DNA of 64,000 nucleotides from Archivesica marissinica (taxonomy: Eukaryota > Mollusca > Bivalvia > Venerida > Vesicomyidae), in the NCBI GenBank assembly GCA_014843695.1, contig CM026400.1:11260333-11324332 (forward strand). The letters are read 5' to 3'. The translations under genes and the position numbers were made by a program. Shown in pieces: positions 1-64,000 of the stretch. The notes beneath the pieces were generated by a model that saw only the letters and a list, made by a program, of their open reading frames with translations, did not search any database and was not told where the DNA came from. Position 1 is the stretch's first letter, and the number at the start of each line of letters is the position of its first letter.

Positions 1-130
1 CATATATATCCCACCTCCATAGATATTACTGGGACTACATGAGATTCTTGCCTTAATTATGAACATTGGTTTGGTTACTACATTGTCAATGTATGTCGTA
101 TTGGTTATGGCGTCATGAGGGAAGGGTTAA
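1..130 (+). mobile_element. right part of a TTAA-flanked MITE
   Basis: It ends with tgagggaaggg followed by TTAA at 127-130, the same end as the complete elements at 28405-29273, 36577-36967 and 60461-61013. CCC...GGG ends with a TTAA target are the hallmark of piggyBac-type elements. The left part lies outside the window. Confidence 0.6.
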
Positions 131-211
131 CAATGTTAATTGGATTGGATTTCCTTACTGCAAACCTTGTGTAATGCTTGTTTTGTAACGAAAATAATTG
201 TTTTTGAAATT

Positions 212-431
212 AAGTTTAAACTTTATTTATTTTACAACTTATATTAATCTCTCACTGGCGCGGATGAAAGTGATGCGGTCATTCGTGTGGGAGGAAACCG
301 GAGTACCCGGAGAAAACCCACCTGTCCGATCTGGCGACCACCGTACCATCTCACATATTTCTGGTCCGAGGATCGAACCCGGATTACATTGGTGAAAAGC
401 GAGCGCGCTAACCACTACGCTAATCGGACAT
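212..431 (-). mobile_element. SINE family A, near full length
   Basis: On the minus strand: a tRNA-like head (ccgattagcgtagtggttag, then ggttcgatcctcgg as box B), a body with gatcggacaggtgggttttc and cctcccacacgaatga, and a tail with aagttgtaaaataaa. At least eight copies occur in the window, the best at 9332-9600 and 27964-28212. Confidence 0.85.
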
Positions 432-529
432 TTTGAACAGGAATATGACTTCAATCTTTGTATGCTGGGTAAAATAAAGGCTATAAATAGTTCAAATAAT
501 TGAACTGTATCATTGCACTATCCTCCAAT

Positions 530-592
530 CTAAAATGACTAAGTCTTGAGGAGGCGTCTCTCATATGGGCAACCGGTAGCGCCGATAAAGAA
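530..592 (+). mobile_element. SINE family D, 3' fragment
   Basis: Contains gaggaggcgtctctcatatg and gcaaccggtagcgccgataa, the end of family D (complete at 8690-8910 and 63003-63228). Confidence 0.65.
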
Positions 593-604
593 ACATTAAC
601 ACTG

Positions 605-835
605 TTGAGTGGCTACGGTCGTTGACTTCAAATCACTTGCCACTCACCGCTGTAGATTCGATTGTTTCAGGTGAGGAAGCTATCCAGCTCGCTTGTGGAA
701 GGTCGGTGGTTCTGACTGTGTGCCCTTCCGTGCCTAAGATACGTCTGGGAGGGGCACCCATGGTCTTCCACCAAGAATAGCTGGAGTCGTCATATGACCC
801 AAGCTGCTGGTGCAACGGTAACCCCTCACCCAATA
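605..835 (+). mobile_element. SINE family F
   Basis: Head gagtggctacggtcgttgac (box A-like), central gcttgtggaaggtcggtggt, and end tcgtcatatgacccaagctg. Related copies lie at 2076-2720, 12465-12712, 36999-37235, 53535-53725 and 61765-61880. Confidence 0.75.
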
Positions 836-839
836 AAAC

Positions 840-1240
840 TTACAAGCGAACCACATGAACGTGTAAAAGCAAACCACATGAACGTGTAAAAGCAAACCAC
901 ATGAACGTGTAAAAGCGAACAACATGATCGTGTAAAAGCAAACAACATGATCGTGTACAAGCAAACAACATGATCGTGTAAAAGCGAACAACATGATCGT
1001 GTAAAAGCGAACCACATGAACGTGTAAAAGCGAACAACATGATCGTGTAAAAGCAAACAACATGATCGTGTACAAGCAAACAACATGATCGTGTAAAAGC
1101 GAACAACATGATCGTGTAAAAGCGAACAACATGATCGTGTAAAAGCGAACAACATGATCGTGTAAAAGCCAACAAAACGATCGTGTAAAAAGCGAACAAC
1201 ACGATCGTGTAAAAGCGAACAACACGATCGTGTAAATACG
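840..1240 (+). repeat. 23-bp array (cgtgtaaaagcgaacaacat core), about 17 units
   Basis: Starts directly at the 3' end of the family F SINE. Variants acatgaacg, acatgatcg and acacgatcg. Minus-strand ORFs here are repeat translations. Confidence 0.93.
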
Positions 1241-1532
1241 CACACATCAACCTCTCTTATGGCTTCCAAATTGTCTTTGAATGAGTCTATTATATTATAT
1301 TGCTGAACAGAAGTCTTGAAAGTTTATACAGTATATGAAGATGCTAAAAATTGAAAGTAAAATTTTGGGTTCCTATGTAAATAACCCCCCTCGTATAAAC
1401 AATGGTTTTTGTTTTTTGGTGCGTGTGTGTTCATCTGTGGGCAGGATACCCAAAAGAGTTGTTTGACTATTGATGGATTTTGATGTATCTTTGTGCTTAG
1501 CGTAAACATTATTTTACAATGATTGTGAAACA
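1241..1532. other. unassigned stretch
   Basis: AT-rich DNA without a convincing ORF, exon or repeat copy. Confidence 0.6.
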
Positions 1533-1699
1533 AGTTTTTACAACTTATTAATCTCTCACTGGCGCGGATGAAAGTGATGCGGTCATTCGTGTGGGAGGAA
1601 ACCGGAGTACCCGGAGAAAACCCACCTGTCCGATCTGGCGACCACCGTACCATCTCACATATTTCTGGTCCGAGGATCGAACCCGGATTACATTGGTGA
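1533..1699 (-). mobile_element. SINE family A, head-truncated
   Basis: Matches the copy at 212-431 almost base for base from the tail to box B, then breaks off at cattggtgag. The shared sequence is so similar that a recent insertion or duplication is likely. Confidence 0.8.
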
Positions 1700-1759
1700 G
1701 AATTTTTGTGTATATATATGTATAGGGAGAAATTGTAGGATTTTGAAAGAATTCGGTCA

Positions 1760-1822
1760 AAGCATGTTGTCAGGGTGGTCAGCGTGTTGTCAGGGTGGTC
1801 AGCGTGTTGTCAGGGTGGTCAG
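1760..1822 (+). repeat. 20-bp repeat (gtggtcagcgtgttgtcagg), three units
   Basis: Short tandem run; the sequence from 1823 to 2075 holds nothing I can assign. Confidence 0.85.
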
Positions 1823-2075
1823 CAAAGTGACCATGTGCCAAATACTAGGGTTTGCATCTCTCCAAGTGCTAATCACCCTTTGTTTGTTTTATATGACTGA
1901 TTTATATTTATTTCATTGACATGTACTTTGATAGCTATCATGTATCCTTTGCAGCTTGTGATACAACATGTATCCATTGTCTATGTAGTGAAATACGATT
2001 CCAATATGCGTAATTATAAACAAACAAAAATCCATACAGTCAAGGGATGCGAACCCTTTCTCACATAGGATAAGT

Positions 2076-2720
2076 TGTTACAGTCATTCACTTCAAATCA
2101 CTTGCCCCTCGCTACTGGGGGGGGGGGGGGTATCCACAGGCACAAGACACAACTTTATTTTATTTGCACTATGGTCATATAGCATGTTATTTTTATAAAC
2201 ATTACATACTATATGATCATAGGGCAACAAAAAATGTGTGTCTTGTCCCTGTGGGGGTATCGAATGTGAGGTAGCTATCCAGCTGACGTGCGGAGGGTTA
2301 GTGGTTCTCCCTGTGTGGGTATCGAATGTGAGGTGGCTGACTTGCAGAAGGTCAGTGGTTCTCCCTGTGGGGGTATCGAATGTGAGGTAGCTGACTTGCA
2401 GAAGGTCAGTGGTTCTCCCTGTGGGGGTATCGAATGTGAGGTAGCTATCCAGCTGACTTGCGGATGGTCAGTGGTTCTCCATGTGTGGGTATCGAATGTG
2501 AGGTAGCTATCCAGCTGACTTACGGATGGTCAGTGGTTCTCCCTGTGGGGGTATCGAATGTGAGGTAGCTATCCAGCTGACTTACGGATGGTCAGTGGTT
2601 CTCCCTGTGTATCCGTCTGTGCTTCTCCGAGCACCCGTGCCCGTAGTCATACTGAATACTCCACCATTAATACCAGGAGAGTTGTCCTATGACATAAGAT
2701 GTTGGTGGGGAATATAAACC
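2076..2720 (+). mobile_element. SINE family F with internally expanded body
   Basis: Head-like gttacagtcattcacttcaa and end-like gttgtcctatgacataagat enclose six to seven tandem copies of the central body (2240-2610), each with gtatcgaatgtgaggt and tcagtggttctcc. The other family F copies have this body once. Confidence 0.7.
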
Positions 2721-3106
2721 CTCGAAACAAACAAATTGTTTCTCAAAGCCTTCCTTTCCTAGAAAGCGCAAACCATGTTTTTCTCCATTAAGGAAGTGTG
2801 TTATTCAATGTGTACTTTAATCAATGGAAAAATATCACATTTACTGGGAAAATTGTCACAAGTAAAGTCTGTACTACTTTAGGATAAATCAATTTTTTAC
2901 TGTCTCTCCTGAGAATTCTTGACATTTAGCAGAATAAATGGTTTTGTTGGTTGGGGGGGGGGGGGCTTGTAATATTATTTCTCTCCTTGTCATTTATTGG
3001 TATTAGCAGTTGAGGTTGTTGGAACATGATTACCTGAAATTACCTCCCCTGATTAAGCAACCATTTTTTAATTACCTCCCTAGATTTAGCAAGTTCATCC
3101 TATACG
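2721..3106. other. unassigned stretch
   Basis: AT-rich, with a poly-G run near 2956; no ORF or exon supported. Confidence 0.6.
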
Positions 3107-5440
3107 GTATAGGCTATACCCAAGTCAATGCACACCTGTAGAACCAGTACAACATACACCCAAGTCTATACACACCTGTATAACTGGTACAACATACACC
3201 CAAGTCTATGCACACCTGTATAACCTGTACAACATATACCCAAGTCTATGCACACCTGTATAACCGGTACAACATACACCCAAGTCTATGCACACCTGTA
3301 TAACCTGTACAACATATACCCAAGTCTATGCACACCTGTATAACCTGTACAACATATACCCAAGTCTATACACACCTGTATAACCGGTACAACATACACC
3401 CAAGTCTATACACACCTGTATAACCTGTACAACATATACCCAAGTCTATGCACACCTGTATAACCGGTACAACATATACCCAAGTCTATGCACACCTGTA
3501 TAACTGGTACAACATATACCCAAGTCTATGCACACCTGTATAAGTGTACAACATATACCCAAGTCTATACACACCTGTATAACCTGTACAACATATACCC
3601 AAGTCTATACACACCTGTATAACTGGTACAACATATACCCAAGTCTATGCACACCTGTATAACCGGTACAACATATACCCAAGTCTATACACACCTGTAT
3701 AACTGGTACAACATATACCCAAGTCTATGCACACCTGTATAAGTGTACAACATATACCCAAGTCTATACACACCTGTATAACTGGTACAACATATACCCA
3801 AGTCTATGCACACCTGTATAAGTGTACAACATATACCCAAGTCTATACACACCTGTATAACTGGTACAACATACACCCAAGTCTATGCACACCTGTATAA
3901 CCAGTACAACATATACCCAAGTCTATGCACACCTGTATAACCGGTACAACATATACCCAAGTCTATGCACACCTGTATCACCTGTACAACATATACCCAA
4001 GTCTATACACACCTGTATAACCGGTACAACATACACCCAAGTCTATACACACCTGTATAACCTGTACAACATATACCCAAGTCTATGCACACCTGTATAA
4101 CCGGTACAACATATACCCAAGTCTATGCACACCTGTATAACTGGTACAACATATACCCAAGTCTATGCACACCTGTATAAGTGTACAACATATACCCAAG
4201 TCTATACACACCTGTATAACTGGTACAACATACACCCAAGTCTATGCACACCTGTATAACCAGTACAACATATACCCAAGTCTATGCACACCTGCATAAC
4301 CGGTACAACATATACCCAAGTCTATGCACACCTGTATAACCGGTACAACATATACCCAAGTCTATGCATACCTGTATAACCTGTACAACATATACCCAAG
4401 TCTATGCACACCTGTATAAGTGTACAACATATACCCAAGTCTATACACACCTGTATAACCTGTACAACATATACCCAAGTCTATGCACACCTGTATAACC
4501 TGTACAACATATACCCAATTCTATGCACACCTGTATAACCTGTACAACATACACCCAAGTCTATGCACACCTGTATAAGTGTACAACATACACCCAAGTC
4601 TATGCACACCTGTATAACCTGTACAACATATACCCAAGTCTATGCACACCTGTATAACCGGTACAACATATACCCAAGTCTATGCATACCTGTATAACCT
4701 GTACAACATATACCCAAGTCTATGCACACCTGTATAAGTGTACAACATATACCCAAGTCTATACACACCTGTATAACCTGTACAACATATACCCAAGTCT
4801 ATGCACACCTGTATAACCTGTACAACATATACCCAATTCTATGCACACCTGTATAACCTGTACAACATACACCCAAGTCTATGCACACCTGTATAAGTGT
4901 ACAACATACACCCAAGTCTATGCACACCTGTATAACCTGTACAACATATACCCAAGTCTATGCACACCTGTATAACCGGTACAACATATACCCAAGTCTA
5001 TGCATACCTGTATAACCTGTACAACATATACCCAAGTCTATGCACACCTGTATAACTGGTACAACATATACCCAAGTCTATGCATACCTGTATAACCTGT
5101 ACAACATATACCCACGTCTATGCACACCTGTATAACCTGTACAACATATACCCAAGTCTATGCACACCTGTATAACTGGTACAACATACACCCAAGTCTA
5201 TACACACCTGTATAACTGGTACAACATATACCCAAGTCTATGCACACCTGTTTAACCGGTACAACATACACCCAAGTCAATGCACACCTGTATAACCGGT
5301 ACAACATATACCCAAGTCAATGCACACCTGTGTAACCTGTACAACATATACCCAAGTCTATGCACACCTATTTAACCGGTACAACATACACCCAAGTCAA
5401 TGCACACCTGTATAACCGGTACAACATACACTAACTATAC
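3107..5440 (+). repeat. 40-bp array (cacacctgtataacctgtac core), about 58 units
   Basis: Units of 40 bp with a 37-bp form (tataagtgtacaac). Blocks of variants recur about 308 bp apart (compare 4425 and 4733), so there is a higher-order repeat. Confidence 0.95.
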
Positions 5441-6100
5441 ACACCTAACACAACTAAATCATCACATTGTTCATGACAACAAGCATCTAAATATTTATAA
5501 ATTATTGAAGGGAACAAACAACAGAGAAGCCAAGACCCAACATACCATAAATATTTATACCATGCCAAACTGTTGAGTCGAGTCAAAGAGGATGGGGGTA
5601 CCTATTATTAAATGCCAAAGTATGATGCAATGAGATGGGGGCGTAGGTGTATGAAACATTGATGCTAAGCATATTGGCTTTTATTCTCCTACTTACATGA
5701 CATACCTGTAGTTCGACCCTGAGCTGATTATGAAATAACTAGTGCAGTTCTGCTGTGTCAAACCGGTGGCTGTAGTGGGAGGTAGTCAGGGGCGTAACCT
5801 GGGCTTGATTTAAGTGTAGGCACCAATGGTATTGCGGGGGGTGTCCGGCAAATTTTGAAAAGTCTCTATATTGTGGTAGCTGCATTCTGAGGAATTTTAA
5901 GGCATGTGTTGCCGAGAAATAAGGAACATGTTTGAGCAGTTCTGAGAAAATCTTTTTTTATCAATTAAAAAGTAATGAAATATCGACTTATTTTTCATAT
6001 TCAATTCGCTGCTTATCAAGTTATCATGCACATCCACAGCCCCCCCCACCCCCATCACTCTTCATTTTTTATTGCATTTTTAAAAAAAAAAAAATTATGT
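5441..6100. other. unassigned stretch
   Basis: No supported exon. It contains CCCCCCAC-rich and poly-A tracts near 6035-6095 that lead into the next array. Confidence 0.6.
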
Positions 6101-6985
6101 GTTGGCATCTTGCTATTGTACCTATAGGTGAGCTACGCCGCTGTAAGTGTATAGCTAACACTTGCCCTTCATTTTTTTATTGCATTTTAAATTTTTGAAA
6201 ATAATGTGATGCATCTGGCTATGGTGCCTATTAGGGGAGCTACGCCGCTGTAAGTGTATAGCTAACACTTGCCCTTCATTTTTTTATTGCATTTTAAATT
6301 TTTGAAAATAATGTGATGCATCTGGCTATGGTGCCTATTAGGGGAGCTACGCCGCTGTAAGTGTATAGCTAACACTTGCCCTTCATTTTTTTTATTGCAT
6401 TTTAAATTTTTGAAAATAATGTGATGCATCTGGCTATGGTGCCTATTAGGGGAGCTACGCTGCTGTAAGTGTATAGCTAACACTTGCCCTTCATTTTTTT
6501 ATTGCATTTAAAAATTTTGAAAATAATGTGATGCATCTTGCTATAGTGCCTATAGGGGAGCTACGCCGCTGTAAGTGTATAGCTAACACTTGCCCTTCAT
6601 TTTTTTTATTGCATTTAAAAATTTTGAAAATAATGTGATGCATCTTGCTATAGTGCCTATAGGGGAGCTACGCCGCTGTAAGTGTATTACAAACACGTAC
6701 CCTTCATTTTTTTATTGCATTATAAATATTTTTGAAAACAATGTTTTGCATCTGGTTATATTGCCGTATAAGTGAGGTACGCCGCTGTAAGTGTATAACA
6801 AACACTTACCCTTTATTTATTTTATTTCATTTTAAATTTTTTGAAAATAATGTGATGCATCTGGCTATTGGGGAGCTACGCCACTGTAAGTGTATTACAA
6901 ACACTTACCCTTCATTTTTTTATATGATGCATCTGGCTATGGTGCCTATTTGGGAGCTACGCCGCTTGTAAGTGAACAACAAACA
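6101..6985 (+). repeat. about 107-bp satellite, 8 units
   Basis: Each unit holds gagctacgccgctgtaagtg, aacacttgcccttcattttt and gaaaataatgtgatgcatct. Units decay toward the right end. Possibly a tandem short interspersed element, but no tRNA-like head is visible. Confidence 0.88.
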
Positions 6986-7115
6986 CTGATTGATGTTGGC
7001 AAAGAACTATTGGGGAGTTGGGTGATTACTGTTACTAACTGTTAGTTGATCGTTATTATCCTATTTGTGTGTTGTCATAAGAGGTAGTAAGTAGTAGCAC
7101 ATGTTTGATGGTAGG

Positions 7116-7722
7116 AATATAGGTATATACATTGTACGGAATATAGGTGTATACATTGTACGGAATATAGGTGTATACATTGTACGGAATATAGGTGTAT
7201 ACATTGTACGGAATATAGGTGTATACATTGTACGGAATATAGGTGTATACATTGTACGGAATATAGGTGTATACATTGTACGGAATATAGGTGTATACAT
7301 TGTACGGAATATAGGTGTATACATTGTATGGAATATAGGTGTATACATTGTATGGAATATAGGTGTATACATTGTACGGAATATAGGTGTATACATTGTA
7401 CGGAATATAGGTGTATACATTGTACGGAATATAGGTGTATACATTGTACGGAATATAGGTGTATACATTGTACGGAATATAGGTGTATACATTGTACGGA
7501 ATATAGGTGTATACATTGTACGGAATATAGGTGTATACATTGTACGGAATATAGGTGTATACATTGTACGGAATATAGGTGTATACATTGTACGGAATAT
7601 AGGTGTATACATTGTACGGAATATAGGTGTATACATTGTACGGAATATAGGTGTATACATTGTATAGAATATAGGTGTATACATTGTATAGAATATAGGT
7701 GTATGCATTGTATAGAATATAG
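7116..7722 (+). repeat. 24-bp array (ggaatataggtgtatacatt core), about 25 units
   Basis: Very uniform; variants tatgg and tatag. Open on both strands because of the period of 24. Confidence 0.95.
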
Positions 7723-8015
7723 GTGTGTAAGGGGTTATGCTGTGTGTAAGGGGTTATGCTGTGTTTGAGGGGTTATGCTGTGTGCGTGGTTATGCTGTGT
7801 TTGAGAGGTTATGCTGCGTTTGAGGGGTTATGCTGTGTGCGTGGTTATGCTGTGTTTGAGAGGTTATGCTGCGTTTGAGGGGTATGCTGTGTGTAAGGGG
7901 TTATGCTGTGTGCGTGGTTATGCTGCATTTGAGGGGTTATGCTGCATTTGAGGGGTTATGCTGCGTTTGAGGGGTTATGCTGCATTTGAGAGGTTATGCT
8001 GCGTTTGAGAGGTTG
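7723..8015 (+). repeat. 19-bp array (ggggttatgctgtgtttga)
   Basis: About 15 imperfect units, with 15-bp short forms (ggttatgctgtgtgc). Confidence 0.9.
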
Positions 8016-8120
8016 AGAGAGCAAATGATTAAGTTAGATACAGGTTTTTTGTTTTTTAACCTTAGTACAGATTTAACTGTATATAATCCTATTTATAAAA
8101 TTGTATTTAAATGTTTTCAG

Positions 8121-8305
8121 GTTTCCCAAGCTTGGATGAATATTGAAATCTAGACTGGCTTCACGGCACTAGACTGGCTTCACGGCACTAGACTGGCTTC
8201 ACGGTATTAGACTGGCTTCACGGCACTAGACTGGCTTCACGGTATTAGACTGGCTTCACGGTACTAGGCTGGTTTCCACAGTATTAGACTGGTTTAACGT
8301 TGAAC
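8121..8305 (+). other. possible 5'UTR exon with 19-bp repeats
   Basis: An acceptor-like atgttttcag ends at 8120. The stretch then runs to the ATG at 8306, with an in-frame TAG at 8285-8287 just upstream. It contains about seven copies of a 19-bp unit (actggcttcacggcactag) from 8153 to 8292. If the acceptor is used, a minisatellite sits in the mRNA leader. No promoter or upstream first exon could be identified. Confidence 0.35.
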
Positions 8306-8631
8306 ATGAAGCAGAGAAACATGGAACGGACAGAGTCCGAGTCGGAAGTGGAGCAGCACCGACAACTGGAATACGACAATCAGTCTCACATCACGCGCAT
8401 ACTGTCGCAGCTACACAAAATGCACAAGCGGGACCAGTTCTGCGATGTAAAATTGATTGTCGGGGACCACGAGACGTGTATACATCGAGCCGTCCTGGCA
8501 TCGGCAAGCAATTTCTTCTTCAAGATGTTTGAGAAGGGACTTGAAGATGACAAGAATCAGGCTATGTTCAAGTTGAAGGACGTACGCTGGGACGAGTTCA
8601 AGTATCTCCTACACTACATATACACTGGCAG
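8306..8631 (+). CDS. IVNS1ABP: IVNS1ABP-like exon 1: start and BTB domain
   Basis: Codes residues 1-108 plus two bases of codon 109. The ATG at 8306 is chosen because an in-frame stop lies 19 bases upstream and the BTB fold starts about 30 residues later. A second ATG is at codon 6. BTB landmarks are visible: HKRDQFCDVKLIVG (40-53), the HRAVLASASNFF segment (60-71) and LLHYIYTG (101-108). BTB domains mediate dimerisation and, in KLHL proteins, CUL3 binding. The reading frame stays open past the donor to 8845, but that part is intron and SINE sequence; the donor ggcag/gttagt is supported by the exact join to exon 2. Confidence 0.9.
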
Positions 8632-8689
8632 GTTAGTTGTCCGGCTGCAAGGCCGCTATAAATTAATTGATGATCAACGATGGTGTTCG

Positions 8690-8910
8690 ATCCCCCGTCT
8701 GACCCTAAATAAAATTAACAGTCTTTCAGATGGGACGTTAAACCGAGGTCTCATGTCGGTGCTTTACACTGTGCCCGTAAAAGAACCAGAGGAGATTCTG
8801 GAATGGGTCTCTGTCTGTATCATTGCACTATCCTCCAAAATCTAAAATAACTAATCTCTTCAGGAGGCGTCGCTCATATGGGCAACCGGTAGCGACGATA
8901 AATAAACTTT
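8690..8910 (+). mobile_element. SINE family D, 60 bases after the exon 1 donor
   Basis: Box B-like ggtgttcgatcccccgtctg, body cagtctttcagatgggacgt and end cgctcatatgggcaaccggt. Because it follows the donor so closely and stays open, the BTB frame runs falsely on to 8845. Confidence 0.75.
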
Positions 8911-8978
8911 AAAAAAACAACAAAAGATGGTGAATACATTTTTTTTTTTCAAAAATGCCGCTATTTGAATACAAATGA

Positions 8979-9253
8979 TGTTTAAACTTTATTTAAAGTG
9001 TGAAAGCGTATATGTGGTCATTCATGTGGGAGGAAACCGGAGTACCCGGGGAAAACCCACCTGTCTGATCTGGCGACCACCGTACGGCTGGTGTGAACAA
9101 ATATTTAGGATCTACTGTTAGTTTGTTGTTTTTTTTAAAACTTTGTTTAGTTTACAACTATTGCGAAGCAAGTTCTAACAACTTATGTTAATCACACCCG
9201 TTGGCGCGGATGAAAGCGTATATATGTGGTCATTCGTGTGGGAGGAAACCGAA
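8979..9253 (-). mobile_element. two truncated SINE family A copies
   Basis: 8979-9088 and 9143-9253 each repeat the tail and the cacacgaatgacca region in minus orientation, and both lack the tRNA-like head. Confidence 0.7.
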
Positions 9254-9331
9254 GCTGAAAAACTGACGACAATTGGCGACATTCTACAAAATAATGAAGT
9301 TTACAAGAATGGACACCATTTTTAAACAACT

Positions 9332-9600
9332 GGCTGTCCGATTAGCGCAGTGGTTAGCGCGTTCGCATCTCGCTAATGCAACCCGGGTTCGATCCTCGGA
9401 CTGGGTAGTATGTGAAATGGTACGGTTGTCGCCAGATCGGACAGGTGAGTTTTTCTCTGGTTTCCTCTCACACGAATGACCATTTTTACGGTGTATCAGG
9501 CTCTCATTCGCGCCAACAAGGTGATTAATATAAGTTGTTAAAACTTGCTTCGCAATCGTTGTAAAATAAATAGAGTTTTAAACTTAAAACAAAATACAAT
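9332..9600 (+). mobile_element. SINE family A, full length
   Basis: Head gtccgattagcgcagtggtt, box B gggttcgatcctcgg, body gccagatcggacaggtgag, tail gttaaaacttgcttcgcaat then gtaaaataaatagag. Compare 27964-28212. Confidence 0.85.
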
Positions 9601-10422
9601 AACAAAATATTTCACGTTTATTTCAATCTCGATCTGTCCAAAATTGAAAATAGTTTTTAAAATCATCTTTGATATTATGTAAATGAACATTAGTTGCAAG
9701 TCATTGCAATGCAGTCTTGCGTAGATCTAGGTTAGATAGGCAGCAGTTTTAGTGATAAATTATCCAAAAATGTAAATCAGTTTATTCACCAAATTTGTTT
9801 TATTGTCGAGTTTTATTGCCATACACAGGGACCTGTGTCTGATTTATTTTATCTGCGCCAGTTCTGTCGCCAATTGGAAAAAACGGAGCCAACTTGAAAA
9901 CCTTGGAGCCCACAACTAAAATTCATATAGTTCACAGATCTTGAAGCCATGTATTTAACAAAGCATGTTGTGCCCCCCCAAAAAAAAAGTTAGCGCCAGT
10001 ATTTTTTGTCGCAATTGGCACCATTGGCGACCGACAGCGGGAACCCTCATACATTAGTATGTATTTATTGTATCGGGGGAGACGTATTGTTTTTGCCATG
10101 GACGTCCGTCTGTCCGCTTTACCGTATCCACGTTTGTTCTCCATAACCCATTGTTGGAGTTTCATCAAGCATCGGTATTGTAACCCCGTTCCGGTTCGAT
10201 GATTCTTTGTGGATGTACGGCCATTTGAGCATTTTTATAACACAGCGCTTGTCAGCGCTTCATCGAATACCTGACCGAATATTCAAATCCTATTTCGGAG
10301 TATTTAATACAAAAACATAAAAAAATAACAAATTATTTTCAGTATTTTTTATTATTGGTTATTTCTAGTTATTTCAATCCATAAAGTGTCCACTGATTCG
10401 CACATTCTCCTCGGGTGTTTGT
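9601..10422. other. unassigned stretch of intron 1
   Basis: No exon or ORF of interest. It has diverged repeat-like sequence around gcgccagtattttttgtcgc (9992), which recurs near 23224, so an unnamed dispersed repeat is probably present. Confidence 0.55.
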
Positions 10423-10642
10423 TTAACCCATTCAACCCCAAGTAACTGACATGGACTGCTGCATGATATTCTTAGACCAATAAATGAATAAGAAAATTAC
10501 ATTCGGACCAGTTCATTTATCAAGATGGGTAATTTTGTCTAAAATTAATAATTATTACTGGCAAAAAAGTGCAGATCCTGATGATCTGGATCTACACTTT
10601 TTCATAAGCCTATTTAGAGGCCTGTGGGGTTGAAAGGGTTAA
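10423..10642. mobile_element. TTAA-flanked MITE (212 bp)
   Basis: TTAA at 10423-10426 and 10639-10642 enclose cccattcaacccc... and ...gtggggttgaaaggg. The interior holds a hairpin, gtgcagatcctgatgatctg followed by its near complement. CCC/GGG ends with TTAA indicate a piggyBac-type non-autonomous element. Confidence 0.75.
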
Positions 10643-11335
10643 ATGAGAAAACTTGGCCACCTGTTCCCAATCTTGCGCGTTAAACACACGTGTAGCGGTG
10701 AATAGAGGTCATGTCATGTTGGACAAAATTAGGATTTGTTGTGAAATATTCAGCGAATTTTCAAATAGTACTTTCGAATATTCAAATGCCATTTAGCTAT
10801 TGGGTCCCATCCCTAGTTTTTACCAAGCTTGTCGGGAAGCACCAGTATGATATCTAGTTGTGTAATCGCGTTCAGTTGGATGATTCTGGCGGATATATAC
10901 TGGTACCTCGTGTTCTCAATGGGCCCATATTCTCGAGGTAAAATAGTCGGACAAGATAAATTGAAATGTTAAATGCATTTGAATTACATGTCTTGCCTGG
11001 TAACGAATAACCTCTGGCATAGTGTCGTGACGACTGCAAACTAAGATATTCCAAAGTTTGTGTAGTCGAGCTCGCTTGCCCTTCCGACCAACTCTTTTAT
11101 CGTCTTCGGAATGTCTTCCTACCTAATAGAGTCCTGTCATTAATTTGCTGATAAATATTTATACCACATGAACAAACTGTCTATGATACTCTGCCTGTCA
11201 TCTTGTCATCAATGGTACAGGAGAAATCAATGTCGTTACTGAGCCCGATTGTATTGATGTTAAATCTCTGATGTTCAAGACAACGGAATCAGGGTAGGAT
11301 ACAGGGAACATTAATGAATCTGGACAATCTATAGA
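10643..11335. other. unassigned stretch of intron 1
   Basis: No recognisable gene, exon or repeat; a short ORF at 10872-11054 has no features. Confidence 0.55.
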
Positions 11336-11339
11336 TACA

Positions 11340-12490
11340 GTCAAACCGGTACCTCCTTGGCTCGGAGTGGTTACGGTCGTATACAGTCAAACCGGTACCT
11401 CCTTGGCTCGGAGTGGTTACGGTCGTATACAGTCAAACCGGTACCTCCTTGGCTCGTAGTGGTTACGGTCGTATACAGTCAAACCTGTACCTCCTTGGCT
11501 CGGAGTGGTTACGGTTGTATACGGTCAAACGGTACCTCCTTGGCTAGGAGTAGTTACGGTCGTATACAGTCAAACCGGTACCTCCTTGGCACGGAGTGGT
11601 TACTGTCGTATACAGTCAAACCGGTACCTCCTTGGCTCGGAGTGGTTACGGTCGTATACACAGTCAAACCGGTACCTCCTTGGCTCGGAGTGGTTACAGT
11701 CGTATACAGTCAACCGGTACCTCCTTGGCTCGGAGTGGTTACGGTCGTATACAGTCAAACCGGTACCTCCTTGGCTCGGAGTGGTTACGGTCGTATACAC
11801 AGTCAAACCGGTACCTCCTTGGCTCGGAGTGGTTACGGTCGTATACAGTCAAACCGGTACCTCCTTGGCTCGGAGTGGTTACGGTCGTATACAGTCAAAC
11901 CGGTACCTCCTTGGCTCGGAGTGGTTACTGTCGTATACAGTCAAACCGGTACCTCCTTGGCTCGGAGTGGTTACGGTCGTATACAGTCAAACCGGTACCT
12001 CCTTGGCTCGGAGTGGTTACGGTCGTATACAGTCAAACCGGTACCTCCTTGGCTCGTAGTGGTTACGGTCGTATACAGTCAAACCTGTACCTCCTTGGCT
12101 CGGAGTGGTTACGGTTGTATACGGTCAAACGGTACCTCCTTGGCTAGGAGTAGTTACGGTCGTATACAGTCAAACCGGTACCTCCTTGGCACGGAGTGGT
12201 TACTGTCGTATACAGTCAAACCGGTACCTCCTTGGCTCGGAGTGGTTACGGTCGTATACACAGTCAAACCGGTACCTCCTTGGCTCGGAGTGGTTACGGT
12301 CGTATACAGTCAAACCGGTACCTCCTTGGCTCGGCGTGATTACGGTCGTATACAGTCAAACCGGTACCTCCTTGGCACGGAGTGGTTACTGTCGTATACA
12401 GTCAAACCGGTACCTCCTTGGCTCGGAATTGTTACGGTCGTATACAGTCAAACCGGTACCTCCTTGGCTCGGAGTGGTTACGGTCGTTGA
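11340..12490 (+). repeat. 46-bp array growing from a SINE F head, about 25 units
   Basis: Unit core: accggtacctccttggctcg, ggagtggttacggtcgtata. The last unit passes straight into the SINE at 12465 whose head reads gagtggttacggtcgttgac. A block of variants at about 11451-11600 recurs exactly 600 bp later. Confidence 0.92.
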
Positions 12491-12712
12491 CTTCAGATTA
12501 CTTTCATCTCACCACTGCTGGTTCGAATCCCACTTGTGGTTTCGAATGATTTCATGTGAGAAGGCTATCTAGTCTGCTTGTGAAAGCACGATGGTTCTAC
12601 CCGGGTGCCTGAAATACTGCTCGAAGAACCACTTCCGCCAATAATAGCTGGAAAGTCGCCATATGACCTAAGCTGTTGGTGCGCCGTAAACTTCAGAAAA
12701 CATGCAATACAT
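12465..12712 (+). mobile_element. SINE family F
   Basis: Head ggttacggtcgttgacttca, box B-like ggttcgaatcccacttgtgg, end tcgccatatgacctaagctg. Its first about 20 bases form part of the 46-bp array unit to the left. Confidence 0.78.
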
Positions 12713-12819
12713 CAAACCTGTATTTAGCAGTCAACTAAGGGAATCAAGAGAGTTGCTGCTTCGTACAATTGACTGCTTAATTGAGGTCAAATGTATTATA
12801 AAGTCAGGGGTTGTTGTAT

Positions 12820-15800
12820 GAAAGGTGACTGGTTATGGAGGTTTCCATGGAGAGGTTGTTGTATGAAAGGTGACTGTTTATGGAGGTTTCCATGGAGAGG
12901 TTGTTGTATGAAAGGTGACTGGTTATGGAGGTTTCCATGGAGATGTTGTTGTATGAAAGATGACTGGTTATGGAGGCTTCCATGGAGATGGTGTTGTATG
13001 AAAGATGACTGGTTATGGAGGTTTCCATGGAGAGGTTGTTGTGTGAAAGATGACTGGTTATGGAGGCTTCCATGGAGAGGTTGTTGTATGAAAGATGACT
13101 GGTTATGGGGGCTTCCATGGAGATGGTGTTGTATGAAAGATGACTGGTTATGGAGGCTTCCATGGAGATGGTGTTGTATGAAAGATGACTGGTTATGGAG
13201 GTTTCCATGGAGAGGTTGTTGTATGAAAGATGACTGGTTATGGAGGCTTCCATGGAAAGGTTGTTGTATGAAAGATGACTGGTTATGGAGGTTTCCATGG
13301 AGAGGTTGTTGTATGAAAGATGGCTGGTTATGGAGGTTTCCATGGAGACGTTGTTGTATGAAAGATGACTGGTTATGGAGGTTTCCATGGAGACGTTGTT
13401 GTATGAAAGGTGACTGGTTATGAAAGTGTCCATGGAGATGTTGTTGTATGAAAGATGACTGGTTATGAAAGTGTCCATGGAGACGTTGTTGTATATGAAA
13501 GATGACTGGTTATGGAGGTTTCCATGGAGACGTTGTTGTATGAAAGATGACTGGTTATGGAGGTTTCCATGGAGAGGTTGTTGTATGAAAGATGACTGGT
13601 TATGGAGGTTTCCATGGAGAGGTTGTTGTATGAAAGATGACTGGTTATGGAGGTTTCCATGGAGAGGTTGTTGTATGAAAGATGACTGGTTATGGAGGTT
13701 TCCATGGAGAGGTTGTTGTATGAAAGATGACTGGTTATGGAGGTTTCCATGGAGAGGTTGTTGTATGAAAGATGACTGGTTATGGAGGTTTCCATGGAGA
13801 GGTTGTTGTATGAAAGATGACTGGTTATGGAGGTTTCCATGGAGAGGTTGTTGTATGAAAGATGACTGGTTATGGAGGTTTCCATGGAGAGGTTGTTGTA
13901 TGAAAGATGACTGGTTATGGAGGTTTCCATGGAGAGGTTGTTGTATGAAAGATGACTGGTTATGGAGGTTTCCATGGAGAGGTTGTTGTATGAAAGATGA
14001 CTGGTTATGGAGGCTTCCATGGAGATGGTGTTGTATGAAAGATGACTGGTTATGGAGGTTTCCATGGAGAGGTTGTTGTATGAAAGATGACTGGTTATGG
14101 AGGCTTCCATGGAGAGGTTGTTGTATGAAAGATGACTGGTTATGGAGGTTTCCATGGAGATGTTGTTGTATGAAAGATGACTGGTTATGGAGGTTTCCAT
14201 GGAGATGTTGTTGTATGAAAGATGACTGGTTATGGAGGTTTCCATGGAGACGTTGTTGTATGAAAGATGACTGGTTATGGAGGTTTCCATGGAGACGTTG
14301 TTGTATGAAAGATGACTGGTTATGGAGGTTTCCATGGAGACGTTGTTGTATGAAAGATGACTGGTTATGGAGGTTTCCATGGAGACGTTGTTGTATGAAA
14401 GATGACTGGTTATGGAGGTTTCCATGGAGACGTTGTTGTATGAAAGGTGACTGGTTATGAAAGTGTCCATGGAGACGTTGTTGTATGAAAGGTGACTGGT
14501 TATGGAGGTTTCCATGGAGACGTTGTTGTATGAAAGATGACTGGTTATGGAGGTTTCCATGGAGAGGTTGTTGTATGAAAGATGACTGGTTATGGAGGTT
14601 TCCATGGAGAGGTTGTTGTATGAAAGATGACTGGTTATGGAGGTTTCCATGGAGAGGTTGTTGTATGAAAGATGACTGGTTATGGAGGTTTCCATGGAGA
14701 GGTTGTTGTATGAAAGATGACTGGTTATGGAGGTTTCCATGGAGAGGTTGTTGTATGAAAGGTGACTGGTTATGGAGGTTTCCATGGAGAGGTTGTTGTA
14801 TGAAAGGTGACTGGTTATGGAGGCTTCCATGGAGATGGTGTTGTATGAAAGATGACTGGTTATGGAGGCTTCCATGGAGATGGTGTTGTATGAAAGATGA
14901 CTGCTTATGGAGGCTTCCATGGAGATGGTGTTGTATGAAAGATGACTGGTTATGGAGGTTTCCATGGAGAGGTTGTTGTATGAAAGATGACTGGTTATGG
15001 AGGCTTCCATGGAGATGGTGTTGTATGAAAGATGACTGGTTATGGAGGTTTCCATGGAGAGGTTGTTGTATGAAAGATGACTGGTTATGGAGGCTTCCAT
15101 GGAGATGGTGTTGTATGAAAGATGACTGGTTATGGAGGTTTCCATGGAGAGGTTGTTGTATGAAAGGTGACTGGTTATGGAGGCTTCCATGGAGATGTTG
15201 TTGTATGAAAGATGACTGGTTATGGAGGTTTCCATGGAGAGGTTGTTGTATGAAAGATGACTGGTTATGGAGGTTTCCATGGAGACGTTGTTGTATGAAA
15301 GATGACTGGTTATGGAGGTTTCCATGGAGATGTTGTTGTATGAAAGGTGACTGGTTATGAAAGTGTCCATGGAGACGTTGTTGTATGAAAGGTGACTGGT
15401 TATGGAGGTTTCCATGGAAACGTTGTTGTATGAAAGATGACTGGTTATGGAGGTTTCCATGGAGACATTGTTGTATGAAAGATGACTGGTTATGGAGGTT
15501 TCCATGGAGACGTTGTTGTATGAAAGATGACTGGTTATGGAGGTTTCCATGGAGAGGTTGTTGTACGAAAGATGACTGGTTATGGAAGTTTCCATGGAGA
15601 CGTTGTATATGAAAGATGACTGGTTATGGAGGTTTCCATGGAGAGGTTGTTGTATGAAAGATGACTGGTTGTATGAAAGATGACTGGTTATGGAGGTTTC
15701 CATGGAGAGGTTGTTGTATGAAAGGTGACTGGTTATGGAGGTTTCCATGGAGATGGTGTTGTATGAAAGATGACTGGTTATGAAAGTTTCCATGGAGACG

Positions 15801-16085
15801 TTGTTGTATGAAAAATGACTGGTTATGGAGGTTTCCATGGAGAGGTTGTTGTATGAAAGATGACTGGTTATGAAAGTTTCCATGGAGACGTTGTTGTATG
15901 AAAGATGACTGGTTATGGAGGTTTCCATGGAGATGTTGTTGTATGAAAGATGACTGGTTATGGAGGTTTCCATGGAGATGGTGTTGTATGAAAGATGACT
16001 GGTTATGGAGGTTTCCATGGAGAGGTTGTTGTATGAAAGATGGCTGGTTATGGAGGTTTCCATGGAGATGGTGTTGTATGAAAGG
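12820..16085 (+). repeat. 45-bp array, about 73 units (3.3 kb)
   Basis: Unit core gaaagatgactggttatgga, ggtttccatggagaggttgt. A distinctive variant (gaaagtgtccatggagac) recurs at about 13420, 13467, 14458 and 15358, hinting at higher-order blocks of about 900-990 bp. Both strands give very long ORFs (up to 866 codons) because 45 is a multiple of three; it lies inside intron 1. Confidence 0.95.
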
Positions 16086-16177
16086 TGAACATCGGGACTT
16101 CTCCTGTCGTCTAAGCAGCTATGGTGTACTGCATTTATATGTTGCTGTATTGAATTAACATTTACTGACTTTTTCAG

Positions 16178-16302
16178 ACTTGAAGTGCCGGATGATCAAG
16201 TGCGGGCTGTGTACAGGTTGTCGCAAGATCTCCGCATCCACTCAGCCACGGCGGCATGTGTGCAGTACCTGACCTCTTGCCTCACCCCTGACAACTGCCT
16301 AG
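16178..16302 (+). CDS. IVNS1ABP: IVNS1ABP-like exon 2: BTB C-terminal helices
   Basis: Acceptor ttttcag/act at 16177 and donor ctag/gtatc at 16303. The first base completes Arg109, giving YTGRLEVPDDQVRAVYRLSQ across the junction, the usual end of a BTB domain. Residues 110-150 plus one base. SATAACVQYLTSCL matches the helix that precedes BACK in KLHL proteins. Confidence 0.9.
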
Positions 16303-17049
16303 GTATCAATCACATCCTTCTCTGTCTTCCAACAGAGTTACCTTCCTTTAATGTTTGACCTTTGATCCTAAGCTACAGGGTTTACAGGCAACGTGGCAGG
16401 GAAGTGAAGAAAGCGTTCTGATTGGCTGCCTGTAGTCATGTGATGCAGTGGTGTGATGAATATGCAAATCAACTCAAATTTAAATAAAATGGTAAGCTAT
16501 GTCCATTTTTTTCCCCTGATAAATTTAAATAAATTGTAATCGGATAAATTATATGAATTTTTGAAATATATGCTTCAAAATAGTTTGACTGCAAAATAAT
16601 TTCCTTAAGTTTTCTATCTATGTTAAATTGTTATTTGATTTTCTTCCTCACAGTTTAAAAAACAAAATACATCAAGCACATGTAAATATTTTGCATTTTA
16701 TAATATGATGCACAAGTGCATTTTAGATTTGCATGTTCAGATATTTGAGTTGAATCCATTAATGCATATGGGTAAGTATCCTTTGATTATAAAGCCGTAA
16801 CGATAGAGCCGGAGTTATGTCGTCGTGCACTATATAAGATAGGTAAGCCTTGATCCGTCATGTTTGATAGTCCGAGTTCTCCGCCCGGATAGACAATTAT
16901 TGAGGTATAAGTTTGGGGTTCGAGCCCTCGTCGCAATGGCTGCATCGACTAGCAATAATTAATCTGAGCGCACCGAATTCCAGCGCTGCCAATGTCCCAA
17001 AGCAGTTGAGCACATAGTGCTGAGGAAGTGAATCTCCTGGCATTAGCGC
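16303..17049. other. unassigned stretch of intron 2
   Basis: AT-rich sequence with nothing assignable apart from SINE-like pieces after about 16890. Confidence 0.5.
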
Positions 17050-17240
17050 CAATGACTTGTGGAACTCGTTATAGCACAGTGGTAGTGCTTCAAGTTTGAG
17101 CCCCGCTGTAGCCGTGTGCAAGACATTTATTTAAATTCCACATTGCCTGGTCTCTCTCCATCGTGGCGGTGGATTCTATTAGGAGTATTAAAATTGTAGG
17201 AACTTGTTTCGCAATCCAGCTAAAATAAATTTGAATAAAC
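17050..17240 (+). mobile_element. SINE family B
   Basis: Head cacagtggtagtgcttcaag, gagccccgctgtagccgt, ctctctccatcgtggcggtg, and tail aggaacttgtttcgcaatcc followed by agctaaaataaatttg. The tail is shared with family A. Confidence 0.75.
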
Positions 17241-17462
17241 TAACACTTGACTATTATCATTGGGAGATCTTCTGCTCAAAATTGTGATTAGGAATCGTAA
17301 ATACGTATGCAGAAGTTAGGTGCCAAGCTTGAACCCACATCTATAAGACCATGTGCTGCTAACTGCTCGGCATCATAAACCCTAGTAGCTTATATATTAT
17401 TGTTGTCTGGTGATTTCACCTGTACACCCATGCAGCATCTTGATGTCTAGTGGCCTGCATGT

Positions 17463-17892
17463 TTAACCCTTTCAACACCACAGACCTCTAAATAGGCTTA
17501 CAACAAGTGTAGATCCAGATGAGCTGTACAATATTACTATTTTTAGACAAAATCACCCATTTTGATAAATGAACTGGTCCAAATGTAATTTTCTTATTAA
17601 TTTATTGGTCTACAAATATCGTGCACCAGTCCATGTCAGTTACTTGGTGTTGAATGGTTAAATATCGTGCACCAGTCCATGTCAGTTACTTGGTGTTGAA
17701 TGGTTAAATATTGTGCACCAGTCCATGTCAGTTACTTGGTGTTGAATGGTTAAATATCGTGCACCAGTCCACGTCAGTTACTTGGTGTTGAATGGTTAAA
17801 TATCGTGCACCAGTCCATGTCAGTTACTTGGTGTTGAATGGTTAAATATCGTGCACCAGTCCATGTCAGTTACTTGGTGTTGAATGGGTTAA
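17463..17892. mobile_element. TTAA-flanked MITE with tandemly amplified right end
   Basis: TTAA at 17463-17466 and 17889-17892. The left half matches the element at 35452-35688. The right 46 bp (gtgcaccagtccatgtcagt, tacttggtgttgaatggtta) is repeated six times at 17614-17888, so the element is 422 bp instead of about 237. Each unit junction keeps a TTAA. Confidence 0.82.
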
Positions 17893-18269
17893 TGCATGTG
17901 ACATGTCTGTCCGTCCGTACCAAGGTAAGTATACAGTCTACACTGAAAACTGATTTTAATGAAATATTGGAAGGCCGTCTCGTCTCTATGCTTGTAAAAA
18001 GAATAACGTGTTCCAGCAATATATATACCGTATTGTCTCTATTAAGGACACCCGTGTGTGTATTAAGGTTCAAACTGGGTGCCATGTTGTATTCAATTTT
18101 ATTCACTTTTATTCCATGTCCGATAAATTATCGAAATGTGCATATTACGCGGTTGTGGATAACTTTGCGATCCGAGGTATTATTATGTAGGTGATATGTA
18201 AGCGGCGGGTTCTGTGAGTAATTTGTATACGTTTGGATTCGCAAGCAATTGAAAATAATTCCATCTCCA

Positions 18270-18460
18270 CCCCATGCGACCTGGGACCGATCCATGGTCG
18301 ATGAAGTATGCAATATGCTACTATATCTAATCGCCAGATCAGACCGGTGGGTTTTCTCATGTACCCAGGTTTCCTTTCACACGGAGGTACCAGCCAGAGT
18401 GGTAGCGATAAGTTGTTTAATATTATTTCGGAATCTTTGTAAAATATATAAGACTTCAAA
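18270..18460 (+). mobile_element. SINE family A, degraded
   Basis: Body similarity (cgccagatcagaccggtggg, tttcctttcacacgga) and tail gttgtttaatattatttcgg; the head is no longer recognisable. Confidence 0.5.
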
Positions 18461-18470
18461 ATGAAAAGAA

Positions 18471-19754
18471 TTATTAATTGATTGACAATTTGTGGAAGTA
18501 TAGAGTTGAGAAGTCGTATAAGGTTTGCCTAGTGCTTTCTCACTAAATAGTATCGAAAAAATTATGCGGCCTGGTCAAGCGGTTATAAAACTCGCCTCCG
18601 TACTCGAGTCTTGTGATTGGTCAAAATCAGGGCAATTCTCACACTCGGCCAATCAAATCACTTGAGAACTTGCCCTTAAACGTTTTTTAAATATTTTGTA
18701 TACAAGTCTCGACATGTGGGTGCCTTAAGGCGGTTAGACCTATATTACTTGGAACTTTTCCGCCGTTTTCAACAATATGTACTGCCTTGACCAATCACCT
18801 TAGTTAGCAACATTTTCTAAGAGGCTAACCCCAAAATACCCCTACCAAGGCCCAAAATGCACCCTGCCTCTTTTCTGACCCACCCAGCCCCTTTTCTGAC
18901 CCACCCAGCCCTTTTTTCTACTCTAGAGTAAATCAGTTGAGAAATTTGCAGATCACCGTTACTTCTTTCAGTTTGTTTCCCATGTCGTGCCGTATCAATT
19001 TAGTAATGGCTGAGTGTTGTATCAATTTAGTAATGGCCGAGTGTTGTATCGGATTGCATCGCATTATGATGTTTCCCAGAACTAATTTCCGGATAATTTT
19101 TATCTGAGAAAAAAAACAATAATTTGAAAGCACTATTAGAACCTTGTACGTTATATTAAATATTTTGATAAGTTTATAAATGACAGAAATATTCTTGTAA
19201 GTTTTGAAACTGTCGTTGCCATAGCAACTCGAGGGATATTCGATGATGATTTCTTTCTTTACAGATTTTGCCTCGTTATGGGGAGGTCACTCCGTACCAG
19301 GTTTTTCTTTGAAATATTGGAAAGAAAATTTGTAGACTTCTAAACGAAACTTGTCTCTACAGGAGTTTGTCGAGTGTTATTTTGTAACCGATGATTTTCT
19401 TTTGAATAAAAAATGTTTTTTGAATACTGCGAAACCCTTATTTATAGCTTGAAGGGGTGGAATATATTATTACAAAGGGTTTGCAACGTTTGTTTGTCTA
19501 TTTGGTTACGGCCGCACCCACATTTGGGGTTATATTGTAACTCTCCAGCTAGGAGCCAGGCCCAGCGAGTGTCCCTCAGCAGTGTTTTAAACACCGGAAC
19601 AGGCACCAGGGTAGAACCACCGAGCTTCCTCAAGCCAGTTGGATAGTGTTTCTTGCATAAAACATTTTGACAAACCCAATGGGATTCTAATCCTAGGATT
19701 AATTCAATCCTGCTGTGTGTGTCTTTATGTTTTCATGTCGGGAAGCTAACCAAC
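18471..19754. other. unassigned stretch of intron 2
   Basis: No exon supported. It contains a tRNA-like fragment at about 18565-18610 (ggcctggtcaagcggttata) and a two-copy repeat cacccagccccttttctgac at 18880-18910. Confidence 0.5.
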
Positions 19755-20412
19755 TGGTATGTGGTTCTACACAGATGTCCATCCATCCACCCATGCACGA
19801 TATACATTAGTCGGGAGTAGCCTATGTCCATCCATGCACGATATACATTAGTCGGGAGTAGCCTATGTCCAGATGTCCATCCATGCACGATATACATTAG
19901 TCGGGAGTAGCCTATGTCCAGCTGTCCACCCATGCACGATATACATTAGTCGGGAGTAGCCTATGTCCAGCTGTCCATCCATGCACGATATACATTAGTC
20001 GGGAGTAGCCTATGTCCAGATGTCCATCCATGCACGATATACATTAGTCGGGAGTAGCCTATGTCCAGCTGTCCATCCATGCACGATATACATTAGTCGG
20101 GAGTAGCCTATGTCCAGATGTCCATCCATGCACGATATACATTAGTCGGGAGTAGCCTATGTCCAGCTGTCCACCCATGCACGATATACATTAGTCGGGA
20201 GTAGCCTATGTCCAGATGTCCATCCATGCACGATATACATTAGTCGGGAGTAGCCTATGTCCAGATGTCCATCCATGCACGATATACATTAGTCGGGAGT
20301 AGCCTATGTCCAGATGTCCATCCATGCACGATATACATTAGTCGGGAGTAGCCTATGTCCAGCTGTCCACCCATGCACGATATACATTAGTCGGGAGTAG
20401 CCTATGTCCAGC
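19755..20412 (+). repeat. 49-bp array, about 13 units
   Basis: Unit core tccatccatgcacgatatac, attagtcgggagtagcctat. Highly uniform. Confidence 0.95.
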
Positions 20413-20960
20413 TGTTTCAATCATTTGTCATGTTATTTTTTAACTAGTTTTTTTTCGATTTGTTGTATATGCAGATGGCATAAGGCGGTTTGCATAAAGT
20501 GTGTTACATGAAAAGTGTTGCATAAGGCAGGGTGGAATAAGGGTGGGGTTTAATAAGGCAGGGGTGGCATAATATAAGAAATAAGGGGTTTTGCATAAGA
20601 AATAAGGGGTTTTGCAGTATTAATCATATACATTAAAGAAAACATCGGTCAAAAATAATGCTATGCAATCAGGAATATTAGAAAGGTGTTTTATACATTT
20701 TCTCAACCCAGAACCAAAAATAAATAAATCTTGTTATTAGTTTATTTTGAATGTGTTTACTGTTTATTGTCATATTGTATTCATGCCGGTGTCGATCTCA
20801 CTGTACCGTTCTTTTCAACCATGTTAACATTGAAAACAGTAAATTTGATTTGAACAGTGACCAGTGAAAATTATTTTAAATTTATGTGCATGCACAATTT
20901 AACATGATTTGATCGATTTTGTGGGTATAACCCCAAAATAGTACGCTAGAGATGTGTAGG
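20413..20960. other. unassigned stretch of intron 2
   Basis: AT-rich; the left edge carries gcataaggcggt-like motifs related to the array at 21060. Confidence 0.5.
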
Positions 20961-21059
20961 CACATGTAGTTATATTGTGTGGCGTACTTAGTCTGTATGC
21001 TTCTCGGACATCGTGAAAGGAATTGGGAGCCACCATTGTGTAATGGACGTAGTGTATGT

Positions 21060-21775
21060 CTGGTGGCATAAGGCGGGTGGCATACGGTTGGGCGCGTGAG
21101 GTGGGTGGCATAAGACAGGTTGCGGTAGCATAAGGCAGGTGGTGGTGGCATAAGGTGGGTGGTATAAGACAGGTTGCGGTAGCATAAGGCAGGTGGTGGT
21201 GGTGGCATATGGTGGGTGGTGGCATAAGATGGGTGGTATAAGACAGGTGGTTGTGGCATATGGTGGGTGGTATAAGACAGGTGGCGGTGGCATATGGTGG
21301 GTGGTATAAGACAGGTGGCGGTGGCATAAGATGGGTGGTATAAGACAGGTGGCAGTGGCATATGGCGGGTGGTATAAGACAGGTGGAGGTGGCATAAGAT
21401 GGGTGGTATAAGACAGGTGGCGGTGGCATAAGATGGGTGGTATAAGACAGGTGATGGCGGCATAAGGTGGGTAGTATAAGACAGGTGGTGGTGGCATAAG
21501 GTGGGTGGTATAAGGCGGGTGGTATAAGACAGGTGGTGGTGGCATAAGGTGGGTGGTATAAGGCAGGTGGCGGTGGTATAAGGCGGGTGGTATAAGGCAG
21601 GTGGCGGTGGTATAAGGCGGGTGGTATAAGGCAGGTGGCGGTGGTATAAGACGGGTGGTATAAGGCAGGTGGCGGTGGTATAAGGCAGGTGGCATAAGGT
21701 GGGTGGTGGTGGCATACGGCATAAGGCGGGTTGTGGGTGCATGTGGCGGTGGCATAAGGCGGGTGGAATAATATA
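21060..21775 (+). repeat. G-rich array (ggtggtataagacaggtggc core)
   Basis: Complex units of about 33-54 bp built from gtggcataag and gtggtataag blocks. Strong G/C strand asymmetry. The Pro/His/Tyr/Thr-rich minus-strand ORFs across it are repeat translations. Confidence 0.9.
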
Positions 21776-21844
21776 AGAAATAAGGGGTTTTGTAGTATGC
21801 ATCATATACATTTAAGAAAACATCGGGAATATTAGAAAGGTGTT

Positions 21845-22046
21845 ATGAGGAGGACAGATACCACAGACCCAGAGTCTCCTCTCGTTCTTTTTTGCGTGCT
21901 CGGTGTAAAGCACTGACACGGTACCTTAGGTTAAAGTCTCACCAGAAAGAATGATAGGAGTCATTTTCGTATGGTATAGTAGGGGATCGAACCTATGACC
22001 CCTGGATTACAAGTCCAGACTTTTAACCACTGGCCCAGTGATCCGC
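21845..22046 (-). mobile_element. SINE with tRNA-Thr-like head
   Basis: Minus strand: gatcactgggccagtggtta, an anticodon stem-loop ctggacttgtaatccag (anticodon TGT), and ggttcgatcccctac. The acceptor ends do not pair, so this is a tRNA-derived repeat rather than a working tRNA gene. Confidence 0.6.
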
Positions 22047-22268
22047 TACACACACATATATAGATATACAGTCCCATTGTATAACATTTAATTGTAAGAA
22101 ATCTGTGTTGCATCTTTTAAATTTCTGCCGCAACAATTTCAAAATAAACAATAATATTCAATTGTACTCGGCAAGTATTATTAAATTTAATTAATTTTCA
22201 AAAATTGTTTAAAACAGTATGAATTAAGAAAACGGAAATGTCCATGGTTATGTAATTTATGATTTCAG

Positions 22269-22397
22269 GGATACGCATGTTCGCAGCAGACGACAGCTTC
22301 CGGGAACAGGTGAACCAGTACATATCAGAGAATATAAGGGAGGTAACCAACAGCAAGAACTTCTACGGACTTTGTCGAATTTCTCTAGAAATAGTTG
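22269..22397 (+). CDS. IVNS1ABP: IVNS1ABP-like exon 3: BACK domain
   Basis: Acceptor atttcag/gga, donor agttg/gtgaga. Codes residues 152-193 with split codons at both ends (phase 1 in, phase 1 out). The reading is helical, with FREQVNQYISENIREV typical of BACK helices. It joins in frame to exons 2 and 4. Confidence 0.88.
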
Positions 22398-22419
22398 GTG
22401 AGATTTGTTCATTTTAAGT

Positions 22420-22555
22420 TTAGTTGAGCGACGGGGCAGTTTACCTAACAAACTCTTTTCCTGGATAGGCTTCAGCGGATAACCAGTAATTTTCCGTACG
22501 AAAGTGCCAACTTCATACAAAGACGCGGGACTCGAACTTGTGACCATCAGTATAT
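22420..22555 (-). mobile_element. SINE family C, diverged
   Basis: Minus-strand relation to 22592-22855: gcgggactcgaacttgtgac, gggcagtttacctaacaa. It begins about 20 bases after the exon 3 donor. Confidence 0.55.
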
Positions 22556-22591
22556 AAATAAATATATATTAGCTCGATTACGAAACAAGAT

Positions 22592-22855
22592 GGTCCGCTT
22601 CCATGGTCGAGTGGTTAAGGTCGCTGACTTGTATACCACTGTAACCTATCATCACTGATGGTCACGGGTTCAAGCCCCGCTCAGGCCGTGTCTCATTTAT
22701 ATGAAAAAGTTGGCAGTTTCTTACGGAGGTTGGTACACCCAAGTACTGGTTAACCGCTGGAGCCTGCCCAGGAAAGGTGTTGTTAGGTAAACTGCCCGTC
22801 GGCGATATAGCCCAAAATGGTGCTGATGCAGGCGTAAAACCCGAAATATAATAAT
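22592..22855 (+). mobile_element. SINE family C
   Basis: Head ccatggtcgagtggttaagg, box B gggttcaagccccgctcagg, body aaaagttggcagtttcttac, end gctgatgcaggcgtaaaacc. Copies at 47228-47492 and 62318-62562. Confidence 0.82.
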
Positions 22856-22907
22856 AACTGAGCGGGACTCGAACCTGTGACCATCAGCATATAAATAAAT
22901 ATATTTG

Positions 22908-22990
22908 AGCTTGAAACAAGGAAACAAGATCTTACAACTTATATTAATTAAAATCATTATATTAGACCTCAATCCTGATGGAATCCATCG
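22908..22990 (-). mobile_element. SINE family B, truncated
   Basis: Contains cttacaacttatattaatta and cctcaatcctgatggaatcc, the tail half of family B, adjoining a family C head fragment at 23003-23040. Confidence 0.6.
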
Positions 22991-23387
22991 CCACTGTGTT
23001 ATTAGGTTACAGCGGTATACAAGTTGGGGACAAGTCAGCAAGAGGTGGACTTTCATGAATCCAGGTTGTGAATGGAAAATACTGGGGACTTTAAAGAGGA
23101 TCACATACACCTAAAAATGGGGGGGAAGGGATCCTTTCTGAAAACTGATTTTGATGTTGTGCCAAACAAAAACAAAAAATTTAAAAACGGGTTGTGCCAT
23201 TTTCGTCGCCAAGTCACAAAATTTAGCGCCAGTATTTGTTTTTTTTGTCGCAATTGGCGACCAACAGCGGGAACCCTCCTGTGTTGATGCATAAAAGCCT
23301 TGTGATCTAACTAAAATTTATTTTAAGCAGTTCTAGAAAGTCCAGTAGGAAAGTCGTACAATAAGGGAAGTAACTCTTACATTTCAG

Positions 23388-23506
23388 TGCCCGATGAGCA
23401 TCTTGTGAACCGGGCGAGCAACGACGAGATATTGCCTCAAGTTCTACTGTGGTTGAAGGACAAAGTGGCTGCCAGTAAACATAAAGTGGAGCCATTGACT
23501 GAACAT
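23388..23506 (+). CDS. IVNS1ABP: IVNS1ABP-like exon 4: BACK domain
   Basis: Acceptor acatttcag/tgc, donor gaacat/gtaagt (phase 0). Residues 195-233. The segment EILPQVLLWLKDKV corresponds to the conserved BACK helix (a V-x-x-W-type motif) of KLHL proteins. Confidence 0.88.
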
Positions 23507-23572
23507 GTAAGTCTCACAGTATTGTTTCCGATAGATATTTGGAAATCACATTTAGCAAAGCCAGTTTTCCCC

Positions 23573-23733
23573 TAATCTTACTTCTTTATAACTTCTTAGT
23601 ATTAATTTTTACGTAATGCATATACTTATATAGAATTTTATTTCATACACTCGACAATAAACATAACTTTAATGCGCGCTACATGACCGTAGATGTCGAT
23701 GCGCCGTAAAACACCATTCATTCATTCATTCAG
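23573..23733 (+). mobile_element. LINE/SINE 3' end with ATTC tail
   Basis: taatcttacttctttataac ... gcgccgtaaaacaccattca with a terminal (attc)n. The same sequence ends the insertion at 32339-32604. A short tandem-repeat tail is typical of some LINEs and their SINE partners. Confidence 0.65.
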
Positions 23734-23749
23734 TTTTCCCCCCTGTGAA

Positions 23750-23935
23750 ATTGTACACTAGTTGAGGACTTGGTATACCAAGTAGTTGTGGAATTGGTAC
23801 ACCAAGTAGTTGTGGAATTGGTACACCAAGTAGTTGTGGAATTGGTACACCAAGTAGTTGTGGAATTGGTATACAAGTAGTTGTGGAATTGGTATACAAG
23901 TAGTTGTGGAATTGGTATACAACATAAATAGCTAT
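23750..23935 (+). repeat. 24-bp array (gtagttgtggaattggtaca core), 7 units
   Basis: Short array in intron 4; the two distal spacings are 22 bp. Confidence 0.9.
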
Positions 23936-24580
23936 TAAATTGAAATGGGACTTTTTGCGTGGAAAAACAATTGAAATAAAATAGATCCTCGTATTAGTTT
24001 GGAACTCGATGATTGGCCTCGTATAATGAGCATACTTCCACACATTCCACGATCGTAAATATACATGGAATAGCATAGAAGTGTGGACACAACACTAGGT
24101 ACGCCCTGTCACATAAATATAGTATTATCAAGACATTTATTTAATTCAATTTGTAAGGAGGTGACTCAGACTTGGGTCGCCAAATTTTGCAAACTAAATA
24201 ATAGCACAGCTCCCCCAAATATAGTAGGCTAATGCATGCAACATGCCATTACCAGGAATAGAAAAACTATCAAATAGGTAAAAAACAAATTAGAACAAGT
24301 GTATTGTATAACAAAAGTTTTGAAAATGTGAATATAATTGATAATACCCATTTCATATAAAATCTTAATAAAAAAACGGGTGCAAGTTTTTAAGATAAAT
24401 AAATATTTATATATTCATGAGAGGAACATGTAGAATCCATTGTTGAGTAAATTAGCCTGAGAGAGCACACTTGCAGACATTCCATTGATTAATTTCAAAT
24501 GGAAAGCATGCAAGTGTGGTCCCACAGATAATATATCTGCTTCTGCCATCCATGTGTTTTGTCCAGTTCCAGTGATCCAG
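23936..24580. other. unassigned stretch of intron 4
   Basis: No recognised repeat or exon. Confidence 0.5.
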
Positions 24581-24745
24581 TTTCCAAGCAATCCTATGTT
24601 GTCCTGTTCCAATGATCCAGTTTCCAAGCAATCCCATGTCGTCGTGTTCCAATGATCCAGTTTCCATGCAATCCTATGTCGTCGTGTTCCAATGATCCAG
24701 TTTCCATGCAATCCCATGTCGTCCTGTTCCAATGATAGCAATCCC
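24581..24745 (+). repeat. 40-bp array (tgttccaatgatccagtttc core), 4 units
   Basis: Four units with variants in gcaatcctatgtcgtcg. Confidence 0.88.
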
Positions 24746-25407
24746 GTGTTGTCCCAATGGTCCAGTGATTTCAATTTAGATTTTTGTATTCCAGAGTTGT
24801 AAATACTTAATAAGAAAATATTCCATGCTTAAAATAAGATTCTAAAAACATTTAGCCAAAATCATAGAAATGAAAGTTCCAAAAGTTGTAGCTGCAGAAG
24901 AACTCTTCCTATTGTAAGATCCAAGACTAATTTGGTAATGCTACTGAAAATTTAGCCTTATTTATTTACTTCATACCCTGAGAGAATGTCTTGTGCCACT
25001 TCAAGCAACCAATCAGATTTCAGAGGTGTGCATCACTGTTTCAAATTTAGCCAATGATATTGGATCATCTTCCAACAGCTGATTTGCATAACCAATCAGC
25101 TTAAAGCTTTTAAGTTTATGTAAATAAGGTAAAGGGCACATGGCACCTTGCATATTGGAAGTGAAACAGGATGTTTATTTTGATGACACCTCGTTAATTG
25201 GACCCTAGTTGGGGACAGGGGATTACAAGATGGTATAGAAAAGTGGGGATTATTGGAAGGATCTGTGTGACACATTAGGGGTTCTGTCTGGATTCTGGTG
25301 GCACGGCAGGTGTTCAATTTGCAAGGTTCTGTGCCTGATAGAGGAAGCATGTCCCTTATTACTGGAAACAGATACATACTCCCCAAGTCTGGGAACTAAT
25401 ATATTGA
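24746..25407. other. unassigned stretch of intron 4
   Basis: No exon, ORF or known repeat recognised. Confidence 0.5.
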
Positions 25408-25728
25408 CTTACAATTATTCTATTTTCTGTACAAGTAATGTTTGTTTTTTTATTCTATTTTCTGTACAAGTAATGTTTAACTGAATCTTAATTATTCTAT
25501 TTTCTGTACAAGTAATGTTTAACTGAATCTTAATTATTCTATTTTCTGTACAAGTAATGTTTAACTGAATCTTAATTATTCTATTTTCTGTACAAGTAAT
25601 GTTTAACTGAATCTTAATTATTCTATTTTCTGTACAAGTAATGTTTAACTGAATCTTAATTATTCTATTTTCTGTACAAGTAATGTTTAACTGAATCTTA
25701 ATTATTTTATTTTCTGTACAAGTAATAT
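25408..25728 (+). repeat. 42-bp array (tctgtacaagtaatgtttaa core), 8 units, cut by a MITE
   Basis: The array stops at 25728 and one more part-unit resumes at 25976, on the far side of the TTAA-flanked element. So the MITE inserted into an existing unit at the TTAA of gtttaactg. Confidence 0.9.
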
Positions 25729-25975
25729 TTAACCCATTTGATTCTGGATACCGTTCAAACAGTATTGGCAAAGAACATAGAGCCAGATCAGCTGCCCCGG
25801 AACGTTCACTCTGGTCAGGCTTTATGCTGTTTCCTATTCAGATGATCTTGCTAAGATACTTAGCTATGTAGCAAACAACATAGATCCTGATCAGCATGCA
25901 GCGTCACGCTGCGGCTGATCTGGATCTATGTTGTTTGCAAAAGCCGTTAAATGCATCCAGAATGAAATGGGTTAA
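25729..25975. mobile_element. TTAA-flanked MITE (239 bp) inside the 42-bp array
   Basis: TTAA at 25729-25732 and 25972-25975. Terminal inverted repeats cccatttgattctggat and atccagaatgaaatggg match at 16 of 17 positions. The interior has a long hairpin around 25877-25940 (aacatagatcctgatcag and its complement). It is a clean piggyBac-type insertion, because the empty site can be read from neighbouring units. Confidence 0.88.
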
Positions 25976-26199
25976 CGGAATCTTAATTATTCTATTTTCC
26001 ACACAAGTTCTAGCAACATTAATGACTTCTATTCCATCAAAGGAAAGATATGAGAGAGATCATGTCCTACCCAGGATTTTCAATGGGGGTGGGGGTATAA
26101 AGACCTACCTGTCTTTCTTACAGGGGGGGGATATTGTCATCATCCTATGTTGAAATATATGGAGAGTGGGGGTAATGTTGGGGTGGACTACTGTCTGTC

Positions 26200-27860
26200 C
26201 GCAACAATTCACTTGGGAGAGGAGGGGAATACTGTCTGTTCCCTAACAATTCACTTGGGAGAGGAGGGGAATACTGTCTGTTCCTCAACAATTCACTTGC
26301 GAGAGGAGGGGAATACTGTCTGTTCCCCAACAATTCACTTGGGAGAGGAGGGGAATACTGTCTGTTCCCTAACAATTCACTTGGGAGAGGAGGGGAATAC
26401 TGTCTGTTCCTCAACAATTCACTTGCGAGAGGAGGGGAATACTGTCTGTTCCCCAACAATTCACTTGGGAGAGGAGGGGAATACTGTCTGTTCCCTAACA
26501 ATTCACTTGGGAGAGGAGGGGAATACTGTCTGTTCCTCAACAATTCACTTGCGAGAGGAGGGGAATACTGTCTGTTCCCCAACAATTCACTTTGGGAGAG
26601 GAGGGGAATACTGTTTGTTCCCCAACAATTCACTTTGGGAGAGGAGGGGAATACTGTCTGTTCCCCAACAATTCACTTTGGGAGAGGAGGGGAATACTGT
26701 CTGTTCCCCAACAATTCACTTTGGAGAGGAGGGGAATACTGTCTGTTCCCCAACAATCCACTTGGGAGAGGAGGGGAATACTGTCTGTTCCCTAACAATT
26801 CACTTGGGAGAGGAGGGGAATACTGTCTGTTCCCCAACAATCCACTTGGGAGAGGAGGGGAATACTGTCTGTTCCCCAACAATTCACTTGGGAGAGGAGG
26901 GGAATACTGTCTGTTCCCCAACAATTCACTTGCGAGAGGAGGGGAATACTGTCTGTTCCCAACAATTCACTTTGGGAGAGGAGGGGAATACTGTCTGTTC
27001 CCCAACAATTCACTTTGGGAGAGGAATACTGTCTGTTCCCCAACAATTCACTTTGGAGAGGAGGGGAATACTGTCTGTTCCCTAACAATTCACTTGGGGA
27101 GGAGGGGAATACTGTCTGTTCCCAACAATTCACTTGCGAGAGGAGGGGAATACTGTCTGTTCCCCAACAATATTGGGAGAGGAGGGGAATACTGTCTGTT
27201 CCCCAACAATTCACTTTGGGAGAGGAGGGGAATACTGTCTGTTCCCCAACAATTCACTTTGGAGAGGAGGGGAATACTGTCTGTTCCCCAACAATCCACT
27301 TGGGAGAGGAGGGGAATACTGTCTGTTCCCGAACAATTCACTTGGGAGAGGAGGGGAATACTGTCTGTTCCCTAACAATTCACTTTGGGAGAGGAGGGGA
27401 ATACTGTCTGTTCCCTAACAATTCACTTGGGAGAGGAGGGGAATACTGTCTGTTCCCCAACAATTCACTTTGGAGAGGAGGGGAATACTGTCTGTTCCCC
27501 AACAATCCACTTGGGAGAGGAGGGGAATACTGTCTGTTCCCGAACAATTCCTTGGGAGAGGAGGGGAATACTGTCTGTTCCCTAACAATTCACTTGGGAG
27601 AGGAGGGGAATACTGTCTGTTCCCTAACAATTCACTTGGGAGAGGAGGGGAATATTGTCTGTTCCTCAACAATTCACTTGCGAGAGGAGGGGAATACTGT
27701 CTGTTCCCCAACAATTCACTTGGGAGAGGAGGGGAATACTGTCTGTTCCCTAACAATTCACTTGGGAGAGGAGGGGAATACTGTCTGTTCCCTAACAATT
27801 CACTTGGGAGAGGAGGGGATACTGTCTGTTCCCCAACAATTCACTTGGGAGAGGAGGGGT
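26200..27860 (+). repeat. 42-bp array, about 39 units
   Basis: Unit core gagaggaggggaatactgtc, tgttccccaacaattcactt. The first part has a three-unit higher-order period of 126 bp (cttggg, cttggg, cttgcg). Purine-rich on the plus strand. Many overlapping ORFs on both strands are repeat translations. Confidence 0.95.
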
Positions 27861-27963
27861 GGGGGGGGGGGTCATATATCCACCAATCTTTGGTGGCGAA
27901 AATGTCTTGGATTGAAAGTAACAGCTGAAAGACTTGCATATAATGTTTCATTATTAATGACCA

Positions 27964-28212
27964 GGCTGTCCGATTAGTGCAGTGGTTAGCGCACTCGCTT
28001 CTCACTGATGCAACCTGGGTTCGATCCTCGGACCGGGAAGTATGTGAGCTGGTACGGTGGTCGCCAGATCGGACAGGTGGGTTTTCTCCGGGTACTCCGG
28101 TTTCCTCCCACACGAATAACCACATATACGCTTTCATCCGCGCCAACGAGAGTGATTAATAGAAGTTGTTAAAGCTTGTTTCACAATTGTTGTAAAATAA
28201 CTAAAGTTTATA
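27964..28212 (+). mobile_element. SINE family A, full length
   Basis: Head gtccgattagtgcagtggtt, box B gggttcgatcctcggac, body gatcggacaggtgggttttc, gtttcctcccacacgaataa, tail gttaaagcttgtttcacaat then gtaaaataa. Confidence 0.86.
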
Positions 28213-28400
28213 CTAATGACCAGGTTTAGTAGACTATTCTATCTAACATTTGAATTTGGCTGGGGGGGGGGGAATATTTACTAGTTCACAATTTACATAG
28301 GGGGCAAATACCTAGATACCAATAACTATGTGATATGTTGGAGGCTTGTTAAACAAGCTGCTCGCATAATTAAATTGCCACTGATTTATATTGTGGGTCT

Positions 28401-29277
28401 TTAACCCTTTCCCTCATAGAAGCACCTCTTGATGCCATTACCAATACGACATACATTGACAATGTCAAACCAATGTTCATAATAAAGGCCAGAATATCAC
28501 GTAGTCCCAGTAATATCTATGGAGGTGGGATAGATATGGCAACTATTAATCTACTGCATGATAGCTAAATGGCTGTCATTTGTATGGAGATATAATAGTA
28601 TATTAACATAAATCTCTATGAAGGAAAGGGTTAAATGGATGTCGTTTGTATGGAGATATAATAGTATATTAACATAAATCTCTATGAGGGAAAGGGTTAA
28701 ATGGATGTCGTTTGTATAGAGATATAATAGTATATTAACATAAATCTCTATGAAGGAAAGGGTTAAATGGATGTCGTTTGTATGGAGATATAATAGTATA
28801 TTAACATAAATCTCTATGAAGGAAAGGGTTAAATGGCTGTCGTTTGTATGGAGATATAATAGGATATTACATAAATCTCTATGAAGGAAGGTTAAATGGC
28901 TGTCGTTTGTATGGAGATATAATAGATTAACCTAATCTCTATGAGGAAGGGTTAATGGAGTCGTTTGTATGGAGATAATTATATTAACATAAATCTCTAT
29001 GAGGAAGGGGTAAATGGCTGTCGTTTGTATGGAGATATAATAGTATATTAACATAAATCTCTATGAAGGAAAGGGTTAAATGGATGTCGTTTGTATGGAG
29101 ATATAATAGTATATTAACATAAATCTCTATGAAGGAAAGGGTTAAATGGCTGTTGTTTGTATGGAGATATAATAGTATATTAACATAAATCTCTATGAAG
29201 GAAAGGGTTAAATGGATGTCGTTTGTATGGAGATATAATAGTATATTAACATAAATCTCTATGAAGGAAAGGGTTAA
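28401..29277. mobile_element. TTAA-flanked MITE with amplified right end (869 bp)
   Basis: TTAA at 28401-28404 and 29274-29277; ends ccctttccctcatag and ctctatgaaggaaaggg. From about 28565 the last about 65 bp (cgtttgtatggagatataat ... gaaagggttaa) is repeated about ten times, each unit carrying the terminal GGG and TTAA. Short relatives: 36577-36967 and 60461-61013. Confidence 0.85.
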
Positions 29278-29720
29278 GTTCCTACATTTGTAGATAGAGA
29301 AGATGGTGCTGAAGATTTCTGATTGTATAACCAGATTACTGATCACATGATAATCCTGATCAGCCTGGGATGTACAGATTGCTGGTAGATCCCTCCATGC
29401 TGGGTCAATAATCGCCCCCTGTCGGGTAGATACTTCTAGTTCTGCCATGTGTGTTGAATGGTAGATCAGATGTTGATTTTGGAAGATTAATAAATACAAT
29501 CTGTGTTGGTGCTCTTTTGTTTTATTGGCCAATACAATTGTATTCATTGTTTTATATCTATCTATATTATTTATTGGGCTTAGTTTAAAGATATTTTATT
29601 TCTTAAATATTTTACATCGGCAAATGACATTAATACAAAATAAAGGATAAGAATGAAAGACTAGGTCTTATAGAATTCACACTTTACATTATTAATTTTG
29701 CCCCATGAAGATGAATCCGT
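29278..29720. other. unassigned stretch of intron 4
   Basis: No exon recognised; ordinary AT-rich sequence. Confidence 0.5.
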
Positions 29721-29960
29721 GACATTTGCCCCCCGGGACATCTGCCCCCCAGTGCAAAAATGGATAGGTGGACATCTGCCCCCCAAGTGAAATGTTAGGT
29801 AGGACATTAGCCCCCCCCATCTGCCCCCCAGTAGAAATGTTGGCTAGGACATCTGCCCCCCAGTAGAAATGTTGGCTAGGACATTAGCCCCCCACCCCGT
29901 AAAATAACAGCTAGGACATCTGCCCCCAGTAGAAAGTGCACTGTAGGACATTTGCCCCCC
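29721..29960 (+). repeat. left arm of outer foldback (C-rich repeats)
   Basis: About eight irregular units with ggacatctgccccccagtag and aaatgttggctagg. Confidence 0.85.
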
Positions 29961-30177
29961 ACAACATTTTTTTTATTTTAATAAGTGAGAAATATGAGAA
30001 CTGAGAAAAGTATGGCCAAGTTTTAAATGAGTTTATAGCACATTTTGAAAGATGACTGATCTTATTATCGCATATTATCACCTATTTACAATTAACACTG
30101 AAATATTGCAATCAAACCCAATGATTACATAACATAAAACATTTTTAGAACTTTTTTATATTAATTAATAATTTGCT

Positions 30178-30237
30178 GGGTAGTAGTAGTAGTATATCTT
30201 TATTTTCGTCTCATCAATGTATAATACAATATTACAG
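30178..30237 (-). mobile_element. 3' tail of the LINE (minus strand)
   Basis: Read on the minus strand: acattgatgagacgaaaata then aagatatactactactacta. A simple-repeat tail after an AATAAA-like hexamer is what a LINE 3' end looks like. Confidence 0.55.
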
Positions 30238-31084
30238 GGAACGGACAATATCCCCCCCGGACAATATCCCCCCCCGGACAATATCCCCCCCCGACAATAT
30301 CCCCCCCGTATATTTTGACCCAGGCGGACAATATCCCCCCCATCAAAAAGACAGGGCGGACAATATCCCCCCCGTAGAAAATCACAGGGCGGACAATATC
30401 CCCCCCATCAAAAAGACAAGGCGGACAATATCCCCCCGTAGAAAATCACATTAACAAGCTTTATTTTATTTCTGTATAAGTAATATTGTGTCACATTGTG
30501 ATATTTTGTCCATCTTTGACCTTAGTTTTGGGCTCATAATGTGTTCACTTGATTTGTTTGATTGCTTCTTTCAACTGCACTGATTGGTAAATGGACTTTG
30601 ATTATGTTAATTGTTTGTTTGTCTAATTGAAGATTTGATTGCGAAAACGACAGCCAGTTTCCTGTTCGCGATTGGCGAGTGTATAAGACTGTGAACAATT
30701 CTTAGGTTTCGCCACTATGTGCTAAATGACAAGTCTCAATTAGCACTTTCGTGAATAAGACTATAATAAACACCAAAATTCACACAAAATATCGCACTGT
30801 CCTACATCATTATTTATGATGCTTATGTGCTTGTATACGGAAATAAAGGTTGTTAACCCATTCTTGTTAGTTACTCTTTCTCCGTCCTATGATTTTTCTA
30901 CGGGGGGATATTGTCCGCCCTAGGATTATCCACGGGGGGGATATTGTCCGCCTTGTATTTTTGATGGGTGGTTATTGTCCGCCCTGTCTTTTTTGACGGG
31001 GGGATATTGTCCGACTGGGTCAAAATATACGGGGGGATATTGTCCGGGGGGGGGGGGATATTGTCCTACACTCCAATATTACAG
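30227..31084. mobile_element. inner foldback element with 11-bp target duplication
   Basis: caatattacag occurs at 30227-30237 and 31074-31084. Between them the left arm has cggacaatatcccccc repeats (30238-30440), the right arm ggggggatattgtccgcc repeats (30897-31070), and the middle is an AT-rich core without ORF. A related piece is at 34404-34560. Confidence 0.8.
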
Positions 31085-31469
31085 ACATGTGGAAAATAAA
31101 TTATCACTATAAAAATATACATTGCCATTCTGGAAGAATTATAAGAGACGTTATAATAATGCTTCTAGATACACATACATTATATCACAATTAGTATTTT
31201 AAGATATACTCTATCATTTATAACTATAACTATGTACACATCTAAAACCGATAAATCTATATGAACGTTGCTAATCTCCTAATTAAAAAAACTGCAATAA
31301 AACTAGGAGGGGGTAAGACTATGAATGATCAATATAGGCACTAGCGTGCACTTGTTAAACAATAGTTTAGAAGACCAGGTATCACCCTTGATCAGATCAA
31401 TGGTGACTTGATTAGCAGCATCCATATAGCGGTGATAAAAATCATTTCAAAATTAAAAAGAGCATGACA

Positions 31470-32330
31470 TTATTTACACATAAAGAATTGTCTAGTTTTT
31501 AAGATATTAAAACAGGTTTTGGCACTATACCTTATCATTTCCTGGTTGGACATTAAGAATACAAACTTTTCATGTGCAGTAAAACTATCAAAATTTGTAT
31601 CAATATGAATTGCTTGTAACACAAGACGAGCCCTTATATCATTATACAGACAGCAATCCAGCAAAGCATGTGTTTCAGTTTCAATCGAAGTTTTACAATA
31701 TGGACACATTCTATTTTCGATGGGAATATTCTCATACCTCCCAGTCTCTAACCTAAGAGGAGCGACCCCGCATCTAAACTTTGCGAGCGCAGCTCTGTGA
31801 GAAGGGGGTAGTATCATTTTACAATACATTTCAGTTTCTAAGGTAGTTTTGAACATACAATAACTTCTAAGTTTGTTACCTCCCTTATTGGATGGTCCAA
31901 CTGGATTGTTAATTTGTTCTAACCAGTTTAGCTGATATAAAGACATAAGTTCACTTATAATGTTATTATTCAGAGATGTAGAAATAGGTTGGGATATGTC
32001 ACACGATTCATTTAAATTAAACTCTCTGACTTTCGACAAAATTATATAAAACCAATTTTTACAACCGGAGCCTGCAGACGCTGCTGCCCAAAGTGAAATG
32101 CGTTTATTAATACGACACTCATTTGTATAGGAAAGTCTGGTGTAATATTTAATGGTACTCTCCCATTGCTTAATATAAGCCGGTGTCCAACCCATTTCCC
32201 CATGCAATGCTGTATTGGGAGTGTACTTTCCAACTCCAAGAAAAAATCTCATGGCACGATTTTGTACCGATTCAATACAACTCCCCATATGCAAGCACTG
32301 TAATTAATTACAGGCCATACTAATGCATCA
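31470..32330 (-). pseudogene. LINE ORF2 C-terminal fragment (post-RT region with CCHC motif)
   Basis: Non-LTR retrotransposon remnant. The minus-strand frame shows ESVQNRAMRFFLGV and HGEMGWTPAY, common after the RT thumb in CR1/Jockey-like elements, then a terminal cysteine motif CPYC...H-x4-C (MCPYCKTSIETETHALLDC), and a stop at 31470. The frame shifts by one base near 32285, where an earlier YSACIWG stretch is in another frame. Together with the piece at 32618-32803 it is one dead copy. Confidence 0.78.
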
Positions 32331-32617
32331 AACAATTTGAGTAGAGTCCATCATATCATTTATCAAGGCAATAGGAATTTATAATAAGCTGTGATATCAA
32401 TTGTTAATCATGCCTTTGTAGTAATCATTCATTCATATATTACCTGTAATTAATCTTACGTCTTTATAACTTCTTAGTATTAATTTTTACGTAATGCATA
32501 TACTTATATAGAATTTTATGTCATACACTCGACAATAAACATAACTTTAATGCGCGCTACATGACCTTAGATGTCGATGTGCCGTAAAACACCATTCATT
32601 CATTCATCAAACAATTT
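32326..32617 (+). mobile_element. 266-bp insertion with 13-bp target duplication in the LINE
   Basis: catcaaacaattt flanks it at 32326-32338 and 32605-32617. The insert ends gccgtaaaacaccattcatt with (attc)n, like the copy at 23573-23733. Insertion by target-primed reverse transcription is the likely mechanism. Confidence 0.82.
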
Positions 32618-32803
32618 AGTAAAAACACCAAAAGTAAAACTTCCCGCCAATTTGCATTTGGCTATCAATAGACCCAGTGCACGACTTGCACTCTGTGACA
32701 CATATTTAGCTGTCTTAGCATACTCAAGATGTTCATGTAGTAACATTCCTAGATGAGGACTAGTAAAATGACTGTTGATGTATGCATTTTGGAAGTTTTT
32801 CAT
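32618..32803 (-). pseudogene. LINE RT C-terminal fragment, separated by an insertion
   Basis: HLGMLLHEHLEYAKTAKYVS and SASRALGLLIAKCKLAG match the usual LGV-x-L-D-x-L...SKKLGLL stretch of LINE reverse transcriptases. It is cut from the downstream part by the insertion at 32339-32604 and from its N-terminal part by the outer foldback arm. Confidence 0.72.
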
Positions 32804-32845
32804 CCAGTATTATGTCTCTAATACTGCCACTTTTCAACATTTCTA

Positions 32846-33306
32846 CTGGGTGGGGCAGATGTCCTAGCTGTCATTTCTACTGGGGGGGGGTGGCAATGTC
32901 CTAGTTGTCATTTCTACTGGGTGGCAGATGTCCTAGTCAACATTTCTACTGGGTGGCAGATGTCCTAGCTGTCATTTCTACTGGGTGGCAGATGTCCTAG
33001 CTGTCATTTCTACTGGGGGGGGCAGATGTCGTAGCTGTCATTTCTACTGGGGGGGGGCAGATGTCGTAGCTGTCATTTCTACTGGGGGGGGGCAGATGTC
33101 GTAGCTGTCATTTCTACTGGGGGGGGGGCAGATGTCGTAGCTGTCATTTCTACTGGGGGGGGGCAGATGTCGTAGCGGTCATTTCTACTGGGGGGGGGCA
33201 GATGTCGTAGCCAACATTTCTACTGGGGGGCAGATGTCGTAACTTACATTTCACGTGGGGGGCAGATGTCTACCTATCCATTTTTTGGACTGGGGGGCAT
33301 ATGTCC
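32846..33306 (+). repeat. right arm of outer foldback (G-rich repeats)
   Basis: About 13 units with catttctactggggg and gcagatgtcgtagc; long G runs of 5-10 bases, so quadruplex formation is plausible. Confidence 0.87.
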
Positions 33307-33324
33307 GTATACCGTCTTTGACAG

Positions 33325-33553
33325 CGCAGTGGTAGTACTACGTGTTTGCTTCAGATGCGAAATGCTTGGAATTTGGGTCCTGCTGTAGCCGTTACGATTG
33401 TGCCCTTAGGCAAGGTACTAACTTCCACGTTGCCTATTCTCTCTCCCTTATGGCGATGGATTCCATCAGGAATGAGGTCTCGAGAGTGATTACTATAAGT
33501 TGTAAGAACTTGTTTCGCAATCGACAATCGAGCTAAAATAAATTTGTGTCAAC
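33325..33553 (+). mobile_element. SINE family B
   Basis: agcgcagtggtagtactacg head, ctctctcccttatggcgatg, and tail agaacttgtttcgcaatcga then gctaaaataaatttg. It adjoins the right foldback arm. Confidence 0.78.
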
Positions 33554-34045
33554 TAGATTTGCCCCAAAATATCCGGACACCCCTAGCATCACTTACATTC
33601 ACCCCATTTTATGGTCTGGAAAAATCGTGAGTGAAAATCTGAAGAAAAAAAATGAAAATGAATTTCCTGTAGTAGGGGGAACATTGGTAAAAATTAAACA
33701 AACGGGAAAAGGTAATTAGTAAATATGGAAACAATTAGTAACTATGGAAACAATTAGTAAATATAGAAACAAAGATGATTTGTACAAGCACTTTGTAAAT
33801 AGTATAAACGTAATGTCAATAAGTAACCAGGATGTAGGAAGGGATTAGCATTGTGGGATTGTATTGTAAGTGGTGGTAGGTATTTATTGCAGGGTTTAAT
33901 CTAAGTGTTAGTGGAGTAGTTAGGATTAAAGAGTTCCCCTTCCTTTCCAGAACTTAATTCACCTACATGTGTGTATGTGTAATATGCAATCAAGCTGTTG
34001 CTAATTGTAACAATTTGTGACAAAATTCCCAAAGTATGTGGAAGT
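33554..34045. other. unassigned stretch of intron 4
   Basis: Contains a short repeat aacaattagtaaatatgg (33720-33770, three units); otherwise nothing assignable. Confidence 0.5.
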
Positions 34046-34256
34046 CGTGAGAGCGCAGTGGTAGTGTGTTCACTTCAGGTGTGAAAGGCCTGGAGTTCAC
34101 GCCCCGCTGGAGCCATTACCATTGTGCTCTTAGGCGAGGCATTTAACTTCCATGTTTCCTCATCTCTTTCCCTCATTGCGATGAGGTCTCCAGAGTGATT
34201 AATATAAGTTGTAAGAACTTGTTTCGCAATCGAGCTAAAATAAATTTGTATAAACT
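34046..34256 (+). mobile_element. SINE family B, full length
   Basis: gagcgcagtggtagtgtgtt head, gttcacgccccgctggagcc box B-like, gtgctcttaggcgaggc, tail gtaagaacttgtttcgcaat then cgagctaaaataaatttg. Confidence 0.82.
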
Positions 34257-34403
34257 ACTGTATATATCGGTAACTGGTAAAAAAAAAAACCTCCGGTCAA
34301 AACCCCCTCTCATCTAAACCTCTTCCAGTCAAAGCCATCGATTTAGAAAATTAAATACGGAATTATCTTATAACTGTTATGTGATGAGAAATAACAACAC
34401 ATT

Positions 34404-34560
34404 ATGGGGAACGGACAATATCCCCCTCTCCCCGGACAATACCCCCCCCCCCCGGAACAATATCCCCCCCTCCCCGGACAATATCCCCCCCGGACATTAT
34501 CCCCCCCCTTATTAACTAACAACCTTTATTTCTGTATAGGTAATAATGTAGCACATATTT
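34404..34560 (+). mobile_element. fragment of the inner-type foldback element
   Basis: ggaacggacaatatccccc start and C-rich repeats, then ctttatttctgtata as in the 30452 core. No right arm follows. Confidence 0.6.
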
Positions 34561-34696
34561 TGTTTGACCTTAGTTATTTTTGGGCTTTGATGTTAATTGT
34601 TTGGCTACACCCACACATGCTTACTATAATAATTGATACCAAACATATAAAGTACTGAAACCAAGGGAATGTTTACTTTTCGTACTATATATATAT

Positions 34697-34912
34697 TTAT
34701 TTATTTAGCTCGATTGCGAAACAAGTTCTTACAACTTGTATTAATCACTCTCGAGACCTCATTCCTGATGGAACCCATGGCCACGAGGGAGAGATAAGAG
34801 GCAATGTGGAATTAAAATGCATCGCCTAATGGCACAATCGTAACGGCTTCCGCTGGGCTCAAACTCTGGGCTGAAGCGAACACGCTACCACGGCTCTACC
34901 ACGACTTCCACT
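34697..34912 (-). mobile_element. SINE family B
   Basis: Minus strand: tail gcgaaacaagttcttacaac first, then cctcattcctgatggaaccc, head-side accacggctctaccacgact. Confidence 0.8.
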
Positions 34913-35447
34913 ATATACACATTTATACAATTGCTAATAAATTCAACCCAATATAATTTATTTTGTGTAAAAAACATAACTGCACTTATGGTTTGATAGA
35001 CAGAAGATATAATATTATATGTCATCCACTTACAAATCTAGGTCATAATGTTTGTGAAAAGTGAGAAAGTGCGAGATTACATCCTTAAATTTTGACATTT
35101 AATAAATTTAAACAAGACACAATATGACCATGAAATACAGCATTTAAATAGGAGTGCTTTATTATGGGACATATTATACAGTTGTGACAATGAAGGAACT
35201 TTTTGACACTGTTGATTTTAAATACATTATTGCATTTTTAAAAGAATCACATCTTTTCCATCAATTGTAAAGTTTTACAACTAACGTTTTTTTATATCAT
35301 TTTTACAGTGTGATAAATTTGGTTGCAATTGACCTTTCGTCATTACAATTTTAATACATACAGTATGTTATCTACATAATATTTTTAATTGTAGATATCT
35401 TGTATACAATATACTTAACCCGGCGCGATATAGCCTGAACTGTGCCA
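34913..35447. other. unassigned AT-rich stretch of intron 4
   Basis: No ORF, exon or repeat recognised. Confidence 0.5.
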
Positions 35448-35692
35448 TTAACCCTTTCAACACCACAGACCTCTAAATTGGCTTACAAAAAAGTGTAGAT
35501 CCAGATGAGCCGGCTCGTGACGAGCCGTCTCATCAGGATCTGCACTTTTTTCAAGTAATATAACTATTTTTAGAATTTTTTTTTACCCATTTTGATAAAT
35601 GAACTGATCCAAATGTAATTTTGTTATTAATTTATTGGTCTAATAATATCATGGACCAGTCCATGTCAGTTACTTGGTGTTGAATGGGTTAA
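35448..35692. mobile_element. TTAA-flanked MITE (237 bp), complete
   Basis: TTAA at 35448-35451 and 35689-35692; ends ccctttcaacaccac and ttggtgttgaatggg. Interior hairpin gtgtagatccagatgagccg with its complement. This is the unexpanded form of 17467-17888. Confidence 0.82.
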
Positions 35693-35844
35693 ACCAAATA
35701 CTCACTCACATTATTATAGGCCACCCATGAAATACAACATTTAAATAGGAGTGCTTTATAATGGGCCAGTGTATCTTACCTGACAAAAATTTGTATGAAG
35801 TGTAAAAATAAATATATTTGTGTTTTTGTGTTTTACATTTATTT

Positions 35845-35950
35845 ATCGTCGCTACTGGTTGCCCATATGAGCGATGCCTCCTGAAGAGATTAGTTATTTT
35901 AGGTTTTTGGAGGATAGTGCACTGGCAGGGATCAGTCTAGTGGGCGATGT
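35845..35950 (-). mobile_element. SINE family D, 3' fragment
   Basis: ttatcgtcgctactggttgc and catatgagcgatgcctcctg, reverse of the family D end. Confidence 0.65.
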
Positions 35951-36159
35951 GGGTGAAATTGTATGGTGTAGATATCAGAGCATTTATATGTACAACACAT
36001 GTTTATTTCTATGACCAGATGTTACTGGTTGGGATCTGTTATGCATATCAGGGAGACCATGTGTTTGTGTGTGCTTACAGTTTGTAAGATAACAACCCCC
36101 TCCCCCTGAAGGAATAAGATAATAATAATATTATAATAATGACCAACTTATCCGTGACT

Positions 36160-36415
36160 TGACCCTAATAAAATTAACAGTCTTTCAGATGGGACTTTAA
36201 ACCAAGGTCTCGTGTTGGTGCTTTACACTGAGTAAAAGAAACCAGAGGAGATTGGAATGGGTCTCTGTCTGTACCATTGCAGTGTTCATTCTAGGTCAGA
36301 ATTGTTGGCAGAAGTGAGAAAGCGCATTAAATGGTGTTCCTCCAAAAATCTAAAATGATTAATCTCTTCAGGAGGTGTCAGTCATATGGGCAACCGTTAG
36401 CGACGATAAATAATC
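36160..36415 (+). mobile_element. SINE family D
   Basis: aattaacagtctttcagatg, gtgttggtgctttacactga, aatctcttcaggaggtgtca, gggcaaccgttagcgacgat. Confidence 0.75.
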
Positions 36416-36572
36416 GTAAAACACACACTCCGCTTTACCATTAAGGTGAAGGGGCTATCCTTCTGAAGGGGTAATTGTCTGTACCCGTCACCCAGAAGTA
36501 GTTGTATTCTTGTATGTTATAAAGGGTTAAATCCAGATTTATATGAATATTGTGACATTATCATCAAATAGT

Positions 36573-36971
36573 TTAACCCTTTCCTTCATAAAAGCACGTC
36601 TTGACGCCATTACGAAATACATTGACAATGTTGTAGCCAAACCAATGTTCATAACTAAGGCCAGAATTTCATGTAGTCCCAGTAATATCTCTGGTAGATA
36701 TAATAGTATATTAACCTAAATCTCCATGTAGTCCCAGTAATATCTCTGGAGGTATGATAGATATGTGCGACTACTTATCCACTGCATGATCGCTAAATGG
36801 CTGTCGTTAGTATGGAGATATAATAATAGTATATTAACCTAAATCTCTACGAAGTCCCAGTAATATCTCTGGAGGTAGGATAGATATGGCGACTACTTAG
36901 CTAAATGGCTGTCGTTTGTATGTAGATATAATAATATATTAACCTAATATCTCTATGAAGGAAAGGGTTAA
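36573..36971. mobile_element. TTAA-flanked MITE (391 bp)
   Basis: TTAA at 36573-36576 and 36968-36971; ends ccctttccttcataa and ctctatgaaggaaaggg. Same family as 28405-29273, with only two or three internal duplications. Confidence 0.8.
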
Positions 36972-36998
36972 ATTATTCTTAAATCATGTTGAACGTTA

Positions 36999-37235
36999 AT
37001 GTGGGGCCCTGTGGCCAAGTGGTTACTGACAGTGGCTGCCAATCATTTGCCACTCACCTTTGTAGGTTCAAATCCCAATGGAGGTGTCAACAATTATATC
37101 CATGTTGCTTGTGGAAGGCAGATGGTTTTACCCAGTTGCCAGTTTGTGGCTGAAATAGTACTTGTAGGTGCAGAACTGGAGAGTCACCATTGCTTGTAGG
37201 TGCAGAACCGGAGAGTCACCATTGCTTGTAGGTGC
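36999..37235 (+). mobile_element. SINE family F
   Basis: ctgtggccaagtggttactg head, ggttcaaatcccaatggagg, ttgcttgtggaaggcagatg, ending in a duplicated gagagtcaccattgcttgta. Confidence 0.65.
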
Positions 37236-37560
37236 AGAACAAGTCAATCTCGGCTATAAGCTGCAAGTCGATCTCGGCTATAAGCTGTAAGGCGATCTCG
37301 GCTATAAGCTGTAAGGCGATCTCGGCTATAAGTCGATCTCGGCTATAAGCTGCATGTCAATCTCGGCTGTAAGGCGATCTCGGCTATAAGTCGATCTCGG
37401 CTATAAGCTGCATGTCAATCTCGGCTATAAGCTGTAAGGCGATCTCGGCTATAAGTCGATCTCTGCTATAAGCTGTAAGTCGATCTCGGCTATAAGCTGT
37501 AAGTAGATCTTGGCTGTAAGTCGATCTCGGCTATAAGTCAATCTCGGCTATAAGTCGAGG
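37236..37560 (+). repeat. 24-bp array (ctcggctataagctgtaagg core)
   Basis: About 14 units, some shortened to 17 bp. It starts at the 3' end of a SINE F copy. Confidence 0.9.
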
Positions 37561-37965
37561 GTCAAATTTTGGCTTGAAAACAACCCATTAAGTTTAAGCT
37601 GGATCCTTCGATAATACTTTGTTGACTTATGTCATTTGTTATGACATTCTAATGAAACTGGGCCAGATGTCGACATATTACTTTCATCACATTTCTGGAT
37701 GAGAAAAAGGTTGACTTATGACCAGGAATATACGTTATTCACACTATAGTATCGGTATACATTGTACTAAATAATATTCCCAATATACATTGTACTAAAT
37801 AGTATTCCCAATATACATTGTACTAAATAGTATTCCCAATATCTTTCTATATCAATCCAATTTTAGTAGTACGAGTGATGACTTGTTTTATGGCACATCA
37901 GCATATTTCTAACCTCTCCGACGCAGATTCCTATTTTGGATAATGTATTTGATTTCCCGAAAACT
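37561..37965. other. mostly unassigned; three 31-bp repeats
   Basis: 37765-37850 has three units of attcccaatatacattgtac; the rest is unassigned. Confidence 0.6.
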
Positions 37966-37967
37966 AG

Positions 37968-38815
37968 TTGTTCAAGTTTGCAATGTGATCTTACGTTGTA
38001 GTTGTTCCAGTTTGCAATGTGATCTAACGTCATAGTTGTTCCAGTTTGCAATGTCATCCTATGTCGTAGTTGTTCCAGTTTGCAATGTGATCTAACGTCA
38101 TAGTTGTTCCAGTTTGCAATGTCATCCTACGTCGTAGTTGTTCCAGTTTGCAATGTGATCTAACGTCATAGTTGTTCCAGTTTGCAATGTCATCCTACGT
38201 CGTAGTTGTTCCAGTTTGCAATGTCATCCTACGTCGTAGTTGTTCCAGTTTGCAATGTCATCTTACGTCGTAGTTGTTCCAGTTTGCAATGTCATCTTAC
38301 GTTGTAGTTGTTCCAGTTTGCAATGTCATCTTACGTCGTAGTTGTTCCAGTTTGCAATGTCATCTTACGTCGTAGTTGTTCCAGTTTGCAATGTCATCTT
38401 GCATTGTAGTTGTTCCAGTTTGCAATGTCATCTTACATTGTAGTTGTTCCAGTTTGCAATGTCATCTTACATCATAGTTGTTCCAGTTTGCAATGTCATC
38501 TAACGTCATAGTTGTTCCAGTTTGCAATGTCATCCTACGTCGTAGTTGTTCCAGTTTGCAATGTCATCTAACGTCATAGTTGTTCCAGTTTGCAATGTCA
38601 TCCTACGTCGTAGTTGTTCCAGTTTGCAATGTCATCCTACGTCGTAGTTGTTCCAGTTTGCAATGTCATCCTACGTCGTAGTTGTTCCAGTTTGCAATGT
38701 CATCCTACGTCATAGTTGTTCCAGTTTGCAATGTCATCCTACGTCGTAGTTGTTCCAGTTTGCAATGTCATCTTACGTCGTAGTTGTTCCAGTTTGCAAT
38801 GTCATCTTACATTGT
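37968..38815 (+). repeat. 34-bp array (gttgttccagtttgcaatgt core), about 25 units
   Basis: Variation is mainly in catcctacgtcgta / catctaacgtcata. Confidence 0.95.
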
Positions 38816-38871
38816 GCAAGGAAAGAGCAAAATCGAGGAAGCTCGTTTCTTTTCACTGTACTTTATTTACA

Positions 38872-39055
38872 CAAATTAATTTTAGCTTGATTGCGAAACA
38901 AGTTCTTACAACTTATATTAATCACTGTCTAGACCTCATTCCTGATTGAATCCAATGTCACGAGGGGAGAGTGAAGAGGCATGTGGAATTTCAATGCTTT
39001 GCCTAATGGCATAATCGTAACGGCTCCAGCGGGGCACAAACTTCGGTCATTGCTC
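38872..39055 (-). mobile_element. SINE family B, 50 bases before exon 5
   Basis: gcgaaacaagttcttacaac tail, aacggctccagcggggcaca head side. The head is truncated. Confidence 0.75.
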
Positions 39056-39106
39056 TTCATTTAGATAAACCAGTATGTTTATAGACGACATACTGTATGA
39101 TTTCAG

Positions 39107-39226
39107 ACGATAGTGTTGTACCTGAACTCGGATAAGTTGTTGACAGACTGCCATGACGTGGACGATGAGGTTATTCAGGAGAACGAAGTCGTACAAGACT
39201 ACAAGATTCTCACCAGACGTAAACAG
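39107..39226 (+). CDS. IVNS1ABP: IVNS1ABP-like exon 5: end of BACK and linker
   Basis: Acceptor gatttcag/acg, donor aaacag/gtaaag, exactly 40 codons (residues 234-273). TIVLYLNSDKLL resembles the LYY-x-x-DHKLL segment of IVNS1ABP. The donor is the start of a 40-bp tandem array in intron 5. Confidence 0.85.
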
Positions 39227-39560
39227 GTAAAGATGTAGAGATAGGGTGGAATAAATCTAGTAACAGGTACGAATGTAGAGATAGGGTGGAATAAAGCTAG
39301 TGACCGGTACAGATGTGTAGAGATAGGACGGAATAAAGCTAGTGACAGGTACGGATGTAGAGATAGGGTGGAATAAAACTAGTAACAGGTATGGATGTAG
39401 AGATAGGGTGGAATAAAGCTAGTGACAGGTACGGATGTAGAGATAGGGTGGAATAAAGCTAGTGACAGGTACAGTTGTAGAGATAGGGTGGGATAAAGCT
39501 AGTGACAGGTACGGATGTAGAGATAGGGTGGAATAAAGCTAGTGACAGGTACAGATGTAC
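39227..39560 (+). repeat. 40-bp array beginning at the exon 5 donor, about 8 units
   Basis: Units run from the donor of exon 5 (aaacag/gtaaagatgtag) and repeat as aacag/gtacgaatgtag and similar, each with gagatagggtggaataaa. Only about six exon bases are included, so seeding by the exon is less certain than in introns 8, 9 and 11. Confidence 0.88.
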
Positions 39561-39719
39561 TGGTTAGAGAATGTAGGAATTTGTATACAAACTTGAGAAC
39601 AATCTTCTGCAGCCAAAAAGGGACAACTCTCTTTCCAAAGGGTGCTACCTCAGTCCCAAAGGGGACTTGTCTTATTCCAGGCTTGGGGGACATCTCGTAA
39701 CAGGGGGGAAACATCTTTC

Positions 39720-42262
39720 CATAGAGGTACATATTATTCCATATGGGTACATATTATAGAGGTACATATTATAGAGGTACATATTATTACATAGGGGTAC
39801 ATATTATTCCATAGGGGTACATATTATAGAGGTACATATTATTCCATAGAGGTACATATTATTCCATAGGGGTACATATTATTCCATAGTGGTACATATT
39901 ATTCCATATGGGTACATATTATTCCATAGGGGTACATATTATTCCATAGGGGTACATATTATTCCATAGAGGTACATATTATTCCATAGGGGTACATATT
40001 ATAGAGGTACATATTATTCCATAGAGGTACATATTATTCCATAGGGGTACATATTATTCCATAGGGGTACATATTATTCCATATGGGTACATATTATAGA
40101 GGTACATATTATTACATAGGGGTACATATTATAGAGGTACATATTATTCCATAGAGGTACATATTATTCCATAGGGGTACATATTATTCCATAGGGGTAC
40201 ATATTATTCCATAGAGGTACATATTATTCCATAGGGGTACATATTATTCCATAGAGGTACATATTATTCCATATGGGTACATATTATTCCATAGGGGTAC
40301 ATATTATTCCATAGGGGTACATATTATAGAGGTACATATTATTCCATAGGGGTACATATTATTCCATAGGGGTACATATTATAGAGGTACATATTATTCC
40401 ATAGAGGTACATATTATTCCATAGGGGTACATATTATTCCATAGGGGTACATATTATTCCATAGGGGTACATATTATTCCATATGGGTACATATTATTCC
40501 ATAGGGGTACATATTATTCATAGAGGTACATATTATTCCATATGGGTACATATTATAGAGGTACATATTATAGAGGTACATATTATAGAGGTACATATTA
40601 TTCCATAGAGGTACATATTATTCCATAGGGGTACATATTATTCCATAGGGGTACATATTATTCCATATGGGTACATATTATTCCATAGGGGTACATATTA
40701 TTCCATAGGGGTACATATTATTCCATATGGGTACATATTATTCCATAGGGGTACATATTATTCCATAGGGGTACATATTATTCCATATGGGTACATATTA
40801 TTCCATAGGGGTACATATTATTCCATAGGGGTACATATTATTCCATAGGGGTACATATTATTCCATAGGGGTACATATTATAGAGGTACATATTATAGAG
40901 GTACATATTATTCCATAGGGGTACATATTATTCCATAGGGGTACATATTATTCCATATGGGTACATATTATTCCGTATGGGTACATATTATTCCATATGG
41001 GTACATATTATTCCATAGGGGTACATATTATTCCATGGTACATATTATTCCATAGGGGTACATATTATTCCATAGGGGTACATATTATTCCATGGTACAT
41101 ATTATTCCATAGGGGTACATATTATTCCATAGGGGTACATATTATTCCATAGGGGTACATATTATTCCATATGGGTACATATTATTCCATAGGGGTACAT
41201 ATTATTCCATAGGGGTACATATTATTCCATGGTACATATTATTCCATAGGGGTACATATTATTCCATATGGGTACATATTATTCCATAGGGGTACATATT
41301 ATTCCATAGGGGTACATATTATTCCATAGGGGTACATATTATTCCATAGGGGTACATATTATTCCATATGGGTACATATTATTCCATAGGGGTACATATT
41401 ATTCCATGGTACATATTATTCCATAGGGGTACATATTATTCCATAGGGGTACATATTATTCCGTAGGGGTACATATTATTCCATATGGGTACATATTATT
41501 CCATAGGGGTACATATCATAGGGGTACATATTATTCCATAGGGGTACATATTATTCCATAGGGGTACATATTATTGGGGTACATATTATTCCATAGGGGT
41601 ACATATTATTCCATAGGGGTACATATTAACATATTATTCCATAGGGTACATATTATTCCATAGGGGTACATATTAACATATTATTCCATAGGGGTACATA
41701 TTATTCCATATGGGTACATATTATTTCATAGGGGTACATATTATTCCATAGGGGTACATATTATTCCATAGGGGTACATATTATTCCATAGGGGTACATA
41801 TTATAGGGGTACATATTATAGAGGTACATATTATAGAGGTACATATTATTCCATAGAGGTACATATTATTCCATAGGGGTACATATTATCCATAGGGGTA
41901 CATATTATTCCATGGTACATATTATTCCATAGGAGTATATATTATTCCATAGGGGTACATATTATTCCATAGGGGTACATATTATTCCATGGTACATATT
42001 ATTCCATAGGAGTATATATTATTCCATAGGGGTACATATTATTCCATGGTACATATTATTCCATAGGAGTATATATTATTCCATAGGGGTACATATTATT
42101 CCATAGGAGTATATATTATTCCATAGGGGTACATATTATTCCATAGGGGTACATATTATAAGGTACATATTATTCCATAGGGGTACATATTATTCCATAG
42201 GGGTACATATTATTGGGGTACATATTATTGGGGTACATATTATTTCATAGGGGTACATATCT
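39720..42262 (+). repeat. 20-bp array (attattccataggggtacat), about 2.5 kb
   Basis: Roughly 130 units of 20 bp with a 15-bp short form (attatagaggtacat). It runs to within about 10 bases of the acceptor of exon 6, so the normal polypyrimidine tract is only ctatttcag. Confidence 0.95.
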
Positions 42263-42269
42263 ATTTCAG

Positions 42270-42411
42270 AGTGGGAAAGTTGCCCAGAAGGACCCTGCAT
42301 CGACGTCCCCAGAGACGAGCGGCACTCCAAACTACATGAAGTTTAGTATAGAGCCGTACAGACCGACTCATGAACTGGAGTGGTCCATCGTAGCTTCGTA
42401 TAAAACTAAAG
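42270..42411 (+). CDS. IVNS1ABP: IVNS1ABP-like exon 6: linker
   Basis: Acceptor ctatttcag/agt, donor actaaag/gtacca. Residues 274-320. It is Ser/Thr/Pro-rich (ASTSPETSGTP) and ends with HELEWSIVASYKTK, corresponding to the family-specific EW-x-IVAS motif. This motif is the best evidence for IVNS1ABP rather than another KLHL. The acceptor directly follows a 2.5-kb 20-bp array. Confidence 0.87.
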
Positions 42412-42464
42412 GTACCAGAGGGGTCTCTAGTTCGTTGTTACTTGTTGCTTGGTTAATGCAAATT

Positions 42465-42575
42465 TAAATTTAGTTTGATTGCGAAACAAGTGATAACATT
42501 AGGTTACTAGCTATCAAGGCCTCTTACCTGATGGGCTCCATCGCCATGAAGGAGAGGTAAGAGGCAATGTGGAGT
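42465..42575 (-). mobile_element. SINE family B, truncated, after exon 6
   Basis: gattgcgaaacaagtgataac and ggctccatcgccatgaagga. It begins about 50 bases after the exon 6 donor. Confidence 0.65.
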
Positions 42576-42589
42576 CATATACAGTCAAA

Positions 42590-42770
42590 CCTGTCTTATG
42601 CAGCCAGTCAATGGAATCACAGAATGTGGCTGCTAAGCACAGGTGGCTGCTTGCTGAATCTGGAAACTTGCTGCTTAATACAGTTTGACTGTATAATGGA
42701 GGTGACCACTAACACATGTTTGACTGTATAATGGAGGTGACCACTAACACATGTTTGACTGTATGTTGCC
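42590..42770 (+). repeat. short repeat (ggaggtgaccactaacacat), two units, in an unnamed repeat
   Basis: Contains gtcaaacctg...gtttgactgtat inverted segments at 42585-42690, similar to the start of the 46-bp array unit at 11340 (gtcaaaccggtac). Confidence 0.5.
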
Positions 42771-42811
42771 CATGACACCACGACTGTCAAATCTCTGTCG
42801 CTAACTTTAAT

Positions 42812-42990
42812 TGGCTGTCCAGCGCAGTGGTTATAGCACGCTCGCTTCTCACCAATGCAACAAAGGTTCTATCGTCGGATAGGGTAGTATGTGAGATGGT
42901 ACAGTATGGTAATATATGGTACAGTGGTTGCCAGATCGGACATGTGGGTTTTCTCCGTGGTTCCTTTGAGATTGCACGTAGGTCTGATTA
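42812..42990 (+). mobile_element. SINE family A, truncated by the 36-bp array
   Basis: ggctgtccagcgcagtggtt head, gccagatcggacatgtgggt body; continues into the array at 43000. Confidence 0.72.
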
Positions 42991-42999
42991 TTCCAAGTG

Positions 43000-43860
43000 A
43001 AGAAGTCCTGAATGAGGGACTCCGTGCTAGTCTGGTACTCATCCTGAATGAGAGACTCCGTGCTAGTCTGGTTGTCGTCCTGAATGAGGGACTCCATGCT
43101 AGTCTGGTACTCATCCTGAATGAGAGACTCCGTGCTAGTCTGGTTGTCGTCCTGAATGAGGGACTCCATGCTAGTCTGGTTGTAGTCCTGAATGAGGGAC
43201 TCCATGCTAGTCTGGTTGTCGTCCTGAATGAGGGACTCTGTGCTAGTCTGGTTGTTGTCCTGAATGAGGGACTCTGTGCTAGTCTGGTTGTTGTCCTGAA
43301 TGAGGGACTCTGTGCTAGTCTGGTTGTCGTCCTGAATGAGGGACTCCGTGCTAGTCAGGTTGTTGACCTGAATGAGGGACTCCATGCTAGTCTGGTTGTT
43401 GTCCTGAATGAGGGACATGGTTGTTGTCCTGAATAAGGGACTCCATGCTAGTCTGGTTGTCGTCCTGAATGAGGGACTCCGTGCTAGTCTGGTTGTCGTC
43501 CTGAATGAGCGACTCCGTGCTAGTCTGGTTGTCGTCCTGAATGAGGGACTCCGTGCTAGTCTGGTTGTCGCCCTGAATGAGCGACTCCGTGCTAGTCTGG
43601 TTCTCATTCTGAATGAGGGACTCCGTGCTAGTCTGGTTGTCGTCCTAATTGAGGGACTCTGTGCTAGTCTAGTTGTCCTCCTGAATGAGCAACTCCGTGC
43701 TAGTCTGGTTGTCCTCCTGAATGAGTGACTCCGTGCTAGTCTGGTTGTCCTCCTGAATGAGCGACTCCGTGCTAGTCTGGTTCTCATTCTGAATGAGCTA
43801 CTCCGTGCTAGTCTGGTTGTCGTCCTGAATGAGGGACTCCGTGCTAATCTGGTTCTCATT
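43000..43860 (+). repeat. 36-bp array in intron 6, about 24 units
   Basis: Units contain cctgaatgagggactccgtg and ctagtctggttgtcg. It begins in a truncated SINE and ends about 15 bases before the exon 7 acceptor. Both strands stay open because 36 is a multiple of three; not considered coding. Confidence 0.93.
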
Positions 43861-43884
43861 CTGAATTTCGTGTACTTTTTTCAG

Positions 43885-44032
43885 ATCGCTCGTACATGGT
43901 GATAGCCATGCTGAACAGTAACTTGGTAACGGTATCCGTGCACTACCGGCCCGCGGTGTCGCCGGGAAGTGGTAATGACGACCCGGAGTCGCCGATACAC
44001 ACGAGTAGCAGTGCCAATAACCTGTTTGATAA
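43885..44032 (+). CDS. IVNS1ABP: IVNS1ABP-like exon 7: linker
   Basis: Acceptor cttttttcag/atc, donor tgataa/gtaaga. Residues 322-369 with split codons. It holds a hydrophobic strand (SYMVIAMLNSNLVTVSV) followed by a low-complexity Pro/Ser stretch, the same order as the pre-kelch region of IVNS1ABP. Confidence 0.86.
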
Positions 44033-44039
44033 GTAAGAT

Positions 44040-44890
44040 TCCTGAGAATGCTGTTATACTCTGTCCTACCAATCTGTTATACTCTGTCCTACCAAGCTGT
44101 TATACTCTGCCCTACCAAGCTGTTATACTCTGTCCTACCAATATGTTATACTCTGTCCTACCAAGCTGTTATACTCTGCCCTACCAAGCTGTTATACTCT
44201 GTCCTACCAAGCTGTTATACTCTGCCCTACCAAGCTGTTATACTCTGTCCTACCAATATGTTATACTCTGTCCTACCAAGCTGTTATACTCTGCCCTACC
44301 AAGCTGTTATACTCTGTCCTACCAAGCTGTTATACTCTGCCCTACCAAGCTGTTATACTCTGTCCTACCAAGCTGTTATACTCTGCCCTACCAAGCTGTT
44401 ATACTCTGTCCTACCAAGCTGTTATACTCTGCCCTACCAAGCTGTTATACTCTGTCCTACCAATATGTTATACTCTGTCCTACCAATATGTTATACTCTG
44501 TCCTACCAATATGTTATACTCTGTCCTACCAATATGTTATACTCTGTCCTACCAATATGTTATACTCTGTCCTACCAATATGTTATACTCTGTCCTACCA
44601 AGCTGTTATACTCTGCCCTACCAAGCTGTTATACTCTGCCCTACCAAGCTGTTATACTCTGCCCTACCAAGCTGTTATACTCTGCCCTACCAAGCTGTTA
44701 TACTCTGCCCTACCAAGCTGTTATAACTCTGTCCTACCATATGTTATACTCTGTCCTACCAATCTGTTATACTCTGTCCTACCAATATGTTATACTCTGT
44801 CCTACCAATATGTTATACTATGTCTTACCAATATGTTATACTCTGTCCTACCAATCTGTTATACTCTGTCCTACCAATCCGTCCACCTCA
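44040..44890 (+). repeat. 23-bp array in intron 7 (gctgttatactctgtccta core)
   Basis: About 37 units starting just after the exon 7 donor, alternating between ctgtcctacc and ctgccctacc versions and between aagctg and aatatg junctions. Stop-free in three plus frames by period; not coding. Confidence 0.93.
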
Positions 44891-44924
44891 GTTTTGGATA
44901 TCTAAATCTATTTTAAACAATTGT

Positions 44925-45592
44925 AATATCATCATATACTGGATATAGTGTTTAATATCATCATATACTGGACGTAGTGTTTAATATCATATACTGGATA
45001 TAGTGTTTAATATCATCATATACTGGACATAGTGTTTAATATCATCATATACTGGACATAGTGTTTAATATCATCATATACTGGACATAGTGTTTAATAT
45101 CATCATATACTGGACGTAGTGTTTAATATCATCATATACTGGATGTAGTGTTTAATATCATCATATACTGGACATAGTGTTTAATATCATCATATACTGG
45201 ACGTAGTGTTTAATATCATCATATACTGGACATAGTGTTTAATATCATCATATACTGGATGTAGTGTTTAATATCATCATATACTGGATGTAGTGTTTAA
45301 TATCATCATATACTGGACATAGTGTTTAATATCATCATATACTGGACATAGTGTTTAATATCATCATATACTGGACGTAGTGTTTAATATCGTCATATAC
45401 TGGACATAGTGTTTAATATCATCATATACTGGATGTAGTGTTTAATATCATCATATACTGGACATAGTGTTTAATATCATCATATACTGGACATAGTGTT
45501 TAATATCATCATATACTGGACGTAGTGTTTAATATCGTCATATACTGGACATAGTGTTTAATATCATCATATACTGGACATAGTGTTTAATC
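44925..45592 (+). repeat. 29-bp array (catatactggacatagtgtt core)
   Basis: About 23 units in intron 7, with single-base variants gacata/gacgta/gatgta. Confidence 0.93.
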
Positions 45593-45839
45593 GTATTTTA
45601 TTGCAAATCAATAGTAAATATGTCATACCCAAAAAGATACAATACATAGCATAAAAAACGTAGCAACGGTAAATAAACGTAAAACGCACAAATGTCTACC
45701 TGTCCCAATCACACTTCTTGATAGTTTGTTATGCTGCAGAAATATGGATTTAGCTCTGCATGCTGGGTAAAATAAAGGCTATATATAGTTCAAATAATTG
45801 TAGCAGATGGCAATTCATTTAATTAGTTATAATTGAGAA

Positions 45840-46100
45840 CTCTGGAATTATGTCATGGAATGTCATTAGAATTGTGTCATGGAATTTCATTAGAATTGTG
45901 TCATGGAATTGCATTAGAATTGTGTCATGGAATTGCATTAGAATTGTGTCATGGAATTGCATTACAATTGTGTCATGGAATTTCATTAGAATTGTGTCAT
46001 GGAATTGCATTAGAATTGTGTCATGGAATTGCATTAGAATTGTGTCATGGAATTGCATTAGAATTGTGTCGTGGAATTGCATTAGAATTGTGTCATAACA
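45840..46100 (+). repeat. 24-bp array (tgtcatggaattgcattaga core)
   Basis: About 11 units in intron 7, ending 100 bases before exon 8. The remaining 100 bases look ordinary. Confidence 0.93.
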
Positions 46101-46204
46101 CGATTGTAAAGAAATTGTATGACATATTTGACTGTTATTATCACTGCTAGCGTGCAGAGAGACCATTGAAGTTTATATACATGTAATATTTCTGTTCTAT
46201 TTAG

Positions 46205-46293
46205 GATTGGTGACATTGAGCCATTGAAAGGAATGATGACTAACCGCTGTGCATTTGGTCTGAGGGCGCTTGACGGGAAGCTCTTTGCTTGTG
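46205..46293 (+). CDS. IVNS1ABP: IVNS1ABP-like exon 8: first strands of kelch repeat 1
   Basis: Acceptor ctatttag/gat, donor cttgtg/gtatgt. Residues 371-399 plus one base. RCAFGLRALDGKLFAC joins GGYDRGEC of exon 9 to make kelch blade 1. The last 48 bases and the donor are repeated 11 more times in the following intron, always in the same frame. Confidence 0.88.
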
Positions 46294-46930
46294 GTATGTA
46301 TCGCTGTACATTTGGTCTGAGGGCGCTTGACGGGAAGCTCTTTGCTTGTGGTATGTATCGCTGTACATTTGGTCTGAGGGCGCTTGACGGGAAGCTCTTT
46401 GCTTGTGGTATGTATCGCTGTACATTTGGTCTGAGGGCGCTTGACGGGAAGTTCTTTGCTTGTGGTATGTATCGCTGTACATTTGGTCTGAGGGCGCTTG
46501 ACGGGAAGCTCTTTGCTTGTGGTATGTATCGCTGTACATTTGGTCTGAGGGCGCTTGACGGGAAGCTCTTTGCTTGTCGTATGTATCGCTGTACATTTGG
46601 TCTGAGGGCGCTTGACGGGAAGCTCTTTGCTTGTAGTATCTATCGCTGTACATTTGGTCTGAGGGCGCTTGACGGGAAGCTCTTTGCTTGTGGTATGTAT
46701 CGCTGTACATTTGGTCTGAGGGCGCTTGATGGGAAGCTCTTTGCTTGTAGTATCTATCACTGTACATTTGGTCTGAGGGCGCTTGACGGGAAGCTCTTTG
46801 CTTGTGGTATGTATCGCTGTACATTTGGTCTGAGGGCGCTTGACGGAAAGTTCTTTGCTTGTGGTATGTACCGCTGTACATTTGGTCTGAGGGCGCTTGA
46901 TGGGAAGTTCTTTGCTTGTGGTATGTTCTA
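46294..46930 (+). repeat. 57-bp array seeded by the end of exon 8 and its donor, 11 units
   Basis: Starting at the donor of exon 8, 57-bp units repeat the exon's last 48 bases and the donor. GT is kept at the same position in every unit, from 46294 to 46921 in steps of 57 (12 donors). No stop occurs in the exon frame; each unit would read GMYRCTFGLRALDGKLFAC. Protein homology supports use of the first donor. Confidence 0.95.
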
Positions 46931-47227
46931 ACCCCTGTGCATTAGCAGGACGATATGGGCTAACTAGTCTCTTTACGGACCCAGACTTCGTCCCACTATT
47001 TCCAAAAAAACACACCATAGCTCTGGACGAGAAAGCATTTGCTTATTGCAGGTACAAGCATGTAAAGAAATAAGGGAAAGTGACTTCAGGAGAAAACACG
47101 GGCAAAGGTTTTATTGCAATGCTAAATGCTGTTCAAAATGGCAACTAGTTTGCCTCTATGTGTGTGCGTGTTGATGTCGTGTCTGCGCAAGAATTGATTA
47201 CCTACACATTAATAGAAACATTAAATT

Positions 47228-47492
47228 GTCAGCCTCCATGGTCGAGTGGTTACGGTCGCTGACTTGTATACCACTGTAACCTACCATCACTGATGGTCAC
47301 GGGTTCGAGCCCCGCTCAGACCGTGTCTCATTTATATGAAAAAGTTGGCAGTTTCTTACGGAGGTTGCTGCACCCAAGTACTGGTTAACCGCTGGAGCCT
47401 GCCCAGGAAAGGTGTTGTTGTTAGGTAAACTGCCCGCTGGCGATATAGCCCAAAATGGTGCTGATGCAGGCGTAAAACCCGAAATATAACAT
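47228..47492 (+). mobile_element. SINE family C in intron 8
   Basis: ccatggtcgagtggttacgg head, gggttcgagccccgctcaga, ggcagtttcttacggaggtt, end atgcaggcgtaaaacccgaa. Nearly identical to 22592-22855. Confidence 0.86.
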
Positions 47493-47639
47493 AACATAAG
47501 AAACATTAAATTGAAATTTGTGTACATCGAGTCTCCATCTCTAATCAAGTGAGATAGTGAATCAAAGATGGCCGCTTCCGGTATACTATTGTGAACTTTA
47601 ACATGAATTGTGTTGATGGTTTTCATTGAATGACTTCAG

Positions 47640-47885
47640 GTGGCTATGACAGGGGAGAGTGTTTGCAATCTTCGGAAGTGTACGATTTTGAAACAAACCA
47701 GTGGTCTGCTGTAGGAGACATGAAGTCTGCTAGGGGGCGCTTCAGCATTGCATCGTATGAGGGGAAGATATACGCATGTGGGGGATCCAATGGGAACCAG
47801 GACATGAGGACGGTGGAATGTTACACGCCCAGTGAGGACAAGTGGCAGATTGTGGCTGAGGCTCCCAGAGGGAAAGCTTCTCCAG
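47640..47885 (+). CDS. IVNS1ABP: IVNS1ABP-like exon 9: kelch repeats 1-2 and start of 3
   Basis: Acceptor gacttcag/gtg, donor ctccag/gtaagt. Residues 401-481. It contains the double-glycine GGYDRGEC, EVYDFETNQW (blade 1) and GKIYACGGSNG with ECYTPSEDKW (blade 2), the GG...Y...W pattern of kelch blades. The last about 50 bases are homologous to the 50-bp array units in the next intron. Confidence 0.93.
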
Positions 47886-48560
47886 GTAAGTGGCTATGGA
47901 TTGTGGCCGAGGCTCACAGGGGGGGGGGGATCTCCATCTGGTAAGTGGATAAGGATTGTGGCCGAGGCTCCCAAGGGGAAAGCTTCTCTGGGTAGGTGGC
48001 TAAGGATTGTGCCCGAGACTCCCAGGAGGAAAGCTTCTCTGGATAAGTGGCTAAGGATTGTGCCCGAGACTCCCAGGGGGAAAGCTTCTCTGGATAGGTG
48101 GCTAAGTATTGTGCCCGAGACTCCCAGGAGGAAAGCTTCTCTGGGTAGGTGGCTAAGGATTGTCCCGAGACTCCCAGGGGGAAAGCTTCTCTGGGTAAGT
48201 GGCTAAGGATTGTGATCGAGGTGCCCAAGGGGAAAGTTTCTCCAGGTAAGTTACTGAGGGATTGTGACCGAGGCTCCCAGGGGGAAGTTTCTTCATGTAA
48301 GTTACTGAGGGATTGTGACCGAGGCTCCCAGGGGGAAGTTTCTTCATGTAAGTTACTGAGGGATTGTGACCGAGGCTCCCAGGGGGAAGTTTCTTCATTT
48401 AAGTTACTGAGGGATTGTGACCGAGGCTCCGAGGGGGAAGTTTCTTCATGTAAGTTACTGAGGGATTGTGACCGAGGCTCTTAGGGGGAAGTTTCTTCAT
48501 GTAAGTTACTGAGGGATTGTGACCGAAGCTCCCAATGGAAAGTTTCTCTGGTAAAGTTGC
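47886..48560 (+). repeat. 50-bp array seeded by the end of exon 9 and its donor, about 14 units
   Basis: Units resemble the last 50 bases of exon 9 (about 47836-47885) and carry gtaagtggct or later gtaagttactg. Near units keep gaaagcttctctg like the exon; distal units drift to gaagtttcttcat. The gradient suggests growth away from the exon. Confidence 0.9.
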
Positions 48561-48689
48561 TGAGGAAATGTGACCGATGCTCCCATCGTGGAAATCAATC
48601 TTACGAAATAACATCGGGACAATTGGTTGTGACCTGTAAGTAAGCGATTGTCCGATAAAATTCCTGTTACCATCTGTCCTTCTAGCTGT

Positions 48690-49760
48690 ATCTCTGCATC
48701 CGTATCTCTGCACCCGTATCTCTGCATCCATGACTATCTCTGCACCCAAGACTGTATCTCTGCACCCAAGACTGTATCTCTGCATCCATGACTGTATCTC
48801 TGCACCCAAGACTGTATCTCTGCATCCATGACTGTATCTCTGCACCCAAGACTGTATCTCTGCACCCAAGACTGTATCTCTGCATCCATGACTGTATCTC
48901 TGCACCCAATACTGTATCTCTGCACCCAAGACTGTATCTCTGCACCCAAGACTGTATCTCTGCACCCAAGACTGTATCTCTGCATCCATGACTGTATCTC
49001 TGCACCCAAGACTGTATCTCTGCACCCAAGACTGTATATCTGCACCCAAGACTGTATATCTGCACCCTAGACTGTATCTCTGCACCCTAGACTGTATCTC
49101 TGCACCCAAGACTGTATCTCTGCACCCAAGACTGTATCTCTGCACCCAAGACTGTATCTCTGCACCCAAGACTGTATCTCTGCACCCAAGACTGTATATC
49201 TGCACCCTAGATTGTATATCTGCACCCAAGACTGTATCTTTGCACCCAAGACTGTATCTCTGCACCCTAGACTGTATCTCTGCACCCAAGACTGTATCTC
49301 TGCACCCTAGACTGTATCTCTGCACCCAAGACTGTATCTCTGCACCCTAGACTGTATATCTGCACCCACGACTGTATCTCTGCACCCAAGACTGTATCTC
49401 TGCACCCAAGACTGTATCTCTGCACCCAAGACTGTATATCTGCACCCAAGACTGTATATCTGCACCCAAGACTGTATATCTGCACCCGTATCTCTGCACC
49501 CAAGACTGTATCTCTGCACCCTAGACTATATCTGCACCCAAGACTGAATCTCTGCACCCACGACTGTATCTCTGCACCCACGACTGTATCTCTGCACCCA
49601 AGACTGTATCTCTGCACCCAAGACTGTATCTCTGCACCCAAGACTGTATCTCTGCACCCAAGACTGTATCTCTGCACCCAAGACTGTATCTCTGCACCCA
49701 AGACTGTATCTCTGCACCCAAGACTGTACCTCTGCACCCAAGACTGAAACTCTGCACCTT
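48690..49760 (+). repeat. 20-bp array (tctctgcacccaagactgta), about 53 units
   Basis: Second array of intron 9, with variants catccatgac and cctagac. It follows directly on a short unique stretch (48561-48690) after the exon-seeded array. Confidence 0.95.
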
Positions 49761-49769
49761 AGAGTGAGA

Positions 49770-52430
49770 TTATTAGGCACATAGTCATGTATTGGTTGTT
49801 ACACATAGTCGGGTATTGGTTGTTACACATAGTCAGGTATTGGTTGTGTTACACATAGTCATGTATTGGTTGTGTTACACATAGTCATGTATTGGTTGTG
49901 TTACACATAGTCAGGTATTGGTTGTGTTACACATAGTCGGGTATTGGTTGTTACACATAGTCAGGTATTGGTTGTGTTACACATAGTCAGGTATTGGTTG
50001 TGTTACACATAGTCATGTATTGGTTGTGTTACACATAGTCAGGTATTGGTTGTGTTACACATAGTCAGGTATTGGTTGTGTTACACATAGTCGGGTATTG
50101 GTTGTTACACATAGTCAGGTATTGGTTGTGTTACACATAGTCAGGTATTGGTTGTGTTACACATAGTCATGTATTGGTTGTGTTACACATAGTCAGGTAT
50201 TGGTTGTGTTACACATAGTCGGGTATTGGTTGTGTTACACATAGTCAGGTATTGGTTTGTGTTACACAGTCGGGTATTGGTTGTGTTACACATAGTCGGG
50301 TATTGGTTGTTACACATAGTCAGGTATTGGTTGTGTTACACATAGTCATGTATTGGTTGTGTTACACATAGTCATGTATTGGTTGTGTTACACATAGTCA
50401 GGTATTGGTTGTGTTACACATAGTCAGGTATTGGTTGTGTTACACATAGTCGGGTATTGGTTGTTGCACATAGTCATGTATTGGTTGTTACACATAGTCG
50501 GGTATTGGTTGTTACACATAGTCAGGTATTGGTTGTGTTACACATAGTCGGGTATTGGTTGTGTTACACATAGTCGGGTATTGGTTGTGTTACACATAGT
50601 CATGTATTGGTTGTGTTACACATAGTCAGGTATTGGTTGTGTTACACATAGTCATGTATTGGTTGTGTTACACATAGTCGGGTATTGGTTGTGTTACACA
50701 TGATCGGGTATTGGTTGTGTTACACATAGTCAGGTAATGGTTGTGTTACACATAGTCGGGTATTGGTTGTTACACATAGTCAGGTATTGGTTGTTACACA
50801 TAGTCAGGTATTGGTTGTTACACATAGTCATGTATTGGTTGTTACACATAGTCGGGTATTGGTTGTGTTACACATAGTCAGGTATTGGTTGTGTTACACA
50901 TAGTCGGGTATTGGTTGTTACACATAGTCAGGTATTGGTTGTGTTACACATAGTCATGTATTGGTTGTTACACATAGTCAGGTATTGGTTGTGTTACACA
51001 TAGTCATGTAATGGTTGTGTTACACATAGTCATGTATTGGTTGTTACACATAGTCGGGTATTGGTTGTTACACATAGTCGGGTATTGGTTGTTACACATA
51101 GTCGGGTATTGGTTGTTACACATAGTCGGGTATTGGTTGTTACACATAGTCGGGTATTGGTTGTTACACATAGTCGGGTATTGGTTGTTACACATAGTCG
51201 GGTATTGGTTGTTACACATAGTCTGTATTGGTTGTTACACATAGTCGGGTATTGGTTGTTACACATAGTCGGGTATTGGTTGTTACACATAGTCGGGTAT
51301 TGGTTGTTACACATAGTCGGGTATTGGTTGTTACACATAGTCGGGTATTGGTTGTTACACATAGTCGGGTATTGGTTGTTACACATAGTCAGGTATTGGT
51401 TGTTACACATAGTCAGGTATTGGTTGTTACACATAGTCAGGTATTGGTTGTTACACATAGTCAGGTATTGGTTGTTACACATAGTCAGGTATTGGTTGTT
51501 ACACATAGTCATGTATTGGTTGTTACACATAGTCGGGTATTGGTTGTGTTACACATAGTCAGGTATTGGTTGTGTTACACATAGTCAGGTATTGGTTGTT
51601 ACACATAGTCAGGTATTGGTTGTGTTACACATAGTCATGTATTGGTTGTTACACATAGTCGGGTATTGGTTGTGTTACACATAGTCGGGTATTGGTTGTT
51701 ACACACAGTCAGGTATTGGTTGTGTTACACATAGTCAGGTATTGGTTGTGTTACACATAGTCAGGTATTGGTTGTGTTACACATAGTCAGGTATTGGTTG
51801 TGTTACACATAGTCGGGTATTGGTTGTGTTACACATAGTCATGTATTGGTTGTGTTACACATAGTCATGTATTGGTTGTGTTGTACATAGTCATGTATTG
51901 GTTGTGTTGTACATAGTCATGTATTGGTTGCGTTACATAGTCGGGTATTGGTTGTGTTACACATAGTCGGGTATTGGTTGTGTTACACATAGTCGGGTAT
52001 TGGTTGTGTTACACATAGTCGGGTATTGGTTGTGTTACACATAGTCATGTATTGGTTGTTACACATAAGTCAGGTATTGGTTGTGTTACACATAGTCGGG
52101 TATTGGTTGTGTTACACATAGTCGGGTATTGGTTGTGTTACACATAGTTGGGTATTGGTTGTGTTACACATAGTCGGGTATTGGTTGTGTTACACATAGT
52201 CAGGTATTGGTTGTGTTACACATAGTCAGGTATTGATTGTGTTACACATAGTCAGGTATTGGTTGTGTTACACATAGTCAGGTATTGGTTGTGTTACACA
52301 TAGTCAGGTATTGGTTGTGTTACACATAGTCAGGTATTGGTTGTGTTACACATAGTCGGGTATTGGTTGTGTTACACATAGTCAGGTATTGGTTGTGTTA
52401 CATAGTCGGGTATTGGTTGCCCACACACTG
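49770..52430 (+). repeat. 26-/23-bp array (ttggttgtgttacacatagt core), about 2.7 kb
   Basis: Third array of intron 9, two length forms (ttggttgtgttac and ttggttgttac). It runs up to the acceptor of exon 10, whose tract (tattttgttgttacag) resembles the unit (tattggttgttacaca). Confidence 0.95.
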
Positions 52431-52446
52431 TATTTTGTTGTTACAG

Positions 52447-52572
52447 GTTTAGCCGTGCTGCAGGGAAAGCTCTACGTGCTGGGAGGTTGTATCGGTCAAT
52501 CCACCGTATCCACATGCGAGATGCTTGACCTAGAAACCAACCAATGGGAAGGAATTGCACCAATGCGCTTAC
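52447..52572 (+). CDS. IVNS1ABP: IVNS1ABP-like exon 10: kelch repeat 3
   Basis: Acceptor ttgttacag/gtt, donor gcttac/gtaagc. Residues 483-523. LAVLQGKLYVLGGCIG and CEMLDLETNQWEGIAPM make blade 3. The first codon is completed by the G at the end of exon 9. Confidence 0.9.
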
Positions 52573-52589
52573 GTAAGCTTTATTGTTAG

Positions 52590-53410
52590 CATATAGAGTG
52601 TGATACGGCATATAGCATGTGATACGGCATATCGAGTGTGATACGGCATATAGAGCGTGATACAGCATATAGAGCGTGATACAGCATATAGAGTGTGATA
52701 CAGCATATAGAGTGTGATACAGCATATAGAGTGTGATACAGCATATAGCATGTGATACGGCATATCGAGTGTGATACAGCATATAGAGCGTGATACAGTA
52801 TATAGAGCGTGATACAGCATATAGAGTGTGATACAGCATATAGCATGTGATACGGCATATCGAGTGTGATACAGCATATAGAGCGTGATACAGCATATAG
52901 AGTGTGATACAGCATATACAGTGTGATACAGTATATAGAGTGTGATACAGCATATACAGTTTGATACAGCATATAGAGCGTGATACAGCATATAGAGTGT
53001 GATACAGCATATACAGTGTGATACAGCATATAGAGTGTGATACAGCATATACAGTGTGATACAGCATATAGAGTGTGATACAGCATATACAGTGTGATAC
53101 AGCATATAGAGTGTGATACAGCATATAGCATGTGATACGGCATATCGAGTGTGATACAGTATATAGAGCGTGATACAGCATATAGGGTGTGATACAGCAT
53201 ATAGAGTGTGATACAGTATTTGTGATACAGCATATAGAGTGTGATACGGCATATAGGGTGTGATACAGCATTATAGAGTGTGATACAGCATATAGAGTGT
53301 GATACGGCATATAGAGTGAATTACAGCATATAGAGTGTGATACGGCATATAGCATGTGATACAGCATATAGAGTGTGATACAGCATTATAGAGTGTGATA
53401 CGGCATATAG
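52590..53410 (+). repeat. 19-bp array in intron 10 (atagagtgtgatacagcat)
   Basis: About 43 units starting 15 bases after the exon 10 donor. Not related to the exon end. Reads open on the minus strand in all frames by chance of composition. Confidence 0.94.
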
Positions 53411-53534
53411 AGTGATATGGGAGTGATTGTCACCTGCTCATGATGACTAATGTTTGTCTCGCCCATTTTAGTAAGGGCGTCTTCAACAATTGCTTATTTG
53501 CAACTTAAAAACGATCAAATATAATGCTGTGATA

Positions 53535-53725
53535 ACTTGCCTAAGAGTGGCCTAGGTGCGAATCCCACTGGGATGTCCAATTCTTTCAAAACGAGGAAGC
53601 CATCGAAGCTTGCGGAAGGTTGATGGTTCTGCCTGGGTGTCTGTCTGTGCCTGTAGCCCGGAGAGGCGATATATGTAGTTTGTGCGACCCTCAAAACAAG
53701 ATTAGAATGAAAGACTTGTCTTGTA
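53535..53725 (+). mobile_element. SINE family F, head-truncated, in intron 10
   Basis: gcgaatcccactgggatgtc, gcttgcggaaggttgatggt, and atgaaagacttgtcttgtag at the end. Confidence 0.6.
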
Positions 53726-53856
53726 GAAATAAAGATTCAAGTCTGGAGCGTGTTTGGAAGAATGAATTTTCAGTGTGATACTTTAATATCAGCTGACTGG
53801 CGAAGAATGTCGCGGCAATATTATGACGTTGCATAACACCGACATATCCTTTTCAG

Positions 53857-54030
53857 AACGTTTCCAGGTTGCGGTAACGGTATTTAGAAACAAGGTATAC
53901 GCAATTGGAGGAACAAGCGGATGGAAATGTTTGAACGAGGTGGAGGTGTATGATCCGCAGACGGACGAGTGGTCCCTCCTGCCGCCCCTAAACATATGTA
54001 GGAGAGGGGCTGGTGTTGAGGTTTATGCAG
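53857..54030 (+). CDS. IVNS1ABP: IVNS1ABP-like exon 11: kelch repeat 4 and start of 5
   Basis: Acceptor ccttttcag/aac, donor atgcag/gtatgt. Residues 525-581. VYAIGGTSGWKCLNEVEVYD and EWSLLPPLN form blade 4; ICRRGAGVEVYAG opens blade 5 (the RRGAGV motif is conserved in the family). The last 37 bases (53994-54030) are one exact-length unit of the array that fills the next intron. Confidence 0.92.
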
Positions 54031-55535
54031 GTATGTAGGAGGGGCTTGTGTTGAGGTTTATATAGGTGTGTAGTAGAGGGGCTGGTGTTGAGGTTTATAA
54101 AGGTATGTTGAGGTTTATAAAGGTATGTTGAGGTTTATACAGGTATGTAGGACAGGGGCTGGTGTTGAGGTTTATACAGATGTGTAGGAGAGGGGCTGGT
54201 GTTGAGGTTTATACAGATGTGTAGGAGAGGGGCTGGTGTTGAGGTTTATACAGGTATGTAGGACAGGGGCTGGTGTTGAGGTTTATACAGGTGTGTAGGA
54301 CAGGGGCTGGTGTTGAGGTTTATAAAGGTATGTAGGACAGGGGCTGGTGTTGAGGTTTATAAAGGTATGTAGGACAGGGGCTGGTGTTGAGGTTTATACA
54401 GGTGTGTAGGACAGGGCTGGTGTTGAGGTTTATAAAGGTATGTAGGACAGGGGCTGGTGTTGAGGTTTATACAGGTGTGTAGGACAAGGGCTGGTGTTGA
54501 GGTTTATACAGGTATGTAGGAGAGGGGCTGGTGTACAGGTGTGTAGGAGAGGGGCTGGTGTTGGAGGTGTGTAGGAGAGGGGCTGGTGTTGGAGGTGTGT
54601 AGGAGAGGGGCTGGTATTGAGGTTTATAAAGATATGTAGGAGAGGGGCTGGTGTTGAGGTTTATAAAGGTATGTAGGAGAGGGTCTGGTGTTGAGGTTTA
54701 TACAGGTCAGTAGCTGAGGGGCTGGTGTTGAGGTTTATAAAGGTATGTAGGAAAGGGGCTGGTGTTGAGGTTATACAGGTCAGTAGGAGAGGGGCTGGTG
54801 TTGATTTTTATACAGGTCAGTAGGAGAGGGGCTGGTGTTGAGGTTTATACAGGTCAGTAGGAGAGGGGCTGGTGTTGAGGTTTATAAAGGTATGTAGGAG
54901 AAGGGCTGGTGTTGAGGTTTGTACAGGTGTGTAGGAGAGGGGTTGGTGTTGATTTTTATACAGGTCAGTAGAAGAGGGGCTGGTGTTGAGGTTTATACAG
55001 GTCAGTAGGAGATGGGCTGGTGTTGAGGTTTATAAAGGTATGTAGGACAGGGGCTGGTGTTGAGGTTTATAAAGGTATGTAGGACAGAGGCTGGTGTTGA
55101 GGTTTATACAGGTGTGTAGGACAGGGCTGGTGTTGAGGTTTATAAAGGTATGTAGGACAGGGGCTGGTGTTGAGGTTTATACAGGTGTGTAGGACAAGGG
55201 CTGGTGTTGAGGTTTATAAAGGTATGTAGGAGAGGGGCTGGTGTTGAGGTTTATACAGGTATGTAGGAGAGGGGCTGGTGTACAGGTGTGTAGGAGAGGG
55301 GCTGGTGTTGGAGGTGTGTAGGAGAGGGGCTGGTGTTGGAGGTGTGTAGGAGAAGGGCTGGTGTTGAGGTTTATAAAGGTCAGTAGGAGAGGGGCTGGTG
55401 TTGAGGTTTATAAAGGTCCGTAGGAGAGGGTCTGGTGTTGAGGTTTATACAGGTCAGTAGGAGAAGGGCTGTTGTTGAGGTTTATAAAGGTATGAAGGAG
55501 AGCGGCTGGTGTTGAGGTTGTGGACAGATTCATGT
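54031..55535 (+). repeat. 37-bp array seeded by the end of exon 11 and its donor, about 38 units
   Basis: Units of 37 bp (some shortened) repeat the exon 11 end at 53994-54030, including gaggggctggtgttgagg. The unit junction varies: acag/gtatgt, acag/gtgtgt, acag/gtcagt. Because 37 is not a multiple of three and gtatgtag brings a stop, use of later donors would break the frame. Confidence 0.94.
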
Positions 55536-55860
55536 TGTTGGCAGCTGTGCGTGCATGTAGTTTCATGTCATTGGCAGCTGTGCGTGCATGTAGTTTCATG
55601 TCATTGGCAGCTGTGCGTGCATGTAGTTTTATGTCATTGGCAGCTGTGCATGCATGTAGTTTCATGTCATTGGCAGCTGTGTGTGCTTGTAGTTTCATGT
55701 CATTGGCAGCTGTGCATGCATGTAGTTTCATGTCATTGGCAGCTGTGTGTGCATGTAGTTTCATGTCATTGGCAGCTGTGTGTGCATGTAGTTTCATGTC
55801 ATTGGCAGCTGTGTGTGCATGTAGTTTCATGTTGTTGGCAGCTGTGCGTGCATGTAGTAA
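55536..55860 (+). repeat. 33-bp array (ttggcagctgtgcgtgcatg core)
   Basis: About ten units in intron 11 after the exon-seeded array. The unit length is a multiple of three, so both strands are open; not coding. Confidence 0.92.
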
Positions 55861-55904
55861 ACTAGGAATATGTTGTTTTTGCAGTGAAATAATATTTGTA
55901 TTTA

Positions 55905-55992
55905 ACTTATAATATTTCTATGGTCCAAATGTAACTTATAATATTTCTATGGTCCAAATGTAACTTGTAATATTTCTATGGTCCAAATGTAA
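55905..55992 (+). repeat. 31-bp array, three units
   Basis: Three copies of a unit with taatatttctatggtccaaa just before exon 12. Confidence 0.85.
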
Positions 55993-56063
55993 AGCATGCA
56001 AATATTCATGTTGTCCATTGCCACACTTAAAATGATTTTTAAAATGATTTTGTGAATTTCCAG

Positions 56064-57004
56064 GCAAGATCTGTGTCATCGGCGGTAATGATGGCACATC
56101 GGCATTAAGTTCCACAGAAATCTACGACTCCGAGACCCACACCTGGTCCCTGGGTCCTACACTGAACTCCCTCAGGGCCAACTGCGGTGTTGCTGTCCTT
56201 AACGATAGACTCTTTGCTGTCGGCGGATTCAACGGAAAGAAATTCCTCAATACGGTGGAATATTTGAACTTGAGCAGAACGGAATACTGGAGCAGTAACG
56301 TGCCCAGTGATGAAAATGGTGTAAATGGTGTAAGTGATGATATCATCAAAGAAAATGGTGGCATTTGCACGAAAAATGATGTCACAATTGACCATGATGG
56401 CAGCTCTACGAATATGAAAACAAATGATGTCATCCTTTTAAATGGTGACATCAAAGAGAATGGCGACAGCTGCGCAAAAATTGATGGTAGCGTCAAAGAG
56501 AATGGTGACAGCTGCGCAAAAATTGATGGTAGCGTCAAAGAGAATGGTGACAGCTGCGCAAAAATTGATGGTAGCGTCAAAGAGAATGGTGACAGCTGCG
56601 CAAAAATTGATGGTAGCGTCAAAGAGAATGGTGACAGCTGCGCAAAAATTGATGGTAGCGTCAAAGAGAATGGTGACAGCTGCGCAAAAATTGATGGTAG
56701 CGTCAAAGAGAATGGTGACAGCTGCGCAAAAATTGATGGTAGCGTCAAAGAGAATGGTGACAGCTGCGCAAAAATTGATGGTAGCGTCAAAGAGAATGGT
56801 GACAGCTGCGCAAAAATTGATGGTAGCGTCAAAGAGAATGGTGACAGCTGCGCAAAAATTGATGGTGGTTGTAAAAAGAAGTTGGAAACAGTGATCTCAG
56901 GAGGTAGTAAGTGTACGGCTGCCGTCTCTCAGGCCAGGTCAGAGCCATCCTGTAACGGGCATGTGAAACAGGATGCCAAATCTGGCGGAAACTTTGACTC
57001 ATAA
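56064..57004 (+). CDS. IVNS1ABP: IVNS1ABP-like exon 12: kelch repeats 5-6 and repeat-bearing C-terminal tail
   Basis: Acceptor atttccag/gca; stop TAA at 57002-57004. Residues 583-894. The first 80 residues complete blade 5 (CVIGGNDGTSALSSTEIYD) and blade 6 (FAVGGFNGKKFLNTVEY). The human protein ends about here. A hydrophilic tail of about 232 residues follows: an older diverged unit (IIKENGGICTKND), ten 14-residue repeats (mostly SVKENGDSCAKIDG), then a Cys/Lys/Ser-rich end. The tail is predicted disordered from composition, with one Cys per repeat. I know no function for it. The tail frame is continuous with the kelch frame, so it is coding unless an unseen splice removes it. Confidence 0.9.
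56447..56866 (+). repeat. coding 42-bp minisatellite, 10 units
   Basis: Ten 42-bp units in frame inside exon 12. The first unit begins with Asp-Ile instead of Ser-Val and has one silent-looking difference; the other nine look identical at protein level. A diverged ancestor lies upstream at about 56341-56385. Such uniformity suggests recent expansion or homogenisation. Confidence 0.95.
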
Positions 57005-57065
57005 CCCAATGTTTACATCCGATCATTTTGTGTATTTTGTTGATCTTTTGTTTGATCGTCTGCTC

Positions 57066-59220
57066 GAGGGCTTAGTCGTGCGATCACCCGGTTTACACTA
57101 GGCATGAGCTCATCCGGTTTACACCAGGTAAGCTTAGTCGTGCGATCACCCGGTTTACACTAGGCATGAGCTCATCCGGTTTACACCAGGTAAGCTTAGT
57201 CGTGCGATCACCCGGTTTACACTAGGCATGAGCTCATCCGGTTTACACCAGGTAAGCTTAGTCGTGCGATCACCCGGTTTACACTAGGCATGAGCTCATC
57301 CGGTTTACACCAGGTAAGCTTAGTCGTGCGATCACCCGGTTTACACTAGGCATGAGCTCATCCGGTTTACACCAGGTAAGCTTAGTCGTGCGATCACCCG
57401 GTTTACACTAGGCATGAGCTCATCCGGTTTAAACCAGGTAAGCTTAGGCATGCACTCACCCGGTTTACACTAGGCATGAGCTCATCCGGTTTACACCAGG
57501 TAAGCTTAGGCATGCACTCACCCGGTTTACACTAGGCATGAGCTCATCCGGTTTACACCAGGTAAGCTTAGTCGTGCGATCACCCGGTTTACACTAGGCA
57601 TGAGCTCATCCGGTTTACACCAGGTAAGCTTAGTCGTGCGATCACCCGGTTTACACTAGGCATGAGCTCATCCGGTTTACACCAGGTAAGCTTAGTCGTG
57701 CGATCACCCGGTTTACACTAGGCATGAGCTCATCCGGTTTACACCAGGTAAGCTTAGTCGTGCGATCACCCGGTTTACACTAGGCATGAGCTCATCCGGT
57801 TTACACCAGGTAAGCTTAGGCATGCACTCACCCGGTTTACACTAGGCATGAGCTCATCCGGTTTACACCAGGTAAGCTTAGTCGTGCGATCACCCGGTTT
57901 ACACTAGGCATGAGCTCATCCGGTTTACACCAGGTAAGCTTAGGCATGCACTCACCCGGTTTACACTAGGCATGAGCTCATCCGGTTTACACCAGGTAAG
58001 CTTAGTCATGCGATCACCCGGTTTACACTAGGCATGAGCTCATCCGGTTTACACCAGGTAAGCTTAGTCGTGCGATCACCCGGTTTACACTAGGCATGAG
58101 CTCATCCGGTTTACACCAGGTAAGCTTAGTCGTGCGATCACCCGGTTTACACTAGGCATGAGCTCATCCGGTTTACACCAGGTAAACTTAGTCGTGCGAT
58201 CACCCGGTTTACACTAGGCATGAGCTCATCCGGTTTACACCAGGTAAGCTTAGGCATGCACTCACCCGGTTTACACTAGGCATGAGCTCATCCGGTTTAC
58301 ACCCGGTAAGCTTAGTCGTGCGATCACCCGGTTTACACTAGGCATGAGCTCATCCGGTTTACACCAGGTAAGCTTAGTCGTGCGATCACCCGGTTTACAC
58401 TAGGCATGAGCTCATCCGGTTTACACCAGGTAAGCTTAGGCATGCACTCACCCGGTTTACACTAGGCATGAGCTCATCCGGTTTACACCAGGTAAGCTTA
58501 GTCGTGCGATCACCCGGTTTACACTAGGCATGAGCTCATCCGGTTTACACCAGGTAAGCTTAGTCGTGCGATCACCCGGTTTACACTAGGCATGAGCTCA
58601 TCCGGTTTACACCAGGTAAGCTTAGTCATGCGATCACCCGGTTTACACTAGGCATGAGCTCATCCGGTTTACACCAGGTAAGCTTAGTCGTGCGATCACC
58701 GGTTTACACTAGGCATGAGCTCATCCGGTTTACACCAGGTAAGCTTAGTCGTGCGATCACCCGGTTTACACTAGGCATGAGCTCATCCGGTTTACACCAG
58801 GTAAGCTTAGTCGTGCGATCACCCGGTTTACACTAGGCATGAGCTCATCCGGTTTACACCAGGTAAGCTTAGGCATGCACTCACCCGGTTTACACTAGGC
58901 ATGAGCTCATCCGGTTTACACCAGGTAAGCTTAGTCGTGCGATCACCCGGTTTACACTAGGCATGAGCTCATCCGGTTTACACCAGGTAAGCTTAGTCGT
59001 GCGATCACCCGGTTTACACTAGGCATGAGCTCATCCGGTTTACACCAGGTAAGCTTAGGCATGCACTCACCCGGTTTACACCAGGTAAGCTTAGTCGTGC
59101 GATCACCCGGTTTACACTAGGCATGAGCTCATCCGGTTTACACCAGGTATGAGCTCATCCGGTTTAAACCAGGTAAACTCAGGCATGCACTCACCCGGTT
59201 TAAACACGGTATGCATGCTG
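57066..59220 (+). repeat. 62-bp array carrying a 5' splice-site-like motif, about 34 units
   Basis: Each unit is a dimer of two related halves that both contain ccggtttacac. Almost every unit ends with caccaggtaagctt, a very good match to the CAG/GTAAGY donor consensus. Units are nearly identical, with two main variants (gtcgtgcgatca and ggcatgcactca). It starts about 60 bases after the stop codon. Confidence 0.93.
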
Positions 59221-59437
59221 TATAAACCAGGTAAGCTTAGGCGTGCTTATGCCTAGTTTAAACAGAGTGAGTGCATGCCTATGAGCTCATCCGCATATTG
59301 TGCGGCAATTCAGGATCGTAATTGAGTGTTGAAAGCCAAGGAGGTGCCACAATTTATTTTTTTACATGCCACATGTATTTTAGCCACTGTAAATAATGAA
59401 TCTCGTTTTTCCTGTGTAACAGAATCTGGGCGTAGAT

Positions 59438-59443
59438 AATAAA
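59438..59443 (+). promoter_or_regulatory. poly(A) signal AATAAA
   Basis: Canonical hexamer within gataataaagcg, downstream of the 3'UTR array, followed by GT/T-containing sequence. It is the first AATAAA seen after the stop codon and so the likely end of the IVNS1ABP-like transcript. Confidence 0.5.
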
Positions 59444-59465
59444 GCGAATATATAATGTTATGCTC

Positions 59466-59780
59466 AGCATGTCACCTTGTGTTTTAGTCCGTCAAGTACC
59501 AGTTCTCTATGAAACCCCTGCAGTTCGTCAAGTACCAGTTCTCTATGAAACCGTCCGTAAATATGTATCCCCCTCAGTCCGTCAAGTACCAGTTCTCTAT
59601 GAAACCGTCCGTCAAGTACCAATTCTCTATGAAACCTAAATATGTATCCCCCCTCAGTCCGTCAAGTACCAGTTCTCTACGAGACCATAAATATGTATCC
59701 CCTGCAGCCCGTCAAGTAACAGTTCTCTATGAAACCGTCCGTAAATATGTATCCCCTGCAGTCCATCAAGTACCAGTAAA
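59466..59780 (+). repeat. about 30-bp repeats (gtcaagtaccagttctctat core), 8 units
   Basis: Irregular units with interspersed taaatatgtatcccc, downstream of the poly(A) signal. Confidence 0.88.
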
Positions 59781-59982
59781 TAAATATATATTGCCATTAG
59801 TGTAGATGTATTCCCCTTTAATTAAATAAGCGTCCACAGAGGCTGTTTTCGGTGTCTAATTGGTGGACTATTAACATCATAGTTTGGAGGTGCATGCGTG
59901 AATTACGTCGGGATCACCCAGTAACACAGAGTTATTGCCCATTAACTGACCAAAAGTCCACACATGTGTCCGTCGGGAACCA

Positions 59983-60369
59983 ATGGGTGAAAATAAACAT
60001 CGCCGCAGCACCGCATGTCCCACAAATGTGTCCATCAATATTAAACATACATTTCATAGAAAGCAAACTAAAATCTCTCGATTGTTAAAGCAATTTCTGG
60101 GTCTCGCATTCAACACTCGTCTTCTGGAGTATGGTACCATAAAAAAATCTATTTTGTCCCAACAAACTGGATACACAAAATGTTCCCACAAGTTAAGTGA
60201 ACCTTCGGATTATTTTCTAGCTGGCATAGACCCACCCTTGCTCCTCGGTGTTGATTTAGGGCCCGATTTTCCAGCTGGCAACGACGTTACTGGTTTTGTT
60301 GAAACGACTGATTTTCCCAGAAATCCTGAAATGGAAAGAACAGATTTGGAGGAAATAACTTTACAGTAA
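59983..60369 (+). CDS. uncharacterised ORF, possible terminal exon
   Basis: 128 codons from an ATG, ending TAA, followed at 60382 by AATAAA. The first third is Lys/Arg-rich; the last third is acidic with Pro/Gly-rich PPLLLGVDLGPDFPAGND. Not repeat-derived and with no match I recognise. It could be a last exon of another plus-strand gene, a retroposed fragment, or chance. Confidence 0.25.
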   Translation: MGENKHRRSTACPTNVSINIKHTFHRKQTKISRLLKQFLGLAFNTRLLEYGTIKKSILSQQTGYTKCSHKLSEPSDYFLAGIDPPLLLGVDLGPDFPAGNDVTGFVETTDFPRNPEMERTDLEEITLQ

Positions 60370-60456
60370 AGACTTCATTCAAATAAATGTTTTTTCAATT
60401 AATTAAATACTAGATCTATTCATGTAAATACTACACTCAGTTCACTCGCATTTAGT

Positions 60457-61017
60457 TTAACCCTTCATAGAGATTTTAGGTTAATATACTATTATATCTC
60501 CATACAAATCGCATCCATTTAGCTATCATGCAGTGGATAAGTAGTCGCCATATCTATCCCACCTCCATAGATATTACTGGGACTTCATAGAGATTTAGGT
60601 ATACTATTATATCTCCATACAAACAACAGCCATTTAGCTATCATGCAGTGGATAAGTAGTCGCCATATCTATCCCACCTCCATAGATATTACTGGGACTA
60701 CATAGAGATTTAGGTTAATATACTATTATATCTCCATAAAAACGACAGCCATTTAGCTATCATGCAGTGGATAAGTAGTCACCATATCTATCCCACCTTC
60801 ATTATTATGAACATTGATTTGGCCACTACATTGTCAATGTATATCGTATTGGTAAAGGTGCTTCTATGAGGGAAAGGGTTAATGAACATTGGTTTGGCTA
60901 CTACATTGTCAATGTATGTTGTATTGGTAAAGGTGTCAAGAGGTGCTTCTATGAGGGAAAGGGTTAATGAACATTGGTAATGGCGTCAAGAGGTGCTTAT
61001 ATGGGGGAAAGGGTTAA
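60457..61017. mobile_element. TTAA-flanked MITE, internally duplicated
   Basis: TTAA at 60457-60460 and 61014-61017; ends cccttcatagagatttt and atatgggggaaaggg. The interior repeats gataagtagtcgccatatct and the terminal gagggaaagggttaatgaac several times. Confidence 0.78.
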
Positions 61018-61629
61018 TATATCGCTGATGTTTGAAAATGGATCATAGAAAGAAATGCATTACTGAAAGTATGTCGGTGGATTGGTCACGGACAATAACG
61101 GGGGATGTAGTCGTCAACAGAATTATTTCACGTTTATAGACCCATTCCATAGACGATGATGTAGGTTACAAACCTGACGCTGCGATGCTTGCGTTTGCGA
61201 TCGAGGTAACAATAACGTGCGGTGTAGTGTCTGTCACCCAACCGGAAGTGGTCATTCTGAACTGGTGGTGTTTGATGGATATTGCAGTTCTGAATGGCAT
61301 GCTTCTGTTCTTTTCATGTTCCACGGACGTCAGCGTGTCCCTCAACTTCCGTTCTACGACGTCGATCTATAAACACATATTGACTATAGTGGATACGTGA
61401 TTATCCGGTCCACTGGGATTGAATGGTAGTCGCTGCGCCGGGAAAGTGTCCCAGTAAATCATACGATACCTCACACCGGCGTGGCCAAGATTAAACTGAA
61501 ACTAGATTGCAACGCCTCATAGTTTGGAATTCTTCATATGCTGATGTTAACGGATTTGGTGGCGGATTCAAATCCTATAGTTATGTTTCAATGTAGTTTG
61601 AATGTATTGGAACCTAATAGTTTATACAC
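61018..61629. other. unassigned stretch
   Basis: Nothing recognised; a 71-codon ORF at 61185-61400 has no domain signal. Confidence 0.5.
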
Positions 61630-61750
61630 ATTTATTAGCTTGATTGCGAAACAAGTTCTTATAAGAGAAGAGGCATGTGGAATTTAAGGCCTTGCCTACA
61701 CAATCATAACGGCTGCAGCGGCCTTTCGCCTTATCACGACTTCCACAATC
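61630..61750 (-). mobile_element. SINE family B, truncated
   Basis: gattgcgaaacaagttctta, cataacggctgcagcgg; the middle is deleted relative to 34697-34912. Confidence 0.65.
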
Positions 61751-61764
61751 TAACTTGAAACTTA

Positions 61765-61880
61765 TGGAAATACTGTTGGTAGGGTCACCCGAGGTCTTCC
61801 TCCACCAATAATAGCGAGAGAGTCACCATATGACCTAATTAAGCTGTTGGTGCGAATTTCAACTCCCAAAAACAAACAAG
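61765..61880 (+). mobile_element. SINE family F, 3' part
   Basis: gaggtcttcctccaccaata, gagagtcaccatatgaccta, aagctgttggtgcgaatttc. Confidence 0.65.
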
Positions 61881-61898
61881 AAAGGAACCTACTTCCTG

Positions 61899-62197
61899 TC
61901 AAAATACTGACAATGTGTGCAGTAAACCTTCGAACAAAGATCGTATTCCAGTAACCTTAGAAACCAGTGTCTGTTCCTTGTCTCTGTACTCGTCCGATTG
62001 CTTCTGGATTCCCGTCGTCCCACTAACCGCAACGTCTAGCTGCGCAAGTATCTCCGCCATCTTGCCGTCAAACTCATCCTTGTCTTTCATCAGTTCGTTA
62101 AACTTCTCTTCAACTTCTTCACGCTTCTTTCGTTCTGCCGTCACACTGATGGTTGCCACCTCGTGATCCCTACTACATTCGTCCAGTTGATCTTTTG
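61899..62197 (-). CDS. possible coiled-coil exon, minus strand
   Basis: An acceptor-like taatgttgcag precedes 62197 on the minus strand. The frame then gives about 99 residues to a TGA at 61899, rich in charged heptads: VTAERKKREEVEEKFNELMK, KDEFDGKMAEILAQLDVAVS. Composition and codon pattern look like a real protein and unlike nearby repeats. Identity unknown; the upstream exons would lie beyond 62197, where a SINE C is found at 62318-62562. A donor-like tctaag/gtta inside (about 61955) could shorten it. Confidence 0.4.
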
Positions 62198-62317
62198 CTG
62201 CAACATTAATATAGTCGAACATGTCCAGTGGTAGAGTGTCGGAGTTGGAATACGAAAGGTCCCGGGTTTGATACGCGGTCAGGTCACGTACAACATACAT
62301 ACATACATAAATGTGTT

Positions 62318-62562
62318 ATGTTATATTTTGGGTTATGCGTCTGCATCAGCACCATTTCGGGCTATATCGCCGGCAGGCAGTTTACCACAACACCTTTCCT
62401 GGGCAGGCTCCTTGGGTGCACCAACCTCCGTAAGAAACTGCCAACTTTTTCATATAAATGAGACACGGTCTGAGTGGGGCTCGAACCCGTGACCATCAGT
62501 GATGATAGGTTACAGTGATATACAAGTCAGCGACCTTAACCACTCGACCATGGAGGCGGACC
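62318..62562 (-). mobile_element. SINE family C
   Basis: Minus strand: ccatggtcgagtggttaagg head at right, gggttcgagccccactcaga, gccaactttttcatataaat body, gggctatatcgcc end at left. Confidence 0.84.
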
Positions 62563-62699
62563 CACATGTATGTGTAATGTACCAGCTCGGAACAAAGTCC
62601 TAATGGCAGAATAATGACTGCACGCATGGTTTCATTTCTTGGCAGTATTAGAATCATTGTTATTTTTTCGCTGAAACCAAAGATATATTCATGAACCCA

Positions 62700-62985
62700 C
62701 AAGGGCACTTTCAAAGGCCGTTTAAAGCCTAGAAAAGTCGTGCATGTATTGACTGGCTTCAGTGGACGCTTATAGCCTAGAAAAGTCATGCAAGTATTGA
62801 CTGGCTTCAGTTGACACTTAAAGCCTAGAAAAGTCATGCATGTATTGACTGGCTTCAGTTGAAACTTAAAGCCTAGAAAAGTCATGCATGTATTGACTGG
62901 CTTCAGTTGACGCTTAAAGCCTAGAAAAGTCATGCATGTATTGACTGGCTTCAGTTGACGCTTAAAGCATAGAAAAGTCTTATAT
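62700..62985 (+). repeat. 45-bp array (agaaaagtcatgcatgtatt core), 6 units
   Basis: Units carry gactggcttcagttgacgct and taaagcctagaaaagtc. The minus-strand ORF across it is a repeat translation. Confidence 0.92.
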
Positions 62986-63002
62986 CGACTGACCTCCAAT
63001 CT

Positions 63003-63228
63003 ACAGTAGTTCAGTGGTTATCATGTTGGACTGAGAATCGGGGTTCGATCCCCCATCTGCCATTAAGAATATTAACAATCTTTCAGATGGGGACTTTAAA
63101 CTGAGCTCTCGTGTCTGTATTTGCATTGTGCACGTCTCTACCTATATCCTCTAAAATCTTAAATGACTTCTCTTCAGGGGGGCGTCGCTCATATGTGCAA
63201 CTGCGGTAGCAACTATAAATAAGCTTGA
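63003..63228 (+). mobile_element. SINE family D, full length
   Basis: tRNA-like head gtagttcagtggttatcatg, box B gggttcgatcccccatctgc, body caatctttcagatggggact, end cgctcatatgtgcaactgcg. Confidence 0.8.
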
Positions 63229-64000
63229 CCCATTCAACACCAAGTAACTGACATGGACTGGTGCACGATATTTAACCATTCAACACCAAGTATCTGCCAT
63301 GGACTGGTGCACGATATTTAACCCATTCAACACCAAGTAACTGACATGGACTGGTGCACGATATTTAACCATTCAACACCAAGTAACTGACATGGACTGG
63401 TGCACGATATTTAACCATTCAACACCAAGTAACTGACATGGACTGGTGCACGATATTTAACCATTCAACACCAAGTAACTGACATGGACTGGTGCACGAT
63501 ATTTAACCATTCAACACCAAGTAACTGACATGGACTGGTGCACGATATTTAACCATTCAACACCAAGTAACTGACATGGACTGGTGCATGATATTTAACC
63601 ATTCAACACCAAGTAACTGACATGGACTGGTGCATGATATTTAACCATTCAACACCAAGTAACTGACATGGACTGGTGCACGATATTTAACCATTCAACA
63701 CCAAGTAACTGACATGGACTGGTGCATGATATTTAACCATTCAACACCAAGTAACTGACATGGACTGGTGCATGATATTTAACCCATTCAACACCAAGTA
63801 ACTGACATGGACTGGTGCATGATATTTAACCATTCAACACCAAGTAACTGACATGGACTGGTGCATGATATTTAACCATTCAACACCAAGTAACTGACAT
63901 GGACTGGTGCACGATATTTAACCATTCAACACCAAGTAACTGACATGGACTGGTGCACGATATTTAACCATTCAACACCAAGTAACTTACATGGACTGGT
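63229..64000 (+). repeat. 46-bp array made of MITE ends, about 17 units, runs off the window
   Basis: Unit is the reverse complement of the array in 17614-17888: cattcaacaccaagtaactg, acatggactggtgcacgata, tttaac. Each unit junction contains TTAA next to the MITE terminus. The right edge is outside the window. Confidence 0.93.

Follow-up and report, generated by a model that had tools for sequence, protein, structure and literature searches.

The DNA analysed here, a window of 64,000 nucleotides from the bivalve Archivesica marissinica, carries an IVNS1ABP-like gene (Table 1). The gene model is complete, with 12 coding exons, GT-AG junctions in all 11 introns and 895 codons without an internal stop. 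BTB, BACK and Kelch domains are found by Pfam in the first 667 amino acids of the product, the part that was searched, with Kelch_1 present as six stretches. Among the matches listed, the closest relatives are from clams and the best named one is 'influenza virus NS1A-binding protein homolog B-like isoform X2' of Mercenaria mercenaria (79% over 77% of the query). A PDB search by sequence returns kelch propellers, including the human NS1A-binding protein entries 5yy8 and 6n3h. The gene is assigned to the IVNS1ABP (NS1-BP) family on the basis of BTB, BACK and six kelch repeats, and the names of its best named relatives. An Rfam search gives no match at gathering scores. Minisatellites fill 34,653 of the 64,000 bases (54% of the window), in 56 arrays merged by hand from 127 TRF rows. 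Exon 12 contains a 14-amino-acid repeat (56451-56866).

Table 1. Features of the IVNS1ABP-like gene and its tandem arrays (positions in the window)
Feature	Position	Strand	Remarks
IVNS1ABP-like gene, coding part	8306-57004	+	based on reading frame, GT-AG junctions, Pfam and relatives
Coding exons 1-6	8306-8631, 16178-16302, 22269-22397, 23388-23506, 39107-39226, 42270-42411	+	
Coding exons 7-12	43885-44032, 46205-46293, 47640-47885, 52447-52572, 53857-54030, 56064-57004	+	
Intron 5 donor array	39223-39559	+	40-bp unit: 4 nt of exon 5 + 36 nt of intron; 9 donor positions
Intron 5 acceptor-side array	39717-42265	+	20-bp unit
Intron 8 donor array	46245-46926	+	57-bp unit: 49 nt of exon 8 + 8 nt of intron; 12 donors
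Longer-unit remnant behind intron 8 array	46928-46943	+	15 of 16 nt match exon 8
Intron 9 donor array	47848-48585	+	51-bp unit: 38 nt of exon 9 + 13 nt of intron; 14 copies, GT intact in 11
Intron 9 acceptor-side array	49778-52419	+	26-bp unit
Intron 11 donor array	53995-55519	+	37-bp unit: 36 nt of exon 11 + 1 nt
3'UTR array	57070-59262	+	62-bp unit with CAG|GTAAGC; about 35 donors
Candidate acceptor of putative 3'UTR intron	59398-59443	+	exon would start at 59423

Introns 8, 9 and 11 each open with a tandem array whose unit consists of the end of the preceding exon plus its donor. This was proposed in a sequence-only reading of the same DNA, whose introns 5, 8, 9 and 11 bear the same numbers in the 12-exon model. 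The intron 5 array, described there as weak, does share very little with its exon. Of its 8 copies, those after the first match it at 87-93%. In intron 8, the 12 copies are 93-98% identical to the exon end, and in intron 9 the figure is 81-88%. Intron 11 has 44 full or partial copies (88-100% identity), and here the joint between copies creates AG|G, followed by the exon's own TATGT. The GT is intact in 8 of 8, 11 of 11, 10 of 13 and 36 of 39 downstream copies in introns 5, 8, 9 and 11, respectively. All 12 donors of intron 8 are in frame, and reading stays open until a TAA just past the last unit. The remnant behind this array carries the exon 8 base at a position where all 11 internal copies have another; a base shared by the internal copies and absent from both exon and tail remnant fits a later expansion of the middle of the array. 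Together with the 3'UTR array, the donor positions number 9 + 12 + 14 + 40 + 35 = 110 over five arrays, in keeping with the earlier estimate of some hundred donor-like sites. For intron 11, the 40 positions counted are the ones matched by a pattern.

As read from the sequences, the exon is the source of the units in introns 8, 9 and 11. When the last 45 nt of each exon are searched against their own intron, introns 8, 9 and 11 score 43, 29 and 36, with a shuffle maximum of at most 15. Nothing clear is found in the other eight introns, intron 5 included (intron 7 scores 13, with a shuffle maximum of 13). The units of these three introns copy coding sequence, namely kelch sequence shared by relatives, and the direction is thus from exon to intron. 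The exon parts encode RRGAG, present in 7 of 7 relatives compared, and RCAFGL, present in the three closest; the end of exon 9 is less conserved among the compared relatives.

The arrays overlap 4 of the 11 donors and none of the 11 acceptors. When the 41 intronic arrays are placed at random, with at most 60 exon nt allowed to be overwritten, the mean is 0.61 donors overlapped and P(≥4) = 0.003. With arrays confined to their own introns, a first gap of at most 20 nt occurs in 6 of 11 introns against a null mean of 1.6 (P = 0.0003). Both P values are post hoc and apply within the window, since it was chosen for looking odd. On that footing, the suggestion that tandem duplications spanning exon ends are over-represented holds for this gene beyond its high repeat content, as judged by the placement test in this window. 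The 4:0 asymmetry between donors and acceptors is small (two-sided binomial 0.125).

On the acceptor side, exon starts are copied in their own intron in 0 of 11 cases. The last 26 nt of intron 5, including the polypyrimidine tract, align to the 20-bp unit of the acceptor-side array (score 18, 0 of 500 shuffles), and this array contains no copied exon sequence. The acceptor-side unit of intron 9 has a weak likeness to the 3' end of its own intron (score 10, 3 of 500 shuffles). Introns 6, 7 and 10 also give matches to their own terminal 30 nt; these are attributed to array bases that this 30-nt stretch includes. In introns 7 and 10, the arrays begin 17 and 15 nt past the first base of the intron and show no resemblance to the donor region.

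The arrays are probably minisatellites of the 'mirage' type, i.e., near-neutral boundary duplications with splicing from the first donor. A short local tandem duplication would arise across the 3' end of an exon, in a region with a very high birth rate of minisatellites, and the array would then grow via slippage or unequal exchange. A duplication that spans a donor would leave the exon end and donor of the first copy untouched; all extra donors would come to lie downstream within the intron. The first donor would therefore still be usable and the array would be removed with the intron, which would make the duplication near neutral. With a duplication that spans an acceptor, decoy acceptors and copied exon sequence would precede the real acceptor, a position in which they would be used more often, and this would explain the four donor-side and zero acceptor-side cases with exon sequence. 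We infer the use of the first donor, the neutrality and the reason for the asymmetry alike. Insertions of at least 5 amino acids at junctions 8, 9 and 11 are found in 0 of 64 relatives (64 of 120 listed, from 189 found, with the junction regions covered in all 64). This suggests that the usual product matches the first donor, as judged from relatives that possibly do not have the arrays. Junction 5, the weakest case, counts against this, as 3 of the 64 relatives have insertions there, of 44, 7 and 5 amino acids.

About 34 consensus-like donors had been noted in the 3'UTR array, and 35 matches to C[AC]GGTAA[GA]C are found in 57070-59300, 32 of them exactly CAGGTAAGC. The unit donor has a matrix score of 7.63, above 10 of the 11 authentic donors (the 5' splice-site matrix and the U1 5' end used throughout are generic or home-made), and cag|GTAAGC is identical in 32 of 37 matrix-scored sites. 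The array copies no coding-exon boundary of this gene, so that either chance or a putative 3'UTR intron is needed, and this is a point against the boundary-duplication explanation. A candidate acceptor just past the array lies 15 nt before the poly(A) signal AATAAA (59438-59443). Among the 3699 AGs of the window it ranks 12th, and it outscores 9 of 11 authentic acceptors, on a home-made and uncalibrated score created for this one check. This raises the question of whether the array belongs to a 3'UTR intron, with the exon resuming past the acceptor, and represents a fifth mirage. The strong repeated donor and the high-ranked AG argue for such an intron, but an exon boundary is not known at that place, the terminal exon would be merely some 40 nt and the unit has no recognisable exon origin; the proposal is possible but doubtful. 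If the intron is spliced, its exon junction would lie at least 123 nt past the stop, which could make the mRNA a target of nonsense-mediated decay. A wider proposal is that, in this clam lineage, minisatellites arise preferentially at the ends of exons and persist almost exclusively at donors, decoy donors downstream of the real one being harmless and decoy acceptors upstream not. It would have five donor ladders in one gene, with intron 8 able to give twelve in-frame isoforms and the 3'UTR able to tune mRNA decay through its intron. We consider this unlikely.

Perhaps the arrays are instead favoured as U1 sites, bound U1 masking cryptic poly(A) sites or aiding exon definition in a telescripting-like manner. 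A benefit of this kind, raised in the sequence-only reading, finds no good support and appears highly improbable. It would agree with the 97 sense versus 16 antisense sites in 39107-59262 that equal or exceed the median authentic donor by the same matrix, compared with 66 versus 92 in 1-39106. Such per-site counts are inflated because the arrays are clonal, and a few independent arrays account for the excess on the sense strand. Donor scoring covered 53 consensus units, of which 41 lie in 8306-59450, a set that differs from the 41 intronic arrays of the placement test; a sense donor scoring at least 2.6 occurs in 6 of these 41 and an antisense one in 1. The six are the four boundary arrays, where the donors are copies by descent, array 42676 (p = 0.05 versus shuffled units) and the 3'UTR array, whose unit exceeds its shuffles (p = 0.003) and, with its uniform sites, is the other point in favour of a U1 benefit. 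In this matrix scoring, which had been proposed as a check, the intron 9 unit also exceeds its shuffles (p = 0.007), and the other three boundary arrays are not unusual (p = 0.09, 0.15 and 0.10). Donor columns are neither preserved nor purged. Among intronic copies they vary as much as the remainder of the unit in a cyclic test without the authentic copy (Fisher P = 0.27 over four arrays, the ungapped columns being poor for intron 9), and in the 3'UTR array too they show no conservation beyond that of the other columns. Looser tests, in which 0 of 22, 2 of 38, 0 of 27 and 0 of 12 windows are at least as variable as the donor columns (introns 5, 8, 9 and 11), pointed to a higher variability of donor columns, which the stricter cyclic test did not bear out. 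By U1 pairing energy, none of 71 intronic copies exceeds its own authentic donor; by matrix, the authentic donor is surpassed by 5 of 8 copies in intron 5 and by 8 of 39 in intron 11. The donor-rich part shows no particular abundance of sense AATAAA (10 sense versus 3 antisense in 39107-57004). Introns 1-4 hold more of it (32 sense versus 39 antisense in 8632-39106), and have no donor array and no sense unit scoring 2.6.

The intron 8 array might also act as a functional ladder of 12 in-frame donors 57 nt apart, giving mRNAs with 0 to 11 extra 19-amino-acid pieces of a kelch blade. All 12 extensions are multiples of three, and the downstream donors equal the authentic one in 8 of 11 copies by matrix and 6 of 11 by U1 energy, with none stronger. 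The open frame, however, follows automatically when an open 57-nt unit is copied, and the unit length is a multiple of three in just two of the four arrays (57 and 51, not 40 and 37). An insert would presumably repeat just part of a kelch blade, and none of the 64 relatives has an insertion at this junction; a functional ladder is very unlikely. An assembly error is the least probable source of the arrays, and extremely so. Arrays of 1-2.6 kb are difficult to assemble, but copies diverge in a graded fashion (in introns 8 and 9 they match the exon end at 81-98%), the frame across 12 exons is intact, and collapse would be expected to shorten arrays, not to invent them.

The preferred reading, that of mirage-type duplications, has precedents. 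The sequence-only reading knew of no description of the pattern, but boundary-spanning repeats have been published for amphioxus, as mirages, and for human ABCA7, as a VNTR that starts at a donor. The original Adh paper on amphioxus mirages is reportedly that of Canestro 2002. According to two other papers, mirages occur in Adh3, the globins BflGb6 and BflGb9, PGBD5 and troponin C; the tandem unit spans an exon-intron boundary, many but not all units keep AG/GT, and length polymorphism is found, also somatically (PMC3087553; PMC3902484). Mirages are said there to leave regular splicing undisturbed, and acceptor-side mirages with exon sequence exist, which counts against the asymmetry argument (PMC3087553). 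In the clam gene, the unit spans the boundary clearly in introns 8, 9 and 11 and by 4 exon nt in intron 5, and many but not all units of these four arrays keep AG/GT. The host is a bivalve mollusc and not a cephalochordate; we treat taxon as the range of the reports, outside the definition. Adh3 units of 10-72 bp resemble the 37-57 bp of the clam gene, and in amphioxus several genes and both boundary types are affected. The clam differs in having four donor arrays in one gene, with 8, 12, 14 and about 44 copies in the one haplotype analysed, as against 6 and 3 in two BflGb6 haplotypes.

The VNTR of human ABCA7 intron 18 likewise begins at the exon's donor. Its 25-bp unit is present in about 12 to 427 copies, and a donor one unit downstream is sometimes used (PMC5954066). 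It is a single array whose unit opens with the first two bases of the intron, the donor GT, whereas clam introns 8, 9 and 11 copy 36-49 exon nt. Intron gain by tandem genomic duplication of AGGT also involves a local tandem duplication that copies AG|GT (PMC3443670). The clam arrays do not fit it, as it needs donor and acceptor from one duplicated AGGT segment, whereas the acceptors here are not copies of the duplicated unit and none of the 11 clam exon starts is copied in its intron; the intron 11 acceptor ends at 56063, 544 nt past the donor array. Two mollusc gene-structure papers deal, in the parts available, with interspersed repeats and proto-splice sites and not with boundary arrays (PMC4732748; PMC7931591), and the available parts of papers on C. 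elegans intronic minisatellites (PMC4039745) and bivalve transposons (PMC10294476) have no bearing on the pattern. The literature search gives no mollusc case of boundary-spanning arrays among the matches listed. The clam gene, with its four cases, adds a mollusc to the lancelets and the human gene in which boundary-spanning minisatellites have been described. This suggests that arrays of this type may be frequent in animal genomes prone to repeats. Naturally occurring series of almost identical donors offer a ready test of how the spliceosome chooses among many equal donors, and the donor/acceptor asymmetry provides a simple genome-wide prediction on the order of splice-site recognition.

The window holds one complete protein-coding gene, on the plus strand, with 12 coding exons (8306-57004). 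Joined, these give an IVNS1ABP-like frame of 895 codons, with GT-AG boundaries in all 11 introns, and the protein has BTB and BACK domains and six kelch stretches. Among the matches listed, the closest named relative is the NS1A-binding protein homolog of Mercenaria mercenaria (79% over 77% of the query), followed by that of Mya arenaria (58%), which points to a venerid-like clam. Minisatellites are exceptionally abundant: 56 arrays, hand-merged from 127 TRF rows, make up 34,653 of the window's 64,000 bases and 55% of the intron sequence. The coding repeat of the last exon (see table) did not appear in the C-terminal regions of four protein relatives, P0001-P0004; that region of P0004, from Mya, has another, unlike short repeat. 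By eye, the 46-bp units of the arrays at 17614-17892 and 63230-64000 look like mutual reverse complements, and the two look like one minisatellite family at two sites and in two orientations. ARAGORN reports a tRNA-Ala (anticodon cgc) at 9335-9408, within intron 1; since an Rfam search of the whole window at gathering thresholds gave no match, this may be a tRNA-derived SINE.

Features of the IVNS1ABP-like gene by window position
Feature	Position	Unit or signal	Remark
Intron 5, second array	39717-42265	2.5 kb, 20-bp unit	Stops 4 nt short of the last intron base
Coding minisatellite, last exon	56451-56866	42-bp unit, ~10 near-identical copies	In frame (14 aa)
Candidate 3' splice site	59398-59443	AG at 59421-59422; poly(A) signal AATAAA at 59438	Just after the 3'UTR array

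As the sequence-only reading had it for introns 5 (weakly), 8, 9 and 11, these four of the 11 donors lie inside tandem arrays that start in the exon, which contributes 4, 49, 38 and 36 nt, respectively. The cases represent four of the seven introns 5-11 and none of introns 1-4. No acceptor of the 11 in the same gene lies inside an exon-spanning array. If the 41 intronic arrays are placed randomly and may overwrite no more than 60 exon bases, they overlap 0.61 donors on average. Overlap of at least four donors has P = 0.003, and of at least four donors with no acceptor P = 0.002, both values being post hoc and within the window. The suspected over-representation at exon ends is thus borne out at the scale of the window. 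In a second null, arrays stay in their own intron and the free sequence is split randomly. Here, a first gap of ≤20 nt is found in six of 11 introns (P = 0.0003, post hoc), and a last gap of ≤30 nt in four of 11, so that the acceptor side is not unusual (P = 0.1, post hoc). The donor-array pattern is real and non-random.

Kelch sequence that is present in relatives is encoded by the exon-derived portion of each unit; the arrays were therefore copied from the exon and not the exon from the arrays. The motif RRGAG, at the end of exon 11, is found in all seven relatives compared and RCAFGL, at the end of exon 8, in the three closest; the end of exon 9 is less conserved. Identity between the copies and their exon end is 87-93% for intron 5, 93-98% for intron 8, 81-88% for intron 9 and 88-100% for intron 11. 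Beyond the last unit of intron 8 are 16 bases, 15 of which match more upstream exon 8 sequence, and this tail keeps the exon's base where all 11 internal copies have another. An older, longer duplication therefore seems to have come before expansion of the 57-bp core. The intron 11 unit is almost wholly exonic; where two copies meet, CAG/G runs into the TATGT of the exon itself, and the joint has the look of a good donor.

Other arrays lie close to intron ends. Those of introns 7 and 10 (44050 and 52588) begin 17 and 15 nt downstream of the intron start, although their units have no resemblance to the donor region, as if they had grown up to the donor. At the acceptor side, two of five end-to-array comparisons are positive: the last 26 nt of intron 5 align to the unit of its second array (score 18, 0/500 shuffles), and the third array of intron 9 has a weaker similarity to the intron's own 3' end (score 10, 3/500 shuffles). 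In both, intron sequence is copied, not exon.

In 39107-59262, 97 sense and 16 antisense sites equal or exceed the median of the authentic donors; in 1-39106 there are 66 and 92. Arrays are clonal, however, which inflates such counts. Counted per array, a donor scoring ≥2.6 occurs in 6/41 units in sense and 1/41 in antisense; 4/41 and 0/41 reach p < 0.05 against shuffles. The six sense units are those of the four boundary arrays, of which intron 9 alone is unusual by that comparison (p = 0.007), the 3'UTR array (p = 0.003) and array 42676 (p = 0.05). One option raised in the sequence-only reading was that the arrays are favoured as U1 sites. This finds no good support: by U1 pairing energy none of the 71 copies in the four introns exceeds its authentic donor, and among intronic copies the donor columns vary neither more nor less than the unit's other columns (Fisher P = 0.27). 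By matrix score, 5/8 copies in intron 5 and 8/39 in intron 11 lie above the authentic donor. From these strengths and column variabilities, we take the donor copies to have drifted away from an ancestral donor that was strong, with selection for or against them undetected.

On established views of co-transcriptional splicing and exon definition, the first donor would be preferred, being transcribed earliest and giving the shortest exon. Insertions of at least 5 aa occur at junctions 8, 9 and 11 in none of 64 relatives (64 of the 120 listed, of 189 found), so the usual product is probably that expected from the first donor; at junction 5, three of the same 64 have them. Each of the 12 intron 8 donors is in frame, with no stop before a TAA past the last unit, so slips there would lengthen the protein by 19-aa pieces instead of truncating it. 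For introns 5, 9 and 11, stops are reached when the exon's frame is continued into the intron.

The 3'UTR array has 32 exact copies of CAG/GTAAGC, or 35 with near variants, close to the estimate of about 34 from the first reading. This donor outscores 10 of the 11 authentic donors. On a home-made score, the candidate AG beyond the array comes 12th among the window's 3699 AGs and ahead of 9 of the 11 real acceptors. As a lead, the array would be a fifth such donor case if a 3'UTR intron exists. The first donor is 123 nt past the stop, and the mRNA might then be open to decay.

No mollusc example of boundary arrays was found among the matches listed in the open-access literature, with few subscription papers covered, and the portions consulted of two mollusc gene-structure papers (PMC4732748, PMC7931591) have none. 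A wider hypothesis would make exon ends hot spots across this genome, with arrays persisting at donors and not acceptors. The claim that no description of such arrays is known has to be withdrawn, as like arrays have been published for amphioxus and for a human gene. The amphioxus mirage minisatellites, whose unit spans an exon-intron boundary, are described for Adh3 and the globins BflGb6 and BflGb9 (PMC3087553), and also for PGBD5 and troponin C (PMC3902484). Human ABCA7 has a 25-bp VNTR, with copy numbers from about 12 to 427, whose first GT serves as the exon 18 donor; the donor one unit downstream is sometimes used (PMC5954066). The boundary-spanning array is therefore a known kind; what seems new here is its occurrence in this taxon and how many cases one gene contains. 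The donor arrays are best explained as mirage-type minisatellites tolerated by splicing.
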